DNA from: Linum tenue
Taxonomy: Eukaryota; Streptophyta; Magnoliopsida; Malpighiales; Linaceae
DNA length: 64,000 nt
Assembly (NCBI GenBank): GCA_946122785.1
Contig: CAMGYJ010000011.1
Span: 18,414,001-18,478,000 of the forward strand
Direction of reading: 5' to 3'
Shown: piece after piece, positions 1 through 64,000 of the stretch
Layout of the letters: each line of letters opens with the position of its first letter
Position numbering within the stretch: position 1 is the first letter of the stretch
Notes under the pieces: generated by a model
Seen by the model: the letters and a program-made list of their open reading frames with translations, nothing else
The model's database searches: none
Told to the model about the DNA's origin: nothing
Translations under genes and position numbers: made by a program

Positions 1-1210
1 CAGAACAATTTGATGCGAAAAATGCGGAGGTCTTAGACACAGGTTCAGATGACTGGCTAGGGTCTTGGACATGAGGAAAAGGCCTTTTAGGTGGAAGTAT
101 TCATAGCACAGGGTTCCACAATTCCAAACCCAACACAATCACAGTCAATCAAACCAATTACTTTCTTTCTGCCATTCTGCATTACTCACATTCTTTAGAG
201 CACAAGAGCGAAAGAGGTCACATAAATCTTAGTATTTCCAAGCCACACTGCTAAGAAACACTACTTAATGGGCACTATTCAGATTTTGGGGTGGCTCTCT
301 TTTGCTTTCATTCATTTTTTCCTTTTTTCATTTCTTGAGAGAACCACCACCTATGCACATTTTTCAAACACATGCCCAACTTTTTAAGAACTACCTCCAA
401 CCATCACTTTATATTTAGCAAAAAACAGCAGAGAACATGTAAAAACCATCTGTGGAACCTTCTAATAGATGCAAAAGGGGTGATTTTCCATTGTAGACCG
501 AAAGAAAGGATAACACGGGTCAAAGGGCTGACTAGGGGGTATGATACATCAGGACAGTCAATTTGGTCGTGGGCTAATCCTATGCCTCCATCATCTTAGC
601 TAATGACAACGTGAATGCTACACATCATGGAAGAGGGAACTATCGCACAAGAAAGAAACGAGCAGGCTCAAATCTCACATGGCTACCTATATGCTCTATC
701 TCTCATTCTGATTCCCTGAGCTAGATGCATAAAAGACTGTCAAGAACAAGTGATCAATCCAAGTCACAGTGGTAAGCAAAAGTTGAAAAAACGGAACCCC
801 TACAAAATTCTACTGCACGTCTCAGTCATCATCATAGGTTATCCTAGTTACAATCAAGTTGTCATGCATTAATTCAAAAGCCATTCGATTCACCAATAAA
901 ATCACAAGTGCCAATATGATCATGGAAACCTTAGTACTTGGAGCCCTCAAATCTCGAGATTTGGACAGCGGACTAGGCTCCAAGCACACATATACGTTCC
1001 AATGAATACAAAGAACCCCCCCCCACACACAACACTTAATGCGACAGTGTCCTCAATGGAGCAGAGAAAAGGGGAACGATGTTACCGTGAAATGAGAGCA
1101 GGAACGGGGACCAGAAGTGGACAGTCAGCAGGGCTAGCATCAACAAAACACACTGGGTGATAGAAACCACAGTTCCAAGTGAACAAACCGAAAAAACAAA
1201 CGAAAGAAAA
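1..1210 (-). other. 3' non-coding region of element A
   Basis: No coding sequence is supported here. The stretch is clearly similar over most of its length to 32380-33780 of element B, with the same order of landmarks: a T-rich tract near 300-330, a block near 600-760, and the structured element at 937-984. In sense orientation it lies between the coding region and the 3' LTR. The small open frames here are not conserved between A and B. Confidence 0.7.
937..984. other. 48-nt structured element, copy A
   Basis: A 9-bp outer stem (CTTGGAGCC pairing with GGCTCCAAG) encloses 2 nt, a 16-nt inner hairpin (CAAATCTCGAGATTTG) and a conserved 12-nt single-stranded joint (GACAGCGGACTA). The same 48-nt plan occurs at 33457-33502, 35138-35185, 35234-35281 and 49781-49828 with paired base changes; see findings. 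Function unknown. Confidence 0.8.
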
Positions 1211-1212
1211 AC

Positions 1213-1269
1213 AAACCTTGGTGGGGTTGCCTCCCCACAAGCGCTTCTTTACCGTCTTTTAGTTGGACG
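1213..1269 (-). other. Conserved post-pol block of element A
   Basis: This block of about 55 bp is almost identical at 36304-36358 (B) and 52525-52578 (C), always just after the end of pol in sense orientation. It contains a hairpin: GTGGGG and CCCCAC separated by TTGCCT. Athila-group elements are known to carry a conserved purine-rich motif at this place. Its role is unsettled (extra polypurine tract, RNA signal or splice signal). Confidence 0.65.
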
Positions 1270-1285
1270 CCAGTAGGGTGGATGC

Positions 1286-1636
1286 TCAGAGGGGTGAAGG
1301 AACAGGTGCCTTCAAGAGCGGATCCACATCGCTCTTGAGGTACAATTTCAGGTGGTGGCCATGCACTCGACGAGTGTGACCACCAGCACTCGTCAACTCA
1401 ACCTGGACATCCGGTAGGAAGCAAGCGAGTGAATACTCAGATGGCCAAGGCGGTCGAGGCTCAGGAGGCGGGACCAGCTCATAGTGGTCTCCGGCTTTCT
1501 TTTGAGCAGGCTTGGCTACCTGCAGCTTCGGCCGCCACTCCTCCTTAATCTTTTCTTTTGGTAACGGAGTGGACGGGAGTGGCGGCGAAAATATGGGAGG
1601 GGGATCCTGCAAAATGGGAAGCACAAAAGGATACAC
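1286..1636 (-). pseudogene. Integrase C-terminal remnant, element A
   Basis: The last about 30 residues (RVHGHHLKLYLKSDVD region) align by eye with the C-terminal tail of the element C integrase (KVNGYRLKLYLGDEVE region). The rest of this 116-codon frame is proline-rich and not recognised. No catalytic D, D or E segment is present: the reverse transcriptase, RNase H and integrase core have been lost between this frame and the protease at 1636-1890. The stop lies 17 bp from the conserved post-pol block, as in B and C. Confidence 0.55.
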
Positions 1637-2060
1637 TACAGACTCGTGCTCCGGTGAGAAACAGCATGCAGAGGCGATGAAACAGGGAGAGTATTAGCAA
1701 TGGAAAATGTTATTCGCTCCTCGCCATCCCTCAAGACTAAGATCCCATCATGTACATCTATGAGAGCCTTGGCGGTGGCCAAGAAAGGCCTTCCCAGTAT
1801 AAGGGGCACTTCTGTGTCCTCATTGATGTCCAAGACAACAAAATCCACAGGATAAAAGAATCTGCCAACCTTAACCAGAAGGTCTTCCACTATGCCCTAG
1901 GATGAACTATAGATCGGTCAGCTAATTGAAGACTCATCCTGGTTGCATTGGGTTCACCTAGGCCTAGTTTCTTGAACAATTTATATGGCATAACATTGTG
2001 ATGGCATTACAGTGGGCATTCGAGTCCTTCGGATTAGGAATGGTATGACCTGACAAGGTA
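1636..2060 (-). pseudogene. Retroviral-type aspartic protease remnant, element A
   Basis: The frame at 1890-1636 reads through a DFVVLDINED - [18 protein letters not shown] stretch, the C-terminal half of the Athila-type protease (ILGRPFL is the ILG-type motif). The upstream part, around 1900-2050, still shows the flanking KKL-LG and MPYKLFK equivalents but is frameshifted. The catalytic D(L/T)G loop, expected near 2000-2010, appears to be deleted: A jumps from the MPYKLF segment into unrelated gag-tail sequence. Non-functional. Confidence 0.65.
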
Positions 2061-2061
2061 C

Positions 2062-3578
2062 CTAGAGCCCTCTGCGCACTGCTTGAGCCACACTCCCTAG
2101 CTGGGTTTGGATATCCTGCAAGACAACCTGTGTGTTCCTTTGGCCAGCTTCAAGAGCCAAAAATTTGCACGAGGCCTTTTCCATTAACTGCTCGATAGTA
2201 TTAAATTTCTGAGCACTGGAACTGGAAAGAGAACCCACCAAGTCCCGCAGTTCAGCTATCGGATCATTCTGCACTAGGGTTGCAGGGCTGCACCAGGCTG
2301 CTGGAAGGGTCGCGCCTGTGGTTGAGCAGCATGCCCCTGCATGGGCTGGTAGAGAGGTTGCTGCTGTTGCTGGAATTGCCCCTGTCTGGGATGATATGGC
2401 AGCCTCTGGAAGCATGGCGGTCCTTGGGAGGCTGGTGGTCTAGGATTGGCCCCAGCCTAGGAGAAGTTGGGATGCTGGCGCCACCCCTCGTTGTACGTGT
2501 TACTGTAGGGGTCATTGCGCCTAGCATTATTGATGAAGTTCACCTGCTCCTGGGGTGTGGTCGACTCCCTCATCGCCTGGCAGTCTTCCATAGTGTGATG
2601 GGTGCTCTCACACCACTGGCAGTGCATCGCCTGCTGCTGTCCTGTACCTGAAATCATCCCAGATCGATCGATGGCTGAAACCCGCTTCGATACCACCTGC
2701 ACCAAATCAGATGACTGGGTGGCTACAGCATGCACACCCGCCCTGGTGCTCGTCTCGATCTCCTCACAGTTCCCTAATCATAGCCCTGCTCTGCCATCTC
2801 TTCAAAAAGTTGATTCCGCTGTGGTGGGTCTTGGTAAGCATATTCCCGCCACAAACCGAGTCAATCAGCTGCTTATCTTCTGGGAAGAGGGCATGGTAGA
2901 AGGTGCCCACCTTGAAGGCGTCGGTAAAACCATGGTTGGGACACTTGAGGAAGAGACTGGTGTACCTCTCCCAAGCATCCCGGATGGTCTCATCCTCATC
3001 CTGATCAAAGTGGGTAATTTGCTTCTGCAGGTCTGCCGTCTTGGACGGGGGATGGTAGCGAGTGAGGAACTTGTCCGCCAAGTTGGCAAACTTGGTGATC
3101 GATCCAGGGGGCCTGGTGTCCAGCCACTCCTTGGCCTGCCCCTCCAAAGTGAATGGGAAGTACCTCAGCTGGATAGCATCGGCTGGGACCCCATTTATCT
3201 TGATTCCATCGATGAGCTCGTGGAATCGCCTCAGATGTGAGCGGGGGAACTCCCCCTCTTTGCCACGGAATACTACCGAGCCGCGCAACATAGTGATGAC
3301 CGAGGTGCTCACCTCAAAGTTGTTGGCTGGGACTTGAGGGCGCTGAATGGGAGACCTCATGTCCGCGGCTCTGGCGGTCCAGTAGTACCCCATGGTGTGC
3401 TCATCGAGGACAAGCTCATTATTAACAAGATCCCCATGTCTTCCTCTTGATGTATGTGCAGCTGCTCCAAAGCTTCCGCCGCAGCCAGTCGTGCCTTCAA
3501 AGCTCGCTTGAAGTTCCTACAGGTCCGTTCAAGCTCTTGGTCTAATGGTAGTAATTCTCCCGACTGGCTACGGATCAT
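2062..3578 (-). pseudogene. gag remnant, element A
   Basis: The N-terminus (3578, starting MIRSQSGELLPLDQELERT) matches the MTRSQSGGLLPLDPEIERT start of B and C. The frame at 3393-2764 carries the retrotransposon gag (capsid-like) domain, with the GQAKEWLDTRPPGSI, FLTRYHPPSKT and DAWERY landmarks. The frame at 2735-2457 carries a CX2CX4HX4C zinc knuckle (CQWCESTHHTMEDC). The rest, to 2062, is a glutamine- and proline-rich nucleocapsid region. At least three frame changes separate these pieces. Identity to B and C is lower than B to C, so A is a separate subfamily. Confidence 0.8.
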
Positions 3579-3662
3579 GCACTACCTGCACACAATCAGC
3601 AAAAGCAACCCATGAAGGCACACAAGTGGAAGAGAAAAATGCAGTAAAGAAAAAGCTAGAGG

Positions 3663-3680
3663 TCCCCGGCAACGGCGCCA
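3663..3680 (-). other. tRNA-Asp primer binding site, element A
   Basis: The + strand reads TCCCCGGCAACGGCGCCA, identical to the 3' end of plant tRNA-Asp including the CCA. The minus (sense) strand is therefore its complement, starting TGGCGCC a few bases after the LTR end. This is the primer used by Athila-type elements. The same 18 nt are intact in C (58249-58266); B has lost one base. Confidence 0.9.
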
Positions 3681-3686
3681 AAAACT

Positions 3687-5145
3687 TGACACGCTAAAAC
3701 ACAATACCAAACTACGACCAAGTGTAATCGCAGTCTGGAAATGCAGTAATAGGCAAGCTCTAATGTCAACCCGGGGTCTAGATCTACTGTCTACTTCGTG
3801 AATATCTATTATCTAGCCAACTAAGTCAAGTAATTGTTGATTTAAGTAAAAGCGATAAGAAAGCAGGAAATGATTCGGTTTTCTAAAGCAAAGGAAGAGT
3901 CACTCGGGAATGAGTCCCCCTAGCTCCTTAGTTAGTTCACAGTTGTAATTATTTTTGGTTGCTTTAATGCTGATTATACTGTGGAAGATCCGACAGTAGC
4001 TTGGAATCTCTTAAGCTGACCAAGCTCTCTCAGCCAAACTTCCCGGCATACGACTAGTCTTCACCGGGATAGAACGCTGAGGCAATGAACACAGAACTCC
4101 ACTACTGGAATTAGATTCCAGTACAAAGCAGTGAATCGACTAACTCTCGTATAATCGATTCACTACTACCGACCGAAGAAGCTCTAACAACCTAATCAGA
4201 TTCTATCTATCTCAGGTTGCAGCAGAAATCAATAAAAGGTGATCAGACTTCAATTGACTCAAACAAAACACTTCAATCGATTATAATCAAGCAATTTCAC
4301 AATCCAAATGTGATTACAATCAAGATTCCTAACACATGGAATTAGGGTTCTTCATATCCAAGTGAGAGAAAGTTCTACTCCATAGAGAGAGAGAGAGGGA
4401 AACAGAATACAAAGCAGTCATACTCATAACAATGAGAAGAATCTGCTCTGGGATGTCAATCTTCACTCTTGGGGATGCAATCTGGGCTTCAATGGTGAGA
4501 AATCCACTCCAAATAGCTCCTAGGGTTTGTTCTTCGCACTTTCTCTCTCTAAAACTCTGCTTTTGCTCCAAAAAGTCGATTTCCTCTCTTTTGGCTCGAA
4601 TCTGCCTCAAAAAGTCAGACTCTGGGTAAAACACGGTCGAGGGCACGGCCGTGCTTTGCTTTTGCCCGTCCGTGCCCTTGCCACGTGTTAAAAACACGCC
4701 CGCGTCGGCCAAAACACGGTCGTGCCTAAAAATGGACACGGTCGTGCTTTGCTTCACTTCCGCCCGTGTTTTGGGCTTCACAGCAGCCTCCAAAAATCAA
4801 CCCTCGGCATAAATAACACGGTCTCGAAACACGATCGTGTTTTTATTTAGTCCAGCCCGTGTTTTCCTTCCTCACCAGTTCAGCTCTCGGCATAAATAAC
4901 ACTGGCGTGCTCTTTTCGTGTACACGGCCGTGTTTGTATTTAGTCCTGCCCGTGTTTTGGCCCCAGCTCAACCGAATGACCTCCAAACGTCCCGAATCTC
5001 GTGCTTAGCCTTTCCTTCGACGTCTGGGACCTGAAATATGACAAAGTAGCACAACCCAGCGTAAAATGGGCCAAAAATACACGACTACGAGCCGCAAAAC
5101 GGATAAGAACTAGGGGTGCAAACATGTGCAAATACATCGTTATCA
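3687..5145 (-). repeat. 5' LTR of element A
   Basis: Bounded by TG...CA (TGACACGC at 3687, GTTATCA ending 5145), 1459 bp. The outer end matches the B LTR end (CATCGTTATCA). The region 4628-4960 holds an array of CACGGYCGTG-type palindromes in U3 (sense orientation). The inner half is rich in short conserved blocks shared with the B and C LTRs (for example the CCCCCTAG region near 3917). The partner LTR is outside the window. Confidence 0.85.
4628..4960. repeat. Palindrome array in the LTR of element A
   Basis: About a dozen half or full sites of the form AACACGG-N-CGTG or CCCGTGTTTT, spaced irregularly 15-45 bp apart. Examples: ACACGGTCGTGC near 4715, ACACGATCGTGT near 4830 and ACACGGCCGTGT near 4922. 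It lies at the same LTR position as the arrays of B and C. The A copy is the most degenerate. Confidence 0.7.
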
Positions 5146-6292
5146 ATATCGCAGGGAAGGATAGCCCAAAACCAGGACTCGCTTATAATCTTGCTGCAGG
5201 GAACAATGAAAGGGATTGTGAGAAGAATTGGAAGGAGCTGTGGAAATGGAAAAGTCCCTAGTCGTGTCAAGTTTTTCCTGTGGCTCGCAACACATAATAG
5301 GCTCCTTACCAACAAGGAAAGAGAAAGGCGCAAAATCTCCAACAATGGAAACTGTGATCATTGCATCGGGGTGGATGAGACTGTTGGTCATATCCTCCAT
5401 AATTTCGCAGAGACAACGGGAGTCTGGAATCACTTCAGAAACATGCTCAAGGAGAAGAACGTGAATGTCGATTTCCAGTGCTGGCTCTCCAGGAATCTTC
5501 AGGCTAAGAAGACTAGAACTGAGTTCGGACTTATCTGCTGGCTATTGTGGAAGGAAAGAAATGAGTTTGTTATGGAAGGAAAGTCATTTTCTAAGATTGG
5601 GACTATACACATGATCAATTTCTGGTTCCGAATCAACAACCAGGCCAATGAGAATGATAAACAGAGCACTTTACCAGCACAAAGCGACCGCAACACCCAA
5701 CAGATTGGTTGGTCACCCCGCGTGAGGGATGGATCCAAGTTTAGACTGACGGCTCGATGGATCTACAGGGAAAGCTGCGGTAGGAGGTCTTTTGTGTGAT
5801 CATCTAGGAAGGTGCAAAGGAGCCTTCACCAGCAATATGGGAGTATGCTCAATTACTCGTGCTGAACTCAAGGGAGCGGCTGAAGGACTCAAAATTGCCT
5901 GGTATAAGGGTTGCAGGAAGGTTGAACTGAACCTGGACTCTTCCACGGCAGTTGCTCTCATCAAAAATAGGAAGGACACCAATCATATCTATGACTTGTT
6001 AGTCAAGCATATTGATATCATTTTCGATAGAGAGTGGGATGTTAGAATCTCACATGTTTATAGAGAAAGTAATTGTGCAGCCGATTTTTTGGCTAGCAGG
6101 GGTCACTTGTTTCCTTTTGGGACACATTTGTTCAATGAGTGCGACCCGAACCTCTTGTATTGGCTCTCTTATAATATCATGGAGACTACCATGGATCGTG
6201 ATGTTCCTAATATGAGTTAAACGACATTGGCGTCTGTTTTCTGCCAAAAAATGTAATGATGTATTGTTCAAATCTATGATATTAAAAAAAAA
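5146..6292 (+). mobile_element. 3' end of a LINE (LINE A): zf-RVT and RNase H remnant
   Basis: 5150-5800 encodes the zinc-binding reverse-transcriptase-associated region (zf-RVT: WKW - PSRVKFFLWLATHNRLLTN - CDHC - ETVGHILHNF). 5800-6220 encodes a plant-type RNase H domain with ELKGAAEGLKIAW, LDSSTAVALIK and YRESNCAADFLA landmarks. A frame change near 5795 separates the two. The end is an A-rich tail at about 6283-6292. The 5' part lies beyond element A, outside the window. The tail ends only about 325 bp before the ATG of the ARIA-like gene, in the same orientation. Confidence 0.8.
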
Positions 6293-6617
6293 TAAATTAA
6301 ATGACCATCAACAAACAAAAGCGATAGACAAGGAAGGAAAAAGAAACGAAAGAGGAAATCACCAAAGCGCACACAAAAGAGCTGGGCAAAATTTTATTAA
6401 AAACAAAAACAAAAGAAAATGGCCGGAAATGGCTCGACCCCGTTTTTCAAATGGCAAATCCCCAAAACACCCCTCTCATCTCGTGATCTCCTTCAATCCA
6501 TTCAAAATCCCCCTCCTAATTACCAATACCGATTTCCGATTACCCCTTTCCTCCTTTTTGGCTGCTGCGCCTCCGCTTTTGTGCTGCGTACTTCTGTGTA
6601 TCTGTGCCTCCACGTCG

Positions 6618-9600
6618 ATGGAGCTGCAGAAGCGCCAAGATCAGGGCCTGCCGCAGCGGAAGGGGCAGAAGCGGAAACTGGAGGAGGAAATCAAAGACGA
6701 GCAGCCGGGGATCTCACCGTCGCCGGTCGCCTCCTCCGACGCTCGCCGCGCCATCCTGTCGGAGGTAGCTGTCCAGGTCAGCATCCTCGACTCGGCCTTC
6801 TCTTGGCAAGAAGCAGATCGAGCTGCCGCCAAGCGCGCCACTCATGTCCTTGCCGACCTTGCTAAAAACGGTGGAACTCATTTCTCGCTTTTCCTTTTTC
6901 CGTGCTTCAGTTTCTGCCAATTCCCGGACCTTTACTCTCCAGCACTGGAAATTCGAGATCCTTCTGTTTGCGTTTCCGATTCTGCATGCTCTGTTACGAT
7001 TCAGTAATCTGACTGACTTCTGCTTGTTGATTTTGTGTTTTTTTGGTTCTCTTTCAGATGAGGTAGTGAACGTGATTGTCGAAGGGGGAGCTGTTCCGGC
7101 TCTGGTGAAGCATCTTCAATCACCGCCGATAACTGAAGTTGATGGGAGCGTGAGGCCTTTCGAGCATGAAGTCGAGAAGGGCAGTGCCTTCGCTCTGGGA
7201 TTGCTTGCTGTCAAGGTCAATTGATTAACTGATTCTGTTCTGCTTGCTAATTTTCCAACCGATGCTCAATTGATGAACAATATTACTTTCAAGGACCTGC
7301 TATTTACCTATGATGGAGTTGATTTGCTAGGGCTTGTTAATTACATGTAATTCGTGGCGTACAAAGAGATCGTGTTTTTCCTAGTATGAATTTTTCCATT
7401 AGTTGGGTTATAGATAGTCTGATTTCTGGTCCCGACGAAATGCTGATTAGTTGTGCGTGGGATCTCTGGGGAGATTTGATTTAGGAAATGTTATGTCGTA
7501 ATTGAATTGTTGAAATACGGGAAGGTAGAATCACTACTGAGACTTTGGATGCTGATGGCGAATATTTTATTTTGGAGATACACCCTTGATGAAGAGGTAT
7601 CTGCTAGTTGAAGGTTCTTTGTTTGGTGACGCTATACACATAAATATAATTGCCAGCCCAGCTGTTTCTTCTACTTTAGAATCCCACTTCTTATGCTATG
7701 CTTTGCCCATAACAGCCAGAGCATCAGCAACTCATAGTTGACCATGGAGCCTTACCTCATCTTGTGGACTTGCTAAAGAGGCACACCGAGGGAACAACTC
7801 GAGCTGTGACTAGTGTGGTTAGAAGAGCCGCCGATGCAATTACCAACCTCGCTCATGAGAACAGCAACATTAAGACACTCGTTAGGTTTGCTTGTTTTAG
7901 GTGTCAACTGAAATTATCTCTGAACTTGGCGTCCTATTTCTCCTCATGGTGATTGGGAATGTACTTACAGGAGGGAAGGAGGAATTCCGCCTCTTGTCGA
8001 ATTGCTAGAATTCGCCGACACAAAGGTGCAAAGGGCAGCCGCTGGTGCTTTGCGAACTCTTGCATTTAAAAACGACGAGAACAAAAATCAGGTGATGGAT
8101 CTTTTGAATAGCATAACTTTCTGCTAGAGAGAATCAGGTCTAATGAAGGTAATCCAAATAGTGCAGATTGTTGAATGTAGTGCGCTTCCTACTCTCATTT
8201 TAATGCTGCGGTCTGAGGATGCAGCCATACATTATGAAGCGGTATGCTATTTATTGTGCCCAGTCTACATGGCTTCTGTAGTATAACCTTTGTTTGTTTT
8301 GGATTCCACTTTTCTGCTTATCAATGGAATGTCACATGCTGCAGGTTGGCGTTATTGGGAATCTGGTGCATTCCTCCCCAAACATAAAGAAAGAAGTGCT
8401 TGCCGCCGGGGCTATACAACCTGTCATTGGCTTGCTTAGGTGTGTGTAGAGCTATATCTTAGTAACCTTACCTTTAAACGGTATTGAGTGGTACTAGGAA
8501 TAACTCGATTGTTCAACCTTCTTTTATTAGCCTATCCTTATCAATGTGTATTTGTTTCAAGTTGATTTGGGTTTTCAAACTTCTAAATGTATTCATTCGA
8601 AACAGCTCGTGTTGCTCAGAGAGTCAAAGAGAGGCAGCTTTGTTACTTGGCCAATTTGCTGCAACAGATTCAGATTGCAAGGTAGTTTAAAACTCGGTTT
8701 TCAAATTGAATTTTTGGTCGAAGTTAAGGTCTATGCAGTTTACTTCTTATTCCACCATTCAAGGTCAATCTCTCCTTACATGGTAGATAAATCGTTTGCT
8801 ATTTGCTAAGTTGCACAATCATATTCTTTTTGGTCTCTACTTCCCCCTATTTTGCTGTCACTTTTGTCTTCAGTGTCTCAATAAATGCCGTTTGCAGGTT
8901 CACATTGTGCAAAGAGGTGCAGTTGGACCATTGATTGAGATGCTCCAATCTTCTGATGTACAGTTGCGTGAAATGTCAGCCTTTGCATTAGGGAGAGTGG
9001 CTCAGGTTACAACTTGTTTATATGAGTTGCTTCCTTAATTGAAACTCAAGTTTAGGGCAATTATATATGAATTATGTAGTAAGGATAGGTTTCTGTTCAC
9101 TGAAACTGAAGTTTAGACCAATGGCATCAAAGTTATGTAGTCAGACAAGTCTCTGTTCTAATGTGAAATTGGAGCTCAATTTCTGCAGCTTAAGTCCTTC
9201 ATTATACTAGCCATTTTTCCCGTTTTAGGACCCGCACAACCAAGCTGGTATAGCTCACAACGGTGGTTTAATACCATTACTGAAGCTCCTTGACTCGAAA
9301 AATGGGTCGTTGCAACATAATGCAGCATTTGCGTTGTATGGTCTTGCCGATAATGAGGTATTAGTTGCTTTTGGTTTCTTGTAACTCGAGAACAGCTTTT
9401 AGCAGGTTTCAGCATTATTTATTAGTTGATGGAATAAATCTCAGTCTCTTTGTTTCTATGGAACAGGATAATGTGTCTGATTTTATTAGAGTGGGAGGTG
9501 TCCAGAAGCTTCAGGATGGAGAATTCATTGTCCAAGTAATGTTCATTGGTTTATTTGTTTCACTTTGTGAATTTTGGTGTTCATATGGCAGCTCAAAGCT

Positions 9601-11788
9601 GTTTTTGTTCGAGTGTGATATTGACCTTTTCCCTTCCGATTACTTCTTTCACACTGGGTAATTACGTCCATCATATTCCTTACTCCAGGCTACGAAAGAT
9701 TGTGTGGCCAAGACATTGAAGAGATTAGAGGAGAAGATTCAAGGACGAGTGTGTTGTCTTATTCGAACAAATTTCTATTATAACTATCTATATCTTCAAT
9801 TTCACATTAACTTATATGTCGTACGAAACCCTCCTGCATAGGTGTTGAAGCATTTGCTATATATAATGCGAGTAGCTGAAAAGATTGTTCAACGACGGGT
9901 TGCATTGGCTCTGGCTCATCTTTGTGCGCCTGATGATCAGAGACTAATTTTCGTAGATAACGGAGGTAAGTAGTGCTAGAGAGCTTGCAAGTTTAGCTTG
10001 AAAATGGTCAATAATTGTGTTATTTTTGGTGCTATCAATGGTTGGTTTCAGTTGTTGCGCTGCTGATGGGTTTTGAATTTTTATGTAGGATTGGAGTTAT
10101 TGTTGGGGCTTCTTGGTTCTGCAAACATGAAACAGCAACTTGATGGAGCTATTGCTCTATACAAGTTGGCCAACAAAGCTATGACACTCTCTCCAGTAGA
10201 TGCAGCTCCACCTTCTCCAACCCCGCAGGTAGCTTTTGGTGTTCATCACGTGATGGTTGTCATTGATGCAAATTTTCATGGTACCATATGTTGTTCTTTT
10301 TATATTTTGAACAACATGCTTTAGGAATGCATATATTTTCACAAGGAAATGTTATTTTGATCTGTGCTTTGTTAAAACATGATGGTAATTGTCTTGGATT
10401 TGATCCTATGGCAGGTTTATTTGGGGGAGCAATATGTAAACAACGCTACACTATCTGATGTCACCTTTCTAGTTGAAGGTTGTTAACTACATTATTTATT
10501 AAGGCAATGGTACTTCTGTATAATATTTAAACTATTGTCGTATTGCAACCTCTGGTGGCAAATTACACATGAAGTTCTCCTACGTTCTCCTTGCAGGAAG
10601 ACGGTTCTATGCACACAGAATTTGCTTACTGGCTTCGTCAGATGCATTCCGTGCAATGTTCGATGGGGGTTACCGGGTATGTGTGCAGTTGCTAGTTTTT
10701 GAAATATTTCCTCTTATTTCCTATTCTTTAATTCTGGCTCGAGGAAGGTTAAGAGATTCTGCTGTTTAGATCTTGGCATAGAGAATAACTTATGCAATCA
10801 ACTTTCCTCTTTGCAATCTGGCACCACGTAGAAAACTTGAAAATCACCTTTTCCTCCAGTGCACACTATATATGATTTATTCAATGGATCTTTTTAAATT
10901 TTCATACTTTCTTAAGGACTATAGTTGCTAAGGCATGCATGCTATCCTTAGCAAGGAACTCTGGTGAACAACAGTTGTTGATAAGGCTATTCAAAATGAC
11001 GCAATTTTGTATTTCTGACCGATTTCCATAAATTAATCTTATGCAGGAAAAGGATGCAAGGGATATTGAAATTCCAAACATCAGATGGGAAGTTTTCGAG
11101 TTGATGATGAGGTCCAATAAACAAATTCCCAACTCCAGAAAATGCATTCTACCCAACTTGAAATGAAAATTTACATTCCTGGGGTTATTTGTTTATGCCA
11201 GATTCATATACACGGGGTCCGTAAATGTTGCCCTAGATGTTGCTCAAGATCTGCTCCGGGCGGCCGATCAGTATCTATTGGAGGCTCTAAAGCGACTCTG
11301 CGAGTATACAATAGCACAGGTTAGCTATTATAATCTCTGCCCGTTCAAAATAAAGAATTGAATAATTTAATGTGCATCTTCCATCCTGTTTGGGATTCCG
11401 ATTGGTTGTCCAACACTAGCCTATGTTTTGGCTGAAGGACATATCCCTGGACAATGTTGCAAGCATGTACGAGCTCTCAGAATCCTTCCATGCTTTTTCA
11501 CTGAGGCACACTTGCATCTTGTTCATCTTGGAGCATTTCGATAAATTGAGTGCTAAGCCCAGGTATGTTTATCTGGTCAATCACATCGTGATCATGTCCT
11601 TGTTCATGTTCACAAGCTCATTTTTGGTAACTTCATAGCACTTTTTGAGGAGCTCATCGAGTCGTAAAATTTTGCTGTTGAGTGCGTCTGGCAGGCACTC
11701 TTACTTGATCCAGCGGATTATACCAGACATAAGGAATTACTTTGGGAAGGCACTGACCAAACCTGACCCACATAACTTGCGGCTGTAG
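6618..11788 (+). CDS. ARIA: ARIA-like armadillo repeat and BTB domain protein, 19 exons, 707 aa
   Basis: Exons: 6618-6870, 7058-7215, 7716-7885, 7971-8091, 8167-8241, 8345-8439, 8606-8681, 8898-9005, 9229-9357, 9467-9535, 9689-9748, 9842-9965, 10089-10228, 10415-10478, 10597-10676, 11047-11111, 11202-11319, 11438-11562, 11695-11788. All introns are GT-AG and phases agree to a TAG stop. Residues 14-20 (RKGQKRK) are a likely nuclear signal. Residues about 70-525 are armadillo repeats, e.g. EGGAVPALVKHL and RGAVGPLIEML. Residues about 537-645 are a BTB domain (LSDVTFLVEG - FYAHRICLLASSDAFRAMF), followed by a BACK-like tail. Arabidopsis ARIA (about 710 aa) binds the ABA-response factor ABF2; its paralogue ABAP1 acts in DNA-replication control. 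The family call is firm. ARIA rather than ABAP1 is supported by the neighbouring genes. Confidence 0.95.
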
Positions 11789-12370
11789 ACGACGACCGGT
11801 CTCCAGTTTCTTTGATCTCTCTAACTAGGATAAGTTGTACAGACGTGGTAGATCGTTCTTCTTGCTGACGACGAGCCGCCGAATAGTGGTTTGGTGTCAT
11901 CACGACATGGCTCAGAATCATCTCCATTTGATAGAGAGAAAGAGTGCCTTGGCGTGGCATAGGGCGTGCTCAGCAGAGCGAGCTGTTCAGTATTAGTAAT
12001 TGGCTAATCGCCTTGTTTCTCTGGTGCTGGCTGGGGTATGAATGCATCCCCTGCTTTGTTCTTTTTGCTGGGACTGTGATGGTTAGGTTATGTACGCGTG
12101 TTATGTAAGAAGAAACTCTTTGAGCGACGATTTTGTCATTCGAGGAGGTTCTCGTCGTTCTGTTGCGCAATAATATGGTATCGTGCATGCAGCATTTGAT
12201 TCTTTCGACAAAGGTTTCGAGATGGCAAAACAAAACTCGAAGAGATCCTGTGGTTGACAAATTTGGGCTGTCTATTTGCCTCTGAGTCTGAGCTCTTGCC
12301 ACCTCCATCAAGATGAAGTTATCAGTATACAACTTTAAAACTATCAGCAAGTTGGATCGTGAACTTTTGT
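11789..12370 (+). other. 3' flank of the ARIA-like gene
   Basis: Follows the TAG at 11786-11788. It probably holds the 3' UTR, with AT-rich stretches near 12110-12180. A 198-codon open frame on the minus strand (12566-11970) runs back through it and through the RanGAP upstream region, but has no recognisable motif and is not called as a gene. Confidence 0.5.
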
Positions 12371-12379
12371 TGTTACTAT

Positions 12380-12560
12380 TGGGCCGATTAGTTTTGGTCG
12401 TGCTTTCGTGTATAGTCTCGGCCCAAAACTGACAGACCGAAGCAAAGCCCAGCATTCGCGGCCTAGTCTCTTTCACGGACCAATCAATCAGCACAAAACC
12501 ACGTTTAAGGTTGGGGAAAAAAGACACGCTCCCCTCCCCGGTCAGCCGTCCATTTATATC
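12380..12560 (+). promoter_or_regulatory. Putative RanGAP core promoter
   Basis: A TGGGCC site-II-type motif at 12380-12385, a GGCCCAAAA (UP1-type) motif at 12420-12428 and a TATA-like TTTATATC at 12553-12560 lie 60-250 bp upstream of the inferred leader exon. Site-II and UP motifs are typical of genes expressed in dividing cells, which fits RanGAP. Inference from motifs only. Confidence 0.45.
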
Positions 12561-12818
12561 CTTCAACTGGATCCGCGCCAGACCAGAGAAAACCTAAGCA
12601 GGCGGCTCACTCATCTCCGTCCGTAGGTCGCTGGTTCAGTTCAGTCTCACTTTAGTTCTGAATTTCTTTTGTTTCCCTCCACTTCTCTCTTTTCTATCTC
12701 TCCCCATCGCCTTTCCAACACATTGCATCGGTGAACAATCTCTGCTTCGGATAGCTGATATACGAACGCAACTGATCGAGAAAGAAGCAGTAGATAAGGA
12801 AGAAGAAGAAAAGACAAG

Positions 12819-13493
12819 GTAACTTGGCTTGTTTCTCTATGCTTCTACGTCGCTGTTTTTTGTCTCTCACTTCTAGGGTTTTATTCAGTTTTCTGCAACG
12901 TTCGAACGGTTCACGACATCTATAGATCTGTCGTAGTCCAAGCTTTTAGCCCTCTCTGCGCCCTGATTGCGCTTATTGAGTTTTGATTTCCTGAAGGGTT
13001 CTTTTGATTCTGGAACTGGTTTGATCTGTGTGCAACTAGATCTTGTATCGATAATTGCGCAGCTGGTTACTTGGTTATTTATATTTGATAATTGTAGTTA
13101 TCCAATCTTTGCGGTGGCTTACTGGCTTATGTCTTTCGTTATGAGAGAAATGTCGCTGTATCTTTTAAAAGGCGTAACATAGTTTGTGCCTTAGTTTGCA
13201 AGGGTGCCGAAATGTACTAAGCTAGTGACTGGTTTTGCTGTGAATCTTATATTAGTTTATGCAGCTGCGGAATCAATCTGGATATTTTTACTTGCTCCTG
13301 TTCTATGAACTTCATATGTCGATTTTTGTTAATAATATGCTTGGGTAAAGGTGTATCTCTTGATTTACCAGAAACATTGATTCCTGGGTGTTGCTCTTTA
13401 AAGTTTATGGGAGTTTCTTATAAGCTGCAATTGCTTGGAGGAAGCTTTTCATTTTCCGAAGTTATGTTCTCATATATATCTGCGTCTATGCAG
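12819..13493 (+). other. Intron in the RanGAP 5' UTR
   Basis: A leader with CT-rich and GAAGAAGAAGAAAAG tracts ends in AAGACAAG followed by GTAACT at 12819. The matching acceptor TCTATGCAG ends at 13493, 11 bp before the ATG at 13505. The 675-bp interval is T-rich with stops in all frames, as expected of a plant leader intron. Confidence 0.75.
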
Positions 13494-13504
13494 GCTTCTT
13501 TGCT

Positions 13505-15175
13505 ATGGATTCCAGTGCCACATCACCAAAGTACGAACGCCGCCCATTTTCGATTAAACTATGGCCCCCTAGTGACAACACGAGGCAGATGCTTGTCGCC
13601 CGAGTAGCGGGAAATCTGAGTTCACAGTCTATTTTCGCTCAAAAGTATGGGACCCTGGGCAAAGAGGAAGCGGAGGAGAATGCAAAGAGGATCGAAGCTG
13701 TTGCCTTCAAAGCTGCAAGCCAACAGTATGATAACGAACCAGATGGTGACGGAGGTTCTGCTGTACAGCTTTATGCTAAAGAATGCAGTAAGCTTATTTT
13801 GGATGTCCTGAAGAGAGGCCCTGTGCCAAAGGAAGACATGGAAGATCTTCCGTCTGAGGAAGGAGACCCTGGCCCGAAGGATAGCGTGGAAGTCATCACA
13901 CCACCTCCCGAGACTTTCTTTGACATTTCCAAGGGATCCAGATCTTTCATAGAGGCAGAGGAGACCGAGGAAATTCTGAAGCCATTGAAGAAGCCTGGAA
14001 ATTCTTATTCAAAGATATGCTTCAGCAACAGGAGCTTTAGTCTTGAAGCTGCTCGTGTTGCCGCACCGGTTCTGGAGTCCATCAAGGACCAGTTAAAGGA
14101 AGTTGACTTGTCTGATTTCATTGCTGGAAGGCCAGAGGATGAAGCTCTTGAGGTCATGACCGTTTTCTCCACTGCGTTGGAGGGCAGCATCCTTAGATCC
14201 CTGAACCTCTCAGACAATGCTTTGGGTGAAAAAGGCGTCAGGGCGTTTGAGGCACTTCTCAAGTCACAGAGTTGCCTCGAAGAGCTCTACTTGATGAACA
14301 ATGGCATTTCAGAGGAAGCTGCGCGAGCAGTTTGTGAACTGATTCCATCTACTGAGACACTTAAGGTCCTTCGTTTCCATAACAACATGACTGGTGATGA
14401 AGGAGCACTTGCAATTGCTCAGGTTTTGAAGCGCTGCCCTTTGCTTGAGGACTTCCAATGCTCCTCCACAAGGGTAGGAGCCGAAGGTGGGGCAGCCTTG
14501 GCAGAAGCACTAGAGTCTTGCACTAAGCTCAAGACATTAGACCTCCGAGATAATATGTTCGGGACTGAAGCTGCAGTTGCTCTTGCCAAGGCAATTCCCA
14601 AGTTTCCTTCCTTGAGCGAGATTTATCTGTGCTATCTAAACTTGGAAGATGAAGGTGCTACAGTTATAGCAGATGCACTCAAGGACTCAGCTCCATCCCT
14701 CGAAGTCTTCGACATGATGGGAAACGATATAACAATTGAAGCGGTTCCTAGTATCGCCGCTTGCATTGCATCGAAGCAGAACCTGAAGAAGTTGAACTTG
14801 GATGAGAACGAACTCAAGGATGAAGGTGCTGTGCAGATTGCAAAGGCCTTGGAAACGGGCCATTCACAGTTGAAGCGAGTGGATGTTAATACCAATGCTA
14901 TTGGTAGGGCAGGAGCTCGTGTATTTGCTAAGGTTGTGCTTCAGAAGCCAGAGTTCGAGTTGCTGAATATCAATGCGAATTTCATATCCGACGAAGGGAT
15001 TGATGAGTTGAAGGAGGCCTTTGAAAAGTGTCCTGAAAAGCTTGGCCCGCTTGACGAGAATGACCCTGATGGAGTAGGTGATGCCGAGGAATCTGATGAG
15101 GAGGATGCTGGCGACGATGATCGTGAGTTGGACTCCAAGTTGAAGCATCTCGAGGTCAATGAAGAGGATGAATAA
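13505..15175 (+). CDS. RANGAP2: Ran GTPase-activating protein with WPP domain, 556 aa
   Basis: Single coding exon. Residues about 15-110 form the plant WPP domain (FSIKLWPPSDNTRQM, with WPP at 20-22, then SIFAQKYG), which anchors RanGAP to the nuclear envelope, cell plate and kinetochores. Residues about 175-512 are leucine-rich repeats (LRSLNLSDNALGEKG, LEELYLMNNGISEEAA, LKTLDLRDNMFG, LKKLNLDENELKDEG) that activate Ran GTP hydrolysis. Residues about 515-556 are strongly acidic (EESDEEDAGDDD), as in all RanGAPs. Length fits Arabidopsis RANGAP1/2 (535-545 aa). The choice of RANGAP2 over RANGAP1 rests on gene order, not sequence. The gene converges with the CHR gene; the two stops are 670 bp apart. 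Confidence 0.95.
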   Translation: MDSSATSPKYERRPFSIKLWPPSDNTRQMLVARVAGNLSSQSIFAQKYGTLGKEEAEENAKRIEAVAFKAASQQYDNEPDGDGGSAVQLYAKECSKLILDVLKRGPVPKEDMEDLPSEEGDPGPKDSVEVITPPPETFFDISKGSRSFIEAEETEEILKPLKKPGNSYSKICFSNRSFSLEAARVAAPVLESIKDQLKEVDLSDFIAGRPEDEALEVMTVFSTALEGSILRSLNLSDNALGEKGVRAFEALLKSQSCLEELYLMNNGISEEAARAVCELIPSTETLKVLRFHNNMTGDEGALAIAQVLKRCPLLEDFQCSSTRVGAEGGAALAEALESCTKLKTLDLRDNMFGTEAAVALAKAIPKFPSLSEIYLCYLNLEDEGATVIADALKDSAPSLEVFDMMGNDITIEAVPSIAACIASKQNLKKLNLDENELKDEGAVQIAKALETGHSQLKRVDVNTNAIGRAGARVFAKVVLQKPEFELLNINANFISDEGIDELKEAFEKCPEKLGPLDENDPDGVGDAEESDEEDAGDDDRELDSKLKHLEVNEEDE

Positions 15176-15845
15176 TTTCATTAATCTATGTCATTGCGGC
15201 TATGTAGAAGATAATTGCAGCAGGTTTTTATTTTTCTCGTGTTCTGCTAAAAGTCTTTGCATTTTAGCAGGGCTGTAGGTTGGCATCTCACTTTTGTTGA
15301 TGAACGTTTAGCGTTTATTCAGTAGGTCGGTAGAGATGTGCGAATGAAACCTGGCTTTCATTCTATATGTATCCTGTGTTTTGTTGCTAGTCTTTTGTGG
15401 ACCTTTGCTAGGCAATCTCTGTCGATGTAGCTTAAGAAAAATCTCGGGTCTGAGATTTCGTCTCTAGACTCACTTGAATGTTGGATTAGACTTATGGATA
15501 CGGGTGACGATCCAATTGAACTATACCGTAGCCTATTCTACCTGCTCAGATCAATCACTTCTCTGATCCTACATCAACTCCTGGAGTTTTGTTCTTCGCT
15601 TGGCAGCCTAAAGGAAGATAATGGCTGGAAAAGATGGATGATTTTACACAAGATTATGAAATACAGAGTTCTTGCTAATATGGTCATGTTACACAGTTAA
15701 CCCGAATTCAATAATACATTCAGCTTTCAATCGGACGCTGAGCTTGGAACTGGGGGAAATCGGCACTGAATACAATGCCGTACAATGCCCTCCTAATTGT
15801 TTTTCCTTGATCAGGATCTCATCAGATCCAGCAGCCATTATTACA
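15176..15845. other. Convergent 3' intergenic region
   Basis: Lies between the stop of RanGAP (TAA at 15173-15175) and the stop of the CHR12/23-like gene on the other strand. It must hold both 3' UTRs. T-rich tracts follow the RanGAP stop. No RNA gene, repeat or additional coding frame is supported. Confidence 0.6.
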
Positions 15846-18800
15846 TTACCTCTGCCGTCGGAACTCTGTGCTCCTTGAATCGGACGATGAACTCGGAGCA
15901 GTAGGATAGTTGGATCTCTTCTTCTTATGCGTATTCCAAGTCAGTATCTGCCCGCTCCAATTCACGCTGCTGCTTCCACTCCGTGGCTCGAATACCGCAT
16001 CATCAGCTACAATTCTTTTCGGCAGCGCTACCGGAGTGTACCCGGTGGTGGTGGTGGTCTCTTCACTAGTTCCTTCACTCATCGTCGTCGCTGCACTTTC
16101 ATTCATGGCAGAACCAGAATGGCCTACAAGTACTGGATTACCTTCCGATTTCGGTGGCGGAGGAGTTTCGTTTCGCAGCCGAGCTGGCATTGCCGTTGGA
16201 AGTTCTCCATTCTCAACGGCCTTGGAAAACTGATGATCGGTCAAAGTATCGGCGTAAATCACTTCCTTCCTTTTTCGCTTCCCCAGCACGGCATTGTGAT
16301 CAAACCCTTTGCTGGGCTTACTATCTTCCTTGCCGATGTTCTTGTACGCCCATTCGGGGACCTCGTTTTCTTCCATGAGACGGGCCCTGTAATTCTCCTT
16401 TCGTTTTCTCTCCCTGTCCATTTCCTCAAAGAGTATGAGTTCGTCCTTCGATCGAGCTGCCAGCCGGTTGATTTCGGTCTCGCTTGGTGCGTCGTTCCCC
16501 AGTGCGCTCGTTCCTTTCCGCATTATCTCCTGTAGCAGCTCTCTCCTGTCCTCAGCTGTGAAAAGTTGACAAACCCAAAAAGAGCCGTTCATTTTGAAGC
16601 ATAATAAGCTTTCAGGACTTGACTAGGGTGGGTTTTCTAGTCTGATAATTTACATACCTGTGGATGTGGTATTGAAAAGTCCCGCTTGGATAACCTTCGC
16701 ATCGATTCCCATCTTCTGCTTCGCTCGCTCCAAGATCACCTCCTCGATCGAACCAACGCTCACCAGCACAAAAACGCGAACCTCCTTCTTTTGCCCGATA
16801 CGATGAGCACGATCCTCCGCCTGCTGGTCCATCTGAGGGTTCCAATCGCTATCAAACATGATCACCGTGTCAGCAGTCTGCAGATTCAACCCGAGCCCCC
16901 CAGCACGGGTGCTGAGAAGGAACATGAAGTAGGGTGAGTCTGGAGCATTGAATTGCTTCAGCTTAGCCCCTCTTTCCTCAGTTTTGGTAGTGCCATCGAG
17001 TCTAAGGTACATGTAACCATGAAGCCTCAGATAGATCTCGAGGATGTTCATCAGTTTGGTCATCTGTGAGAAGAGGAGAATTCTGTGGCCAGTGGCACGT
17101 AGCTTGGGAAGCAAGCGATCAAGAAGCTCGAACTTGCCTGAGGCTCGAGTGATTTCATCGATCTGTCTCATGTTATAATCATCACCGACAAAGAGGTATG
17201 GATGGTTACAACACTTCCTCAGCTGCATTGTAAGGTTCTGCAGACTTTTCGACTTCCCTGATCCTGCAATTCATTGAATTTAAGTAAGAGAAGAGCCCTC
17301 TTACACTCTCACAGAGCAAACTTTACCAGATCTTACTATAAAATGTACGGTCCTCAAATTCTACAATTTTATGTAAGTCTTCAAAAATTACGCTTACACT
17401 TGGAAAATGTTACCTTTTTTATAATCTTGCGATTCTAAGAAATTATAACTAATTTTTATTTTAGTCAAACATAGTCAAAATAATATTCTTAAATCATATT
17501 ATATTCATAAAATGTTACATATCTCACTTATCTTGATTATTATACACTGACAGATTTGATAAAATGATTCATTTATTCTACTAGCGAGACTGTTTGATCA
17601 TAGCTGACCATTTAACATTTGTAGTTATTTTCATACGACATTATAATCTTACGACTTCACAGTCGGATCCGATGGCTGCATTGTACAGTACTTCTTGTAA
17701 AACTCGATTCTTATAACTATGAGAAAGAGCAGATGTTTGGATAGCAAAATAAGAGAAACAAAAAAAGCCATTATGTTTGCCCTTAGTTTGAGTCCATAGT
17801 TTCAGAATGGTACTGACCATTTTGAAGCCCAACTCTGCCCATCTCTGTAATCTGCCGATAATAAACCTTCTGCCATGCTGACATATCGCACTTCAGAATA
17901 ACCTGAGATTTCGAAGGAAGGAATTTCTCAACCTCATCCTTCCTTCTTCTCAGTATGAATGGTCTTATAACCTGCAAAAAATTACAGATCATGAGTTAGA
18001 ATACAGACATCTGACGGCCAATCTATCTGGTAGAAATGGAAATCTATGGGCATACGTGATGTAGACGGCGAATAATCAGCAACTGTTCCTCATCAGTAAG
18101 ACTAATGTCACCTCGATCAGCAAAAGGCGCATTAAACCATTCTTCAAACTTCGCTACTGAATTGAAAATACTCGGGAGAAGAAAGTTCAGGAGCGACCAC
18201 AACTCTTGTAAGCTGTTCTGTATTGGTGTTCCAGTTAATAGAAGTCTCCGCTGAAACTGAAATCTGTCCACAAAGTCAAAATCACATTGGAGCAACTTAT
18301 TACCATAACAACTTTCAGGGCGGAAAAGAAGCTGTTTTTAGAGTGAAACAGGAGTTTATTAACATACCCCGAGTCAAGAGTACGAGCAAGGACACTCTCA
18401 TGGTTCTTCAATCGATGACCCTCGTCGACCACCAGGTAAACCCAGTTAAATTTCTTCAGAAATGATTTGTCCTTCATAAGAAGATCGTAATGTGTGATTA
18501 AAACATTGAAGCTCCCCTCTCTGGATAAGTGCTCTCTCATTGCTTTCCTCTCATCTGCACGGCCATCATAAAGAACCGCTTTGATCCTACAGCATGAAAG
18601 AAAATATAAGTTAACAGTTTCTCAATATTGAGATCAAATGTTGATTCATATGATACTGTATACTTACTCATCCTCAGGAACCCAAGTCGCAAATTCATTC
18701 ATCCAATTTGGCAGGACAGCTTTAGGAGCCATTATAATGTGTGGTCCAGCGACGCCTTTCTTCTCCTTGAGATGTGCAATCAATGAAATAGTTTGTATCG

Positions 18801-21800
18801 TTTTCCCCAGGCCCATCTCATCCGCCAAAATCCCATTTAAATTGTTGTTGAACAGAGAGATCATCCATTGAAGGCCCTCCACTTGGTAAGGCCTTAACTG
18901 TCCACCTTTCAGGATGGAGGGCTGCTCTATCACCTGTATTAAGATTTCAAGCAAGTAGATTTCAACATCATTTATGCCATATACAAGCTGTGTCAAAATG
19001 AGCACTAAAGCATCAAAATAGCAGAACATCCTTGCTAAGTAAGCAAGATGTGATATCAAGTTTTAGTTAAAAGAGAATAGCTACACTGGACAAAATCAAG
19101 AAATGGAAGCTGGGCATAGATGCAACATGTCCTCTGTGTTTGACTGAGTTAGAGACATGCTTATGTGCAGCAGGTCTTGTGGAAGGTATTTGGAGATATA
19201 GTTTGGATTTATACTCCAAGCAGGGATTGGCAAGGAGTTTGTGAAGCAATTCAGTTTGTTGAAGAGTTATTTAATAAAATGAAGGCTGTGGCAGAGCTGA
19301 AATTGGGGTGTCCACAGTTTGTAGAAGATATGGCAGGAGCTTTACATTGGAAGGCAGAAGGGAATGTAGCAGAATAGTGTAGTTACGTTGTATATAGACG
19401 GTTAGCAGTTGTATTTTGGGAGAACAAACTTTGGTTTTGATGAAATAAAATCCATTATTCATAAATAAAAAACTAAAAATAAAATTAAGTTTAGTTAAAG
19501 AGTTGGATTTACCTGTTCCTCAATTGAATGAATGGCTGAGTTGTACTGTCGCTGCCCTTCAAGTAAATCAGCGGTGTCCTCGGCATTATTATCAGAATCA
19601 GCATCTTCTTCTGGGGTACTCCCAGGGCTTCCATTCCTTGAGGCATCAAGCTCGACTGAATCTCCTTCTGTACCTGGTAAAGGTTCAATTCCATCTCCAG
19701 TATCTTTCTGACGCTGCACTGCAGCTCCCAGATTAGCAAGGAGTTTATTTGTTTCCGATAGAAGCATTGTTAATCGTTCATTTTTGCTTTCTTTCACTAG
19801 TCTCATGTAGGCTTCCTGGTCATCAGCCTTTAGGGCTTGGAACCTCAATTTTTCAGCACGGGTAGCACGCTGCCTTTGCCTTCCATGCCATGCCTATAAG
19901 ATATGATTACCTTCAGATCTCATATTCAAGAGACACAAAAGAATAGTTCAAAAACAGCTAATGCAATCTAAAGAATCCACAATTAAGCAACTGTTTGGCC
20001 TTCAGATCTCATTTGATTGCAATAACCAAGAAATGAACTTTTGGGTATAGCATTTTAATATCTACTTAGTTCCTCCATGCTGATATTGCTCTCATCACAT
20101 CGAACTGAGCAGAAATAGGACACAGACAAAAAGATACCTGGATACCATCATTTCTTTGCTTTCGACGTTTGATAGAAGCTTGACTTTGCATCTGCAACTC
20201 CCGACCTGCATTAAATACTTCTGCAAAAAACTTTTTCCGTCTAGTGTCTATTTGGTTCCTTTCTTGCTCCTCTAACATCGCCAATCTCTGAACAGCCAAA
20301 AACACATAAAGAAACATGTTTGTAACAAGTCATTACACAAAATTTGCATTTGATCGGACTTTGAGCATTTTAAAGTGAAAAAATACCTAATCCAAGTATT
20401 CATGTTGTATGGTGTTCCAATCTAAAAGTCGATGCAGTATCATATCACATATGGTGAAAAATACTAGTAAACCATTAAATTCTGTGGCTAATGTCATACC
20501 ACAGAAACCAACAAGAAGCCATATCATTGGAAATCTGAACCATTACTCGGATGTGGATGAGTTCTATTAGGAAGGATTCTATGACCTATTAAAGAAAACA
20601 AGGTCATGGGCTAGCTTCACTAGTTAAAAGAATTAGAACAGAAAACCTTACCTATGAAATCATAAAGTGGTAGGAATCTTTTCACATATGATCAATGGCT
20701 GCAAGGGCACATCGCATTATTCAATAATCCAAGCTAACTACTTGATTGTCTATTATATCCTGTTTTACTCAAATTTTGGAGGAGCTTTTCCAGTCTAAGG
20801 AGTACAACAAGCTTTCTTAAGGCTTAATAACTTTATGCACCTCGCATAGCCTGATATGATATAATTCTTTATCAAAGCAAGGTATATTATCTAGAAGATC
20901 CAGATCCATAAACCCAAAAATATGAGAAAGCTTCATACAAACCAAAAAACAAACCCCTCTGCAGACAAACCTCAGCATCACGTTTCTTCCTGAACTGGTC
21001 ATCAGCTCCAGTTGCAAAAGCATCTCCTAGACCATATAGAGGATGTTGCAGTCGCATCATACTCCAGTCAAATAACTGCTTCTCGGGACAGGCACAACTC
21101 AATCGAAGCGAGTATTCCGAACTGACTTCAGATCGAACTTTTCTTTGCAGCTCTGCCAACTGTCAAATAAGAAGTCCTTGCCAGCAAGGACAAAAAAAAA
21201 TCAACCCTCATTCTAGAATGGAATCTAGTATATTAAAAACTCATTCATAATCACGATCGAAAAAATGCCTTCATTCATCATTAACAAAATTCATTTAAAG
21301 TCTTCAACAACCAACTTGTTTACAAACGAAAATGTAAAGGGGTGAGGGAGACCATTGGTCAAATATTGGTTCTTAATATACTGCAGTTATAACCAACAAG
21401 GGAATGCTTAAGATGGAAACTATTACTATTACTATGATATATAAAAGCAAGCATCAATTTAGCAGCAACTATGAAACATCAAATTACCTTCAGTCCGTAA
21501 AGCTCAAGCAAGCATTTTGCCTGCACTTCTTCCCCTCTAGTTGAAGGCAATTCTGATAAAAACAACATGAAGTATCCAATTATGGGAGGTCCAGATCCCA
21601 GACTAAAATAGTTCAGAATACAAGTCCGTAAAGGGGGGCGCTTTGAAGATGTTACTGGTCCTGAACAACTACAAGGGAAAACCTTAGATAACCAAAGACT
21701 GTGTGAGCACGTAATAACAACAATTTATGTGCTTGGAAGTTGTAACTATAGGCTGTCATCCTAATTAATGAAGAAGATTTAACAGCATAAATGCTCTCCC

Positions 21801-23243
21801 AAGATAGCGCACTTGATTATGACTAAAAAAACTCGGCATACAAAAGTATATTAGAGACAACTCTGCAAATGCCTACCCCGTTCTTTACTTTCTTTTATGT
21901 TTTATCACAGTTAACATATTCTATTAAAAGATAGCTACCTTCGAGTTCATTTACTCGGTGTTTGACAGTGCTATGATATCGTCTCTCCCTTGTGTCTGCC
22001 AACACAGAGCCAGACATAAACTGAGGCCTCTGCCTTGATAGGGCATCGTCAAAATCAGCCATCAAATCACCTTTCGTGGATATCTCAGGATCCTCCTGCT
22101 AAATGATTTGATCAAACAATGAAAAAGACATCATAAGGTGGCTGCTTTAAGCTGTAATAGCAATTCATCTCAAGCAGCAGTTGCCGAACCACTGACAAAA
22201 GCTCGACAAAATAAGATTCCACAAATGGAGCCCTATCTGAGACAAATAATAAAACCGTCTATCGAGTAAAAGCAGAGAAACGAAATGCTCATAGCCTGAC
22301 AATAACAAGGACGCAATATAATGAAGTGTTCTGATCCCATACCTACCGCTTATCCTCATTCACTAACCTAGTCAAATAGTAAACCACTTAGGAAAGGATC
22401 AAACACCAAGCAATTGCAAGTCAGTAGCACAATAGTCGTGGCTGTCCTCGTGCACTAGCTAGCCAGATAACAAAGCACTAAGAATAGGACCAAACACCGA
22501 ACAGTTGCTAAATTACAAAGTCAGTAGCAAAAATGACAACTATGGAAAAACTCGATACACAAAACTGCCATTCCAATCTCCACACTCCAAAGTCCAAAAT
22601 TCACAGAAACCCGAGGAAGACATACACATGTAACTGCAAAATGAAGAAATTCAACGACAAAGCTCCGAACTTGATCTCGAGAAACACAAAAAAACCCAAA
22701 AGGGGTTCCCATCAAACCCCACCAGAAGGCCTAAATTCACAATGCAAGACAAATCGAACACTCAGTCAGTAGCAAAAAATGACAGCTATGGAAAAACTCG
22801 ATACACAAAACTTCCATTCCAATCCCAACACTTCAAAGTCCAAAATTCACAGAAACCCGCCGACGACATACACATCTAACTGCAAAATGACGAAATTCAA
22901 AGGTCAAAGCCCCGAACTTGATCTCGAAAATTGCAAAAAAAAAAAAAAAAACCAAAAGGGGTTCCCATCAAATCCCACCAGAACCCCCAAATAACCAAAT
23001 GGGCACTCAAGAACAACGCAGCGCACCCACCTCGCCCGCGACCCGATCATCCGCCGGTGGGTTATCATCGTGGGGTTCTTGAAGATAGATAGAGGAGACG
23101 GTTTGGAAGAGGTGGGGAGGCAGAGGGAGGTTCCGCGAGACGAAACCGAGAGCAGAGATGAGGGATTTGGTCTGCTCGACGCCCTCTGGAGAAGGTTGAG
23201 ACTCTGGTGAGAGCTGTTGAGGGTGGTCGAGCTGAGCCATCAT
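15846..23243 (-). CDS. CHR23: SWI/SNF-type chromatin-remodelling ATPase, CHR12/CHR23 (MINU) family, 12 exons, 1105 aa
   Basis: Exons in gene order: 23243-23031, 22095-21939, 21552-21488, 21159-20971, 20287-20138, 19893-19513, 18933-18668, 18586-18368, 18263-18056, 17971-17818, 17263-16658, 16555-15846. All are GT-AG with consistent phase. The total length fits Arabidopsis CHR12 (1102 aa). Residues about 230-300 are a charged HSA-like segment. The SNF2 ATPase starts near 395: Walker A DEMGLGKT at 423-430, DEGH box at 528-531, then LLTGTPIQN. The helicase C half has [18 protein letters not shown] and [12 protein letters not shown] SnAC-type segment (about 870-925) follows. There is no bromodomain, which separates it from BRM and fits the MINU subfamily that supports meristems and stress growth arrest. 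A second ATG lies one codon in, at 23240. Confidence 0.93.
19080..19475 (+). mobile_element. LINE 3' scrap inside a CHR12/23 intron
   Basis: The intron between exons 6 and 7 (18934-19512) contains a zf-RVT-like trace ([13 protein letters not shown], about 19108-19148). After it comes a sequence ending in GATGAAATAAAATCC and an A-rich tail near 19465-19490. Orientation is opposite to the host gene. No target duplication was found by eye. It is too decayed for family assignment. Confidence 0.45.
22377..22990. repeat. Tandem duplications in CHR12/23 intron 1
   Basis: Two copies of a unit of about 244 bp, starting at 22521 and 22765 (both begin GTCAGTAGCA and share GGAAAAACTCGATACACAAA and CAAAAGGGGTTCCCATCAAA), at roughly 87% identity. 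Just upstream, a shorter unit of about 88 bp is repeated from about 22377 and 22459 (GGATCAAACACC / GGACCAAACACC). All lie within intron 1, close to the first exon, so they may affect transcription start or splicing. The second copy has a 17-A run. Confidence 0.75.
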
Positions 23244-23933
23244 GGCGGGAATGGGTAATCAAACGGTCGTTTTACCGGGCTCGTGTGTTTTTTGAATAAG
23301 AGGAGTTAAAATCTGAGAGCAGGGGTTTAGCAGCCTCGTAAACTATCAAAGGTTGGTTGGTTGGTCTGAGCCCTCGGCTGCCGCTTTGCTTTTCTTTCGC
23401 TGCTCTCGCTCCTCGGCGTCGTCCTTCCCGGATTTTCCCCTTTTTGGTTCGGGTTTACGAAATTAGGGATCCGATTTACGATTTTGGGGGTTTTCGGTTT
23501 TTATCCTATTTTTTAATTTGTTGTGGGCTTCTGGCTAGTGGGCTGTGGCCTGTGGCCTAACGAAGACCAAATTACACGCAGCATCATGCTCCGATAATCA
23601 ATGACAAAAGAATCCCTAGTAAGATCAACTCCAATGCTTTTCCACAAACCTTCATCTCCAAATTTGAGGATGATACCCATTTTCATCATTTTTCTCCAAT
23701 ATTACTATTTCCAAATTTGGGATCCTTCATTTTTTAAGTTTTTCTATACTTAATGGATGATTTTTTAGTTTTTCTTTACTTAATGTTACATTGGAGTCAG
23801 CTTAACGGATCTCTGTTTGCCAAACTTTTATGGGTCGTTTCACGTTTGATAAGGGTTTGAAGAAGATATTTCACCTCAATCCCTTCTCAACCTGATTTTT
23901 CACTAAATAATTCGTTTGAAAATTGATACGTTT
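23244..23933 (-). promoter_or_regulatory. Upstream region of the CHR12/23-like gene
   Basis: Upstream of the ATG at 23243. It holds CT-rich stretches (23340-23460) typical of plant leaders and two TGGGCT site-II-like motifs near 23524 and 23539. Beyond about 23580 it becomes AT-rich, with a partly repeated TTTTTAGTTTTTCT stretch near 23736-23780. A small + strand open frame at 23357-23560 has no support as a gene. Confidence 0.35.
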
Positions 23934-23949
23934 CAAAATGAGTGATTTT

Positions 23950-25162
23950 TTTTTGTCAAAAGATATCATATATTGATCCAAAATAAATAGATAGTTACAT
24001 CCTGGAAACCAGCCAGGCCCGGAAATCAAAGAAGCGACACATAGTCGGATACAAAGAGAGGGCTTTTCTAGCTACCGAATGAGCTACCCTATTGTTCTCC
24101 CGACCTATAAATCGCACACTAAACCCAGGCTGGGTGCGAAAATAATGACCTATCTCTTCCAGAACCGCACCCAACTGGTTATCCCTTGTGTCGACTTGAT
24201 TACTTTTATCAATAATCACCTTCACATCGCCCTCGAACCGGACCTCCAACAAGCCACACTCCAAACACCAAATAATAGCCTCCCGAAGCACAAGCAATTT
24301 CCCCACTGCTGGATCATCCATTTGTAGAAACTGAACCCCTTTTGCCAGAAGTAGCGTCCGCTCCAGGTCAAAAATAACCATCCCACCAGCCGAATGCGAC
24401 CCACTCCTAGTGGCCCCATCCCACATGCAAACCAACCGTGAATCACCCACTTGAGTCGCTAGCTGAACCAACAGACTCGTCACCCTAGGAGCCTAGTCTG
24501 TTGGCAAGCCCATCCATTCCTCATATTGTTGGTTAAATTGTCGCGGGGCAGGGATCCCAAACTATTTGCCTTCAAAGACAACCCAATTACGAGACCGCCA
24601 GATTCGCCAAAGGATGGCAACAACAACCATAACCAACGACGGTTGATGGATCAACGCCAGCAGACATTTGAGAAATAATGGAAAGGTGTGCCGAGGCAAA
24701 CCCTCCCCCAAGTATTCCAGCCCTGAATAGTCCTAGAGAGCCCACGCGACCGGACAATAAAGAAACAGATGTTCCATCGTCTCCGGGCTATCCCAGCAAA
24801 CTGGACACCGGGGCAGCACATGAACCTTTTTCTCAATAAGCGCCTCCGTAGTTGGTAGAGCACGGTTAAGAATTTGCCAGACAAAGACCTTCAGCTTCGG
24901 TGGGATCTTAGCTTCCCACACCCTGATCCAACTTGGCTTATCAATCCAACTAGCCGAGGATCGCCACCCACCCCTCCTCTTGTCCAACTCTACAGCCAAA
25001 TGGTAAGCTGACTTTACCGAGAAAGCCCCGTTTGTCGTGTTATGCCAGATAAGCTTATCAGTCACATTACGCCGCGGAAGTGGAATAGCCTTAATGGCGC
25101 TGCAGGTAGGCGGGTCAAACCATTGGCTAAGCTTATCATCAGACCATCGCCCTTCCCCGTGA
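23950..25162 (-). mobile_element. 5'-truncated LINE with target-site duplication
   Basis: The flanks carry the same 16 bp, CAAAATGAGTGATTTT, at 23934-23949 and 25163-25178. The minus-strand 3' end is a short A tail (T run at 23950-23954). Coding content: zf-RVT at 25065-24733 (PSWIRVWEAKIPPKLKVFVWQILNRALPT - CPVC - ETMEHLFLYCP) and RNase H-like at 24483-23995 (CMWDGAT, LREAIIWCLECGLLEVRFEGD, FIGRENNRVAHSVAR). The two domains are in different frames. It lacks endonuclease and polymerase, the usual result of incomplete reverse transcription. Confidence 0.88.
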
Positions 25163-25516
25163 CAAAATGAGTGATTTTAAAAATCTGTAATGGATGATTT
25201 TTGAATAGATGATCCTAGTCTGCTTTTTTCGAAATCACTAGTTTGCTTTCTTTTTCCTTTCAATTTTGTCTTATAACAGTGGGCTTGCCCCCACCCCTAT
25301 TGTAACTCCCGTCGCTTTGACAGTCCATAGTGATCTTATTCAAGAATAAATTTAAAATGTCAAAGCAATGACCAGCGTAAGAATCGACAATTTTTTTCTT
25401 TTGTTGACCGGGTTATTTTTGATGGGCTTGTCTAAGACGGCTTAATCTGCATAATCTACTAAATTCACTTAAACTCAGTTCACAAAGCAACTGCCTATAC
25501 TATTAACAGAGCGAAG

Positions 25517-26243
25517 CTAAGGCTGGACAACGGGACGGGATTGGGTACCCGTCCCGCTTGAAACGGGTACCCGGTCCCAATTGGAGAGAAAACTTTATCC
25601 CATGTCCCAAACCCGTACGGGTTAACGAGTACCCATTCGCCGTCTAGTTTTGTGAGAACACAACGTCAGGAAAAAAAAAACCAATCAAGATAACAGAGTA
25701 TATTTCACTTACCATTGCATGATAGTAGCTGATTCCTTATATAAGTTGTTGGAAGAAGAAGCGCATGTTTATCACAAGCAAGTATCTCACTATATCAATG
25801 GAACTTCCTCACAAGATCAAAGCAAGATTAGCAAAATGAAAAAATATTAGCGTGTAATAAGTGAACGTGTGATCAAACATGTTAAAATTAACCATCACTT
25901 TCTAATAGCGATTGGAAGGTGATTAGCTTAATTGGACAGCACAATGTAAAAATTAGACCTTAATTACTTGACCAGCCGCAGGCAAGTACATTGAGTTGTA
26001 TACCGTAGGCTGCTGCAGCATAAAATGCCATTTATTTTATAAAATTTGGGTGGACGGGAAGTACGGGTACCCGTAATATCCAAACAGGTGTTAACGGGTT
26101 ACCTGCGGGTACACGTTATAGAACTTCTTCATCCCATGTCTCATCCCGTAAAAAAAAATACGGGAATTTGGGTACCCGTAACCCTAAAAAAACGGAACGA
26201 GTATGGGTATATCCAAATACCTGTTTCCCGTTGGCTACCCCTA
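25517..26243. mobile_element. hAT-like non-autonomous element
   Basis: Imperfect terminal inverted repeats: TAAGGCTGGACAACGGGA at the left against TAGGGGTAGCCAACGGGA from the right. Sub-terminal GGGTACCCG motifs occur on both sides (25550-25590 and 26060-26190). Possible 8-bp target duplication AGCGAAGC / AGCAGAGC (6 of 8 match). The middle is AT-rich and has no coding capacity. The terminal pattern and GGGTACCCG richness suit plant hAT-derived miniature elements. Boundaries are approximate. Confidence 0.5.
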
Positions 26244-27235
26244 AGCAGAGCTACAACATGCTTCCCCAGAGAATCTTGAAAGTTATGTATAAATGGTTCG
26301 GGATATTACATATAAATCAAATGTATTATACATAAGTTATAGCTTGAAAAAAATAATAAAGAAAGTGGCTGAGTAGAAAGCAACAGTTATTCGTAGCCAT
26401 TGGTCTCGGCTCAAGTTAGGGTGCATAACTAAATCTCGACCTTACTTAAAAAAAAAACAGAAAATCCAGATCTAAGGGTGGAGAATTAAAAATATTTTAT
26501 TTTCCATAGTTTTCTTAATCGGCTCTTATCTTTTTCGTTCTAACTTAGATTTCATTTTTTTTTTTGCACAAATGAAACAAGTTTATTGTGCTCTACAAAA
26601 TGAGATCCATTTTTAATACTTTTTTAGAAGATTTTTTCATACCTCGTGACCAACTTCATATGGTATCTTCTTCGTTTTTAAGTCGCTTTTTTAAAATATT
26701 TGCACAGAAAGAACGAGTTCATCATGATCTATTTTGATCTAAAAATTTATGGGTGAAAAAAACATAGGACCAAAAATACCATACTATACCATCCTGATAT
26801 AAGGGTGGTATCTTGTTATACGCTTTTCATACCATGTGATATGCTCTTATTTTGATACCAATCAATATCAACCGTGGTATGAACCGGTTAAAAATGTCTC
26901 ATTTTTTTTGTTTTCAAAAATATATCATGGATATCATTTTGAAGAGCACAATTAATCTAATTTATCTGTGCACAAAAATATAAATTCTGTGACTTATAAC
27001 GAGAGAGAAATCGTCCGTTAAAATTAAAAAGAAAATATTAAAGACTTTCCACTAGAAAGAGATGCTGATGTGTCGGATTCTGATTGAATTATGAATAATT
27101 ATTCACCTATAGGTTATTGATAGGATCCGCTCCCATTATTCTCGAGTTCTTATCTGAAGCACCGATTTTTTCCCTGTCATTTTTAATGGAAAGCAGCAGT
27201 AAATAATTCCTTCAGTTTATGTCAATGTATTACAT
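26244..27235. other. AT-rich intergenic region
   Basis: Strongly AT-rich with homopolymer runs. A locally repeated GGTAT-type segment lies near 26790-26890 (ATACCATACTATACC and similar). No coding frame, RNA gene or clear transposon terminus is visible. Confidence 0.5.
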
Positions 27236-27289
27236 ATATGACACTTAATTACAAGCACTTAAAAAAAGATGCTCTCAACTGCTGTCACC

Positions 27290-29236
27290 GGAACCACGAC
27301 GCCGGCGCCTGTCCTTTGCATTCGGATCGGCCGCCAGACCCACCTCGACGCTTGGCGATAGCCGCTCCAGATTCTACACCAGTCAACGTGGTTTTGGCCA
27401 CGTCCTCTTCTAACATGATTATGATTCTGATTCTATGTCTTTGTCTCCGCAAGGCACAGCTAACGGGAAGACGCAGGACCGATCGGACCAAGAGGCAACA
27501 GGGGCTCGCCAACAACGATTTTCCTATGCGGCAACGGTCATGTGAGAGATGCCTACGATCCCTCTTCAGAATCAAGCACGCCTATGGACGCCGGTGGGGG
27601 AACATGACTTGGTGCCCGGAAAATATAATGGCGAACCGGCCCTGACGATTTCAGCGGACTTCAAGTCCAAGATTTTGTGCACCGTGGCAAAGAGCACTGG
27701 TCGTTCGTCTTCTAGGGTTGCGGATCGGATTTACCAACCTATGTAATCGACTCAAAGGGCGTGTGGCGGCCGCAGGGGAACATGGAAGTGAAGGACCTGA
27801 TCACGATTGCTTCCTAGTTAATTTGGACAATGAACAGGACTATTACCGCGCCCTCACAGATGGCCCTTGGGTTATCTACGATCACTACCTGGTGGTTCAA
27901 CAATGGTCCCCCCGGTTCAAGGCGTCGGACCCTCTTCCGAAGACGATGATAGTCTGGGTGCAACTTCCTGCTCTGAAAATTCATTTCTATCATAGAGAGA
28001 TCCTGACCAGCCTGGGGAACCTTATTGGAAGAACAATCAAGCTTGACTACCACACCCTCACACAGCAGCGTGCAAAATTCGCTCGACTAGCGGTCGAGGT
28101 CGACTTGACAAAACACCTGGTGCCCCGGATTTGGTTGGACGATGAATGGCAGAAAGTGGAATACGAGAATCTATCAGAGGCTGTGGCTTCAAATGCGGGA
28201 AGATCGGGCATGACCGGAGGTCTTTGCCCGGATAATCAACCAGCGCCTATATTGGCCTTGCCGGCAATTCGAGAGTCTCTTTCCAACTTGACGATCTCAC
28301 TGGAGTCGGCGTCAGCAACGTCGTCGGCGTCAGCAACGTCGTCGTCGGACAGCAATCCGGGTTTTGGGCCATGGATGCTGGTGACTAGGAAAAGCCGGCG
28401 AAATTCGAGGGAAGCTCCTAGAAAGGAAAGTTAGAGAGTGATACAGGGAAATCTAATAAGGAAGGTCTTCCCCAGAGTGGGAAAGGAGGAACGACTATAA
28501 AGACCCTCCCCAAGACTTGCCTTTACAGAAAAACGCTCAACGGTCCCTTACCATCATCGGCAACCTCTCATGTGAAGAAATCCCCAAATAGTAAGAAAGG
28601 AAATTCGGAGACGATACGCGGCAAAGAAAAGGCGGGAACGGATGCTTCCGGGAAAGGAAAGGGAGTCCTTGGGCCGGGGCCCAGTTTTCAGAAAGTCACC
28701 AACTCCTCAGGGCCGTCCAGCTCCTTCAATGGGGCTTACTCTTCATCTATCGAGACGGGCTTTCAGCCCACTTCGTCCCCAGGACCAGAACCAACTGGTC
28801 TTGGATCGGCAGGCTTTGTGAAGGCGACGGCCATTCTTTCCCCACCACCCACTGTTCGTACAGTAACTGGTGAGAACGGCACCATTTTGCAGATTATTGA
28901 GACCCCCTAGAAGCCGAACAACAATGGCAATGCCTCGAACAATCCCTCGCCGTCGGTGGCGACCAGAACCAAATGAAACAAGAGTAAGAAGACAGCAAGC
29001 AAGAAATCGCCAGCAAAGTTTAATCACGCGAAGCCGCTGCAAATCTGGTCCCCCATGAAGGAAAGGAAGCCTAAATCTAAGGCCATAATTGCTTCGCTCA
29101 CCCTGCAGGAAATAAATGCGTGGACAGCAGCCGCAAAAGAAGTCACTGGAAACTCAGGGGAGAAGGTGGTAGTCGTTACAGGCGGCACCAACGCGCCCAC
29201 AGATTGTGGAAGCAATGAATCCCAGACCCTGACCTA
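27290..29236 (+). pseudogene. LINE B ORF1 (DUF4283 / CCHC protein) remnant
   Basis: ORF1 of plant L1 elements is a nucleic-acid-binding protein. The N-terminal part (27549-27680) leads into the DUF4283 region through a frame change near 27680. From there 27718-28434 reads NLCNRLKG - DHDCFLVNLDNEQDYYRALTDGPWVIYDHYLVVQQWSP - VWVQLPALKIHFYHREIL. A zinc knuckle of zf-CCHC_4 type (CGKIGH) is visible near 28194-28212 but in another frame, so a one-base indel precedes it. The tail (28440-29236) is serine-, proline- and lysine-rich, with several stops. Confidence 0.75.
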
Positions 29237-29283
29237 ATGCTAGCTCGATTTTGGATCCCTAGTCGTACCCTTCTGGTTTTGCT

Positions 29284-30617
29284 ATGTCAATAATGTCTCT
29301 GTTAAAAATACTTTCATGGAATGTTGGTGGCGCAGGTAGTAGAGCTTTTGCCCGCGCTCTGAAAATGTCTATCAAGGATCATAGGCCGGACTTTGTAGTG
29401 TTGCTCGAACCCCAAATCAGTGGCGATTCAGCAAATGCAGTCTGTGACAAGTTGGGTTCCCCAACTCGATGCGCGTGGAAGCAGAAGGGAGGAAGGGCGG
29501 TGTTTGGGTTTTCTGGGATGCAGGGGTTTTCACTACGCATCTCGTCTCCGCTTGTAATCAGCACATCTCCCTACGAGTTTCTCAGACCAATGGGCCGCCA
29601 GTGGATTTTGACTGCCAGTTTACGCTTCTCCTCGGCCTAGTGAGCAGAAATTTCTTGGAACAACTGATTGCCCAGAGTAAGTGCATCGACATCCCGTGGC
29701 TGATCACCGGGATTTCAATGCCATTAGCTCACCGGACAAGAGGTATGGGCCACCCGGCAAGGAATACTCTGAGACGGTGTGAGGTTTTCAATGAATGGAT
29801 GAATCTTGCAGAGCTCGTTGACCTCGGGTACTCGGGTCCAAAGTTTACTTGGACGAGAGGCGATTGTCAGCAAACCTTCAAGGCCAGCCGTCTCGATCGG
29901 AGCATGTGCAACCTGAGGTGGAACACGGATTTCCCTAACACCTCTGTCCTGCACCTTCCCCGAATCCAATCGGATCACAACCCTATACTCACGTCGGTGG
30001 TGCTGAATCAAGGGTCGCAACCTAGTCCTCGCCATTTCAAGTTCGAGGCGGCCTAGTTTACTAATGAGAGCTTACAGAATGTGGTGGCAGAGTCATGGGA
30101 GCCTCTTGCCCCTTGGCAGGATGCCCTCTCCAAGCTTTCTAGTAAATTAGCCGAGTGGAACGTAAACACTTTTGGAAATATCAAGCTTAAGAAGAAGAGG
30201 CTAGTGGCTCGTCTGAAGGGAATCGAGGGACGGCTAGCTTCAGGTTTTGCCCCAGGCTTGGCCAAACTTCACACTAAGCTAGAGGCTGAGCTGGATAAGG
30301 TCATGGAGCAGGAGGAGCTTATTTGGTTCCAACAGTGCAGAGATAAATGGGTCAAATTCGGGGAGCGGAACACGGCTTATTTTCATCAGCAAGTGAACAT
30401 CAGGAGACGTTTTAACAAGATTGAGGCCCTGCAGGATGACAACGGGAATTGGGTGACAAACTCTCAAGCTCTGGCTTCTCTTGTTTTTGAGTTTTTTACT
30501 AACACGTACTTGCAGGATGACTCCCCTTATGAAGACAGGCTCCCCAAGAATGCTTTCCCTCGATTATCCCAAGCTGCAGCGGCGGCTATGTTCCGACCTT
30601 TCAACATCATGGAAATC
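29284..30617 (+). pseudogene. LINE B ORF2, 5' part: endonuclease and start of reverse transcriptase
   Basis: Begins MSLLKILSWNVGGAGS, the N-terminal motif of the apurinic-type endonuclease. The domain continues in a second frame at 29469-30056 with LDLGYSGPKFTWTRG-like and SDHNPIL motifs. The GDFN catalytic motif expected near 29710 is broken by loss of one G. An in-frame TAG stands at 30055-30057, where a tryptophan is usual. 30058-30617 continues with the linker (KWVKFGERNTAYFHQQ) up to the insertion point of element B. Confidence 0.8.
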
Positions 30618-31983
30618 TGACTCACTCCTACTGTCACTCTAGAAAATGGCCAAGTGTAACCACTTCCTAAAGCGTAGTATAGCGGGTTTGGGTTTTAATG
30701 TCAACCCGGGTCCTAGATGTGATGACTACTCAGTGAATTCGTATTATCTAGCAATGAAACTTTAGTGAAGATCTAAACTAACAAGCAAGCAAAGCAACTA
30801 AACGGTTGTTTTCAAGTTAAGAGAGGTCACCCGGATATGGTTCCCCCTAGACTGCAGTTAAGCCGGATTGTAATACCAAGTTCAATTTCTATGATAGTAT
30901 ACTGCGGGCAGGTTCTCAAACAGTCTGAAGTCTCGGACTAAAGGTCTTCAGACCCTCTCAATCTGCGTATCTAGCGGCGCGACTAACCTCCACCGGAGTA
31001 AACAGATGAGGCCCTATGAACAAAACCTCCACTACCGAATTGGATTCGGTCAGAATAGTGAATGGCTCCTCGACTAAAGTCACCAATTCACTACCTTCGA
31101 TTAAGGATACTCTATCAACCTAGGAATATATTATCATTCTAGGTTAAAGCAGAAACAACGGGAATTTGATCAGGATTTCATGCCATCTCAATCATCAACA
31201 CCTTCAATCGAATATCAATCAAATCATAGAAAACAGTACTTGGGTTCATACACATCAATCCTAACATAAGATATAGGGTTCCCCACACCCAGATGAATGG
31301 GAAGAACTACTCCATGGAGAAAGAAGCAAAAGCGAAATCAGACGCGGAAATCATACTGTGAAGATGGATTTCTGCTCCTGGAGTATGAATCGGCACTTCT
31401 CCAAGCTCAAGCCAAGCTCAATGGTGATGAAGATCAAGTAGGGCACTTGGAGACTCTTGTTAGTCGCTTTCTCTCTCTAGGAATCGCTTGTCTCTCTAAA
31501 ACTCGAATCCCCTCTCAATTTGGCTGAAATCTGCCTAAACGGGCATCACTGGCCAGAACACGGTCGAGGGCACAGGCCGTGTTTTCTGGTCCAGCACGCC
31601 CGTGTTTTGGATTTGGCATAAAAACACGGCCACGTGCCTGGGAAAACACGGGCGTGTTCTGTGCAAAACACGGCCGGTTCTGTCTCAGGCCTAGCCCGTG
31701 TTTTTACGTGGTTCAAGCCACACATGGGCAGTCTCGGCGGTTTTATAAAAACACGGCCAGGAACACGACCGTGTTCTGAGGGCCTCCTGCCCGTGTTTTG
31801 GCCCTAGCTCGTCCAAACGACTTCCAAACTATCCGAAACTCGCGCTTGGCCTTCCTTTTGACGCCTGGGACCTGAAATAGGACAAAGTAGCACAACCCGG
31901 CGTAAATAGGCCAAAACACACAACCATGCTCCGCAAATGAATAAGAAATAGGGGTATAAAATCATGCAATTACATCGTTATCA
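30618..31983 (-). repeat. 3' LTR of element B
   Basis: 1366 bp, starting TGACTCACTCC and ending ATCGTTATCA on the + strand. It is bounded on the inner side by the polypurine tract (31984-31998) and on the outer side by LINE B sequence. It contains the palindrome array at 31556-31800. Confidence 0.93.
31556..31800. repeat. Palindrome array, element B 3' LTR
   Basis: Repeated sites of the type AACACGG-S-CGTGTTYT and CCCGTGTTTTGG, about every 20-40 bp (e.g. AAAACACGGGCGTGTTCT near 31643-31660). In sense orientation the array is roughly 185-430 bp from the LTR start, i.e. within U3. The 5' LTR copy lies at 43341-43582. Confidence 0.85.
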
Positions 31984-32024
31984 AACTCCCCCACACTTAA
32001 CCGTTTGCTTGTCCCTAAGCAAAC
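31984..32024 (-). other. Polypurine tract and adjacent hairpin, element B
   Basis: 31984-31998 on the minus strand is AAGTGTGGGGGAGTT directly before the LTR TG, the plus-strand primer of Athila-type elements. 32003-32024 is a perfect 8-bp hairpin (GTTTGCTT pairing with AAGCAAAC) next to it. C has the same pair at 48939-48979 with a 9-bp stem and TCCC loop. Confidence 0.85.
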
Positions 32025-33816
32025 CAAGTCAGGCACCAGGTAAGCTCGAGGACATCCCAATCAAGCAGGCTTTAGGCAAATTCATATTGGCACAAAACAC
32101 GTGGATCATATTGGCTTCGATCACAATACATGGCCAACTCGAACGACAACCTAGACAACCACCAAGATGGCATTCGAATGTAATAAAGTCGATATTAAGG
32201 AAGAGTTCTGTTCCCGTTCACCAACCAACATAGACTTGACTCCATCCACTTGTTCAAAATAGTCACTTCATGCACAAAGCTCAAGATATCAGAATTAAGA
32301 CCGAGCAATCTAGGTCCTCACCGGGGTAAAGAGACTAGAGAAAAATGAGAAATGAATCACTCACTCTCGACCAGCGGGGTCAGGACAAATTGATGCGAAA
32401 AATGTGCATGCTTATTCTCTCAATCCATAACGTCTCTTCACCATGAATGCAGCCTCTAAATGCTAGAGTTCACATAAGGGGGTGTCACCACTAACTAATC
32501 CGGAGGTCTTAGACACAGTTCAAATGACTGGCTAGGGTCTTGGACATGGGGAAAAGGCCTTTTAGGTGGTGGCAGTTATAGCACAAGGTTCCACAATTCC
32601 AAACCCAACAAAACCACAATCAAGCAAACCAGTAACTTTCGTCCTGCTATTCTGCATTAATCAAATTCTTCAGGTCACAAGAGCGAAGGAGGTTATACGA
32701 ATGCTAGCATTTCCAAGCCAGACTGCTAGGAAACACTACTTAATGGGCACTATTCAGAATTTTGGTGGTGGCTCTCTTTTGCTTTCATTTTTTCTTTGTT
32801 TTTCTTTATTTTTTCTTTATTCATTCCTTAAGAGAACCACCACCTCTGCACATTTTTCAGTTACTGCACATTTTTCAATTACACGCCCAACTTTTAAGCA
32901 CTACCTCCAACCTCACATTACATTTAGCAGAAATAGCAGAGAACATGTAAAAATCACTCTGTGGAACCTTCTAAAAGATGCAAAAGGGTGACTTTTCATT
33001 GAAGACCGAAAGAAAGGAAAACACACGGCTCAAAGGGGCTGACTAGGGGTATGACACACTAGGACAGTCGGTTTGGTCGTGGGCTAATCCTATGCCACCA
33101 TCATCTTAGCTAGTGACAACGTGAATGCTACATTTCATGGAAGAGGGATATATCGGACAAGAAAGAAACGAGCAAGCTCAAATCTCACATGGCTACCTAT
33201 ATGCTCTATCTCACATTCTGATTCCCTGAACTAGATGCATAAATGACTGTCAAAAGCAAGTGATCAAATGCAAGTTGCAGTTGGTAAGCAAACAGTTGAA
33301 AACTGAACCCCTACACAACTCTACTACGCATCTCAGTCATCGTAATAGGCTATCTTAGTCACACTCAAGTTGTCATGCATCGAGTCAAAAGCCATTCAAT
33401 TCTCTAATCACATCCACAGTGCCAATACGATCAAATATCAAGCAAACAGCAGTGCTTGGAGCCCTCAAATCTCAAGATTTGGACAGTGGACTAGGCTCCA
33501 AGCACCCATACACCCGTTCCAATTAATACAAAGAACCCCCCCCCCACACCACACACTTAAATGCGACAATGTCCTCAATGGAGCAGAGGGAAGGGGAACG
33601 ATGTTACCGTGAAATCAGGAACGGAGATCGAGAGGCAGACCAGACAATAGCAGAGGACTGGAAGGGGACCCAGTCCGAGGCACAGAGCTAAAGTTAACAC
33701 AAGACACAACTGGGTGATAGAACCGAAGTTCCAAGTCTACAATCCAAAATAAAAAAAAAACAAATCCAAATGAAACAACAAAAACATGGAGTCTCAGTAT
33801 GGAACAGGAATCACGG
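32025..33816 (-). other. 3' non-coding region of element B
   Basis: Between the env-position ORF and the PPT. 32380-33600 is the region shared with 1-1090 of element A. It has T-rich tracts near 32780-32830, an 8-C run near 33537 and the structured element at 33452-33505. No conserved open frame. Confidence 0.7.
33452..33505. other. 48-nt structured element, copy B1
   Basis: The outer stem extends to 12 bp (GTGCTTGGAGCC with GGCTCCAAGCAC). Inner hairpin CAAATCTCAAGATTTG; joint GACAGTGGACTA. It lies downstream of the env-position ORF, as in A and C. Confidence 0.85.
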
Positions 33817-35067
33817 TCATAACCCGGTACTCTCGCCACTAGAAGTCATCGCCACCATCGCCGGCAGGTTGTGGGTATTGGTCCTCATACCCCGGGACTG
33901 GACGAAAGGATAGTGAACTGCGTTCGGGTCCATGCCCAGGAAGGACATGATGTAGTGCTGGCCGGACATCAGACGACGGCCGCGGTCCCGCTCACGATCA
34001 AGGCTGGCGTGAATGCGCTCATGGCCGGCCAGAATGCGCTCGTTCTGCTGAGCGATGGCCGCCAACTGATCAGTGATGGGCACCACCACGGGGGGAGGAG
34101 ACCTGGGAGCAGGAGATCTGGGTGCAGCGGAGGAGCTCGCGGGAGCCTGGGCACGAGGGGTAGTACGGCGAGGAACCCGGCGTGACCCAGCGGCGCTGGA
34201 CTCTGGCTGGTCTCCCGGGGCTGGCTCAGGTGGCTGGGGAAGGCCCGCAATCCAGCGAAGACGCCCTTGGCGGGCCACCAGGTGCTGGGAACGGAGGTTG
34301 TTCTCGCTGAAGGGAGTGGGCCCGTGGACCTGGGTCATCCCAGTGATGTCGACCTCGTACTAGCGTACCAGGGCCATGATGACCGGCCCACAGACAAGGT
34401 TGTGATCCCGGTGAGAGGCAGCTTTCCCGATAGTCCGGGCGATCACCGAGCCCAGCTGGATGGTGTCGTCAGGGCGACCCATCGCCTCCAAGAAGAACAG
34501 GGTCCGGAGGGTGACTCGGTTGGCTGAGCCCCGGCTGGGGGTGTAGGAACTGGTCAGCAGGTGGTTGAGGATGCGCCACTCAGGCCGGAGGAGGAAAGCC
34601 CGTGTCTGGCTGGCGACGTACTCCTCGTCCACGTTGTCGGGTAGGCAGATCTGCCGGAAGTACGCCTGGCAGGGAAAATCGGTGGGATCAGTGAGGTCCA
34701 GGTGCAGGACCCCGCTGCTGGCATGCGGGGAGTTGACCCCAAGTGCACTGGCGAGCTCCCAGTAACTGATGGAGTGCTCGACCCCGCCAAGTGTGAACTG
34801 AACTGCGTCGCTATGGTCGCGATTCCCCCTCTGGTTGTGGCGGAAGGAGGCATAGAACTCCCAGACGAGCTCCTGGTAGGTCGGCTCGGCAAGGCAGAGA
34901 AGGCGCCGCCAACCATAGGCCTGCACCGCGGCCTCCATCTGCAGCCTGCAGTGAAGCTCATCGAACATCGCAAAATCGAGGTACAGGTGCTCGGGAATGG
35001 TGCGATTGCGGATAGTCCGCAGTGCATGGCGCTGGGTGATGCTCAAGTGGTCGAGGTAGCGTTCCAT
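33817..35067 (-). pseudogene. Env-position ORF of element B (Athila-type, unknown function)
   Basis: Starts MERYLDHLSITQRHAL at 35067 and runs to 34360, where a single in-frame TAG (34360-34362) interrupts it. The same frame then continues to 33817. The N-terminal part (GVEHSISYWELASALGV, FLLRPEWRILNHLLTSS, FFLEAMGRPDDTIQLGS, HNLVCGPVIMALVR) resembles the plant transposon protein domain seen downstream of pol in Athila elements. The C-terminal part is proline- and serine-rich, then coiled-coil-like (QLAAIAQQNERILAGHERIHASLDRERDRGRRL). I see no signal peptide or membrane segment, so env applies only to its position. A TTTGCAG acceptor-like site sits 4 nt before the ATG, suggesting a spliced subgenomic mRNA. 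Confidence 0.7.
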
Positions 35068-35137
35068 GACCCTGCAAAGCACAAGAACGGACAAAATGGG
35101 ACACGAACAAACAGGGTCAATGTTAGTCAAGATCACA

Positions 35138-35185
35138 CCGGGAGCCCTCATATCGAAAGATATGGACAGTGGACTAGACTCCCGG
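35138..35185. other. 48-nt structured element, copy B2
   Basis: Outer stem CCGGGAGCC with GACTCCCGG (8 of 9 paired), inner hairpin CATATC-GAAA-GATATG with a GNRA loop, joint GACAGTGGACTA. It lies upstream of the env-position ORF. Confidence 0.85.
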
Positions 35186-35233
35186 AGATAAAAAAAACAT
35201 ACCCATCACACGAAAAGCACACAACCAAATTCG

Positions 35234-35281
35234 CCGGGGGCCCTCAAATCGAGCGATTTGGACAGCGGACTAGGCCCCCGG
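35234..35281. other. 48-nt structured element, copy B3
   Basis: Outer stem CCGGGGGCC with GGCCCCCGG (9 of 9 paired), inner hairpin CAAATCGAGCGATTTG, joint GACAGCGGACTA. It starts 96 bp from the start of B2, so the pair looks like a local duplication that has since co-varied. Confidence 0.85.
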
Positions 35282-35865
35282 GAAACAAACACCAAATCCA
35301 ATCCAATTAAGCATCAAGCAACCAACCACACCCAAAATCACCATAAACCCGTAAATAATTCCAACATGCAAATGGTAGGCCGAGGAACGGAAATCCCAAG
35401 ATAAAAAATAGCATGCAAAGAAAGCCAGCAGCCTACCAAATCCTTCTCAAATTATTGCACAATCTCAAGTTCTTCACCTAACTCTAGGTATCGATTCTCC
35501 AAAAATATAAGACAAGGCAAAGATAACACACCTGGAGACGCAAGAAGATACCCTGAGAAAGGTGAAGAAAATGGCAAAAAGCTCCCAAAGTCGCCAGAAA
35601 ACTCGCCGGAGAACTCACCGTCGGCGATCCAACCTCGGCCAAACTCGCCCAAACCTCTGGGGAATGTGCTCCTCGACGCCAGGAGCGTGGGGGTGGTCGC
35701 GGTTTTTGATTTGGAGGTCGGGGGAGCGAGTTATGGCCGGAAAACCGAAGGAGAGGGTGAAAGTTCGACTTTCCGGTGAGAGAAAAGGGGGGGGGGCAGG
35801 GTTTGTGAAAAATGGGAGAAATGAGGGGAGGGGCTGAAAAATGCGTTTTTATAGGGGGGGTTTAA

Positions 35866-36108
35866 AACACGGGCGGCAAAACACGGCCGTGTTCTGGCCG
35901 TGTTCCGCCCGTGTTTTAAAGGCCGAGACAGTGCTCCCCCCACTTTAAAACACGGGCGGGCTCCCTTCAAAACACGGCCGTTTTTTGGAAGCCCTTCTGC
36001 CCGTGTTTTTACTGCCGCAAGCATCAAAGGCAAAAATGGCAAAACACGGGCGGGCAAGGGGCAAAACACGGCCGTATTTTGACCCCCTGCTGCCCGTGTT
36101 TTCACTGC
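35866..36108. repeat. Internal palindrome array, element B
   Basis: Same site type as the B LTR array: AAAACACGGGCGG, AACACGGCCGTGTTCTGG, CCCGTGTTTT, about ten half or full sites. It lies between the post-pol block and the env-position ORF. Spacer sequence near 36088-36110 matches the LTR array spacer near 43518-43540 in inverted orientation (CTCGGC-R-GT-R-AAAACACGG). Confidence 0.8.
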
Positions 36109-36303
36109 CGAGTCCAAATTGCCTCAATTTCCAAGTTCCAATTTCAAACCACCCAGACTCATTCGTGCCCCGGCTCGAAAATTTACTCAATCACACATAA
36201 AAAAGCACCGCCAGAGGCACGAAATACGTTCCAGACAGACTCTATGACTCAAAAACCGACAAAAATGAAAGAACTAAAAAAAACAAAGGGTAGAAATGCA
36301 AAC

Positions 36304-36358
36304 CGTGGTGGGGTTGCCTCCCCACAAGTGCTTCTTTACCGTCTTTTAGCTGGACGCC
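36304..36358 (-). other. Conserved post-pol block of element B
   Basis: Almost identical to 1213-1269 and 52525-52578. Includes the GTGGGG-TTGCCT-CCCCAC hairpin and the GCTTCTTTACCGTCTTTTAG segment. Confidence 0.7.
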
Positions 36359-36364
36359 CATGGC

Positions 36365-39300
36365 GGAACTAAGGGTCCGCGAGATCCACTACCAACTCCG
36401 CACGTTCGACCTCGTCTCCCAGGTAGAGCTTGAGACGATGGCCATTCACTTTAAACGGCTCAGTTTGCGGGTTGGCAATTTCGATTGTGCCATACGGGAA
36501 CACCTGTGTGACCGTGAACGGTCCAGACCACCGGGAGCGGAGTTTTCCGGGAAAGAGCTTCAGCGAGAGTTATAAAGGAGAACTCGATCACCAACCTAGA
36601 ACTCTTTCGGACCCCGCAACCGGGCATCGTGTAGGCGCTTAGTGCGCTCCTTGTACAGCTTGGTGTTCTCATAGGCGTGGTAACGCCACTCTTCCAGCTC
36701 CAACATCTGCATTTTTCACTCAGTACCTGCAACACGAACATCCAAGTTGAGCAGCTTAAGGGCCCAGAAGGCCTTGTGCTCTAGCTCCACGGGCAAATGG
36801 CATGTCTTTCCATAGACAAGCCGGTACAGTGAAGTACCAATGGGTGTCTTGTAGGCAGTGCGATACGCCCAGAGAGCATCATCGAGCTTGGTGGACCAAT
36901 CTTTGCGGGACTGATCCACCGTGTTGATATGACTTGAATCGGATTATCAGCCGCTACCCACGGTGTATGGGCTCAATGTTATTTGGGTTCGGGTTCTGGG
37001 CCTGGTCTGTAACCGTTTCCTTTGTCAGATTGGATTAGGTTTAGACCAACATGGAGAAGTACTATAAATACTTCTCATACTCCTCTGTAATCTGTAATCT
37101 CCTCAATATAGTGAAATCGGCTCTCTCTCGCCCGTGGACGTAGCTAACACACATTGTGTTAGTGAACCACGTAAATCGTGTGTCGTGTTTTCGATTCTCG
37201 CTTTCGTATTCTTGCTTTGTCGATTCTGGTGATTTCCCGATCCGTAGCAGCGCGTTTATAACACACCGTTTTCTCCAGGATCCGCTTGAGCTCCCGGTTC
37301 GTCAGCTCGGCCTGGCCACTGGTCTGAGGATGATAGGCCATGGACACCTTGTGAGTCACACCATAGCGAGACAGTAGCTTATCAAATTGGCCCTGGAAAT
37401 GGGTGCCTCGATCGCTTATGATGGCTCTAGGTGTCCCGAACCGGGAGAATAGCTGCTTCAAAAAACCACAAACACGTCTAGCATCATTAGTGGGCAAAGC
37501 TTGCGCCTCAGCCCACCTAGAGACGTAGTCAACAACAACCAGAATATAGGTATTGCCAAAAGATGGAGGGAAGGGGCCCATGAAGTCGATACCCCAGACA
37601 TAAAAAATCTCACAAGTTATAAACACATTCTGGGGCATCTCATCACGGGCAGAGATGTTACCTGACCTCTGGCATCGGTCGCACCTGCGTGCGAAGGCGT
37701 CTGCATCCTTGAAGAGCGTGGGCCAGTAAAAGCCCGACTGGAGCACCTTCCTCGCCGTGCGGTTTCCTCCGTGATGACCGCCAGTAGGTCCCTCATGACA
37801 GTGAGATAGAATGCCCTCCATCTCACTCTCCATAACACAACGACGGATGATCCCGTCGGCTCCGATCCGAAAAAGATGAGGGTCATCCCAGAAGTAGTAC
37901 TTCAGATCGGAGAAAAACTTCCTCTTGGCGTGAGTTGCATCCCCTTGGGCAGCTGCTGGCCCACCAAATAGTTCGCAAAATCAGAATACCAGGGGTGACA
38001 CTCTCCACCAAGCACATCATCATCAACCTCTCATCTGGGAAGGAGTCGTCAATCTCCTCCACGAGGTTGTCCGCAGGAGGTGCGTCCAACCGGAGAGAGA
38101 TCAGCTGCAACATTTTCTGCTCCCTTCTTGTCCCGGATCTCAATATCAAACTCCTGCAGTAGTAAGATCCATCGTATGAGCCGAGGCTTGGCATCGGCTT
38201 GCTCATCAGGTATCTAATCGCGGAGTGATCTGTGTACACGGTCACATGGGACAAGACCAGATAGGGGCGAAATTTATCGAAGGCAAACACCACTGCAAGC
38301 AGCTCCTTCTCTGTGGTGGTGTAGTTCTCCTGGGCATCATTAGAGTCTTCGAGGCGTAGTAGATAGGTCGGAAGTGTTGATCTCGCCTCTGCCCCAAAAC
38401 AGCTCCAACAGCAAAGTCACTGGCGTCGCACATCAGCTCAAATGGTAGGGACCAGTCAGGAACAACCATGATAGGAGCTGGGTGAGCTTCTCCTTCAAGG
38501 TGTGAACGCCGCTGTGCAAGCATCAGTGAACTGGAAGGGGGCATCCTTCTCCAGAAGCTTAGTTAGGGGCAGGGCGATCTTCGAGAAATCCTTGATGAAC
38601 CGCCTATAGAACCTGCATGGCCAAGAAAACTCCGGATCCCCTTAAGATGTAGGAGGAGGCAGCTTGCTGATAGTCTCGATCTTTGCTCTGTCTACCTCAA
38701 TCCCCATCTTGGAGATCTTGTGCCCAAGAACTATGCCTTCTCGAACCATGAAGTGACACTTCTCCCAACTCAGTGCCAGGTTCGTTTCTTCACACCGTTT
38801 AAGAACAAGTTCCAGGTTATGGAGACAGTGAGAGAATGAGTCTCCATAAACCGAGAAATCGTCCATAAACACCTCCATGATCTCGCCGACCAGACGGTCA
38901 AAGATGGCGAGCATGCATCGCTGAAAAGTGGTGGGGCGTTGCATAGCCCGAATGGAATCCTCCGGTAAGCAAATGTGCCGAAGGGGCAGGTGAAAGTGGT
39001 CTTCGCCTGGTCCTCCGGTGCAATAGGGATCTGAAAGTACCCGGACATCCCATCCAAGAAGCAGTAGAACTCGTGCCCCGCCAATCTCTCCAGCATCTGA
39101 TCAATGAACGGCAGCGGGAAATGGTCCTTCCGAGTGGCGTCGTTGAGACGCCGATAGTCGATGCACACGGTACCCAGTCACCGTGCGCATCGGGATGAGC
39201 TCGTTCTTCTCGTTAGGCACCACGGTCATCCCACCCTTTTTGGGCACCACCTGGGTGGGACTGACCCACTCGCTGTCAGAAATGGCGAAGATGATCCCCG

Positions 39301-39740
39301 CGTCCATCAGCTTCACGATCTCTGCCCGAACCACAGCCTCCAGGTTCGGTGTCAATCTCCTCTGCGGCTGCCTCACTGGCCGCATCTCATCCTCCAGCAG
39401 TATCCGGTGGAGCAAAAGGAGGGGCTGATCCCCCGGATATCTGTGATCTTCCATGCTAAAGCTCGCTCGTACTGCTTCAGCAAGGCCACCAGTCTGGTCT
39501 TCTGCTCGGGTGTGAGGGTCGAGCTGATGATGACTGGCAGCTTATTCCCCTCCCGGAGAAATGCATACTCCAAATGAGGAGGGAGGGGCTTAAGCTCCAG
39601 CTCTGGTGGTTCCTCCAAGGAGGTGGTGATGCGGGGAGGATGAGATCGGTTTAAACAGCCTGTCGCCCTCCAAGAAGGGGCCACTCTCCAATGCGGCCAA
39701 CTGCTCCGCCAGCTGCGGCTCCTGCGATGCCTGCTCACCT
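36365..39740 (-). pseudogene. Reverse transcriptase, RNase H and integrase remnant, element B
   Basis: Reverse transcriptase pieces at 39454-38642 include [21 protein letters not shown] and the active-site FMDDFSVYG (the YVDD equivalent). RNase H at 38544-37883 has [16 protein letters not shown] and YTDHSAIRY. Integrase at 37833-37270 has the HHCC finger ([12 protein letters not shown] - CDRCQR), then FMGPFPPS and [14 protein letters not shown]. It resumes after the solo LTR at 36919 ([25 protein letters not shown]). The C-terminal tail is at 36741-36365, with an in-frame TAG near 36590. Pieces are joined by one- or two-base indels relative to C. No chromodomain is present, as in the Athila/Tat lineage. 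Confidence 0.85.
36922..37263 (+). mobile_element. Solo LTR, copia-type, inside element B integrase
   Basis: 342 bp starting TGTTGATATGAC and ending GTTTATAACA, flanked by a perfect 5-bp duplication CACCG (36917-36921 and 37264-37268). Element C has one CACCG and no insert at the matching place (near 53141). A TATA-type TATAAATA lies near 37066. The CCCGTGGACGTAGCTAACAC stretch (from 37130) is of the kind found at the R/U5 end of small copia LTRs. No internal region remains, so recombination between LTRs probably removed it. Confidence 0.92.
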
Positions 39741-39991
39741 AGCAAAATACAACGCTCAAGAGCATCATCAGTACCCGCACTCGTGATGGCGAGTGCGGTC
39801 TCAAAATCGGAAGCACATCACAGTAATCTATGTCATCATGCAAATGAGAATGTTTCCCATTGTCAGACACAGAAAAAGTAGCCTGTTCATCACCAGCACG
39901 CAGATCAATTTACCACTATGCACATCAATAAGCGCCTTGGCGGTGGCGAGAAATGGTCTACCCAAAATCAAAGGCACATCCACATCCTCAT

Positions 39992-42270
39992 TTATATCCA
40001 AAATAACAAAATCAACAGGATATGTGAATGCACCACATTAACAAGCAAGTCCTCAATGATACCCCTAGGATGCACGATAGAACGATCAGCTAACTGAATG
40101 CTCATCCTAGTAGCTCTAGGTTCACCTAGGTCTAGCTTCTTAAACAATTTATAGGGCATGACATTTATGCTAGCGCCTAGGTCCGCCAAGGACTTTCCTA
40201 CATGCATGCTGCCAATAACAAGAGGGATAGTGAAACTCCCTGGGTCTTTGCGCTTCTCGGGCAGCTTGTTCTGCAGGATAGCAGAACACTCCTCGCTGAG
40301 CATCACTGTCGAAAGATCCCCAAGTTTCTTCTTGTTGGTGAGGAGGTCTTTCATGAACTTGGCATACTTGGGCATCTTCGACAGTGCCTCCACGAACGGC
40401 ATGCTGATGTTGACCTGCTTCAACATTGCCATGAACTTGGCAAACTCTGTCTCCAGCTTGTCTTTATGAAGTCGAGTGGGGAAGGGCAGCTGGGGTGTAT
40501 GCTCCTTAACCACAGGTTGCGGCTTGGGAGCAGGTGCTGCGCTGCCTTCCCCCACTTCTGCAGTATCAGCTGGAGGTGTTGAAGCAGGTAGTGGTCGTCT
40601 CGCCTGGGCTGGGCAGGAGCAGCAGATATGGTCTTGCCACTCCTGGTGGTGATGGCGTCCAGCTGCTCTGAGGGTCACGAGGATTGGGAACAGTGGTGGC
40701 AGGCAGAGTCCCCGGTGCCCTGGTAGTGTTCTGGCGAGCTAAGCTCCCAATCTGATTCTGGAGATCCTGCAGAATGGCACCTTGGTTTCTCTGGCCTGCC
40801 TCCAGTGAGGCTATGTTCTGATCCATCCTCGTGAAATTCGCCTGACTGGTGGTCATGAATGCCTGCAAAATATTCTTCAGATCAGCCATCTGAGTATCTG
40901 GAGCTGCGGCTGCTGGAGGCTGAGCAACTGGCGCTGGGGCTGCTGGAATGGCTGCCCTTGCCTAGGCTGGTAGGGCTGCTGCTGTGGTGGGGCCCCTGCC
41001 TAGCCTGGAAGGGCTGCCTCTGCTGAAAACCACCTGCTGGTGCTGGGAAACCAGGTGGTTTGTTGGTGTTGCTGCTCCAGGCAAAGTTGGGATGCTGGCG
41101 CCATCCCTCATTGTAGGTATTGCTGTATGGGTCCAGGCGCCGAGCATTGGCGATGAAGTCCACCTGCTCTTGGGGAGTAGAGGACTCCCTCATAGACTGA
41201 CAATCCTCCACCAGGTGGTTCGGGCTCTCACACCACTGACACTGAGCTACTGGAGGCGTAGCTACACCTCGGCCCGGAAGGAGACTGTTAGGCTGCTTCA
41301 ATGTCTGCACCAACTCAGCCACCTGCTGCTCTAACCCGGACCTGGCCTCCATAGCATGCACACCCCGGTCCCGGGAATGTCTGCCTCTGCTGCTTCTGCC
41401 CCAGAATGATCTCGGGCAGCCAAGGTACTGATCATCTGGTTCAGCTCGGGTGGAGTCTTAGTAAGGATATCCCCTCCTGGGCATAGAGACTCGATCACCC
41501 TCTGGCTGTCTGGGTGAGGGCACTGTAGAAGTTCCCCACTGTGAAAGCATCGCTGAAGCCATGATGGGGACACTGCCAGAAGTATCCCATGTACCGCTCC
41601 CATGCATCACGAAGGACTCATCTGGCTCTTGGCGGAAGTGAGTGATCTCCCGCTGAATCTCTGTGGTCTTCGATGCCGGATAGTACCTGTGCACGAACTT
41701 GTCAGCCAGATCGTCCAAGAGGTGATGGACAGTGGGGCTGGGTCCAACCACCTCTTAGCATTCCCCGCCAGAGAATGGGGGAAGAGGTGAAGGCGGATTG
41801 CGTCATCCGGAACACCGTTCAGCTTGAACCCGTTTGTCAGCTGCAGAAAACGGGAAAGATGTACCCGGGCCTCCTCATCCTTCAAGCCATGGAACTGGAT
41901 AGAGGATGTAATGAGTTGAATCCAGCATGGCTTGATCTCAAAGTTGTTTGCTGGAATCGGCGGATAGAGGATGACCGGGCGGATGTCAGCAATCGCGGAG
42001 TGTAGTAATACTCCAGGTGGGACCCGGTGGTGGTGGATGATGATGGACCCCAGTTGCCTGGGGATTGGGGTCGTTCCCCAGGAACTGGTTCTTTGGAGGT
42101 GGGTTGTGATCGCCTTCCATCTCGTACTCGTCCTCGGACTCGCTGCTCAATTGGCCGTCTCTGCGCTCTTTCGTAGCCAGTCTAGCTCGCTGTTGTCTCC
42201 TAAGTTGGCGGCTGGTGCGTTCAATCTCTGGATCCAACGGCAGTAAACCTCCCGACTGGCTACGGGTCAT
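39992..42270 (-). pseudogene. gag and protease remnant, element B
   Basis: Starts MTRSQSGGLLPLDPEIERT at 42270. The gag capsid-like region is spread over frames at 41885-41331 (LFPHSLAGNAKRWLDPAP, HFRQEPDES). The zinc knuckle CQWCESPNHLVEDC is at about 41255-41215. The Q/P-rich nucleocapsid follows. The protease frame 40678-39992 carries DLGASINVMPYKLFKKLDLGE, with DLG in place of the usual DTG, as in Athila proteins. At least five frame changes. Compared with C it retains eight residues (GWRQHPNF) after the knuckle that C has lost. Confidence 0.85.
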
Positions 42271-42394
42271 GCACTATCTGCACACAATCAAGCAATGCAA
42301 ATCGTGAAGGCACAAGTGGGAAGGAACAAAAAACTCAATGCGAAAATGAAAATGCTAAAGTAACAGAAATCACTTTTCTTCAACAACCTAGCCG

Positions 42395-42411
42395 TCCCCG
42401 GCAACGGCGCA
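42395..42411 (-). other. tRNA-Asp primer binding site, element B (one base lost)
   Basis: The + strand matches the 3' end of tRNA-Asp except that one C of GGCGCCA is missing. It lies 6 nt from the LTR start at 42418. Compare the intact sites at 3663-3680 and 58249-58266. Confidence 0.88.
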
Positions 42412-42417
42412 AAAACT

Positions 42418-43765
42418 TGACTCATCCTACTGTCACTCTAGAAAATGGCCAAGTGTAACCACTTCCTAAAGCGTAGTATAGCGGGTTTGGGTTTTAATGT
42501 CAACTCGGGTCCTAGATGTGATGACTACTCAGTGACGTCGTATTATCTAGCAATGAAAATTTAGTGAAGATCTAAACTAACAAGCAAGCAAAGAACTAAA
42601 CGGTTGTTTTCAAGTTAAGAGAGGTCACCCGGATATGGTTCCCCCTAGACTGCAGTTAAGCCGGATTGTAATTACCAAGTTCAATTTCTATGATAAGTAT
42701 ACTGCGGAAGGTTCTCAAACAGTTGAAGTCTCGACTAAAGGTCTTCAGACCCTCTCAATCTGAGTCTCTAGCGGGCGACTAACCTCCACCGGAGTAAACA
42801 GATTGAGCCCTATGAACAAAACCTCCACTACCGAATTGAATTCGGTACGAATAGTGAATTGGCTCCTCGACTAAAGTCACCAATTCACTACCTTCGTTAA
42901 GGATACTCTATCAACCTAGGCAGATATTATCATTCTAGTTAAAGCAGGAACAACAGGAATTTGATCAGGATTCATGCCATTCAATCATTCAAACCTCAAT
43001 CGAATATAATCAAATCATAGAAACAGTACTTGGGTTCATACAATCAATCCTAACATACAGATCTAGGGTTTCCCACACCAGATGAATGAGAGAACTACTC
43101 CATGGAGAAAGAAGCAAAAGCAGAATCAGCGGAAATATACTGTGAAGATGGATTTCTGCTCCTGGACGTTGAATCAGCACTTCTCCAAGCTCAAGCCAAG
43201 CTCCAAAGGTGATGAAGATCAAGCTAGGGCACTTGGAGACTCTTGTTCGTCGCTTTCTCTCTATAGGAATCGCTCTGTCTCTCTAAAACTCGAATCTCCT
43301 CTCAATTTGGCTGAAATCTGCCTAAAAGGGCATCACTGGCCAGAACACGGTCGAGGGCACGGCCGTGTTCTGGTCCAGCCCGCCCGTGTTTTGGATTTGG
43401 CATAAAAACACGGCCACGTGCCTTGGGAAAACACGGGCGTGTTCTGTGCAAAACACGGCCGTGTTCTGTCTCAGGCCTGCCCGTGTTTTTTAGCTGGTTC
43501 AAGCCACACATGGGCAGTCTCGGCGGTAAAAACACGGCCAGGAACACGGCCGTGTTCTGAGGGCCTCCTGCCCGTGTTTTGGCCCTGGCTCGTCCAAACG
43601 TCTTCCAAACGATCCGAAACTTGCGCTTTGCCTTCCTTTTGACGCCTGGGACCTGAAATAGAACAAAGTAGCACAACCCGGCGTAAAATAGGCCAAAACA
43701 CACAACCATGCTCCGCAAATGAATAAGAAATATGGGTATAAAATCATGCAATTACATCGTTATCA
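42418..43765 (-). repeat. 5' LTR of element B
   Basis: 1348 bp with the same ends as 30618-31983, containing the palindrome array at 43341-43582. It is better preserved than the 3' LTR within the array (e.g. AACACGGCCGTGTTCTG intact near 43455). Confidence 0.93.
43341..43582. repeat. Palindrome array, element B 5' LTR
   Basis: Full sites: CACGGCCGTGTTCTGG near 43360, AACACGGGCGTGTTCTG near 43430, AACACGGCCGTGTTCTG near 43452 and ACACGGCCGTGTTCTGAG near 43543. They alternate with CCCGTGTTTT half sites. U3 position in sense orientation. Confidence 0.85.
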
Positions 43766-43770
43766 ACATC

Positions 43771-46658
43771 CACAAAGCCATCTTTGATATGAAACCGTTC
43801 CAGGCGCCCGGGCCAGACGGATTTCATGCTGCTTTCTTCCAGCATTTTTGGAGTGTGGTGGGGAAATCCCTTTCAGATATGGCCATCTCTTTCTTTTTGA
43901 CAGGTTCCCTTCCAGAGGCAGTCACGGAGTCCACGCTGGTTCTAATCCCCAAAGTGGAAGCCCCTGAGAGAGTGAACCAGCTCAGGCCAATATCTCTCAA
44001 TAATGTTTGCCTCAAGAGTATTACAAAGGCCATGACCTGCCGGCTATGTTTGCCTCAAGAGTATTACAAAGGCCATGACCTGCAGGCTGAAGCCGATTAT
44101 GAAGAAGCTGGTGTCTCCCAGACAGAGCAGTTCCATTCCAGGTCGTCAGACTACTGACAACATTATTGTCGTTCAGGAAGTTCTCCACTCTCTCCGGAGA
44201 AGAAGGGGCAAAAAGGGGGGTCTTGTTTTCAAAATTGACCTCGAAAAGGCGTATGACATGCTCAGATGGGATTTCCTTAGGGATACGCTTAAGGAGGTTG
44301 GACTGCCGAGCACCTGGATTAGCTGCATCATGTACTGTGTGGAGCATAACAGGATGAGGATCAGATGGAATGGCAAACTATCTCAGGCCTTCACCCCGTC
44401 GCGTGGAGTGAGACAGGGAGACCCCCTCTCGCCTTGTCTCTTTGTGTTATGCATGGAGCGATTATCTCACAGATTGATCAGGCGGTTGCCGAAGGAAAGT
44501 GGAAGCCTGTTAAGATCACTAGTACAGGGCCGTCTCTGACACATCTTTTCTTTGCAGATGATCTCCTTCTGTTTGCAGAGGCAGAGAAGCGACAAATCCA
44601 GGTGGTGAAAGAGTGTCTTGCTGACTTCTGCTATAGCTCGGGCCAGAGGGTGAACTACAATAAATCTATCCTCTTCGTGTCCTCGAACATAGCCAGGCGG
44701 AAAGCAGAACAGTTGAGTGCGCAGGCAGGAATACCTCTGAAGACGGCGTTGGGAAGATATCTCGGGATATAGGCTATTCAGGAACGAGTGAATAAAGGGA
44801 GATACCAGCCCTTACTGCTTCGAATTCAGAAAAAGATGGCGCCTTGGAAAGCCAAACGACTTTCCTTTGCGGCTCGTCTCACCGTGGCTAAATCTGTTAC
44901 TGCATCCTTGCCTGTTTACACAATGAATACTAAACTAATCCCAAGCGGTGTTTGCAGGAGCATTGACAAGATCACCAGAGACTTCATTTGGGGGGACGAG
45001 GAAGATCGGTCCAAGATGCATCTTGTGGCATGGGATAAGTTGACGATGGCAAAGGGGCAAGGAGGCATCGGTCTCAGGCCAACGCGGCAGGCTAATCTGG
45101 CCATGCTGGCAAAGAGCGGTTGGCGTTTGATCCAAGAAAAAGAGAATCTGTGGTCTCAACTCTTGATTTCTAAAGACGGAGGTCGGCGACAGGGTCTGGA
45201 GATCATCCAGAAATCTCAGGGAAGTTCCTTCACTTGGAGCAGCTTCTCGAAAGCTGTCGGCTTGCTCAGGCAAGGCTGTACGTGGAATATTAAGAATGGG
45301 AAAGGTACTAAGTTTTGGTTGGATCCGTGGGTTTTGCAGGTTCCACTAAAAGAGAAGGCGATTGGTGTCATCCCGGAGGAGTTGGAGTCGGCAGCAGTAG
45401 CTGATTTTGCTCGAGATGATGGCAGCTGGTGCATTGAGTCTTTCCAGGAGCTTCTTTCGCTTGAGGTCTGTGAAAAGATTTTGAGCACAGCAGTCGACAA
45501 GCTATCAAGAGAGGAAGACAAGTTGTTCTGGTCAGCGACGGTGGATGGGCGATTCTCCTGCAAGTCAGCCTATGACCTCATCACTGGTCAAAGTCAGCAG
45601 CCTAGTGATAAGATTTGGGAAACCATCTGGAGGCTACCGGTTTCGGAGCGAGTTAGAAGTTTTGTTTGGTTGGTCATGCAGGGGAGGATAGCCACCAACT
45701 CGCTGAGGTTCAATAGGAAGATTGCTCCCACTTCGTCCTGACTGCGGTGTCCTGATAGGCCGGAGACCATAATCCACATTCTGAGGGATTGCGGCCCAGC
45801 TCTCTACTTCTGGTCAAGACAAGTGCCGCAGCAATATCAAGCGGATTTTTTTGGCAGGGATCAAGACTCTTGGCTGCGGGACAATCTTAACAGTGATAGG
45901 GAGTCCCTCTCAGGTATTAACTGGCCGGCGTTTTTCAGCATGGCCATCTGGCTCCTTTGGAAGAACCGCTCGACAGCGGCCTTTAAGGGAGTCGGGGCGG
46001 CTCTGTTAGCTCCCTCTCTGCTTCACTCCATTACAGCCAAGTGCAAGTTGTGGAACGAGTCTTGGCATGCTCCGGTCCCTTCTCGAGTTCGAAGAGACAG
46101 CAGGTGGTGCGCGTAACTGCGGAAATCGGATGGAGCTACCCTCCCTCTGGTTGGGTTCAGGTTAACACTGACGGGGCCTCAAACGGCAATCCGGGGCCGG
46201 CTGGGGCTGGAGGACTCATCCGTGATCATCAGGGGTGCTGGATGGGAGGGTTCATGGCAAATATTGGTACGGCAACAGCAGGGCTAGCTAAGCTTTGGGG
46301 TATTTATTATGGGTTAGAGATCGCTTGGAAGCTTGGGTTCCGAGCGGTCAGGATTGCTTCGGACTCTCAGTTAGCGATTCAGTTAATTAAGAATCGGATT
46401 GACCCTATTCATCCGTATGCTACTCTGTTGGGGCTTATTCGCAGGAAGATGAGTCTGGATTGGTTGGTATACCTGTCTCACACATACCGGGAAGGGAATA
46501 GAGCCGCGGACTGGCTCTCGAAGCACAGTCTCGTCTATCCTTACGGTATGCATGAGTTGGCAGATCCACCGTCAGGCATCAGCCAGATCCTTCAGGAAGA
46601 CATTAGGGGCATTACTTTTGAGCGTCGAGTTGTGGCGAACTCCTGTTTCTCTTCATAA
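43771..46658 (+). pseudogene. LINE B ORF2, 3' part: reverse transcriptase, zf-RVT, RNase H
   Basis: Picks up the frame left at 30617. Reverse transcriptase motifs: KPFQAPGPDGFHAAFFQ, STLVLIPKVEAP, LRPISLNNV, KIDLEKAYD, GVRQGDPLSPCLFVL and the active-site FADD at 44551-44562. After a stop near 44770, 44788-45741 holds the thumb/zf-RVT region (WGDEEDRSKMHLVAWDKL, FWLDPW, FSCKSAYDLI, RVRSFVWLVMQGRIAT). 46041-46658 is an RNase H with all four acidic positions visible (VNTDGAS, GIYYGLEIAW, IASDSQLA, REGNRAADWL). Defects: a 43-bp tandem duplication at 44003-44088, a frame change near 44460, stops near 44770 and 45740. Confidence 0.88.
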
Positions 46659-46901
46659 CCTCCGTGTACTCGCTTCTTCTTCTTGGCTTTTAGCCTCCTT
46701 GCAATGCAAAAAAAAATATGACACTTAATCACAGCTTCCCTTCCTCTTTTATGGTAAAAGATAGTTATGTCCTTCATTTTACCTTTTAATTTTAGATTGC
46801 AACTTGCATCAATTAAGTAATTAATTTAAGTTTAAATCAAGCACATTATTTTAAAATAAATAATTAAGTCCTTCAATTTTAAAGACACATTCATGATGAA
46901 T

Positions 46902-47052
46902 GGGTAAATTGCAAGGTTGGTCACTAGAAGTGCTAAAATATTTATGTTTGGTCACTAAAAGAATTTTATTCCATCCGTAGTCACTGGAAGTGCTTAACGT
47001 TTCACGATTGGTCACTCTCCTTTAGTTTCCGTCCGTCTCCGTTAACACCGTT
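46902..47052 (+). repeat. Left terminal inverted repeat of the Mutator-like element
   Basis: Contains four GGTCACT-type sub-repeats starting at 46919, 46950, 46979 and 47010, i.e. spaced 31, 29 and 31 bp. The same series is present in the right terminus, so each end has a regular array of likely transposase-binding units. Confidence 0.85.
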
Positions 47053-47573
47053 AATGTTTTGCTTACGTAGCTAACACAAATGTTGATTCACCCAATTTAA
47101 ACCTACCATGTCATATAATTCGGCCCGCCACGTAAGAAAATCCCACACAATCCAACCAAACCACATAACCGACCCTGCCTCTCCTCTTCTTTTTCTTCCA
47201 ATTGAAAATCTCCATCTTGGTTTCATATTCTCCTTCTGCTTCTGCCTCATCAATCATAATAGTGGGAGTTTTTATTGGATGATGAATCATACTTGGTCTT
47301 AGATAGATTCAAGAAATCTCTCTCAACCACAATACGAACAACCAGACCCATCTTGAATTGAGCGGAGAACAAAAAAATTTCCCCTTTTGGCCAAAACCCA
47401 GAGCAAACCACGATTGGGAGCTCTTGAGGTTTTGCTGACGCGGGAGGAGGAAAGAATCAGGAGCATAGCATTCCACAATTGGGGATATGGTCTGCGATTA
47501 AGGATCCAAAGAGGCGATCTTCTAACGATTTACCAATGACGGTGGAGGATTTTCTGGTAGATCTTCTTCTTGG
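47053..47573. other. Left interior of the Mutator-like element
   Basis: Unique sequence between the left terminus and element C. A frame near 47488-47575 (LPMTVEDFLVDLLLG) is gene-like in composition, and a matching stretch continues at 59638 across element C. This could be a captured gene fragment (Pack-MULE), but I do not recognise the source gene. Confidence 0.4.
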
Positions 47574-47578
47574 CCAGC

Positions 47579-48938
47579 TGACTCACTCCTACTGTCACTC
47601 TAGAAAATGGCCAAGTGCAACCACTTCCTAAAGCGTAGTATAGCGGGTTTGAGTTTTATTGTCAACCCGGGTCCTAGATGTGATGACTACTCGGTGAATT
47701 CTTGTTATTTAGCGGTGAACTTTTAGTGCAACTCAAGCAAACAAAACACAAAGCAAATAAACGGTTGTTGTCAAGTCAAGAGAGGTCACCCGGATATGGT
47801 TCCCCCTAGACTGCAGTTAAGTCGGATTGCAATTTACCAAGTTCAGTTTTCATGAAAGTTATACTGCGGAAGGTTCTCAATTAGCCTGAAGTCTCGACTA
47901 AAGGTCTCCAGACCCTCTCAATCTGAGTCTCTAGCGGGCGACTAACCTCCACCGGAGTAAACAGATTGAGGCCCTAATGAACCAAACCTCCACTACCGAA
48001 TTAACTTCGGTACAGAATAGCGAATTGGCTCCTCGACTAAAGTCACCAATTCGCCACCTTCGATTAAGGGTACTCTATCAACCTAGGCAGATATTCTCAT
48101 TCCAGGTCAAAGCAGAAACAACATGAATTTGATCAGGATTCAAGTCATTCAATCATGCAAACCTCAATCGAATATAATCAATTCACAAACTCTGTACTTG
48201 GGTTCATACAATCAGACCTAGCATACAAATCTAGGGTTCCCCATACCCAGATGAATGGGGAAACTACTCCATAGAGAAAGAAGCAAAAGCAGATTCAGAC
48301 GCGGAAATCATACTGTGAAGATGGATTTATGTTCCTGGACGTTTAATCGCACTTCTCCAAGCTCAAATCGGGCTCCAATGGTGTTGAAGATCGATCTATG
48401 GCGCTTGGGAACTCTGGTTCGTCGCTTTCTCTCTCTAGGTATCGCTTTCTCTCTCAAAAACTCGGAACCCTCTGAAAATTGGCCTTCTTCCTCTTTTAAC
48501 AGCTGCCATCGCGATACCCGGTCGAAATACCCGGTCGGGTATTCTGGGGTTCGACCGGGTATTTCCAGAACGCGTCGTTTCACTAAGAGGAGAAATCCCC
48601 GGTCCATCCTCATAATCCCCGACCGGGGATTTTAGGCCATCGCCCGGGCCCCCTTCTGCTTCTCACGAGTGCCCGAAGGGAAAAATACCCAGTCAAGGCC
48701 AGAATATACCCGGTCGGGTATTTCTTCCTTTGGCCGGGTATTTTGGTCCAACAGCCTCCTTTGCCCCAACTTCGCTCCTTTCGACCCGGAACTCGTTCCT
48801 TCGCCTCGATTCCAACGCCGGGACCTGAAATATGACATAAACACACAACCTAGCGTGAAATCGGCTTAAAACACGAGATTCCTCATCACAGACGGCTTCA
48901 GAATAGGGGTGAAAACATGTGTAAATATCGGTCTATCA
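47579..48938 (-). repeat. 3' LTR of element C
   Basis: 1360 bp, TGACTCACTCC to CGGTCTATCA on the + strand. The half next to 47579 is recognisably similar to the B LTR. The U3 half is distinct and holds the TACCCGGTCGGGTA-type array at 48513-48745. Confidence 0.95.
48513..48745. repeat. Palindrome array, element C 3' LTR
   Basis: Sites of the type AATACCCGGTCGGGTATT (near 48527-48543 and 48707-48724), plus the variants ATCCCCGGTC / GACCGGGGAT near 48595-48630 and an AACGCGTCGTTT palindrome near 48568. It occupies the same LTR position as the ACACGGCCGTGT arrays of A and B. The 5' LTR copy is at 59205-59440. Confidence 0.85.
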
Positions 48939-48979
48939 AACTCCCCCACACTTAACCGTTTGCTTGTCCCCAAGCAAAC
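48939..48979 (-). other. Polypurine tract and adjacent hairpin, element C
   Basis: Minus strand AAGTGTGGGGGAGTT (48953-48939) abuts the LTR. 48958-48979 is a 9-bp hairpin, GTTTGCTTG / CAAGCAAAC with loop TCCC. Identical in layout to element B. Confidence 0.88.
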
Positions 48980-50159
48980 CTAACTCAAACCAATGCAACT
49001 CTCCAGACCTCTATAGCAACAAACAACCTCGATCGTAGGTAGCGGACGTCCTAGATCATTTAGCAGCTTACGAGGTCAACCGACGCACAAGTCATCTCAT
49101 AGCCTCTTCGGCGAGAACGCTAGTCTCGAATCGGCATCATGGCAAATAGTGAACAGAGGACAAATGAATCGTGGATGAAGAGACTCTCACAAACAAAAGA
49201 TCATGGACTCACATTAACTCAAGGTGCTCGATTTTCTTTGTGAACATGGTTGGAACCCTTTTCTCTTCTTTTTGCTTGTTTTTCTGTTTTTTCTTCTTTT
49301 TTTTTCCCGGGTTCCAACCTGTTTCTGCAGAAAACGGGGGCTCCCACCTAGCAAAGGTTTTGCGGGAGCCCGGCTCTTACCGGCCATGCCAGGAGCGGGT
49401 GTCTCGAGCCTCGTGCGGGAGAAAGACATGTAAGGGGGCTGGAGGTAGTAGGTGGAAATTGGGAACGGATCCCCGTCTCCCCTTACACACTTTCGCCCTA
49501 TTCGCACGGGAGATTTTATTTTAAAGCACATTTCGAGCACCTGTTACATTCAGAACATGATACAAGAGTCCATGACAGGCAGAGAGTCCACAACACCACA
49601 CAATTCAAGGGTCCTAAGATCACTAATTCACTCAATCAACCAACACAATATGAAGAAGAAATGAGACTTCTTAAATGCATCAACATCCTCCATAGTGCTA
49701 CACTACCTCCCTAGGTTGCAAATCACTACAGAGACTGTCAATTCAAAGCATACTGAGCAGGCAATTGCAAGGAACACGTACTTGGAGCCCTCAAATTTAA
49801 AAATTTGGACAGTGGACTAGGCTCCAAGCACACAAACAGAGCTAATGCAGTCAAAAGGTAAACATCCCCCCCACACTTAAGTCGACATTGCCCTCAATGG
49901 AGAAGAGGGAAGGAAAGGGGAACGATGTTACCGGTATGCACAGACTGCAGGAGATTGGAAATGGACCAGTCGGCATGGGACGGACTGGAGAGAGGACCAG
50001 TCAGGCACACAGGCAGAGCTAAAAGAGACCAAAAAGCTCAAACACATACGTTAGGTCCAACGGTCAGCCCAATAGTACAGCATCCAAAATGAAAAGAAAA
50101 AGAAACAAAAACCGACACAAAACAGATAGTTTGCATGATGACATAGATAAAAACTCTCA
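48980..50159 (-). other. 3' non-coding region of element C
   Basis: Between the env-position ORF and the PPT. T-rich tract at 49255-49310; the structured element is at 49781-49828. Short open frames on both strands have no match in A or B. Confidence 0.65.
49781..49828. other. 48-nt structured element, copy C
   Basis: Outer stem CTTGGAGCC with GGCTCCAAG, inner hairpin CAAATTTAAAAATTTG, joint GACAGTGGACTA. Same position relative to the env-position ORF and LTR as copies A and B1. Confidence 0.85.
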
Positions 50160-51443
50160 AAACATGCCCCTAGGGCCCTCCGAGACCGGAGAAATCAATC
50201 TGATCCATAAGGTCGTCGACGCCATCATCCGGTGGCTGCCGTGGCGGTGAATGCTCCCACCTGGTAGTCCAGTGGTGCTCCTCTGGAGGGTGGCAAGCCT
50301 GGAGCAGATGCTCGGAATACTCCATCAGACGGCGGCCTCGGTCTCTCTCCCGCTCGATGAGAGCAGTAGTGATCCCATGTGGGTCTCCAATCGGCCAAGG
50401 CGCTCATCAACGCCCGTCATCCTGGACCGGTACTCGGCCTGGTGGGCCGAATACTGCTGGTAAAACTGGACCTGATGGTCCATGAGCTGCTGGTTCTGAA
50501 GACCGAGCTGCTGGAACTGGAGCCCCATCTGCTGGAACTGCTCCGTGAAGAAGTCCATCGACGGACCAGAAGGACCAGAGGAGGACTCACCTCGCACTGG
50601 TCTCCGTCGAGGCTGAAGATCCCAAGGGGGGGAGAGCGAGGGCTCCGGCTCATCGGCATCCATAGCGCCGTCATCATCATCATCAGCATCCACACCTACC
50701 TCCTCCTCGTCCGAGTAGTCCGCATCCTCCTCGTCCGAGTCCAGATCAATCACCCCCGCGGGGGGCATAGATCGCCCATCCACCCAGGTGCGGATGTCAT
50801 CAGTGGCCAGGAGACGCGCGTTGTGGAGCACGTCCCGGCTGAGGGGTGCGGAGCCGCCCATCACGGTCGCATTGTGAAGCCCCTGAAAGCTGATGTCGAA
50901 ATGCCTCGCCAACCGTGTGATCAGGGGACCACAGAAGAGGTGGGTAGGATGCCCGTGGATCCGGTAGAAAGTGAGGGCCACGAAGGATCCCAAGTGAAGC
51001 ATGTGCTCCGGGTCCCCCATCGAGTACATGGCATACAACACCCGCTTCGGGATCTTATGCGAACCGGTGGCGTTGGGGACGATGGATCGGGTGATCAGCA
51101 AGTTCAGGATGTGCCACTGCGGCTTGAGGGTGCTGACGGAGGTCTGGCCAGCATCGAAGTAGTCGTAGCCATGGGCGCGCCTGGCTATCCTGCGGTAGAA
51201 AGCAGTCTGGTTCCAGTCGGTCGGGTGGGCAACCTCGATCTCATGGGCATCGAAGGGGTGGTAATCGATCCCCAGAGCGTGGGCCAACCCGTCGATGGTC
51301 AGCTCCCTGTGGTCGCCCCCCACTCGAGGTGGTGGTGACGCTCCTGCTTCCCCCGGATCACCTTGCGGAACTGATCCGCATACTCCGCGTGCAGGCGCAG
51401 ATCCTGCACGAAGGGATGGTCCTGCGACATGGTCCTGCGACAT
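50160..51443 (-). pseudogene. Env-position ORF of element C (Athila-type, unknown function)
   Basis: The longest frame (51443-50325, 372 codons) includes ELTIDGLAHALGIDYHPF, TLKPQWHILNLLITRSIVPNA, VLYAMYSMGDPEHMLHLGS and HLFCGPLITRLARHFD, the same domain as in B but strongly diverged. An acidic stretch (DSDEEDADYSDEEE) and a glutamine-rich coiled-coil-like tail (QMGLQFQQLGLQNQQLMDHQ) follow. Frame changes near 51320 (N-terminal start) and near 50340 (RERDRGRRLM continues in another frame to about 50160) break it. No membrane segment is visible. TTTTGCAG lies directly before the first ATG, as in B. A 13-bp unit containing that ATG is duplicated in tandem near 51420-51445. Confidence 0.7.
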
Positions 51444-52012
51444 GGTCCTGCAAAATCAAAACACCATAGGTGGAGCCAAGAAAATAAATCGTCAGGACCA
51501 ACGGCATGGGGTCAGCACTTCCCCCACACTCGAGCTCACCTAGGCTAGCAATTTTAAGCACAGCCGGTTGAATTGCAAGCAACTCAACCGGAATTCAAGA
51601 CAGGATCACAGAACAACCCACAATCAGCACACAGACAGCACATCTATCACATATACAGCCATGCAAGCTCAAGTCATCCCTCAGCCTCCTCTAAATCAGG
51701 CAGGCAAACACAGTTCTCGGTCCTAGAATCTACAGTCCGATTTTCCATAAGCTAGAAATGAACAGGAAACACACCTGGAAACACAAGGAGGACCGTAGCT
51801 AGGACGCGAAGGAAGGGTGAGGGACGCGAGGGGAGCGAAAAAAATCGCCCCGGAGACTCGCCAAAAAATGGCCGGCGAATCGCCGGAAAGTGTCCGGCGA
51901 CGGCGGCGGCCAAAGAGGAGAGAGGGGAGAGGAAATGGGAGTAGAGAGAGAAGGGATTTTGGAAAAAATGAGGGTAGAGAGAGAAATGACCGGGGGTTTC
52001 CTTTAAATAGGA

Positions 52013-52372
52013 AAAATACCCGGTCGGGTCTCAAAAATACCCGGTCGGGTCTCAAAAATACCCGGTCGGGTATTTCCGAGTCCTCGACCGGGGATTTGCC
52101 AAACGCGGCGTTTAGAGGAGGCAACGATCCCCGGTCGCCCGCCAAAAATCCCCGGTCGGGTATTTTTGGAGGGGGATCGGGGATCTCTTAAACGCGGCGT
52201 TTAATAGCAGAGAAATCCCCGGTCTCAAGCCAAATTAAATACCCGGTCGGGTATTTTTGGCCTGAGGTCGGGGTTTTGCATTTTTCGCCCCGGAAGGCAG
52301 AAGGGGGCCCGGGCATGAGCCGAAAATACCCGGTCGGGTATTTTGGCTCATGACCGGGTATTTTACCCTTCC
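52013..52372. repeat. Internal palindrome array, element C
   Basis: At least ten sites matching the C LTR type: AAATACCCGGTCGGGT three times in a row near 52013-52075, ATCCCCGGTCGGGTATTTTT near 52147, AAATACCCGGTCGGGTATTT near 52237 and 52325, and the AAACGCGGCGTTT palindrome twice (near 52103 and 52190). An 18-bp spacer, 52297-52314, is the exact reverse complement of 48642-48659 in the LTR array. Confidence 0.85.
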
Positions 52373-52524
52373 GGCCAAAATTCTCATTCTCCCCAAAATC
52401 GCGACCTCTCCTGCACGAAAATACCAAACCAAGGCATCAGAGAAGACCGAACTTCACGACAGACATGCAACTGACTCGACACGACACCAAAAACTCAAAG
52501 AAAAAGGGAAAAGAAAATGCAAAC

Positions 52525-52578
52525 CGTGGTGGGTTGCCTCCCCACAAGCGCTTCTTTACCGTCTTTTAGCTGGACGCC
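52525..52578 (-). other. Conserved post-pol block of element C
   Basis: Same block as in A and B, 11 bp after the pol stop in sense orientation. The hairpin has one G fewer (GTGGG / CCCAC). Confidence 0.7.
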
Positions 52579-52588
52579 CATGGCGGAA

Positions 52589-55500
52589 CTAAGGGTCCGC
52601 GAGTTCCACTACCAACTCCGCACGTTCGACCTCGTCTCCCAAGTAGAGTTTGAGACGATAGCCATTCACTTTAAACGGCTCAGTCTGCGGGTTGGCAATT
52701 TCGAGAGTGCCATACGGGAACACCTGGGTGACCGTGAACGGTCCAGACCACCGGGAGCGGAGTTTTCCGGGAAAGAGCTTCAGGCGAAAGTTATAGAGGA
52801 GAAACTCGATCACCAACCTGGGAACTCCTTCGGACCCCGCAACCGAGGATCGTGCAGGCGTTTAGTGCGCTCCTTGTACAGCCGGGTGTTCTCATAGGCG
52901 TGGTAACGCCACTCTTCCAGCTCCAACATCTGCATTTTTCGCTCAACACCTGCAACATGAACATCCAAGTTGAGCAGCTTAAGGGCCCAGAAGGCCTTGT
53001 GCTCTAACTCCACGGGCAAATGGCATGCCTCTCCATAGACAAGCCGGTACGGTGAAGTACCAATGGGCGTCTTGTAGACAGTGCGATATGCCCATAGAGC
53101 ATCATCGAGCTTGGCGGACCAATCTTTGCGGGACTGATCCACCGTTTTCTCCAGGATTCGCTTGAGCTCCCGGTTCGTCAGTTCGGCCTGGCCACTGGTC
53201 TGGGGATGATAGGCCACGGACACCTTGTGAGTCACACCATAGCGAGACAATAGTTTATCAAATTGGCTCTGGAAATGGGTGCCTCTATCGCTTATGATGG
53301 CTCTAGGTGTCCCGAACCGGGAGAATAGCTGCTTCAAAAAATCACAAACACGTCTAGCATCATTGGTGGGCAAAGCTTGCGCCTCAGCCCACCTAGAGAC
53401 GTAGTCAACAGCAACCAGAATATAGGTGTTACCAAAAGATGGAGGGAAGGGGCCCATGAAGTCGATACCCCAGACATCAAAAATCTCACAAGTTATAAAC
53501 ACATTCTGGGGCATCTCATCACGGGCAGAGATGTTATCTGACCTCTGGCATCGGTCGCACCTGCGTGCGAAGGCGTCTGCATCCTTGAAGAGCGTGGGCC
53601 AGTAAAAGCCCGACTGGAGCACCTTCCTCGCCGTGCGGTTTCCTCCGTGATGACCGCCAGTAGGTCCCTCATGACAGTGAGATAGAATGCCCTCCATCTC
53701 ACTCTCCATAACACAACGACGGATGATCCCGTCGGCTCCGATCCGAAAAAGATGCGGGTCATCCCAGAAGTAGTACTTCAGATCGGAGAAAAACTTCCTC
53801 TTGGCGTGAGTTGCCATCCCCTTGGGCAGCTGCTGGCCCACCAAATAGTTCGCAAAATCGGAGTACCAGGGGGTGACACTCTCCACCAAGCACATCATCA
53901 TCAACCTCTCGTCTGGGAAGGAGTCATCAATCTCCTCCACGAGGTTGTCCGCAGGAGGTGCGTCCAACCGGGAGAGGTGATCAGCTGCAATATTTTCTGC
54001 TCCCTTCTTGTCCCGGATCTCAATATCAAACTCCTGCAACAGTAAGATCCATCGTATGAGCCGAGGCTTGGCATCGGCCTTGCTCATCGGGTATCTAATC
54101 GCGGAGTGATCTGTGTACACGGTCACATGGGACAAGACCAGATAGGGGCGAAACTTATCAAAGGCAAACACCACCGCAAGCAGCTCCTTCTCTGTGGTGG
54201 TGTAGTTTTCCTGGGCATCATTCAGAGTCTTCGAGGCGTAGTAGATAGGTCGGAAGTGTTGATCTCGCCTCTGCCCCAGAACAGCTCCAACAGCAAAGTC
54301 ACTGGCGTCGCACATCAGCTCAAATGGTAGGGACCAGTCAGGAACAACCATGATAGGAGCCTGGGTGAGCTTCTCCTTCAAGGTGGTGAACGCCGCTGTG
54401 CAAGCATCAGTGAACTGGAAGGGGGCATCCTTCTCCAGAAGCTTAGTTAGGGGCAGGGCGATCTTCGAGAAGTCCTTGATGAACCGCCTATAAAAACCTG
54501 CATGGCCAAGAAAACTCCGGATCCCCTTTACAGATGTAGGAGGAGGCAGCTTGCTGATAGTCTCGATCTTTGCTCTGTCTACCTCGATCCCCATCTTGGA
54601 GATCTTGTGCCCAAGAACGATGCCTTCTCGAACCATGAAGTGACACTTCTCCCAACTCAGTGCCAGGTTCGTTTCTTCACACCGTTTAAGAACAAGTTCC
54701 AGGTTATGGAGACAGTGAGAGAAGGAGTCTCCATAAACCGAGAAATCGTCCATAAACACCTCCATGATCTCGCCGACCAGACGGTCAAAGATGGCGAGCA
54801 TGCATCGCTGAAAAGTGGCTGGGGCGTTGCATAGCCCGAATGGAATCCTCCGGTAAGCAAATGTGCCGAAGGGGCAGGTGAAAGTGGTCTTCGCCTGGTC
54901 CTCCGGTGCAATAGGGATCTGAAAGTACCCGGACATCCCATCCAGGAAACAGTAGAACTCGTGCCCCGCCAATCTCTCCAGCATCTGATCAATGAACGGC
55001 AGCGGGAAATGGTCCTTCCGAGTAGCGCGTTGAGACGCCTATAGTCGATGCAAACACGGTACCCAGTCACCGTGCGCATCGGGATGAGCTCGTTCTTCTC
55101 GTTAGGCACCACAGTCATCCCACCCTTTTTGGGCACCACCTGGGTGGGACTGACCCACTCGCTGTCAGAAATGGCGAAGATGATCCCAGCGTCCATCAGC
55201 TTCACGATCTCTGCCCGAACCACCGCCTCCAAGTTCGGCGTCAGTCTCCTCTGCGGCTGCCTCACTGGCCACATCTCATCCTCCAGCAGTATCCGGTGCG
55301 AGCAAAAGGAAGGGTTGATTCCCCGGATATCTGTGATCTTCCATGCCAAAGCTCGCTCGTACTGCTTCAGCAAGGCCACCAGTCTGGTCTTCTGCTCGGG
55401 TGTGAGGGTCGAGCTGATGATTACTGGCAGCTTATTCCCCTCCCGGAGAAATGCATACTCCAAATGAGGAGGGAGGGGCTTAAGCTCCAGCTCTGGTGGT

Positions 55501-58124
55501 TCCTCCAAAGAAGTGGTGATGCGGGTGGAGGATGAGATCGGTTTAAACAGTCTGTCGCCCTCCAAGAAGGGGCCACTCTCCAATGCGGCCAACTGCTCCG
55601 CCAGCTGCGGCTTCTGCAATGCCTGCTCACCTAGCAAAATACAACGCTCAAGAGCATCATCAGTACCCGCACTCGTGATGGCGAGTGCGGTCTCAAAATC
55701 GGCAAGCACATCACAGTAGTCTATGTCATCATGCAAATGAGAATGTTTCCCATTGTCAGACACAGAAAAAGTAGCCTGTTCATCACCAGCACGCAGAATC
55801 AATTTACCACTATGCACATCAATAAGCGCCTTGGTGGTGGCGAGAAATGGTCTACCCAAAATCAAAGGCACATCCACATCCTCATTTATATCCAAAATAA
55901 CAAAATCAACAGGATATGTGAATGCACCAACATTAACAAGCAAGTCCTCAATGATACCCCTAGGATGCATGATAGAACGATCAGCTAACTGAATGCTCAT
56001 CCTAGTAGCTCTAGGTTCACCTAGGTCTAGCTTCTTAAACAATTTATAGGGCATGATGTTAATGCTAGCGCCTAGGTCCTCCAAGGACTTTCCTACATGC
56101 ATGCTGCCAATAACAAGAGGGATAGTGAAACTCCCTGGGTCTTTGCGCTTCTCTGGCAGCTTGTTCTGCAGGATGGCAGAACACTCCTCGCTTAGCATCA
56201 CTGTCGAAAGATCCCCAAGTTTCTTCTTGTTGGTGAGGAGGTCTTTCATGAACTTGGCATACTTGGGCATCTTCGACAGTGCCTCCACGAACGGCATGTT
56301 GATGTTGACCTGCTTCAACATTGCCATGAACTTGGCAAACTCTGTCTCCAGCTTGTCTTTATGGAGTCGAGTGGGGAAGGGCAGCTGGGGTGTATGCTCC
56401 TTAACCACAGGTTGCGGCTTTGGAGCAGGTGCTGTGCTGCCTTCCCCCACCTCTGCAGTATCAGCTGGAGGTGTTGAAGCAGGTAGTGGGTCGTCTTGCC
56501 TGGGCTGGGCAGGAGCAGCAGATGTAGTCTTGCCACTCCTGGTGGTGATGGCGTGTGCGCTCTCATGCGGGTCCCGCGGATTGGGAATGGTGGTAGCAGG
56601 CAGAGTCCCCAGTGCCCTGGTAGTGTTCTGGCGAGCTAGGCTCCCAATCTGATTCTGTAGATCTTGCAGAATGGCACCTTGGTTCCTCTGGCCTGCCTCC
56701 AGTGAGGCTATGTTCTGGTCCATCCTCGTGAAGTTCGCCTGACTGGTGGTCATGAAAGCCTGCAAAATATTCTTCAGATCAGATATCTGAGGATCTGGGG
56801 CTGCGGCTGCGGGAGGCTGAGCAAACTGGCGCTGGGGCTGCTGGAATGGCTGCCCCTGCCTAGGCTGGTAGGGCTGCTGCTGTGGTGGTGGCCCCTGCCT
56901 AGCCTGGAAGGGCTGCCTCTGCTGAAAGCCACCTGCTGGTGCTGGGAAACCAGGTGGTTTGTTGGTGTTGCTGCTCCAGGCCTCATTGTAGGTACTGCTG
57001 TACGGGTCCAGGCGCCGAGCATTGGCGATGAAGTCCACCTGTTCGTCGGGAGTAGAGGACTCCCTCATAGATTGACAATCCTCCACCAGGTGATTTGGGC
57101 TCTCACACCACTGACACTGAGCTATTGGAGGCGTAGCTAAACCTCGGCCCGGAAGGAGGCCGTTAGGCTGCTTCAATGTCTGCACCAACTCAGCCACCTG
57201 CTGCTCTAACCCGGATCTGGCCTCCATAGCATGCACACCCCGGTCCCGGGAATTCCTTCCTCTGTTGTTCTGTCCCCAAGAATGATCTCGGGCAGCCAAG
57301 GTACTGATCATCTGGTTCAGCTCGGGTGGAGTCTTAGTAAGGATATCCCCTCCTGGGCATAGAGACTCAATCACCCTCTGGCTGTCTGGGGTGAGGGCAC
57401 TGTAGAAGTTCCCCACTGTGAAAGCATCGCTGAAGCCGTGATGGGGACACTGCCAGAAGTATCCCATGTACCGCTCCCATGCATCACGAAGTGACTCATC
57501 TGGCTCTTGGCGGAAGTGAGTGATCTCCCGCTGGATCTCCGTGGTCTTCGATGCCGGATAATACCGGTGCACGAACTTATCAGCCAGATCGTCCCAAGAG
57601 GTGATGGACAATGGGGGCTGGGTCTCCAACCACCTCTTAGCATTCCCCGCCAGAGAATGGGGGAAGAGATGAAGGCGGATTGCGTCATCCGGGACACCAT
57701 TCAGCTTGAACCCGTTCGTCAGCTGCAGAAAACGGGAAAGATGTACCCGGGCTTCCTCATCCTTCAAGCCATGGAACTGGATAGAGGATGTGATGAGTTG
57801 AATCCAGCATGGCTTGATCTCGAAGTTGTTTGCTGGAATGGGCGGATAGAGGATGACCGGGCGGATGTCAGCAATCCGTGGAGTGTAGTAGTACTCCAAA
57901 GTGGGAGCTCCCTGGGGATTTGGGTCATTCCCCAGGACCTGGTTCTGAGGAGGCGGGTTCTGATTGCCTTCCATCTCGTACTCGTCCTCGGAGTCGCTGC
58001 TCAATTGGCCGTCTCTGCGCTCCACCGTAGCCAGTCTAGCTCGCTGTTGTTTCCGAAGTTGTTTGCAGGTGCGCTCAATCTCAGGATTCAACGGCAGTAA
58101 ACCTCCCGACTGGCTACGGGTCAT
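52589..58124 (-). pseudogene. gag-pro-pol of element C, broken by small indels
   Basis: Frame 1 runs from 58124 to past the start of reverse transcriptase: gag domain (residues about 100-280), zinc knuckle CQWCESPNHLVEDC (about 335-350), Q/P-rich nucleocapsid, protease DLGASINIMPYKLF (about 681) and [13 protein letters not shown] motif, then VCIDYRRLN (about 1020). One T is missing near 55027 relative to B. The second frame (54984-52810) holds FMDDFSVYG, RNase H ([25 protein letters not shown]) and integrase (HHCC finger GGHHGGN - CDRCQR, then [17 protein letters not shown] and the [11 protein letters not shown] glutamate). Two one-base insertions near 52802 and 52820 separate the C-terminal tail (52816-52589). 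In gag, eight residues present in A and B are deleted. Confidence 0.92.
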
Positions 58125-58248
58125 GCACTATCTGCACACAATCAAGCAATGCAAACCCGTGAAGGCACAAGTGGGAAGGAACAAAAACTCAATGCAAAAA
58201 TGAAAATGCTAAAGTAACAGAAATCACTTTTCTTCAACAACCTAGCCG

Positions 58249-58266
58249 TCCCCGGCAACGGCGCCA
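58249..58266 (-). other. tRNA-Asp primer binding site, element C
   Basis: Intact 18-nt match to the tRNA-Asp 3' end (TCCCCGGCAACGGCGCCA on the + strand), 6 nt from the LTR start at 58273. Confidence 0.93.
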
Positions 58267-58272
58267 AAAACT

Positions 58273-59632
58273 TGACTCACTCCTACTGTCACTCTAGAAA
58301 ATGGCCAAGTGTAACCACTTCCTAAAGCGTAGTATAGCGGGTTTGGGTTTTAATGTCAACCCGGGTCCGAGATGTGATGACTACTCGGTGAATTCTTGTT
58401 ATTTAGCGGTGAACTTTTAGTGCAACTCAAGCAAACAAAACACAAAGCAAATAAACGGTTGTTGTCAAGTCAAGAGAGGTCACCCGGATATGGTTCCCCC
58501 TAGACTGCAGTTAAGTCGGATTGCAATTTACCAAGTTCAGTTTTCATGAAAGTTATACTGCGGAAGGTTCTCAATTAGCCTGAAGTCTCGACTAAAGGTC
58601 TCCAGACCCTCTCAATCTGAGTCTCTAGCGGGCGACTAACCTCCACCGGAGTAAACAGTTTGAGGCCCTAATGAACCAAACCTCCACTACCGAATTAACT
58701 TCGGTACAGAATAGCGAATTGGCTCCTCGACTAAAGTCACCAATTCGCCACCTTCGATTAAGGGTACTCTATCAACCTAGGCAGATATTCTCATTCCAGG
58801 TCAAAGCAGAAACAACAGGAATTTGATCAGGATTCAAGTCATTCAATCATGCAAACCTCAATCGAATATAATCAATTCACAAACTCTGTACTTGGGTTTA
58901 TACAATCAGACCTAGCATACAAATCTAGGGTTCCCCATACCCAGATGAATGGGGAAACTACTCCATAGAGAAAGAAGCAAAAGCAGATTCAGACGCGGAA
59001 ATCATACTGTGAAGATGGATTTCTGCTCCTGGACGTTTAATCGCACTTCTCCAAGCTCAAGCCGGGCTCCAATGGTGTTGAAGATCGATCTATGGCGCTT
59101 GGGAACTCTGGTTCGTCGCTTTCTCTCTCTAGGTATCGCTTTCTCTCTCAAAAACTCGGAACCCTCTGAAAATTGGCCTTCTTCCTCTTTTAACAGCTGC
59201 CATCGCGATACCCGGTCGAAATACCCGGTCGGGTATTCTGGGGTTCGACCGGGTATTTCCAGAACGCGTCGTTTCACTAAGAGGAGAAATCCCCGGTCCA
59301 TCCTCATAATCCCCGACCGGGGATTTAAGGCCATCGCCCGGGCCCCCTTCTGCTTCTCACGAGTGCCCGAAGGGAAAAATACCCGGTCAAGGCCAGAATA
59401 TACCTGGTCGGGTATTTCTTCCTTTGGCCGGGTATTTTGGTCCAACAGCCTCCTTTGCCCCAACTTCGCTCCTTTCGACCCGGAACTCGTTCCTTCGCCT
59501 CGATTCCAACGTCGGGACCTGAAATATGACATAAACATACAACCTAGCGTGAAATCGGCTTAAAACACGAGATTCCTCATCACAGACGGCTTCAGAATAG
59601 GGGTGAAAACATGTGTAAATATCGGTCTATCA
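58273..59632 (-). repeat. 5' LTR of element C
   Basis: 1360 bp, the same length as the partner LTR, with no indels seen. The palindrome array lies at 59205-59440. Differences from the 3' LTR are mostly transitions. Confidence 0.95.
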
Positions 59633-59637
59633 CGAGC

Positions 59638-60229
59638 CGTCGCTGCTTTCCTCTTCTAAAGCTTCTGGGAAACCTAGATACTGAAACGTTTGATCTGTGT
59701 TTGCGGTGATTCGTGATGCTCATCGGGATGGCATAGCAGCTCCCCGTGCTCATGTTCACCCCGTAGAATATAGATCCGTCGACGATGTCTGCGTACGTGA
59801 TGCAGAGGTGGAAAGACGGTGGGTTCAGCAAATTTTGTTGGTGTTGCGATTCGATGACTCTAGTACAGATTCAAGTAGTGTCTGGTGATGATTAATGAAG
59901 CGGTGAGTTGAGAATGGGAGAAAAGAGAGCTGCAAGTGGATTTAGGGTTTTAAGTGGGGTGGAATAGAGGAAGAAGAAAAGGCGTGATGAAGAAGTACAA
60001 TGGTCTTGGACTAATTTCGCAAAAAAGGGTAGAGGAAGAGTCTAGGGAAGAAGGAGATGGATCGAGAAAAGTAGCCCCTTGTTTCTTCATTTTTAATTTT
60101 ATTGGCTTGTTCTTAGGTCAACCCGTATCATGGGTTGGGTTAACGGGTCGAGTCTCGTTTTTTCCAGGTTTAATCAGGCTGACCTGGCAATTCTGTTAGA
60201 TACGTCAGCAGATAACGGACTCAGTTAGC
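59638..60229. other. Right interior of the Mutator-like element
   Basis: Unique sequence after element C. The first about 200 bp are moderately GC-rich and gene-like, with open frames on both strands. A G/A-rich segment (59900-60080) follows, ending near GGGTTGGGTTAACGGG. Source unknown; possibly captured host sequence. Confidence 0.4.
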
Positions 60230-60368
60230 GGAGATGGACGGAGATTAACGGAGAGTGACCAATTGTGAAACCTTAAACACTTCTAGTGACCATGAATGGA
60301 ATAAAATTCTTTTAGTGACCAAACATGAATATTTTAGCACTTCCAGTGATCAACCTTGCAATTTACCC
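60230..60368 (-). repeat. Right terminal inverted repeat of the Mutator-like element
   Basis: Reverse complement begins GGGTAAATTGCAAGGTTG and keeps the four GGTCACT-type sub-repeats at about 30-bp spacing. It diverges from the left terminus at roughly one base in ten. Confidence 0.85.
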
Positions 60369-60649
60369 CATTATGAATATTTGCAATTTTTATTTTCTTT
60401 TGAAATTTTCATTCGACTAAACAAATTAAGTTAATCATTTAAATTTCATATTTTGGTTTGTTAATTTCTTAATATAAAATTGGTTCAATTAAATTTTTAT
60501 ATATGAATACTTTTTTTCTGAGTATTTTTTTAGTTATGGATAGAGAACGTGTGACACAATAGTGAAACGATTAATAATTTTTTTATTTGTTTGATTTAAA
60601 GTGAATTTAATTTAAATATTTTTTTGTAGGAAAAGGGCGCTTAGCGCTC

Positions 60650-61085
60650 AATCATTTAAGAAACAATAAGTCTAGGAGTTTGACTCCCTACAAGATCAAA
60701 AAGCAGCCAGTATTTCAGGTGAGGATTAGGAATAAAAATCGGATGCGAACCCAGTGGCGAAACATGCCCCATTGACGCCAAGAAGTCCGCTACTGCATTC
60801 CCCTCCCGATAGATAAGCTCCACTCGAAATTTCCATTCACGTTCTAGAATCCGCCGTACTTGCAGCACCAGCCGATAATGGGGGTGTGTGGTAGTGGCCG
60901 AATCAACCAAATCCACCGCCCCCCGGGAGTCCGTCTATAGGACGACCTTCTTCACTCCCATTTCCCATGCACGTTGCAGCCCCTGAAACATTCACATGAG
61001 TTCCGCTCAGGTGATAGCTCCTCCTCCCAAATTCATCGTGACACCACCCAAAAAGCGACCTTGGTCTTCCCGAACAACATAGCTT
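60650..61085 (-). mobile_element. LINE RNase H fragment
   Basis: On the minus strand 61085-61000 reads VREDQGRFLGGVTMNLGGG. After a stop or frame break, 60916-60656 reads VDLVDSATTTHPHYRLVLQVRRILEREWKFRVELIYREGNAVADFLASMGH. These are the start and the C-terminal half of a plant LINE RNase H domain. AT-rich flanks (TTTAAATATTTTTTTGT near 60615, TTTAAAATATTTTGTTT near 61086) could be a degenerate target duplication. Confidence 0.7.
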
Positions 61086-61801
61086 TTTAAAATATTTTGT
61101 TTATTATAATTTTTTAGTCTTTTACGATAACATATTAAGAAGACTCTGGCCCCCCGAATGCTAAATCCTGGCTCTGCTCCTGGCCTATACAATTTTCCTT
61201 TCCTAGTCGGGTATGGATCTTTTACCTTATTTAAATTAAACGGCATAAAATTTGATCTATACGGTGAGTAACCCGGAAAAATAGAATAACAAAAGAGATT
61301 TGTAAATGCTAAAGTATATTGTTGGATTTTGGTATGGGTCCAGTACTCATAGGTTTTTTTTATGAAGGGGTCTAGTAGTCATAAGTTGATATGTTGTTAG
61401 TTAGCTCCACGGGAAAATGGTATGGAAGCCACTATGAGTATATATCCCGATATGCTTCTAGATAAGGCATTGAAGTGAAGAAAGGGAATCCAAAGTGAGA
61501 GCCCTTTAATCCCGAAGGTGAAAACTTTTCGAATGCTCGATACAGTTTTATACAAATCACTCGGAAGTATAGATTAAAAGGTCGTACACTATGGGCTTGG
61601 CCTCCAACATTTGCAGGTTATTGGACGGGACACAAGATCCTAACGTGTAGAACTGAAGCTCAGCAACATATTACATACTCTGGGTCAACTCTTGCTTAGG
61701 ATGGTAATCTCCTTCCTCGATTCTCAGTTAGAATTGTACGGATATCAATCTGTTCCCCCTCCCCTCCCCTCAAGTCGAGTGGAGTGGTATCATGTAGTTT
61801 G
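61086..61801. other. Intergenic region without recognised features
   Basis: AT-rich. A segment around 61330-61690 has the look of old transposon sequence (AGTCATAAGTTGATATGTTG and similar), but I found no termini, coding frame or duplication to support a call. Confidence 0.4.
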
Positions 61802-61809
61802 GCAGAAAC

Positions 61810-62214
61810 TAGAGGTGGCAAATAGATTGGATTCATGGGTTGGTGGATTAGATTGGTGGATCCATGGATCAAATGGATTGGTGGATTGATCCATAAATTC
61901 AAATGACATCCAAGATTTTGACCAAAATGTAAATTGTGAAGAGTTTAAGTACTAAAATGTCATGATAAAAAATTTTAGGAACCAAAATGTAATTTTCCAA
62001 TGATATTTTTCGTATAAAAAATATAAATTTTAGGTACCAAAATATAAAATATAAAAAATATAGGTACCAAATTATAATTTGCCATTTGGATTCGTGGATT
62101 GATCCATGAATCCACCAATCCAATTAAATTTGGATCAAATAGATTGAATTTAAGTGGATTGGATTAGATGGATAATTTAGTTGATGGATTGGATTCATCG
62201 ATTTGCCACCTCTA
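61810..62214. mobile_element. hAT-type MITE with perfect target duplication
   Basis: 405 bp. The termini are a perfect 14-bp inverted repeat, TAGAGGTGGCAAAT. The flanking 8-bp duplication GCAGAAAC is exact (61802-61809 and 62215-62222). Both ends continue into GGATTGGTGGAT-type sub-terminal repeats in opposite orientation. The centre is AT-rich with no coding potential. Eight-base duplications and TAGRGGTGGCAAA ends are typical of plant hAT MITEs. Confidence 0.93.
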
Positions 62215-62222
62215 GCAGAAAC

Positions 62223-62803
62223 CTTTTATTCCAAAGCAGCCATAGTCTGTTACTTTGGTTGGTTATACTTAAACCTTTTAGACCAAGGACAAACTATTTT
62301 TTAGATGGGTTAAATTGTTGGATAAAGGTTGTGTTATTTTGTCCTTGGGGGTGTAGATTCAAGACAAGTCATAAATTCCCTCACTCCGCGTATGATTCAA
62401 ACAAAGTGGATCCAAATTCATATCAACCTTGTAACTCGATAAAATATTTTTCCATTTGGAATAAATGAATCTTTCTTTTAAAAATATGTAATCTCTTGGA
62501 GATTACCTTCCTTTTTTCACACTTGAAACATGAACTACTACTTAAAAAATAAATGAATTCATGCGTGCACAACAATGAAATATAAGATACCTACAAACAC
62601 TGTCAAGTGTAACCTATTCAAGCTCTTCCCTCCAACTCCAATGTTTTTAATCCCTGCTAAATTGACTGTCCCAGATAGGCAGAAAGATAAAAAGGAGAGA
62701 TAAAGTTACAACATCTGAATCTACTAGCTCGTAGAAAGATTGCAAGATCTTCATCATGTTTCATGGAAATATTGTGAGTTGCTCATGTCCATGGTTGTTT
62801 AAC
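62223..62803. other. 3' flank of the SPOUT-type gene
   Basis: AT-rich region that should contain the 3' UTR of the minus-strand gene ending at 62804. No other feature seen. Confidence 0.45.
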
Positions 62804-64000
62804 TCAGCGATGAAATCTCTGCAGAGCTCGGTTTATAGGCTCTTGGAAATATTGGAGGGATATGAGGATTGCTTCCTGTTGAAGTTGGTAAAAAAAACAT
62901 CGGGATTTAGTAAGATGATTTTTGTAAGGGAAAATATGCTGACAATGACGGTACAAAGTACAAACCTCTGTTCTGATCGTCCGACTCCCTTGATCTGGAC
63001 ATGTGTTCAGGTACGAATCAAACACCTTACGGACGTTTGTACCCTTGAGTGAGATGCAAAAAAAAAAAAAAAAAAAAAAACAGCATGAATAAGCTAGAGT
63101 ACATATTGCAGAGGGGAGTTGAGGTACAGCTCGCATTCAAATAAACGAAAAAGCATGGCGAATATCTCAACTTTGTACAACATGAAGATGAATAGTACCT
63201 TTAAGCTGCTGTCTTCTTCGACACCTTCTTCCAACCCAGCAAGTCCACCAAAAGCAATCAACAGATGCCTAGAATGATGTTGATAATCAGATTATGGTAG
63301 CGAACATAAAGCCATTCGATAGTGATAATCAACTTATGGTTGGATTTACCGTAGCAACTACTTGAAACTTTCCACAATATTAAACGTATCTCTGCCAACT
63401 CATCAGTACATTGAAACAAGAAGATTGAAGGCTCAAGAATCTTAAGAAGCTATAGCACATATGCAAGAAACAGTGTAGGCACACAACTAACCAACCGAAG
63501 GAAGAGGAAAGGAACAAGAACATTACTTGAAAGGAGGCAAAGAAAGTTCTGATGAACTACGTTTTAGACCATGCTCAGATGTACCAATCGAGTGGTCATA
63601 TCCACCCTGCAATTGGAGTAAAAATTTACTACGTACATAGGGCCTAGCAATAGCAGAAAAAAGTACATATGCCATAAAAAACCAACACAGATAGCATAAG
63701 ATCAATACCTTGAATGGACAATGCTTGAACACAGAACTGATATTTGAAGCATACCGCACTCGGTAACCCCAGTACATCCCTGCTTCCTCCCTGGGCTTGG
63801 AAAATGGAACAATTGGCAGTGGCGTGCCTGCACTTGGGAGCATAGAAAATCTTAGGAGTTAATAAAGTTTAGCAGCATCACGTGTGCAACATAGTCAACA
63901 TTCAGGACACACTCAGGTGCCACCAGAGAGCACAAGGGAAATGGTATTGTAGCAAAACCGAAAGAAGATCCTCCAGAGGGATCAGTCGACAATCGCAGCT
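62804..64000 (-). CDS. SPOUT-family methyltransferase, C9orf114/SPOUT1 type (partial, 3' exons)
   Basis: Five exons in gene order: 63827-63709, 63606-63527, 63268-63199, 63043-62966, 62875-62804, all GT-AG with matching phase and a TGA stop. Residues encode PREEAGMYWGYRVRYASNISSVFKHCPFK, GGYDHSIGTSEHG, HLLIAFGGLAGLEEG, YLNTCPDQGSRTIRTE and EAILISLQYFQ. These match the conserved C-terminal half of human SPOUT1/CENP-32 and its plant homologue. The family has an alpha/beta-knot fold that binds S-adenosylmethionine; the GG-containing FGGLAGLEE loop is part of it. The first exon boundary at 63827 is the least certain. 63828-64000 is probably intron, and the 5' exons are outside the window. The acceptor of the 63043 exon uses a 23-base T run (63058-63080). 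Confidence 0.88.

Follow-up and report, generated by a model that had tools for sequence, protein, structure and literature searches.

The window analysed here, a stretch of 64,000 nt of Linum tenue DNA, contains three LTR retrotransposons, A, B and C, all read on the minus strand. Judged by their sequence, they appear to be Athila-like Ty3/gypsy elements. In particular, element C encodes Retrotrans_gag, RVT_1, RNase H, Integrase_H2C2 and rve domains in the gypsy order. Element A lacks pol and a 3' ORF in the part that falls within the window. The elements B and C and their 3' ORFs are:

30618-43766, minus strand: element B, with LTRs at 30618-31984 and 42418-43766, 93.8% identical
47579-59632, minus strand: element C, with LTRs at 47579-48938 and 58273-59632, 98.8% identical
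34360-35067, minus strand: first open piece of the 3' ORF of B, with a weak PF20167 match; the second piece is at 33817-34338
50325-51443, minus strand: 3' ORF of C, 372 aa

The PF20167 match of the B piece scores 44.4 bits (E 2.3e-11), under the cut-off of 45, and no Pfam family was matched by the C ORF at E 0.001. The same family was found in 7 of 12 relatives of the C ORF and in 20 of 22 proteins in the other set of relatives. According to PMC11728184 (excerpt), this family is related to Athila ORF1. The 3' ORFs are candidates for the Athila ORF/Transposase_32 type.

The elements share a 48-nt unit in five copies, and its unpaired joint has exact matches in the window at these five places only:

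937-984, minus strand: copy A, 3' noncoding region of element A
33455-33502, minus strand: copy B1, downstream of the 3' ORF of element B, with a 12-bp outer stem
35138-35185, minus strand: copy B2, within the intron predicted in the 5' UTR of the 3' ORF of element B
35234-35281, minus strand: copy B3, also within this predicted intron and 48 nt further upstream than B2
49781-49828, minus strand: copy C, downstream of the element C 3' ORF

All five copies listed in the preliminary description were thus recovered. Its longer interval for B1 (33452-33505) covers, besides the 48-nt unit, three outer base pairs present in this copy only. The ORF was also said to be flanked by copies; this holds for B, with copies on both sides, but not for C, where the copy lies only behind the ORF, nor for A, which has no ORF in its visible part.

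The plan of the unit had been written on the plus strand. Because the host elements have the opposite sense, their RNA corresponds to the reverse complement of that description, and all five copies are in the element sense. The order in the sense RNA is a 9-bp stem, the joint UAGUCCRCUGUC on the 5' side, a 6-bp hairpin with a variable tetraloop, AG on the 3' side, and the closing stem. The inner hairpin comprises 6 bp and 4 nt in every copy, including C, for which a longer version (CAAATTT/AAATTTG) had been described. The sense loops are UCGA (A), UUGA, UUUC, GCUC and UUUA. The loop of B2, reported as GAAA, is UUUC in the RNA and hence not a GNRA loop. Thirteen of the 18 unpaired columns are invariant; the varying five are column 16 and the four columns of the loop, the most variable part of the unit.

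The surroundings of the copies include a predicted intron in B and in C, a possible promoter and polypurine tracts:

35072-35531, minus strand: intron predicted in the 5' UTR of the B 3' ORF, read by eye as CCAG/GTGTGTT ... ACTAAC ... TTTGCAG/G; ATG at 35067-35065
51774-51448, minus strand: predicted intron of C, of the same plan, read by eye
35844-35856, minus strand: TATA-like box before the 3' ORF of B
49866-49878, minus strand: second polypurine tract in element C, followed after 37 nt by copy C
33536-33549, minus strand: matching tract in element B, 33 nt before B1
1016-1028, minus strand: matching tract in element A, 31 nt before copy A

At its 3' end, B2 stops 15 nt short of the A predicted as branch point (35123); the 3' splice site is predicted 66 nt past this end. 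The predicted intron of C holds no copy, which suggests that the unit is not needed for the intron as such. The TATA-like box of B is preceded by a repeat array (about 35864-36118) resembling the array in the LTR of B. A, B1 and C represent a single ancestral site, which follows a second polypurine tract at a distance of 31-37 nt.

All 75 pair cells (five copies by 15 pairs) contain standard pairs in the sense RNA, and five pairs show double-sided changes among the five copies. The claim that both strands of the stems change together around a conserved joint is therefore upheld, with one amendment: the outer stem of B2 has a C-A mismatch on the plus strand, and it is in the sense RNA that this position pairs, as U-G. 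The remaining four copies are perfectly complementary on both strands. The covariation score was reached by none of 500 shuffles, and six slid versions of the alignment yielded no double changes; the measure of further pair types was not above shuffles (258 of 500). The five variable positions of the 3' arms are all partners of the six variable ones of the 5' arms and are complementary to them (chance about 8e-6, with independence assumed and kinship ignored). The basis for covariation is five mutually related sequences and one partly readable sequence, described below.

Across the two types of site, the motif is identical at 36-39 of 48 positions, versus 10-25 of 48 in the flanks. Between A and B, motif conservation is not exceptional, as 73 of 1095 48-column windows of their alignment have two or fewer differing columns. 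The opposite strand has an almost equally stable fold (z from -2.28 to -2.73; four of the five copies tested). In contexts of 241-271 nt, z was -1.02, -1.95 and -1.92, and the hairpins still form.

The partly readable sequence comes from Linum trigynum. In a hairpin-peptide scan of 34 relatives' proteins, we found a sixth copy, read through in the predicted protein P0030 at the place of B2 and at the same 66-nt distance; it is known from this protein, not from DNA. Five of its pairs can be determined and are Watson-Crick, a sixth pairs either way, and nine are compatible, with letters that the protein leaves ambiguous. The joint differs at column 12, and the pair 24-35 is changed with pairing kept in the sense RNA. 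Matches in P0025 and P0026 were rejected, as they lie inside the ORF.

Taken together, the fold is well supported by these comparisons, and selection on the folded sense RNA is the best reading of the unit. The preliminary description had allowed for folded RNA or a cruciform; the double changes, the U-G pair of B2, the conserved joint, the variable loop and the paired L. trigynum copy favour the former, while a DNA cruciform is less favoured.

We also searched for further copies and for known families. With two mismatches allowed, the joint had eight matches in the window, not above chance (mean 6.36; at least 8 in 33 of 100 shuffles), and the three inexact ones are unrelated to the unit. A search by shape, requiring no fewer than 8 of the 9 outer pairs and all 6 inner ones on either strand regardless of sequence, returned 10 places, the five copies and five others, with an average of 1.3 in 40 shuffled windows. 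One of the others, at 16538-16585, has all 15 pairs (shuffled-window average 0.05). A covariance model gave the copies 74-78 bits, these being the same five that built it. At E up to 10 it found no further place in the window, in LTRs or outside the elements, only the same five on the opposite strand (12.8-18.8 bits).

A scan of the whole window with Rfam gave no match at the unit, only snoR71, twice, elsewhere. At E up to 10 there were six matches around C, all far under the gathering score, and none around B2 and B3. A self-cleaving ribozyme or another Rfam family was rejected, as nothing at the unit reached the gathering score; K-turn and iron-response-type motifs were rejected by eye against their consensus. 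In collections of viral and prokaryote contigs, which include no plant genomes as such, the structure-bearing pattern had no matches. A 19-base pattern occurred in five viral contigs, in one homologous stretch that does not continue as a hairpin (one contig is cut at the piece end), and was put down to chance. None of the six pattern matches of the reverse transcriptase-integrase piece of element C among viral contigs is a relative. A protein search with peptides reading through copy A had four candidates, of which none matched at E up to 10. For four spellings of the joint, the literature text searched gave two papers, both of them human work. No report of the hairpin in Athila or Linum elements was among the matches listed, a search with subscription literature mostly outside its scope and no proof of absence.

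The main rival to selection on RNA is correction of the arms without RNA function, where reverse transcriptase or DNA polymerase would switch templates at a short inverted repeat and copy one arm from the other in single events. Template switching is a property of reverse transcriptases, and the perfect complementarity of four copies on both strands fits such events. The changes in pairs 2 and 3 are adjacent and common to B2 and B3, so they may stem from one event. However, arm correction leaves unexplained a conserved unpaired joint at two sites with unrelated flanks, and the U-G pair of B2 and the changed pair 24-35 of P0030 pair in the sense RNA despite imperfect complementarity. We consider it unlikely.

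No better placed is another RNA task in the 3' region, such as 3'-end formation, stability, translation of the ORF or a step of plus-strand DNA synthesis at the second polypurine tract. The ancestral site behind the ORF and just past this tract would suit it, and Athila4 and Calypso are known to have an additional polypurine tract in their linker (PMC2829016, excerpt). On the other hand, B2 and B3 are not close to any tract of this type, the predicted intron of C has a tract at 51529 without a hairpin, and the ORF mRNA would lose B2 and B3 by splicing if the intron is real.

A DNA-level element, either a cruciform or single-stranded hairpin bound by protein or a tiny mobile hairpin inserting without flanks, is very unlikely. 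The two kinds of site without flank similarity and the similar stability on both strands are consistent with it, but B2 pairs fully only in the sense RNA, all copies are in the element sense with none outside elements in the window, and the viral and prokaryote collections gave no structure-bearing match. Finally, a loop-loop dimerisation signal of genomic RNA, suggested earlier and in keeping with short stable hairpins in retroelement RNA, is hardly credible, as the loop is so variable and self-complementary (by eye) only in copy A.

We tentatively propose, at somewhat less than even confidence, that the unit is a protein-bound, cis-acting structured RNA of Linum Athila-like LTR retrotransposons which acts on the unspliced sense RNA, probably in splicing, export or packaging. 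The two stems would display the conserved asymmetric 12/2-nt internal loop (UAGUCCRCUGUC/AG), most likely bound by the element Gag or a host RNA-binding protein. The unit would tag element RNA from which the ORF intron has not been removed. For B, we suppose that hairpins with bound protein, a short way upstream of the branch point, would make the 3' splice site of the ORF less used, while nuclear exit or packaging of unspliced RNA would be aided by the copy downstream of the ORF. The anatomy, the pairing, the double changes and the positions are shown directly; the intron, the protein binding and the effect on RNA fate are inferred. Control of splicing or of ORF translation had been suggested; handling of splicing or of unspliced RNA is favoured over translation, because B2 and B3, the copies in front of the ORF, are situated within the predicted intron, near a branch-point-like sequence.

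The constitutive transport element (CTE) of Mason-Pfizer monkey virus lies between env and the 3' LTR and has internal loops; it binds TAP/NXF1, and its sequence and fold are unlike those of the 48-nt unit. It is a structured cis element for unspliced RNA (PMC3856414, excerpt), as would be the unit under our proposal. The best working parallel appears to be the DR elements flanking src in Rous sarcoma virus (RSV), which have effects on the level of RNA in the cytoplasm, on stability and Gag expression, and on packaging and assembly (PMC3856414, excerpt). They are repeated retroelement RNAs around a gene downstream of pol, and structured copies lie on both sides of the ORF in B and behind it in C. 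By contrast, DR is a 115-nt avian-virus repeat with another fold, likened to the 48-nt unit by description, not by sequence.

Foamy viruses likewise possess an internal promoter, together with an internal polypurine tract. Their purine-rich C element, located at the branch point for the env 3' splice site, is a cis-acting repressor of splicing (PMC5294762, excerpt). Unlike the unit, it is made of SR-protein-binding purine repeats that overlap with the branch point and is not a covarying hairpin. Since this element has been shown to have no role in export, splicing and export may be alternative functions. In Arabidopsis Athila6A, the ENV ORF promoter and intron were mapped (PMC4977677), in a layout similar to the one predicted here; the excerpted text mentions no conserved hairpin, and the comparison is by description, not by sequence. 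The LTR-type arrays before the ORFs resemble Sirevirus RM boxes, repeated palindromes found before env and in the LTR (PMC2829016, excerpt). RM boxes are short, nearly all with a CGG-CCG core, whereas the 48-nt unit has a conserved unpaired core; identity with them was rejected, as the unit is absent from LTRs and not a simple palindrome.

A bolder version is possible, if on balance doubtful: the unit may represent a new class of RNA fold that serves a plant retroelement in constitutive transport or packaging, and which one family duplicated into the ORF intron so that the extra copies would be present only in unspliced RNA. In this version, joint position 16 may form a tertiary contact with loop position 29; at this pair of columns each of the five copies has G-C or A-U, and the L. 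trigynum sequence has A-U. Covarying cis RNA elements have seldom been found in plants: a survey of 130 genomes yielded 16 candidates with generally modest covariation (PMC12218528, excerpt, with no occurrence of retrotransposon words). Little is known about how a single transcript of a plant retrotransposon is shared out among the packaged genome, gag-pol mRNA and spliced ORF mRNA. With its fixed core and freely re-paired stems, so compact a motif can be looked for in any plant genome and is directly testable in reporters.

We found the same 48-nt motif five times on the minus strand, within three Athila-like Ty3/gypsy LTR elements (copy A in element A, copies B1, B2, and B3 in element B, and copy C in element C). 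In the RNA sense, all five copies follow one plan: a 9-bp stem, the joint UAGUCCRCUGUC, a 6-bp hairpin with a 4-nt loop, AG, and the closing stem. Standard pairs occupy 75 of the 75 pair cells. Two-sided changes are seen at five pairs (2-47, 3-46, 6-43, 24-35, and 27-32), pair 8-41 has a one-sided change (C-G to U-G in B2), and the remaining nine are invariant; with the partner column slid by one to three positions, all six versions yielded zero double changes. In shuffles, which ignore relatedness of the copies, the covariation score was reached in none of 500 and the count of double-changed pairs in two of 500; the observed count of further pair types is not above chance, as 258 of 500 shuffles reached it. 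Thirteen of the 18 unpaired columns are invariant; variation is confined to column 16 and the loop's four columns. Copies folded in isolation have z-scores of −2.63 to −4.67 on the sense strand, the extreme being B1 with its longer stem, and −2.28 to −2.73 on the opposite strand (four copies). The hairpins still form in contexts of 241–271 nt, with total z of just −1.02, −1.95, and −1.92 (three contexts, from B and C).

The copies are related. Judging by the alignments, A, B1, and C are one ancestral site: the A–B alignment spans 1.1 kb with 940 of 1079 aligned bases identical, and the A–C alignment has a ∼155-base block ending at the motif. B2 and B3 have the changes at pairs 2 and 3 in common and are probably paralogues; the five double changes are perhaps four events. 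When A and B alone are compared, conservation of the motif does not stand out, as 73 of 1095 alignment windows do at least as well. Therefore, the case for the motif, as read from sequence, rests on the five double changes and on the joint being kept at two sites with unrelated flanks (flanks of B2 and B3 agree with each other at 14–19 of 48 bases and with the other site at 10–25, compared with 36–40 of 48 in the motif). The gap between B2 and B3 (within 35138–35281) is exactly 48 nt, one unit length; no recognisable motif copy was found in this spacer.

A sixth copy is predicted in Linum trigynum, read through the predicted protein P0030, the only one of 34 fetched proteins to show the hairpin reading. 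P0030 starts upstream of the env-position (3′) ORF, in a different frame, and its alignment to the B2 reading is gap-free (PGV*STVHIFRYEGSR against PGAYSTVHIFRCEGPR). Across the hairpin, the pyrimidine-rich stretch, and the ORF start, 29 of 61 residues agree between P0030 and B, and the hairpin lies 66 nt from the predicted AG in B and, in P0030, 22 codons from it. Back-translation fixes five pairs, all of them Watson–Crick; pair 24-35 pairs either way, with a 3′ base unlike that of every window copy, and nine other pairs are not fixed, yet compatible. Joint column 12 departs, from G to C or T.

Columns 16 (joint) and 29 (loop) read G-C in two copies (A and B3) and A-U in the other three (B1, B2, and C), and P0030 is compatible with A-U. 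A tertiary contact is possible but only a lead, as the pattern, which arises in 1.9% of trials with shuffled loop letters, was spotted post hoc, and CpG decay could account for the difference between A and B1.

Features of elements B and C (all on the minus strand)
30618–31984 / 42418–43766: LTRs of B, 93.8% identical
47579–48938 / 58273–59632: LTRs of C, 98.8% identical
∼43358–43598: short-repeat array in the 5′ LTR of B
∼35864–36118: short-repeat array before the TATA-like box of B, matching B's own LTR
35844–35856: TATA-like box of B (by eye)
35532/35531: donor-like CCAG/GTGTGTT of B (by eye)
35123: A of the branch-point-like ACTAAC of B (by eye)
35072: end of TTTGCAG of B, after a pyrimidine-rich stretch (by eye)
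35067–35065: ATG of the 3′ ORF of B (by eye)
∼59208–59438: short-repeat array in the 5′ LTR of C
∼52010–52364: short-repeat array before the TATA-like box of C, matching C's own LTR
52000–52011; 51775/51774; 51448; from 51443: equivalent plan in C, in order TATA-like box, donor, end of the predicted intron, and ATG (by eye)

The elements read on the minus strand, as gag, RT, RNase H, and integrase domains of C and a gag piece of A are found there. The 5-bp flanks agree by eye at four of five bases in both B and C. Element A is truncated by the window start, and its stretches alignable to B and C pass from the 3′ noncoding region directly to gag, so that pol and the 3′ ORF seem to have been lost. 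Among the matches listed, all relatives of the 3′ ORFs are Linum trigynum proteins (12 of 12 at 67–76% identity and 22 of 22 at 33–76%). Rfam snoR71 (RF00097) scores above gathering on the plus strand at 41556–41660 and 57433–57539. These matches run antisense to the region of the gag ORF in B and in C, respectively, and the one in C falls within ORF 54657–58124; in plant annotation, this snoRNA model may pick up gag of retrotransposons. Beside the LTR elements, plus-strand ORFs at 27718–30620 and 44075–46658 look, by eye, like pieces of non-LTR (LINE) retrotransposons. An intact host-type gene (13505–15175, plus strand) encodes a WPP domain and leucine-rich repeats, and we take it to resemble plant RanGAP.

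Behind the 3′ ORF, a second polypurine tract (PPT) precedes copies A, B1, and C by 31, 33, and 37 nt, respectively, and every one of the six GTGTGGGGG tracts in the window has the sense orientation of the elements. For Athila4 and Calypso, the linker is reported to contain an extra PPT (PMC2829016). In addition, a hairpin stands just before the 3′-LTR PPT in C (48939–48979, GTTTGCTTGGGGACAAGCAAAC), with a similar one in B (31984–32020), and a shorter CATTG-AGGR-CAATG-like hairpin precedes the second PPT of C.

Upstream of the 3′ ORF, B3 and B2 lie inside the predicted intron of B; no motif copy was found in that of C. The predicted 5′-UTR intron of C's 3′ ORF carries a third PPT-like sequence (51517–51531), and its counterpart in B has hairpins. 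Each short-repeat array matches the LTR of its own element, and the B and C arrays do not cross-match at E 1e-3, which suggests that an internal promoter and the LTR co-evolve, similar to Sirevirus RMs. As a promoter and intron of the ENV ORF are described for Athila6A (PMC4977677), this layout is already known in kind.

As a kind, structured cis elements are likewise known from retroelement RNAs. No Rfam family fits the motif, no report of such a hairpin in Athila or Linum elements was among the papers listed in our literature searches, and both the fold and the plant-element setting seem to be new. In layout, the closest parallel is the DR elements on either side of src in RSV, for which effects on RNA accumulation, RNA stability, and packaging have been reported, though the results conflict (PMC3856414). 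With its fixed, asymmetric internal loop, stems that re-pair freely, and free loop, the motif has, we infer, the look of a protein-binding RNA site. The ancestral site is behind the ORF, where simple retroviruses carry elements for unspliced RNA, and the additional copies of B are near the predicted branch point, where foamy virus carries a splicing repressor, described as having no export action (PMC5294762). By this analogy, we favour a single role at both places, which would be the handling of unspliced RNA.
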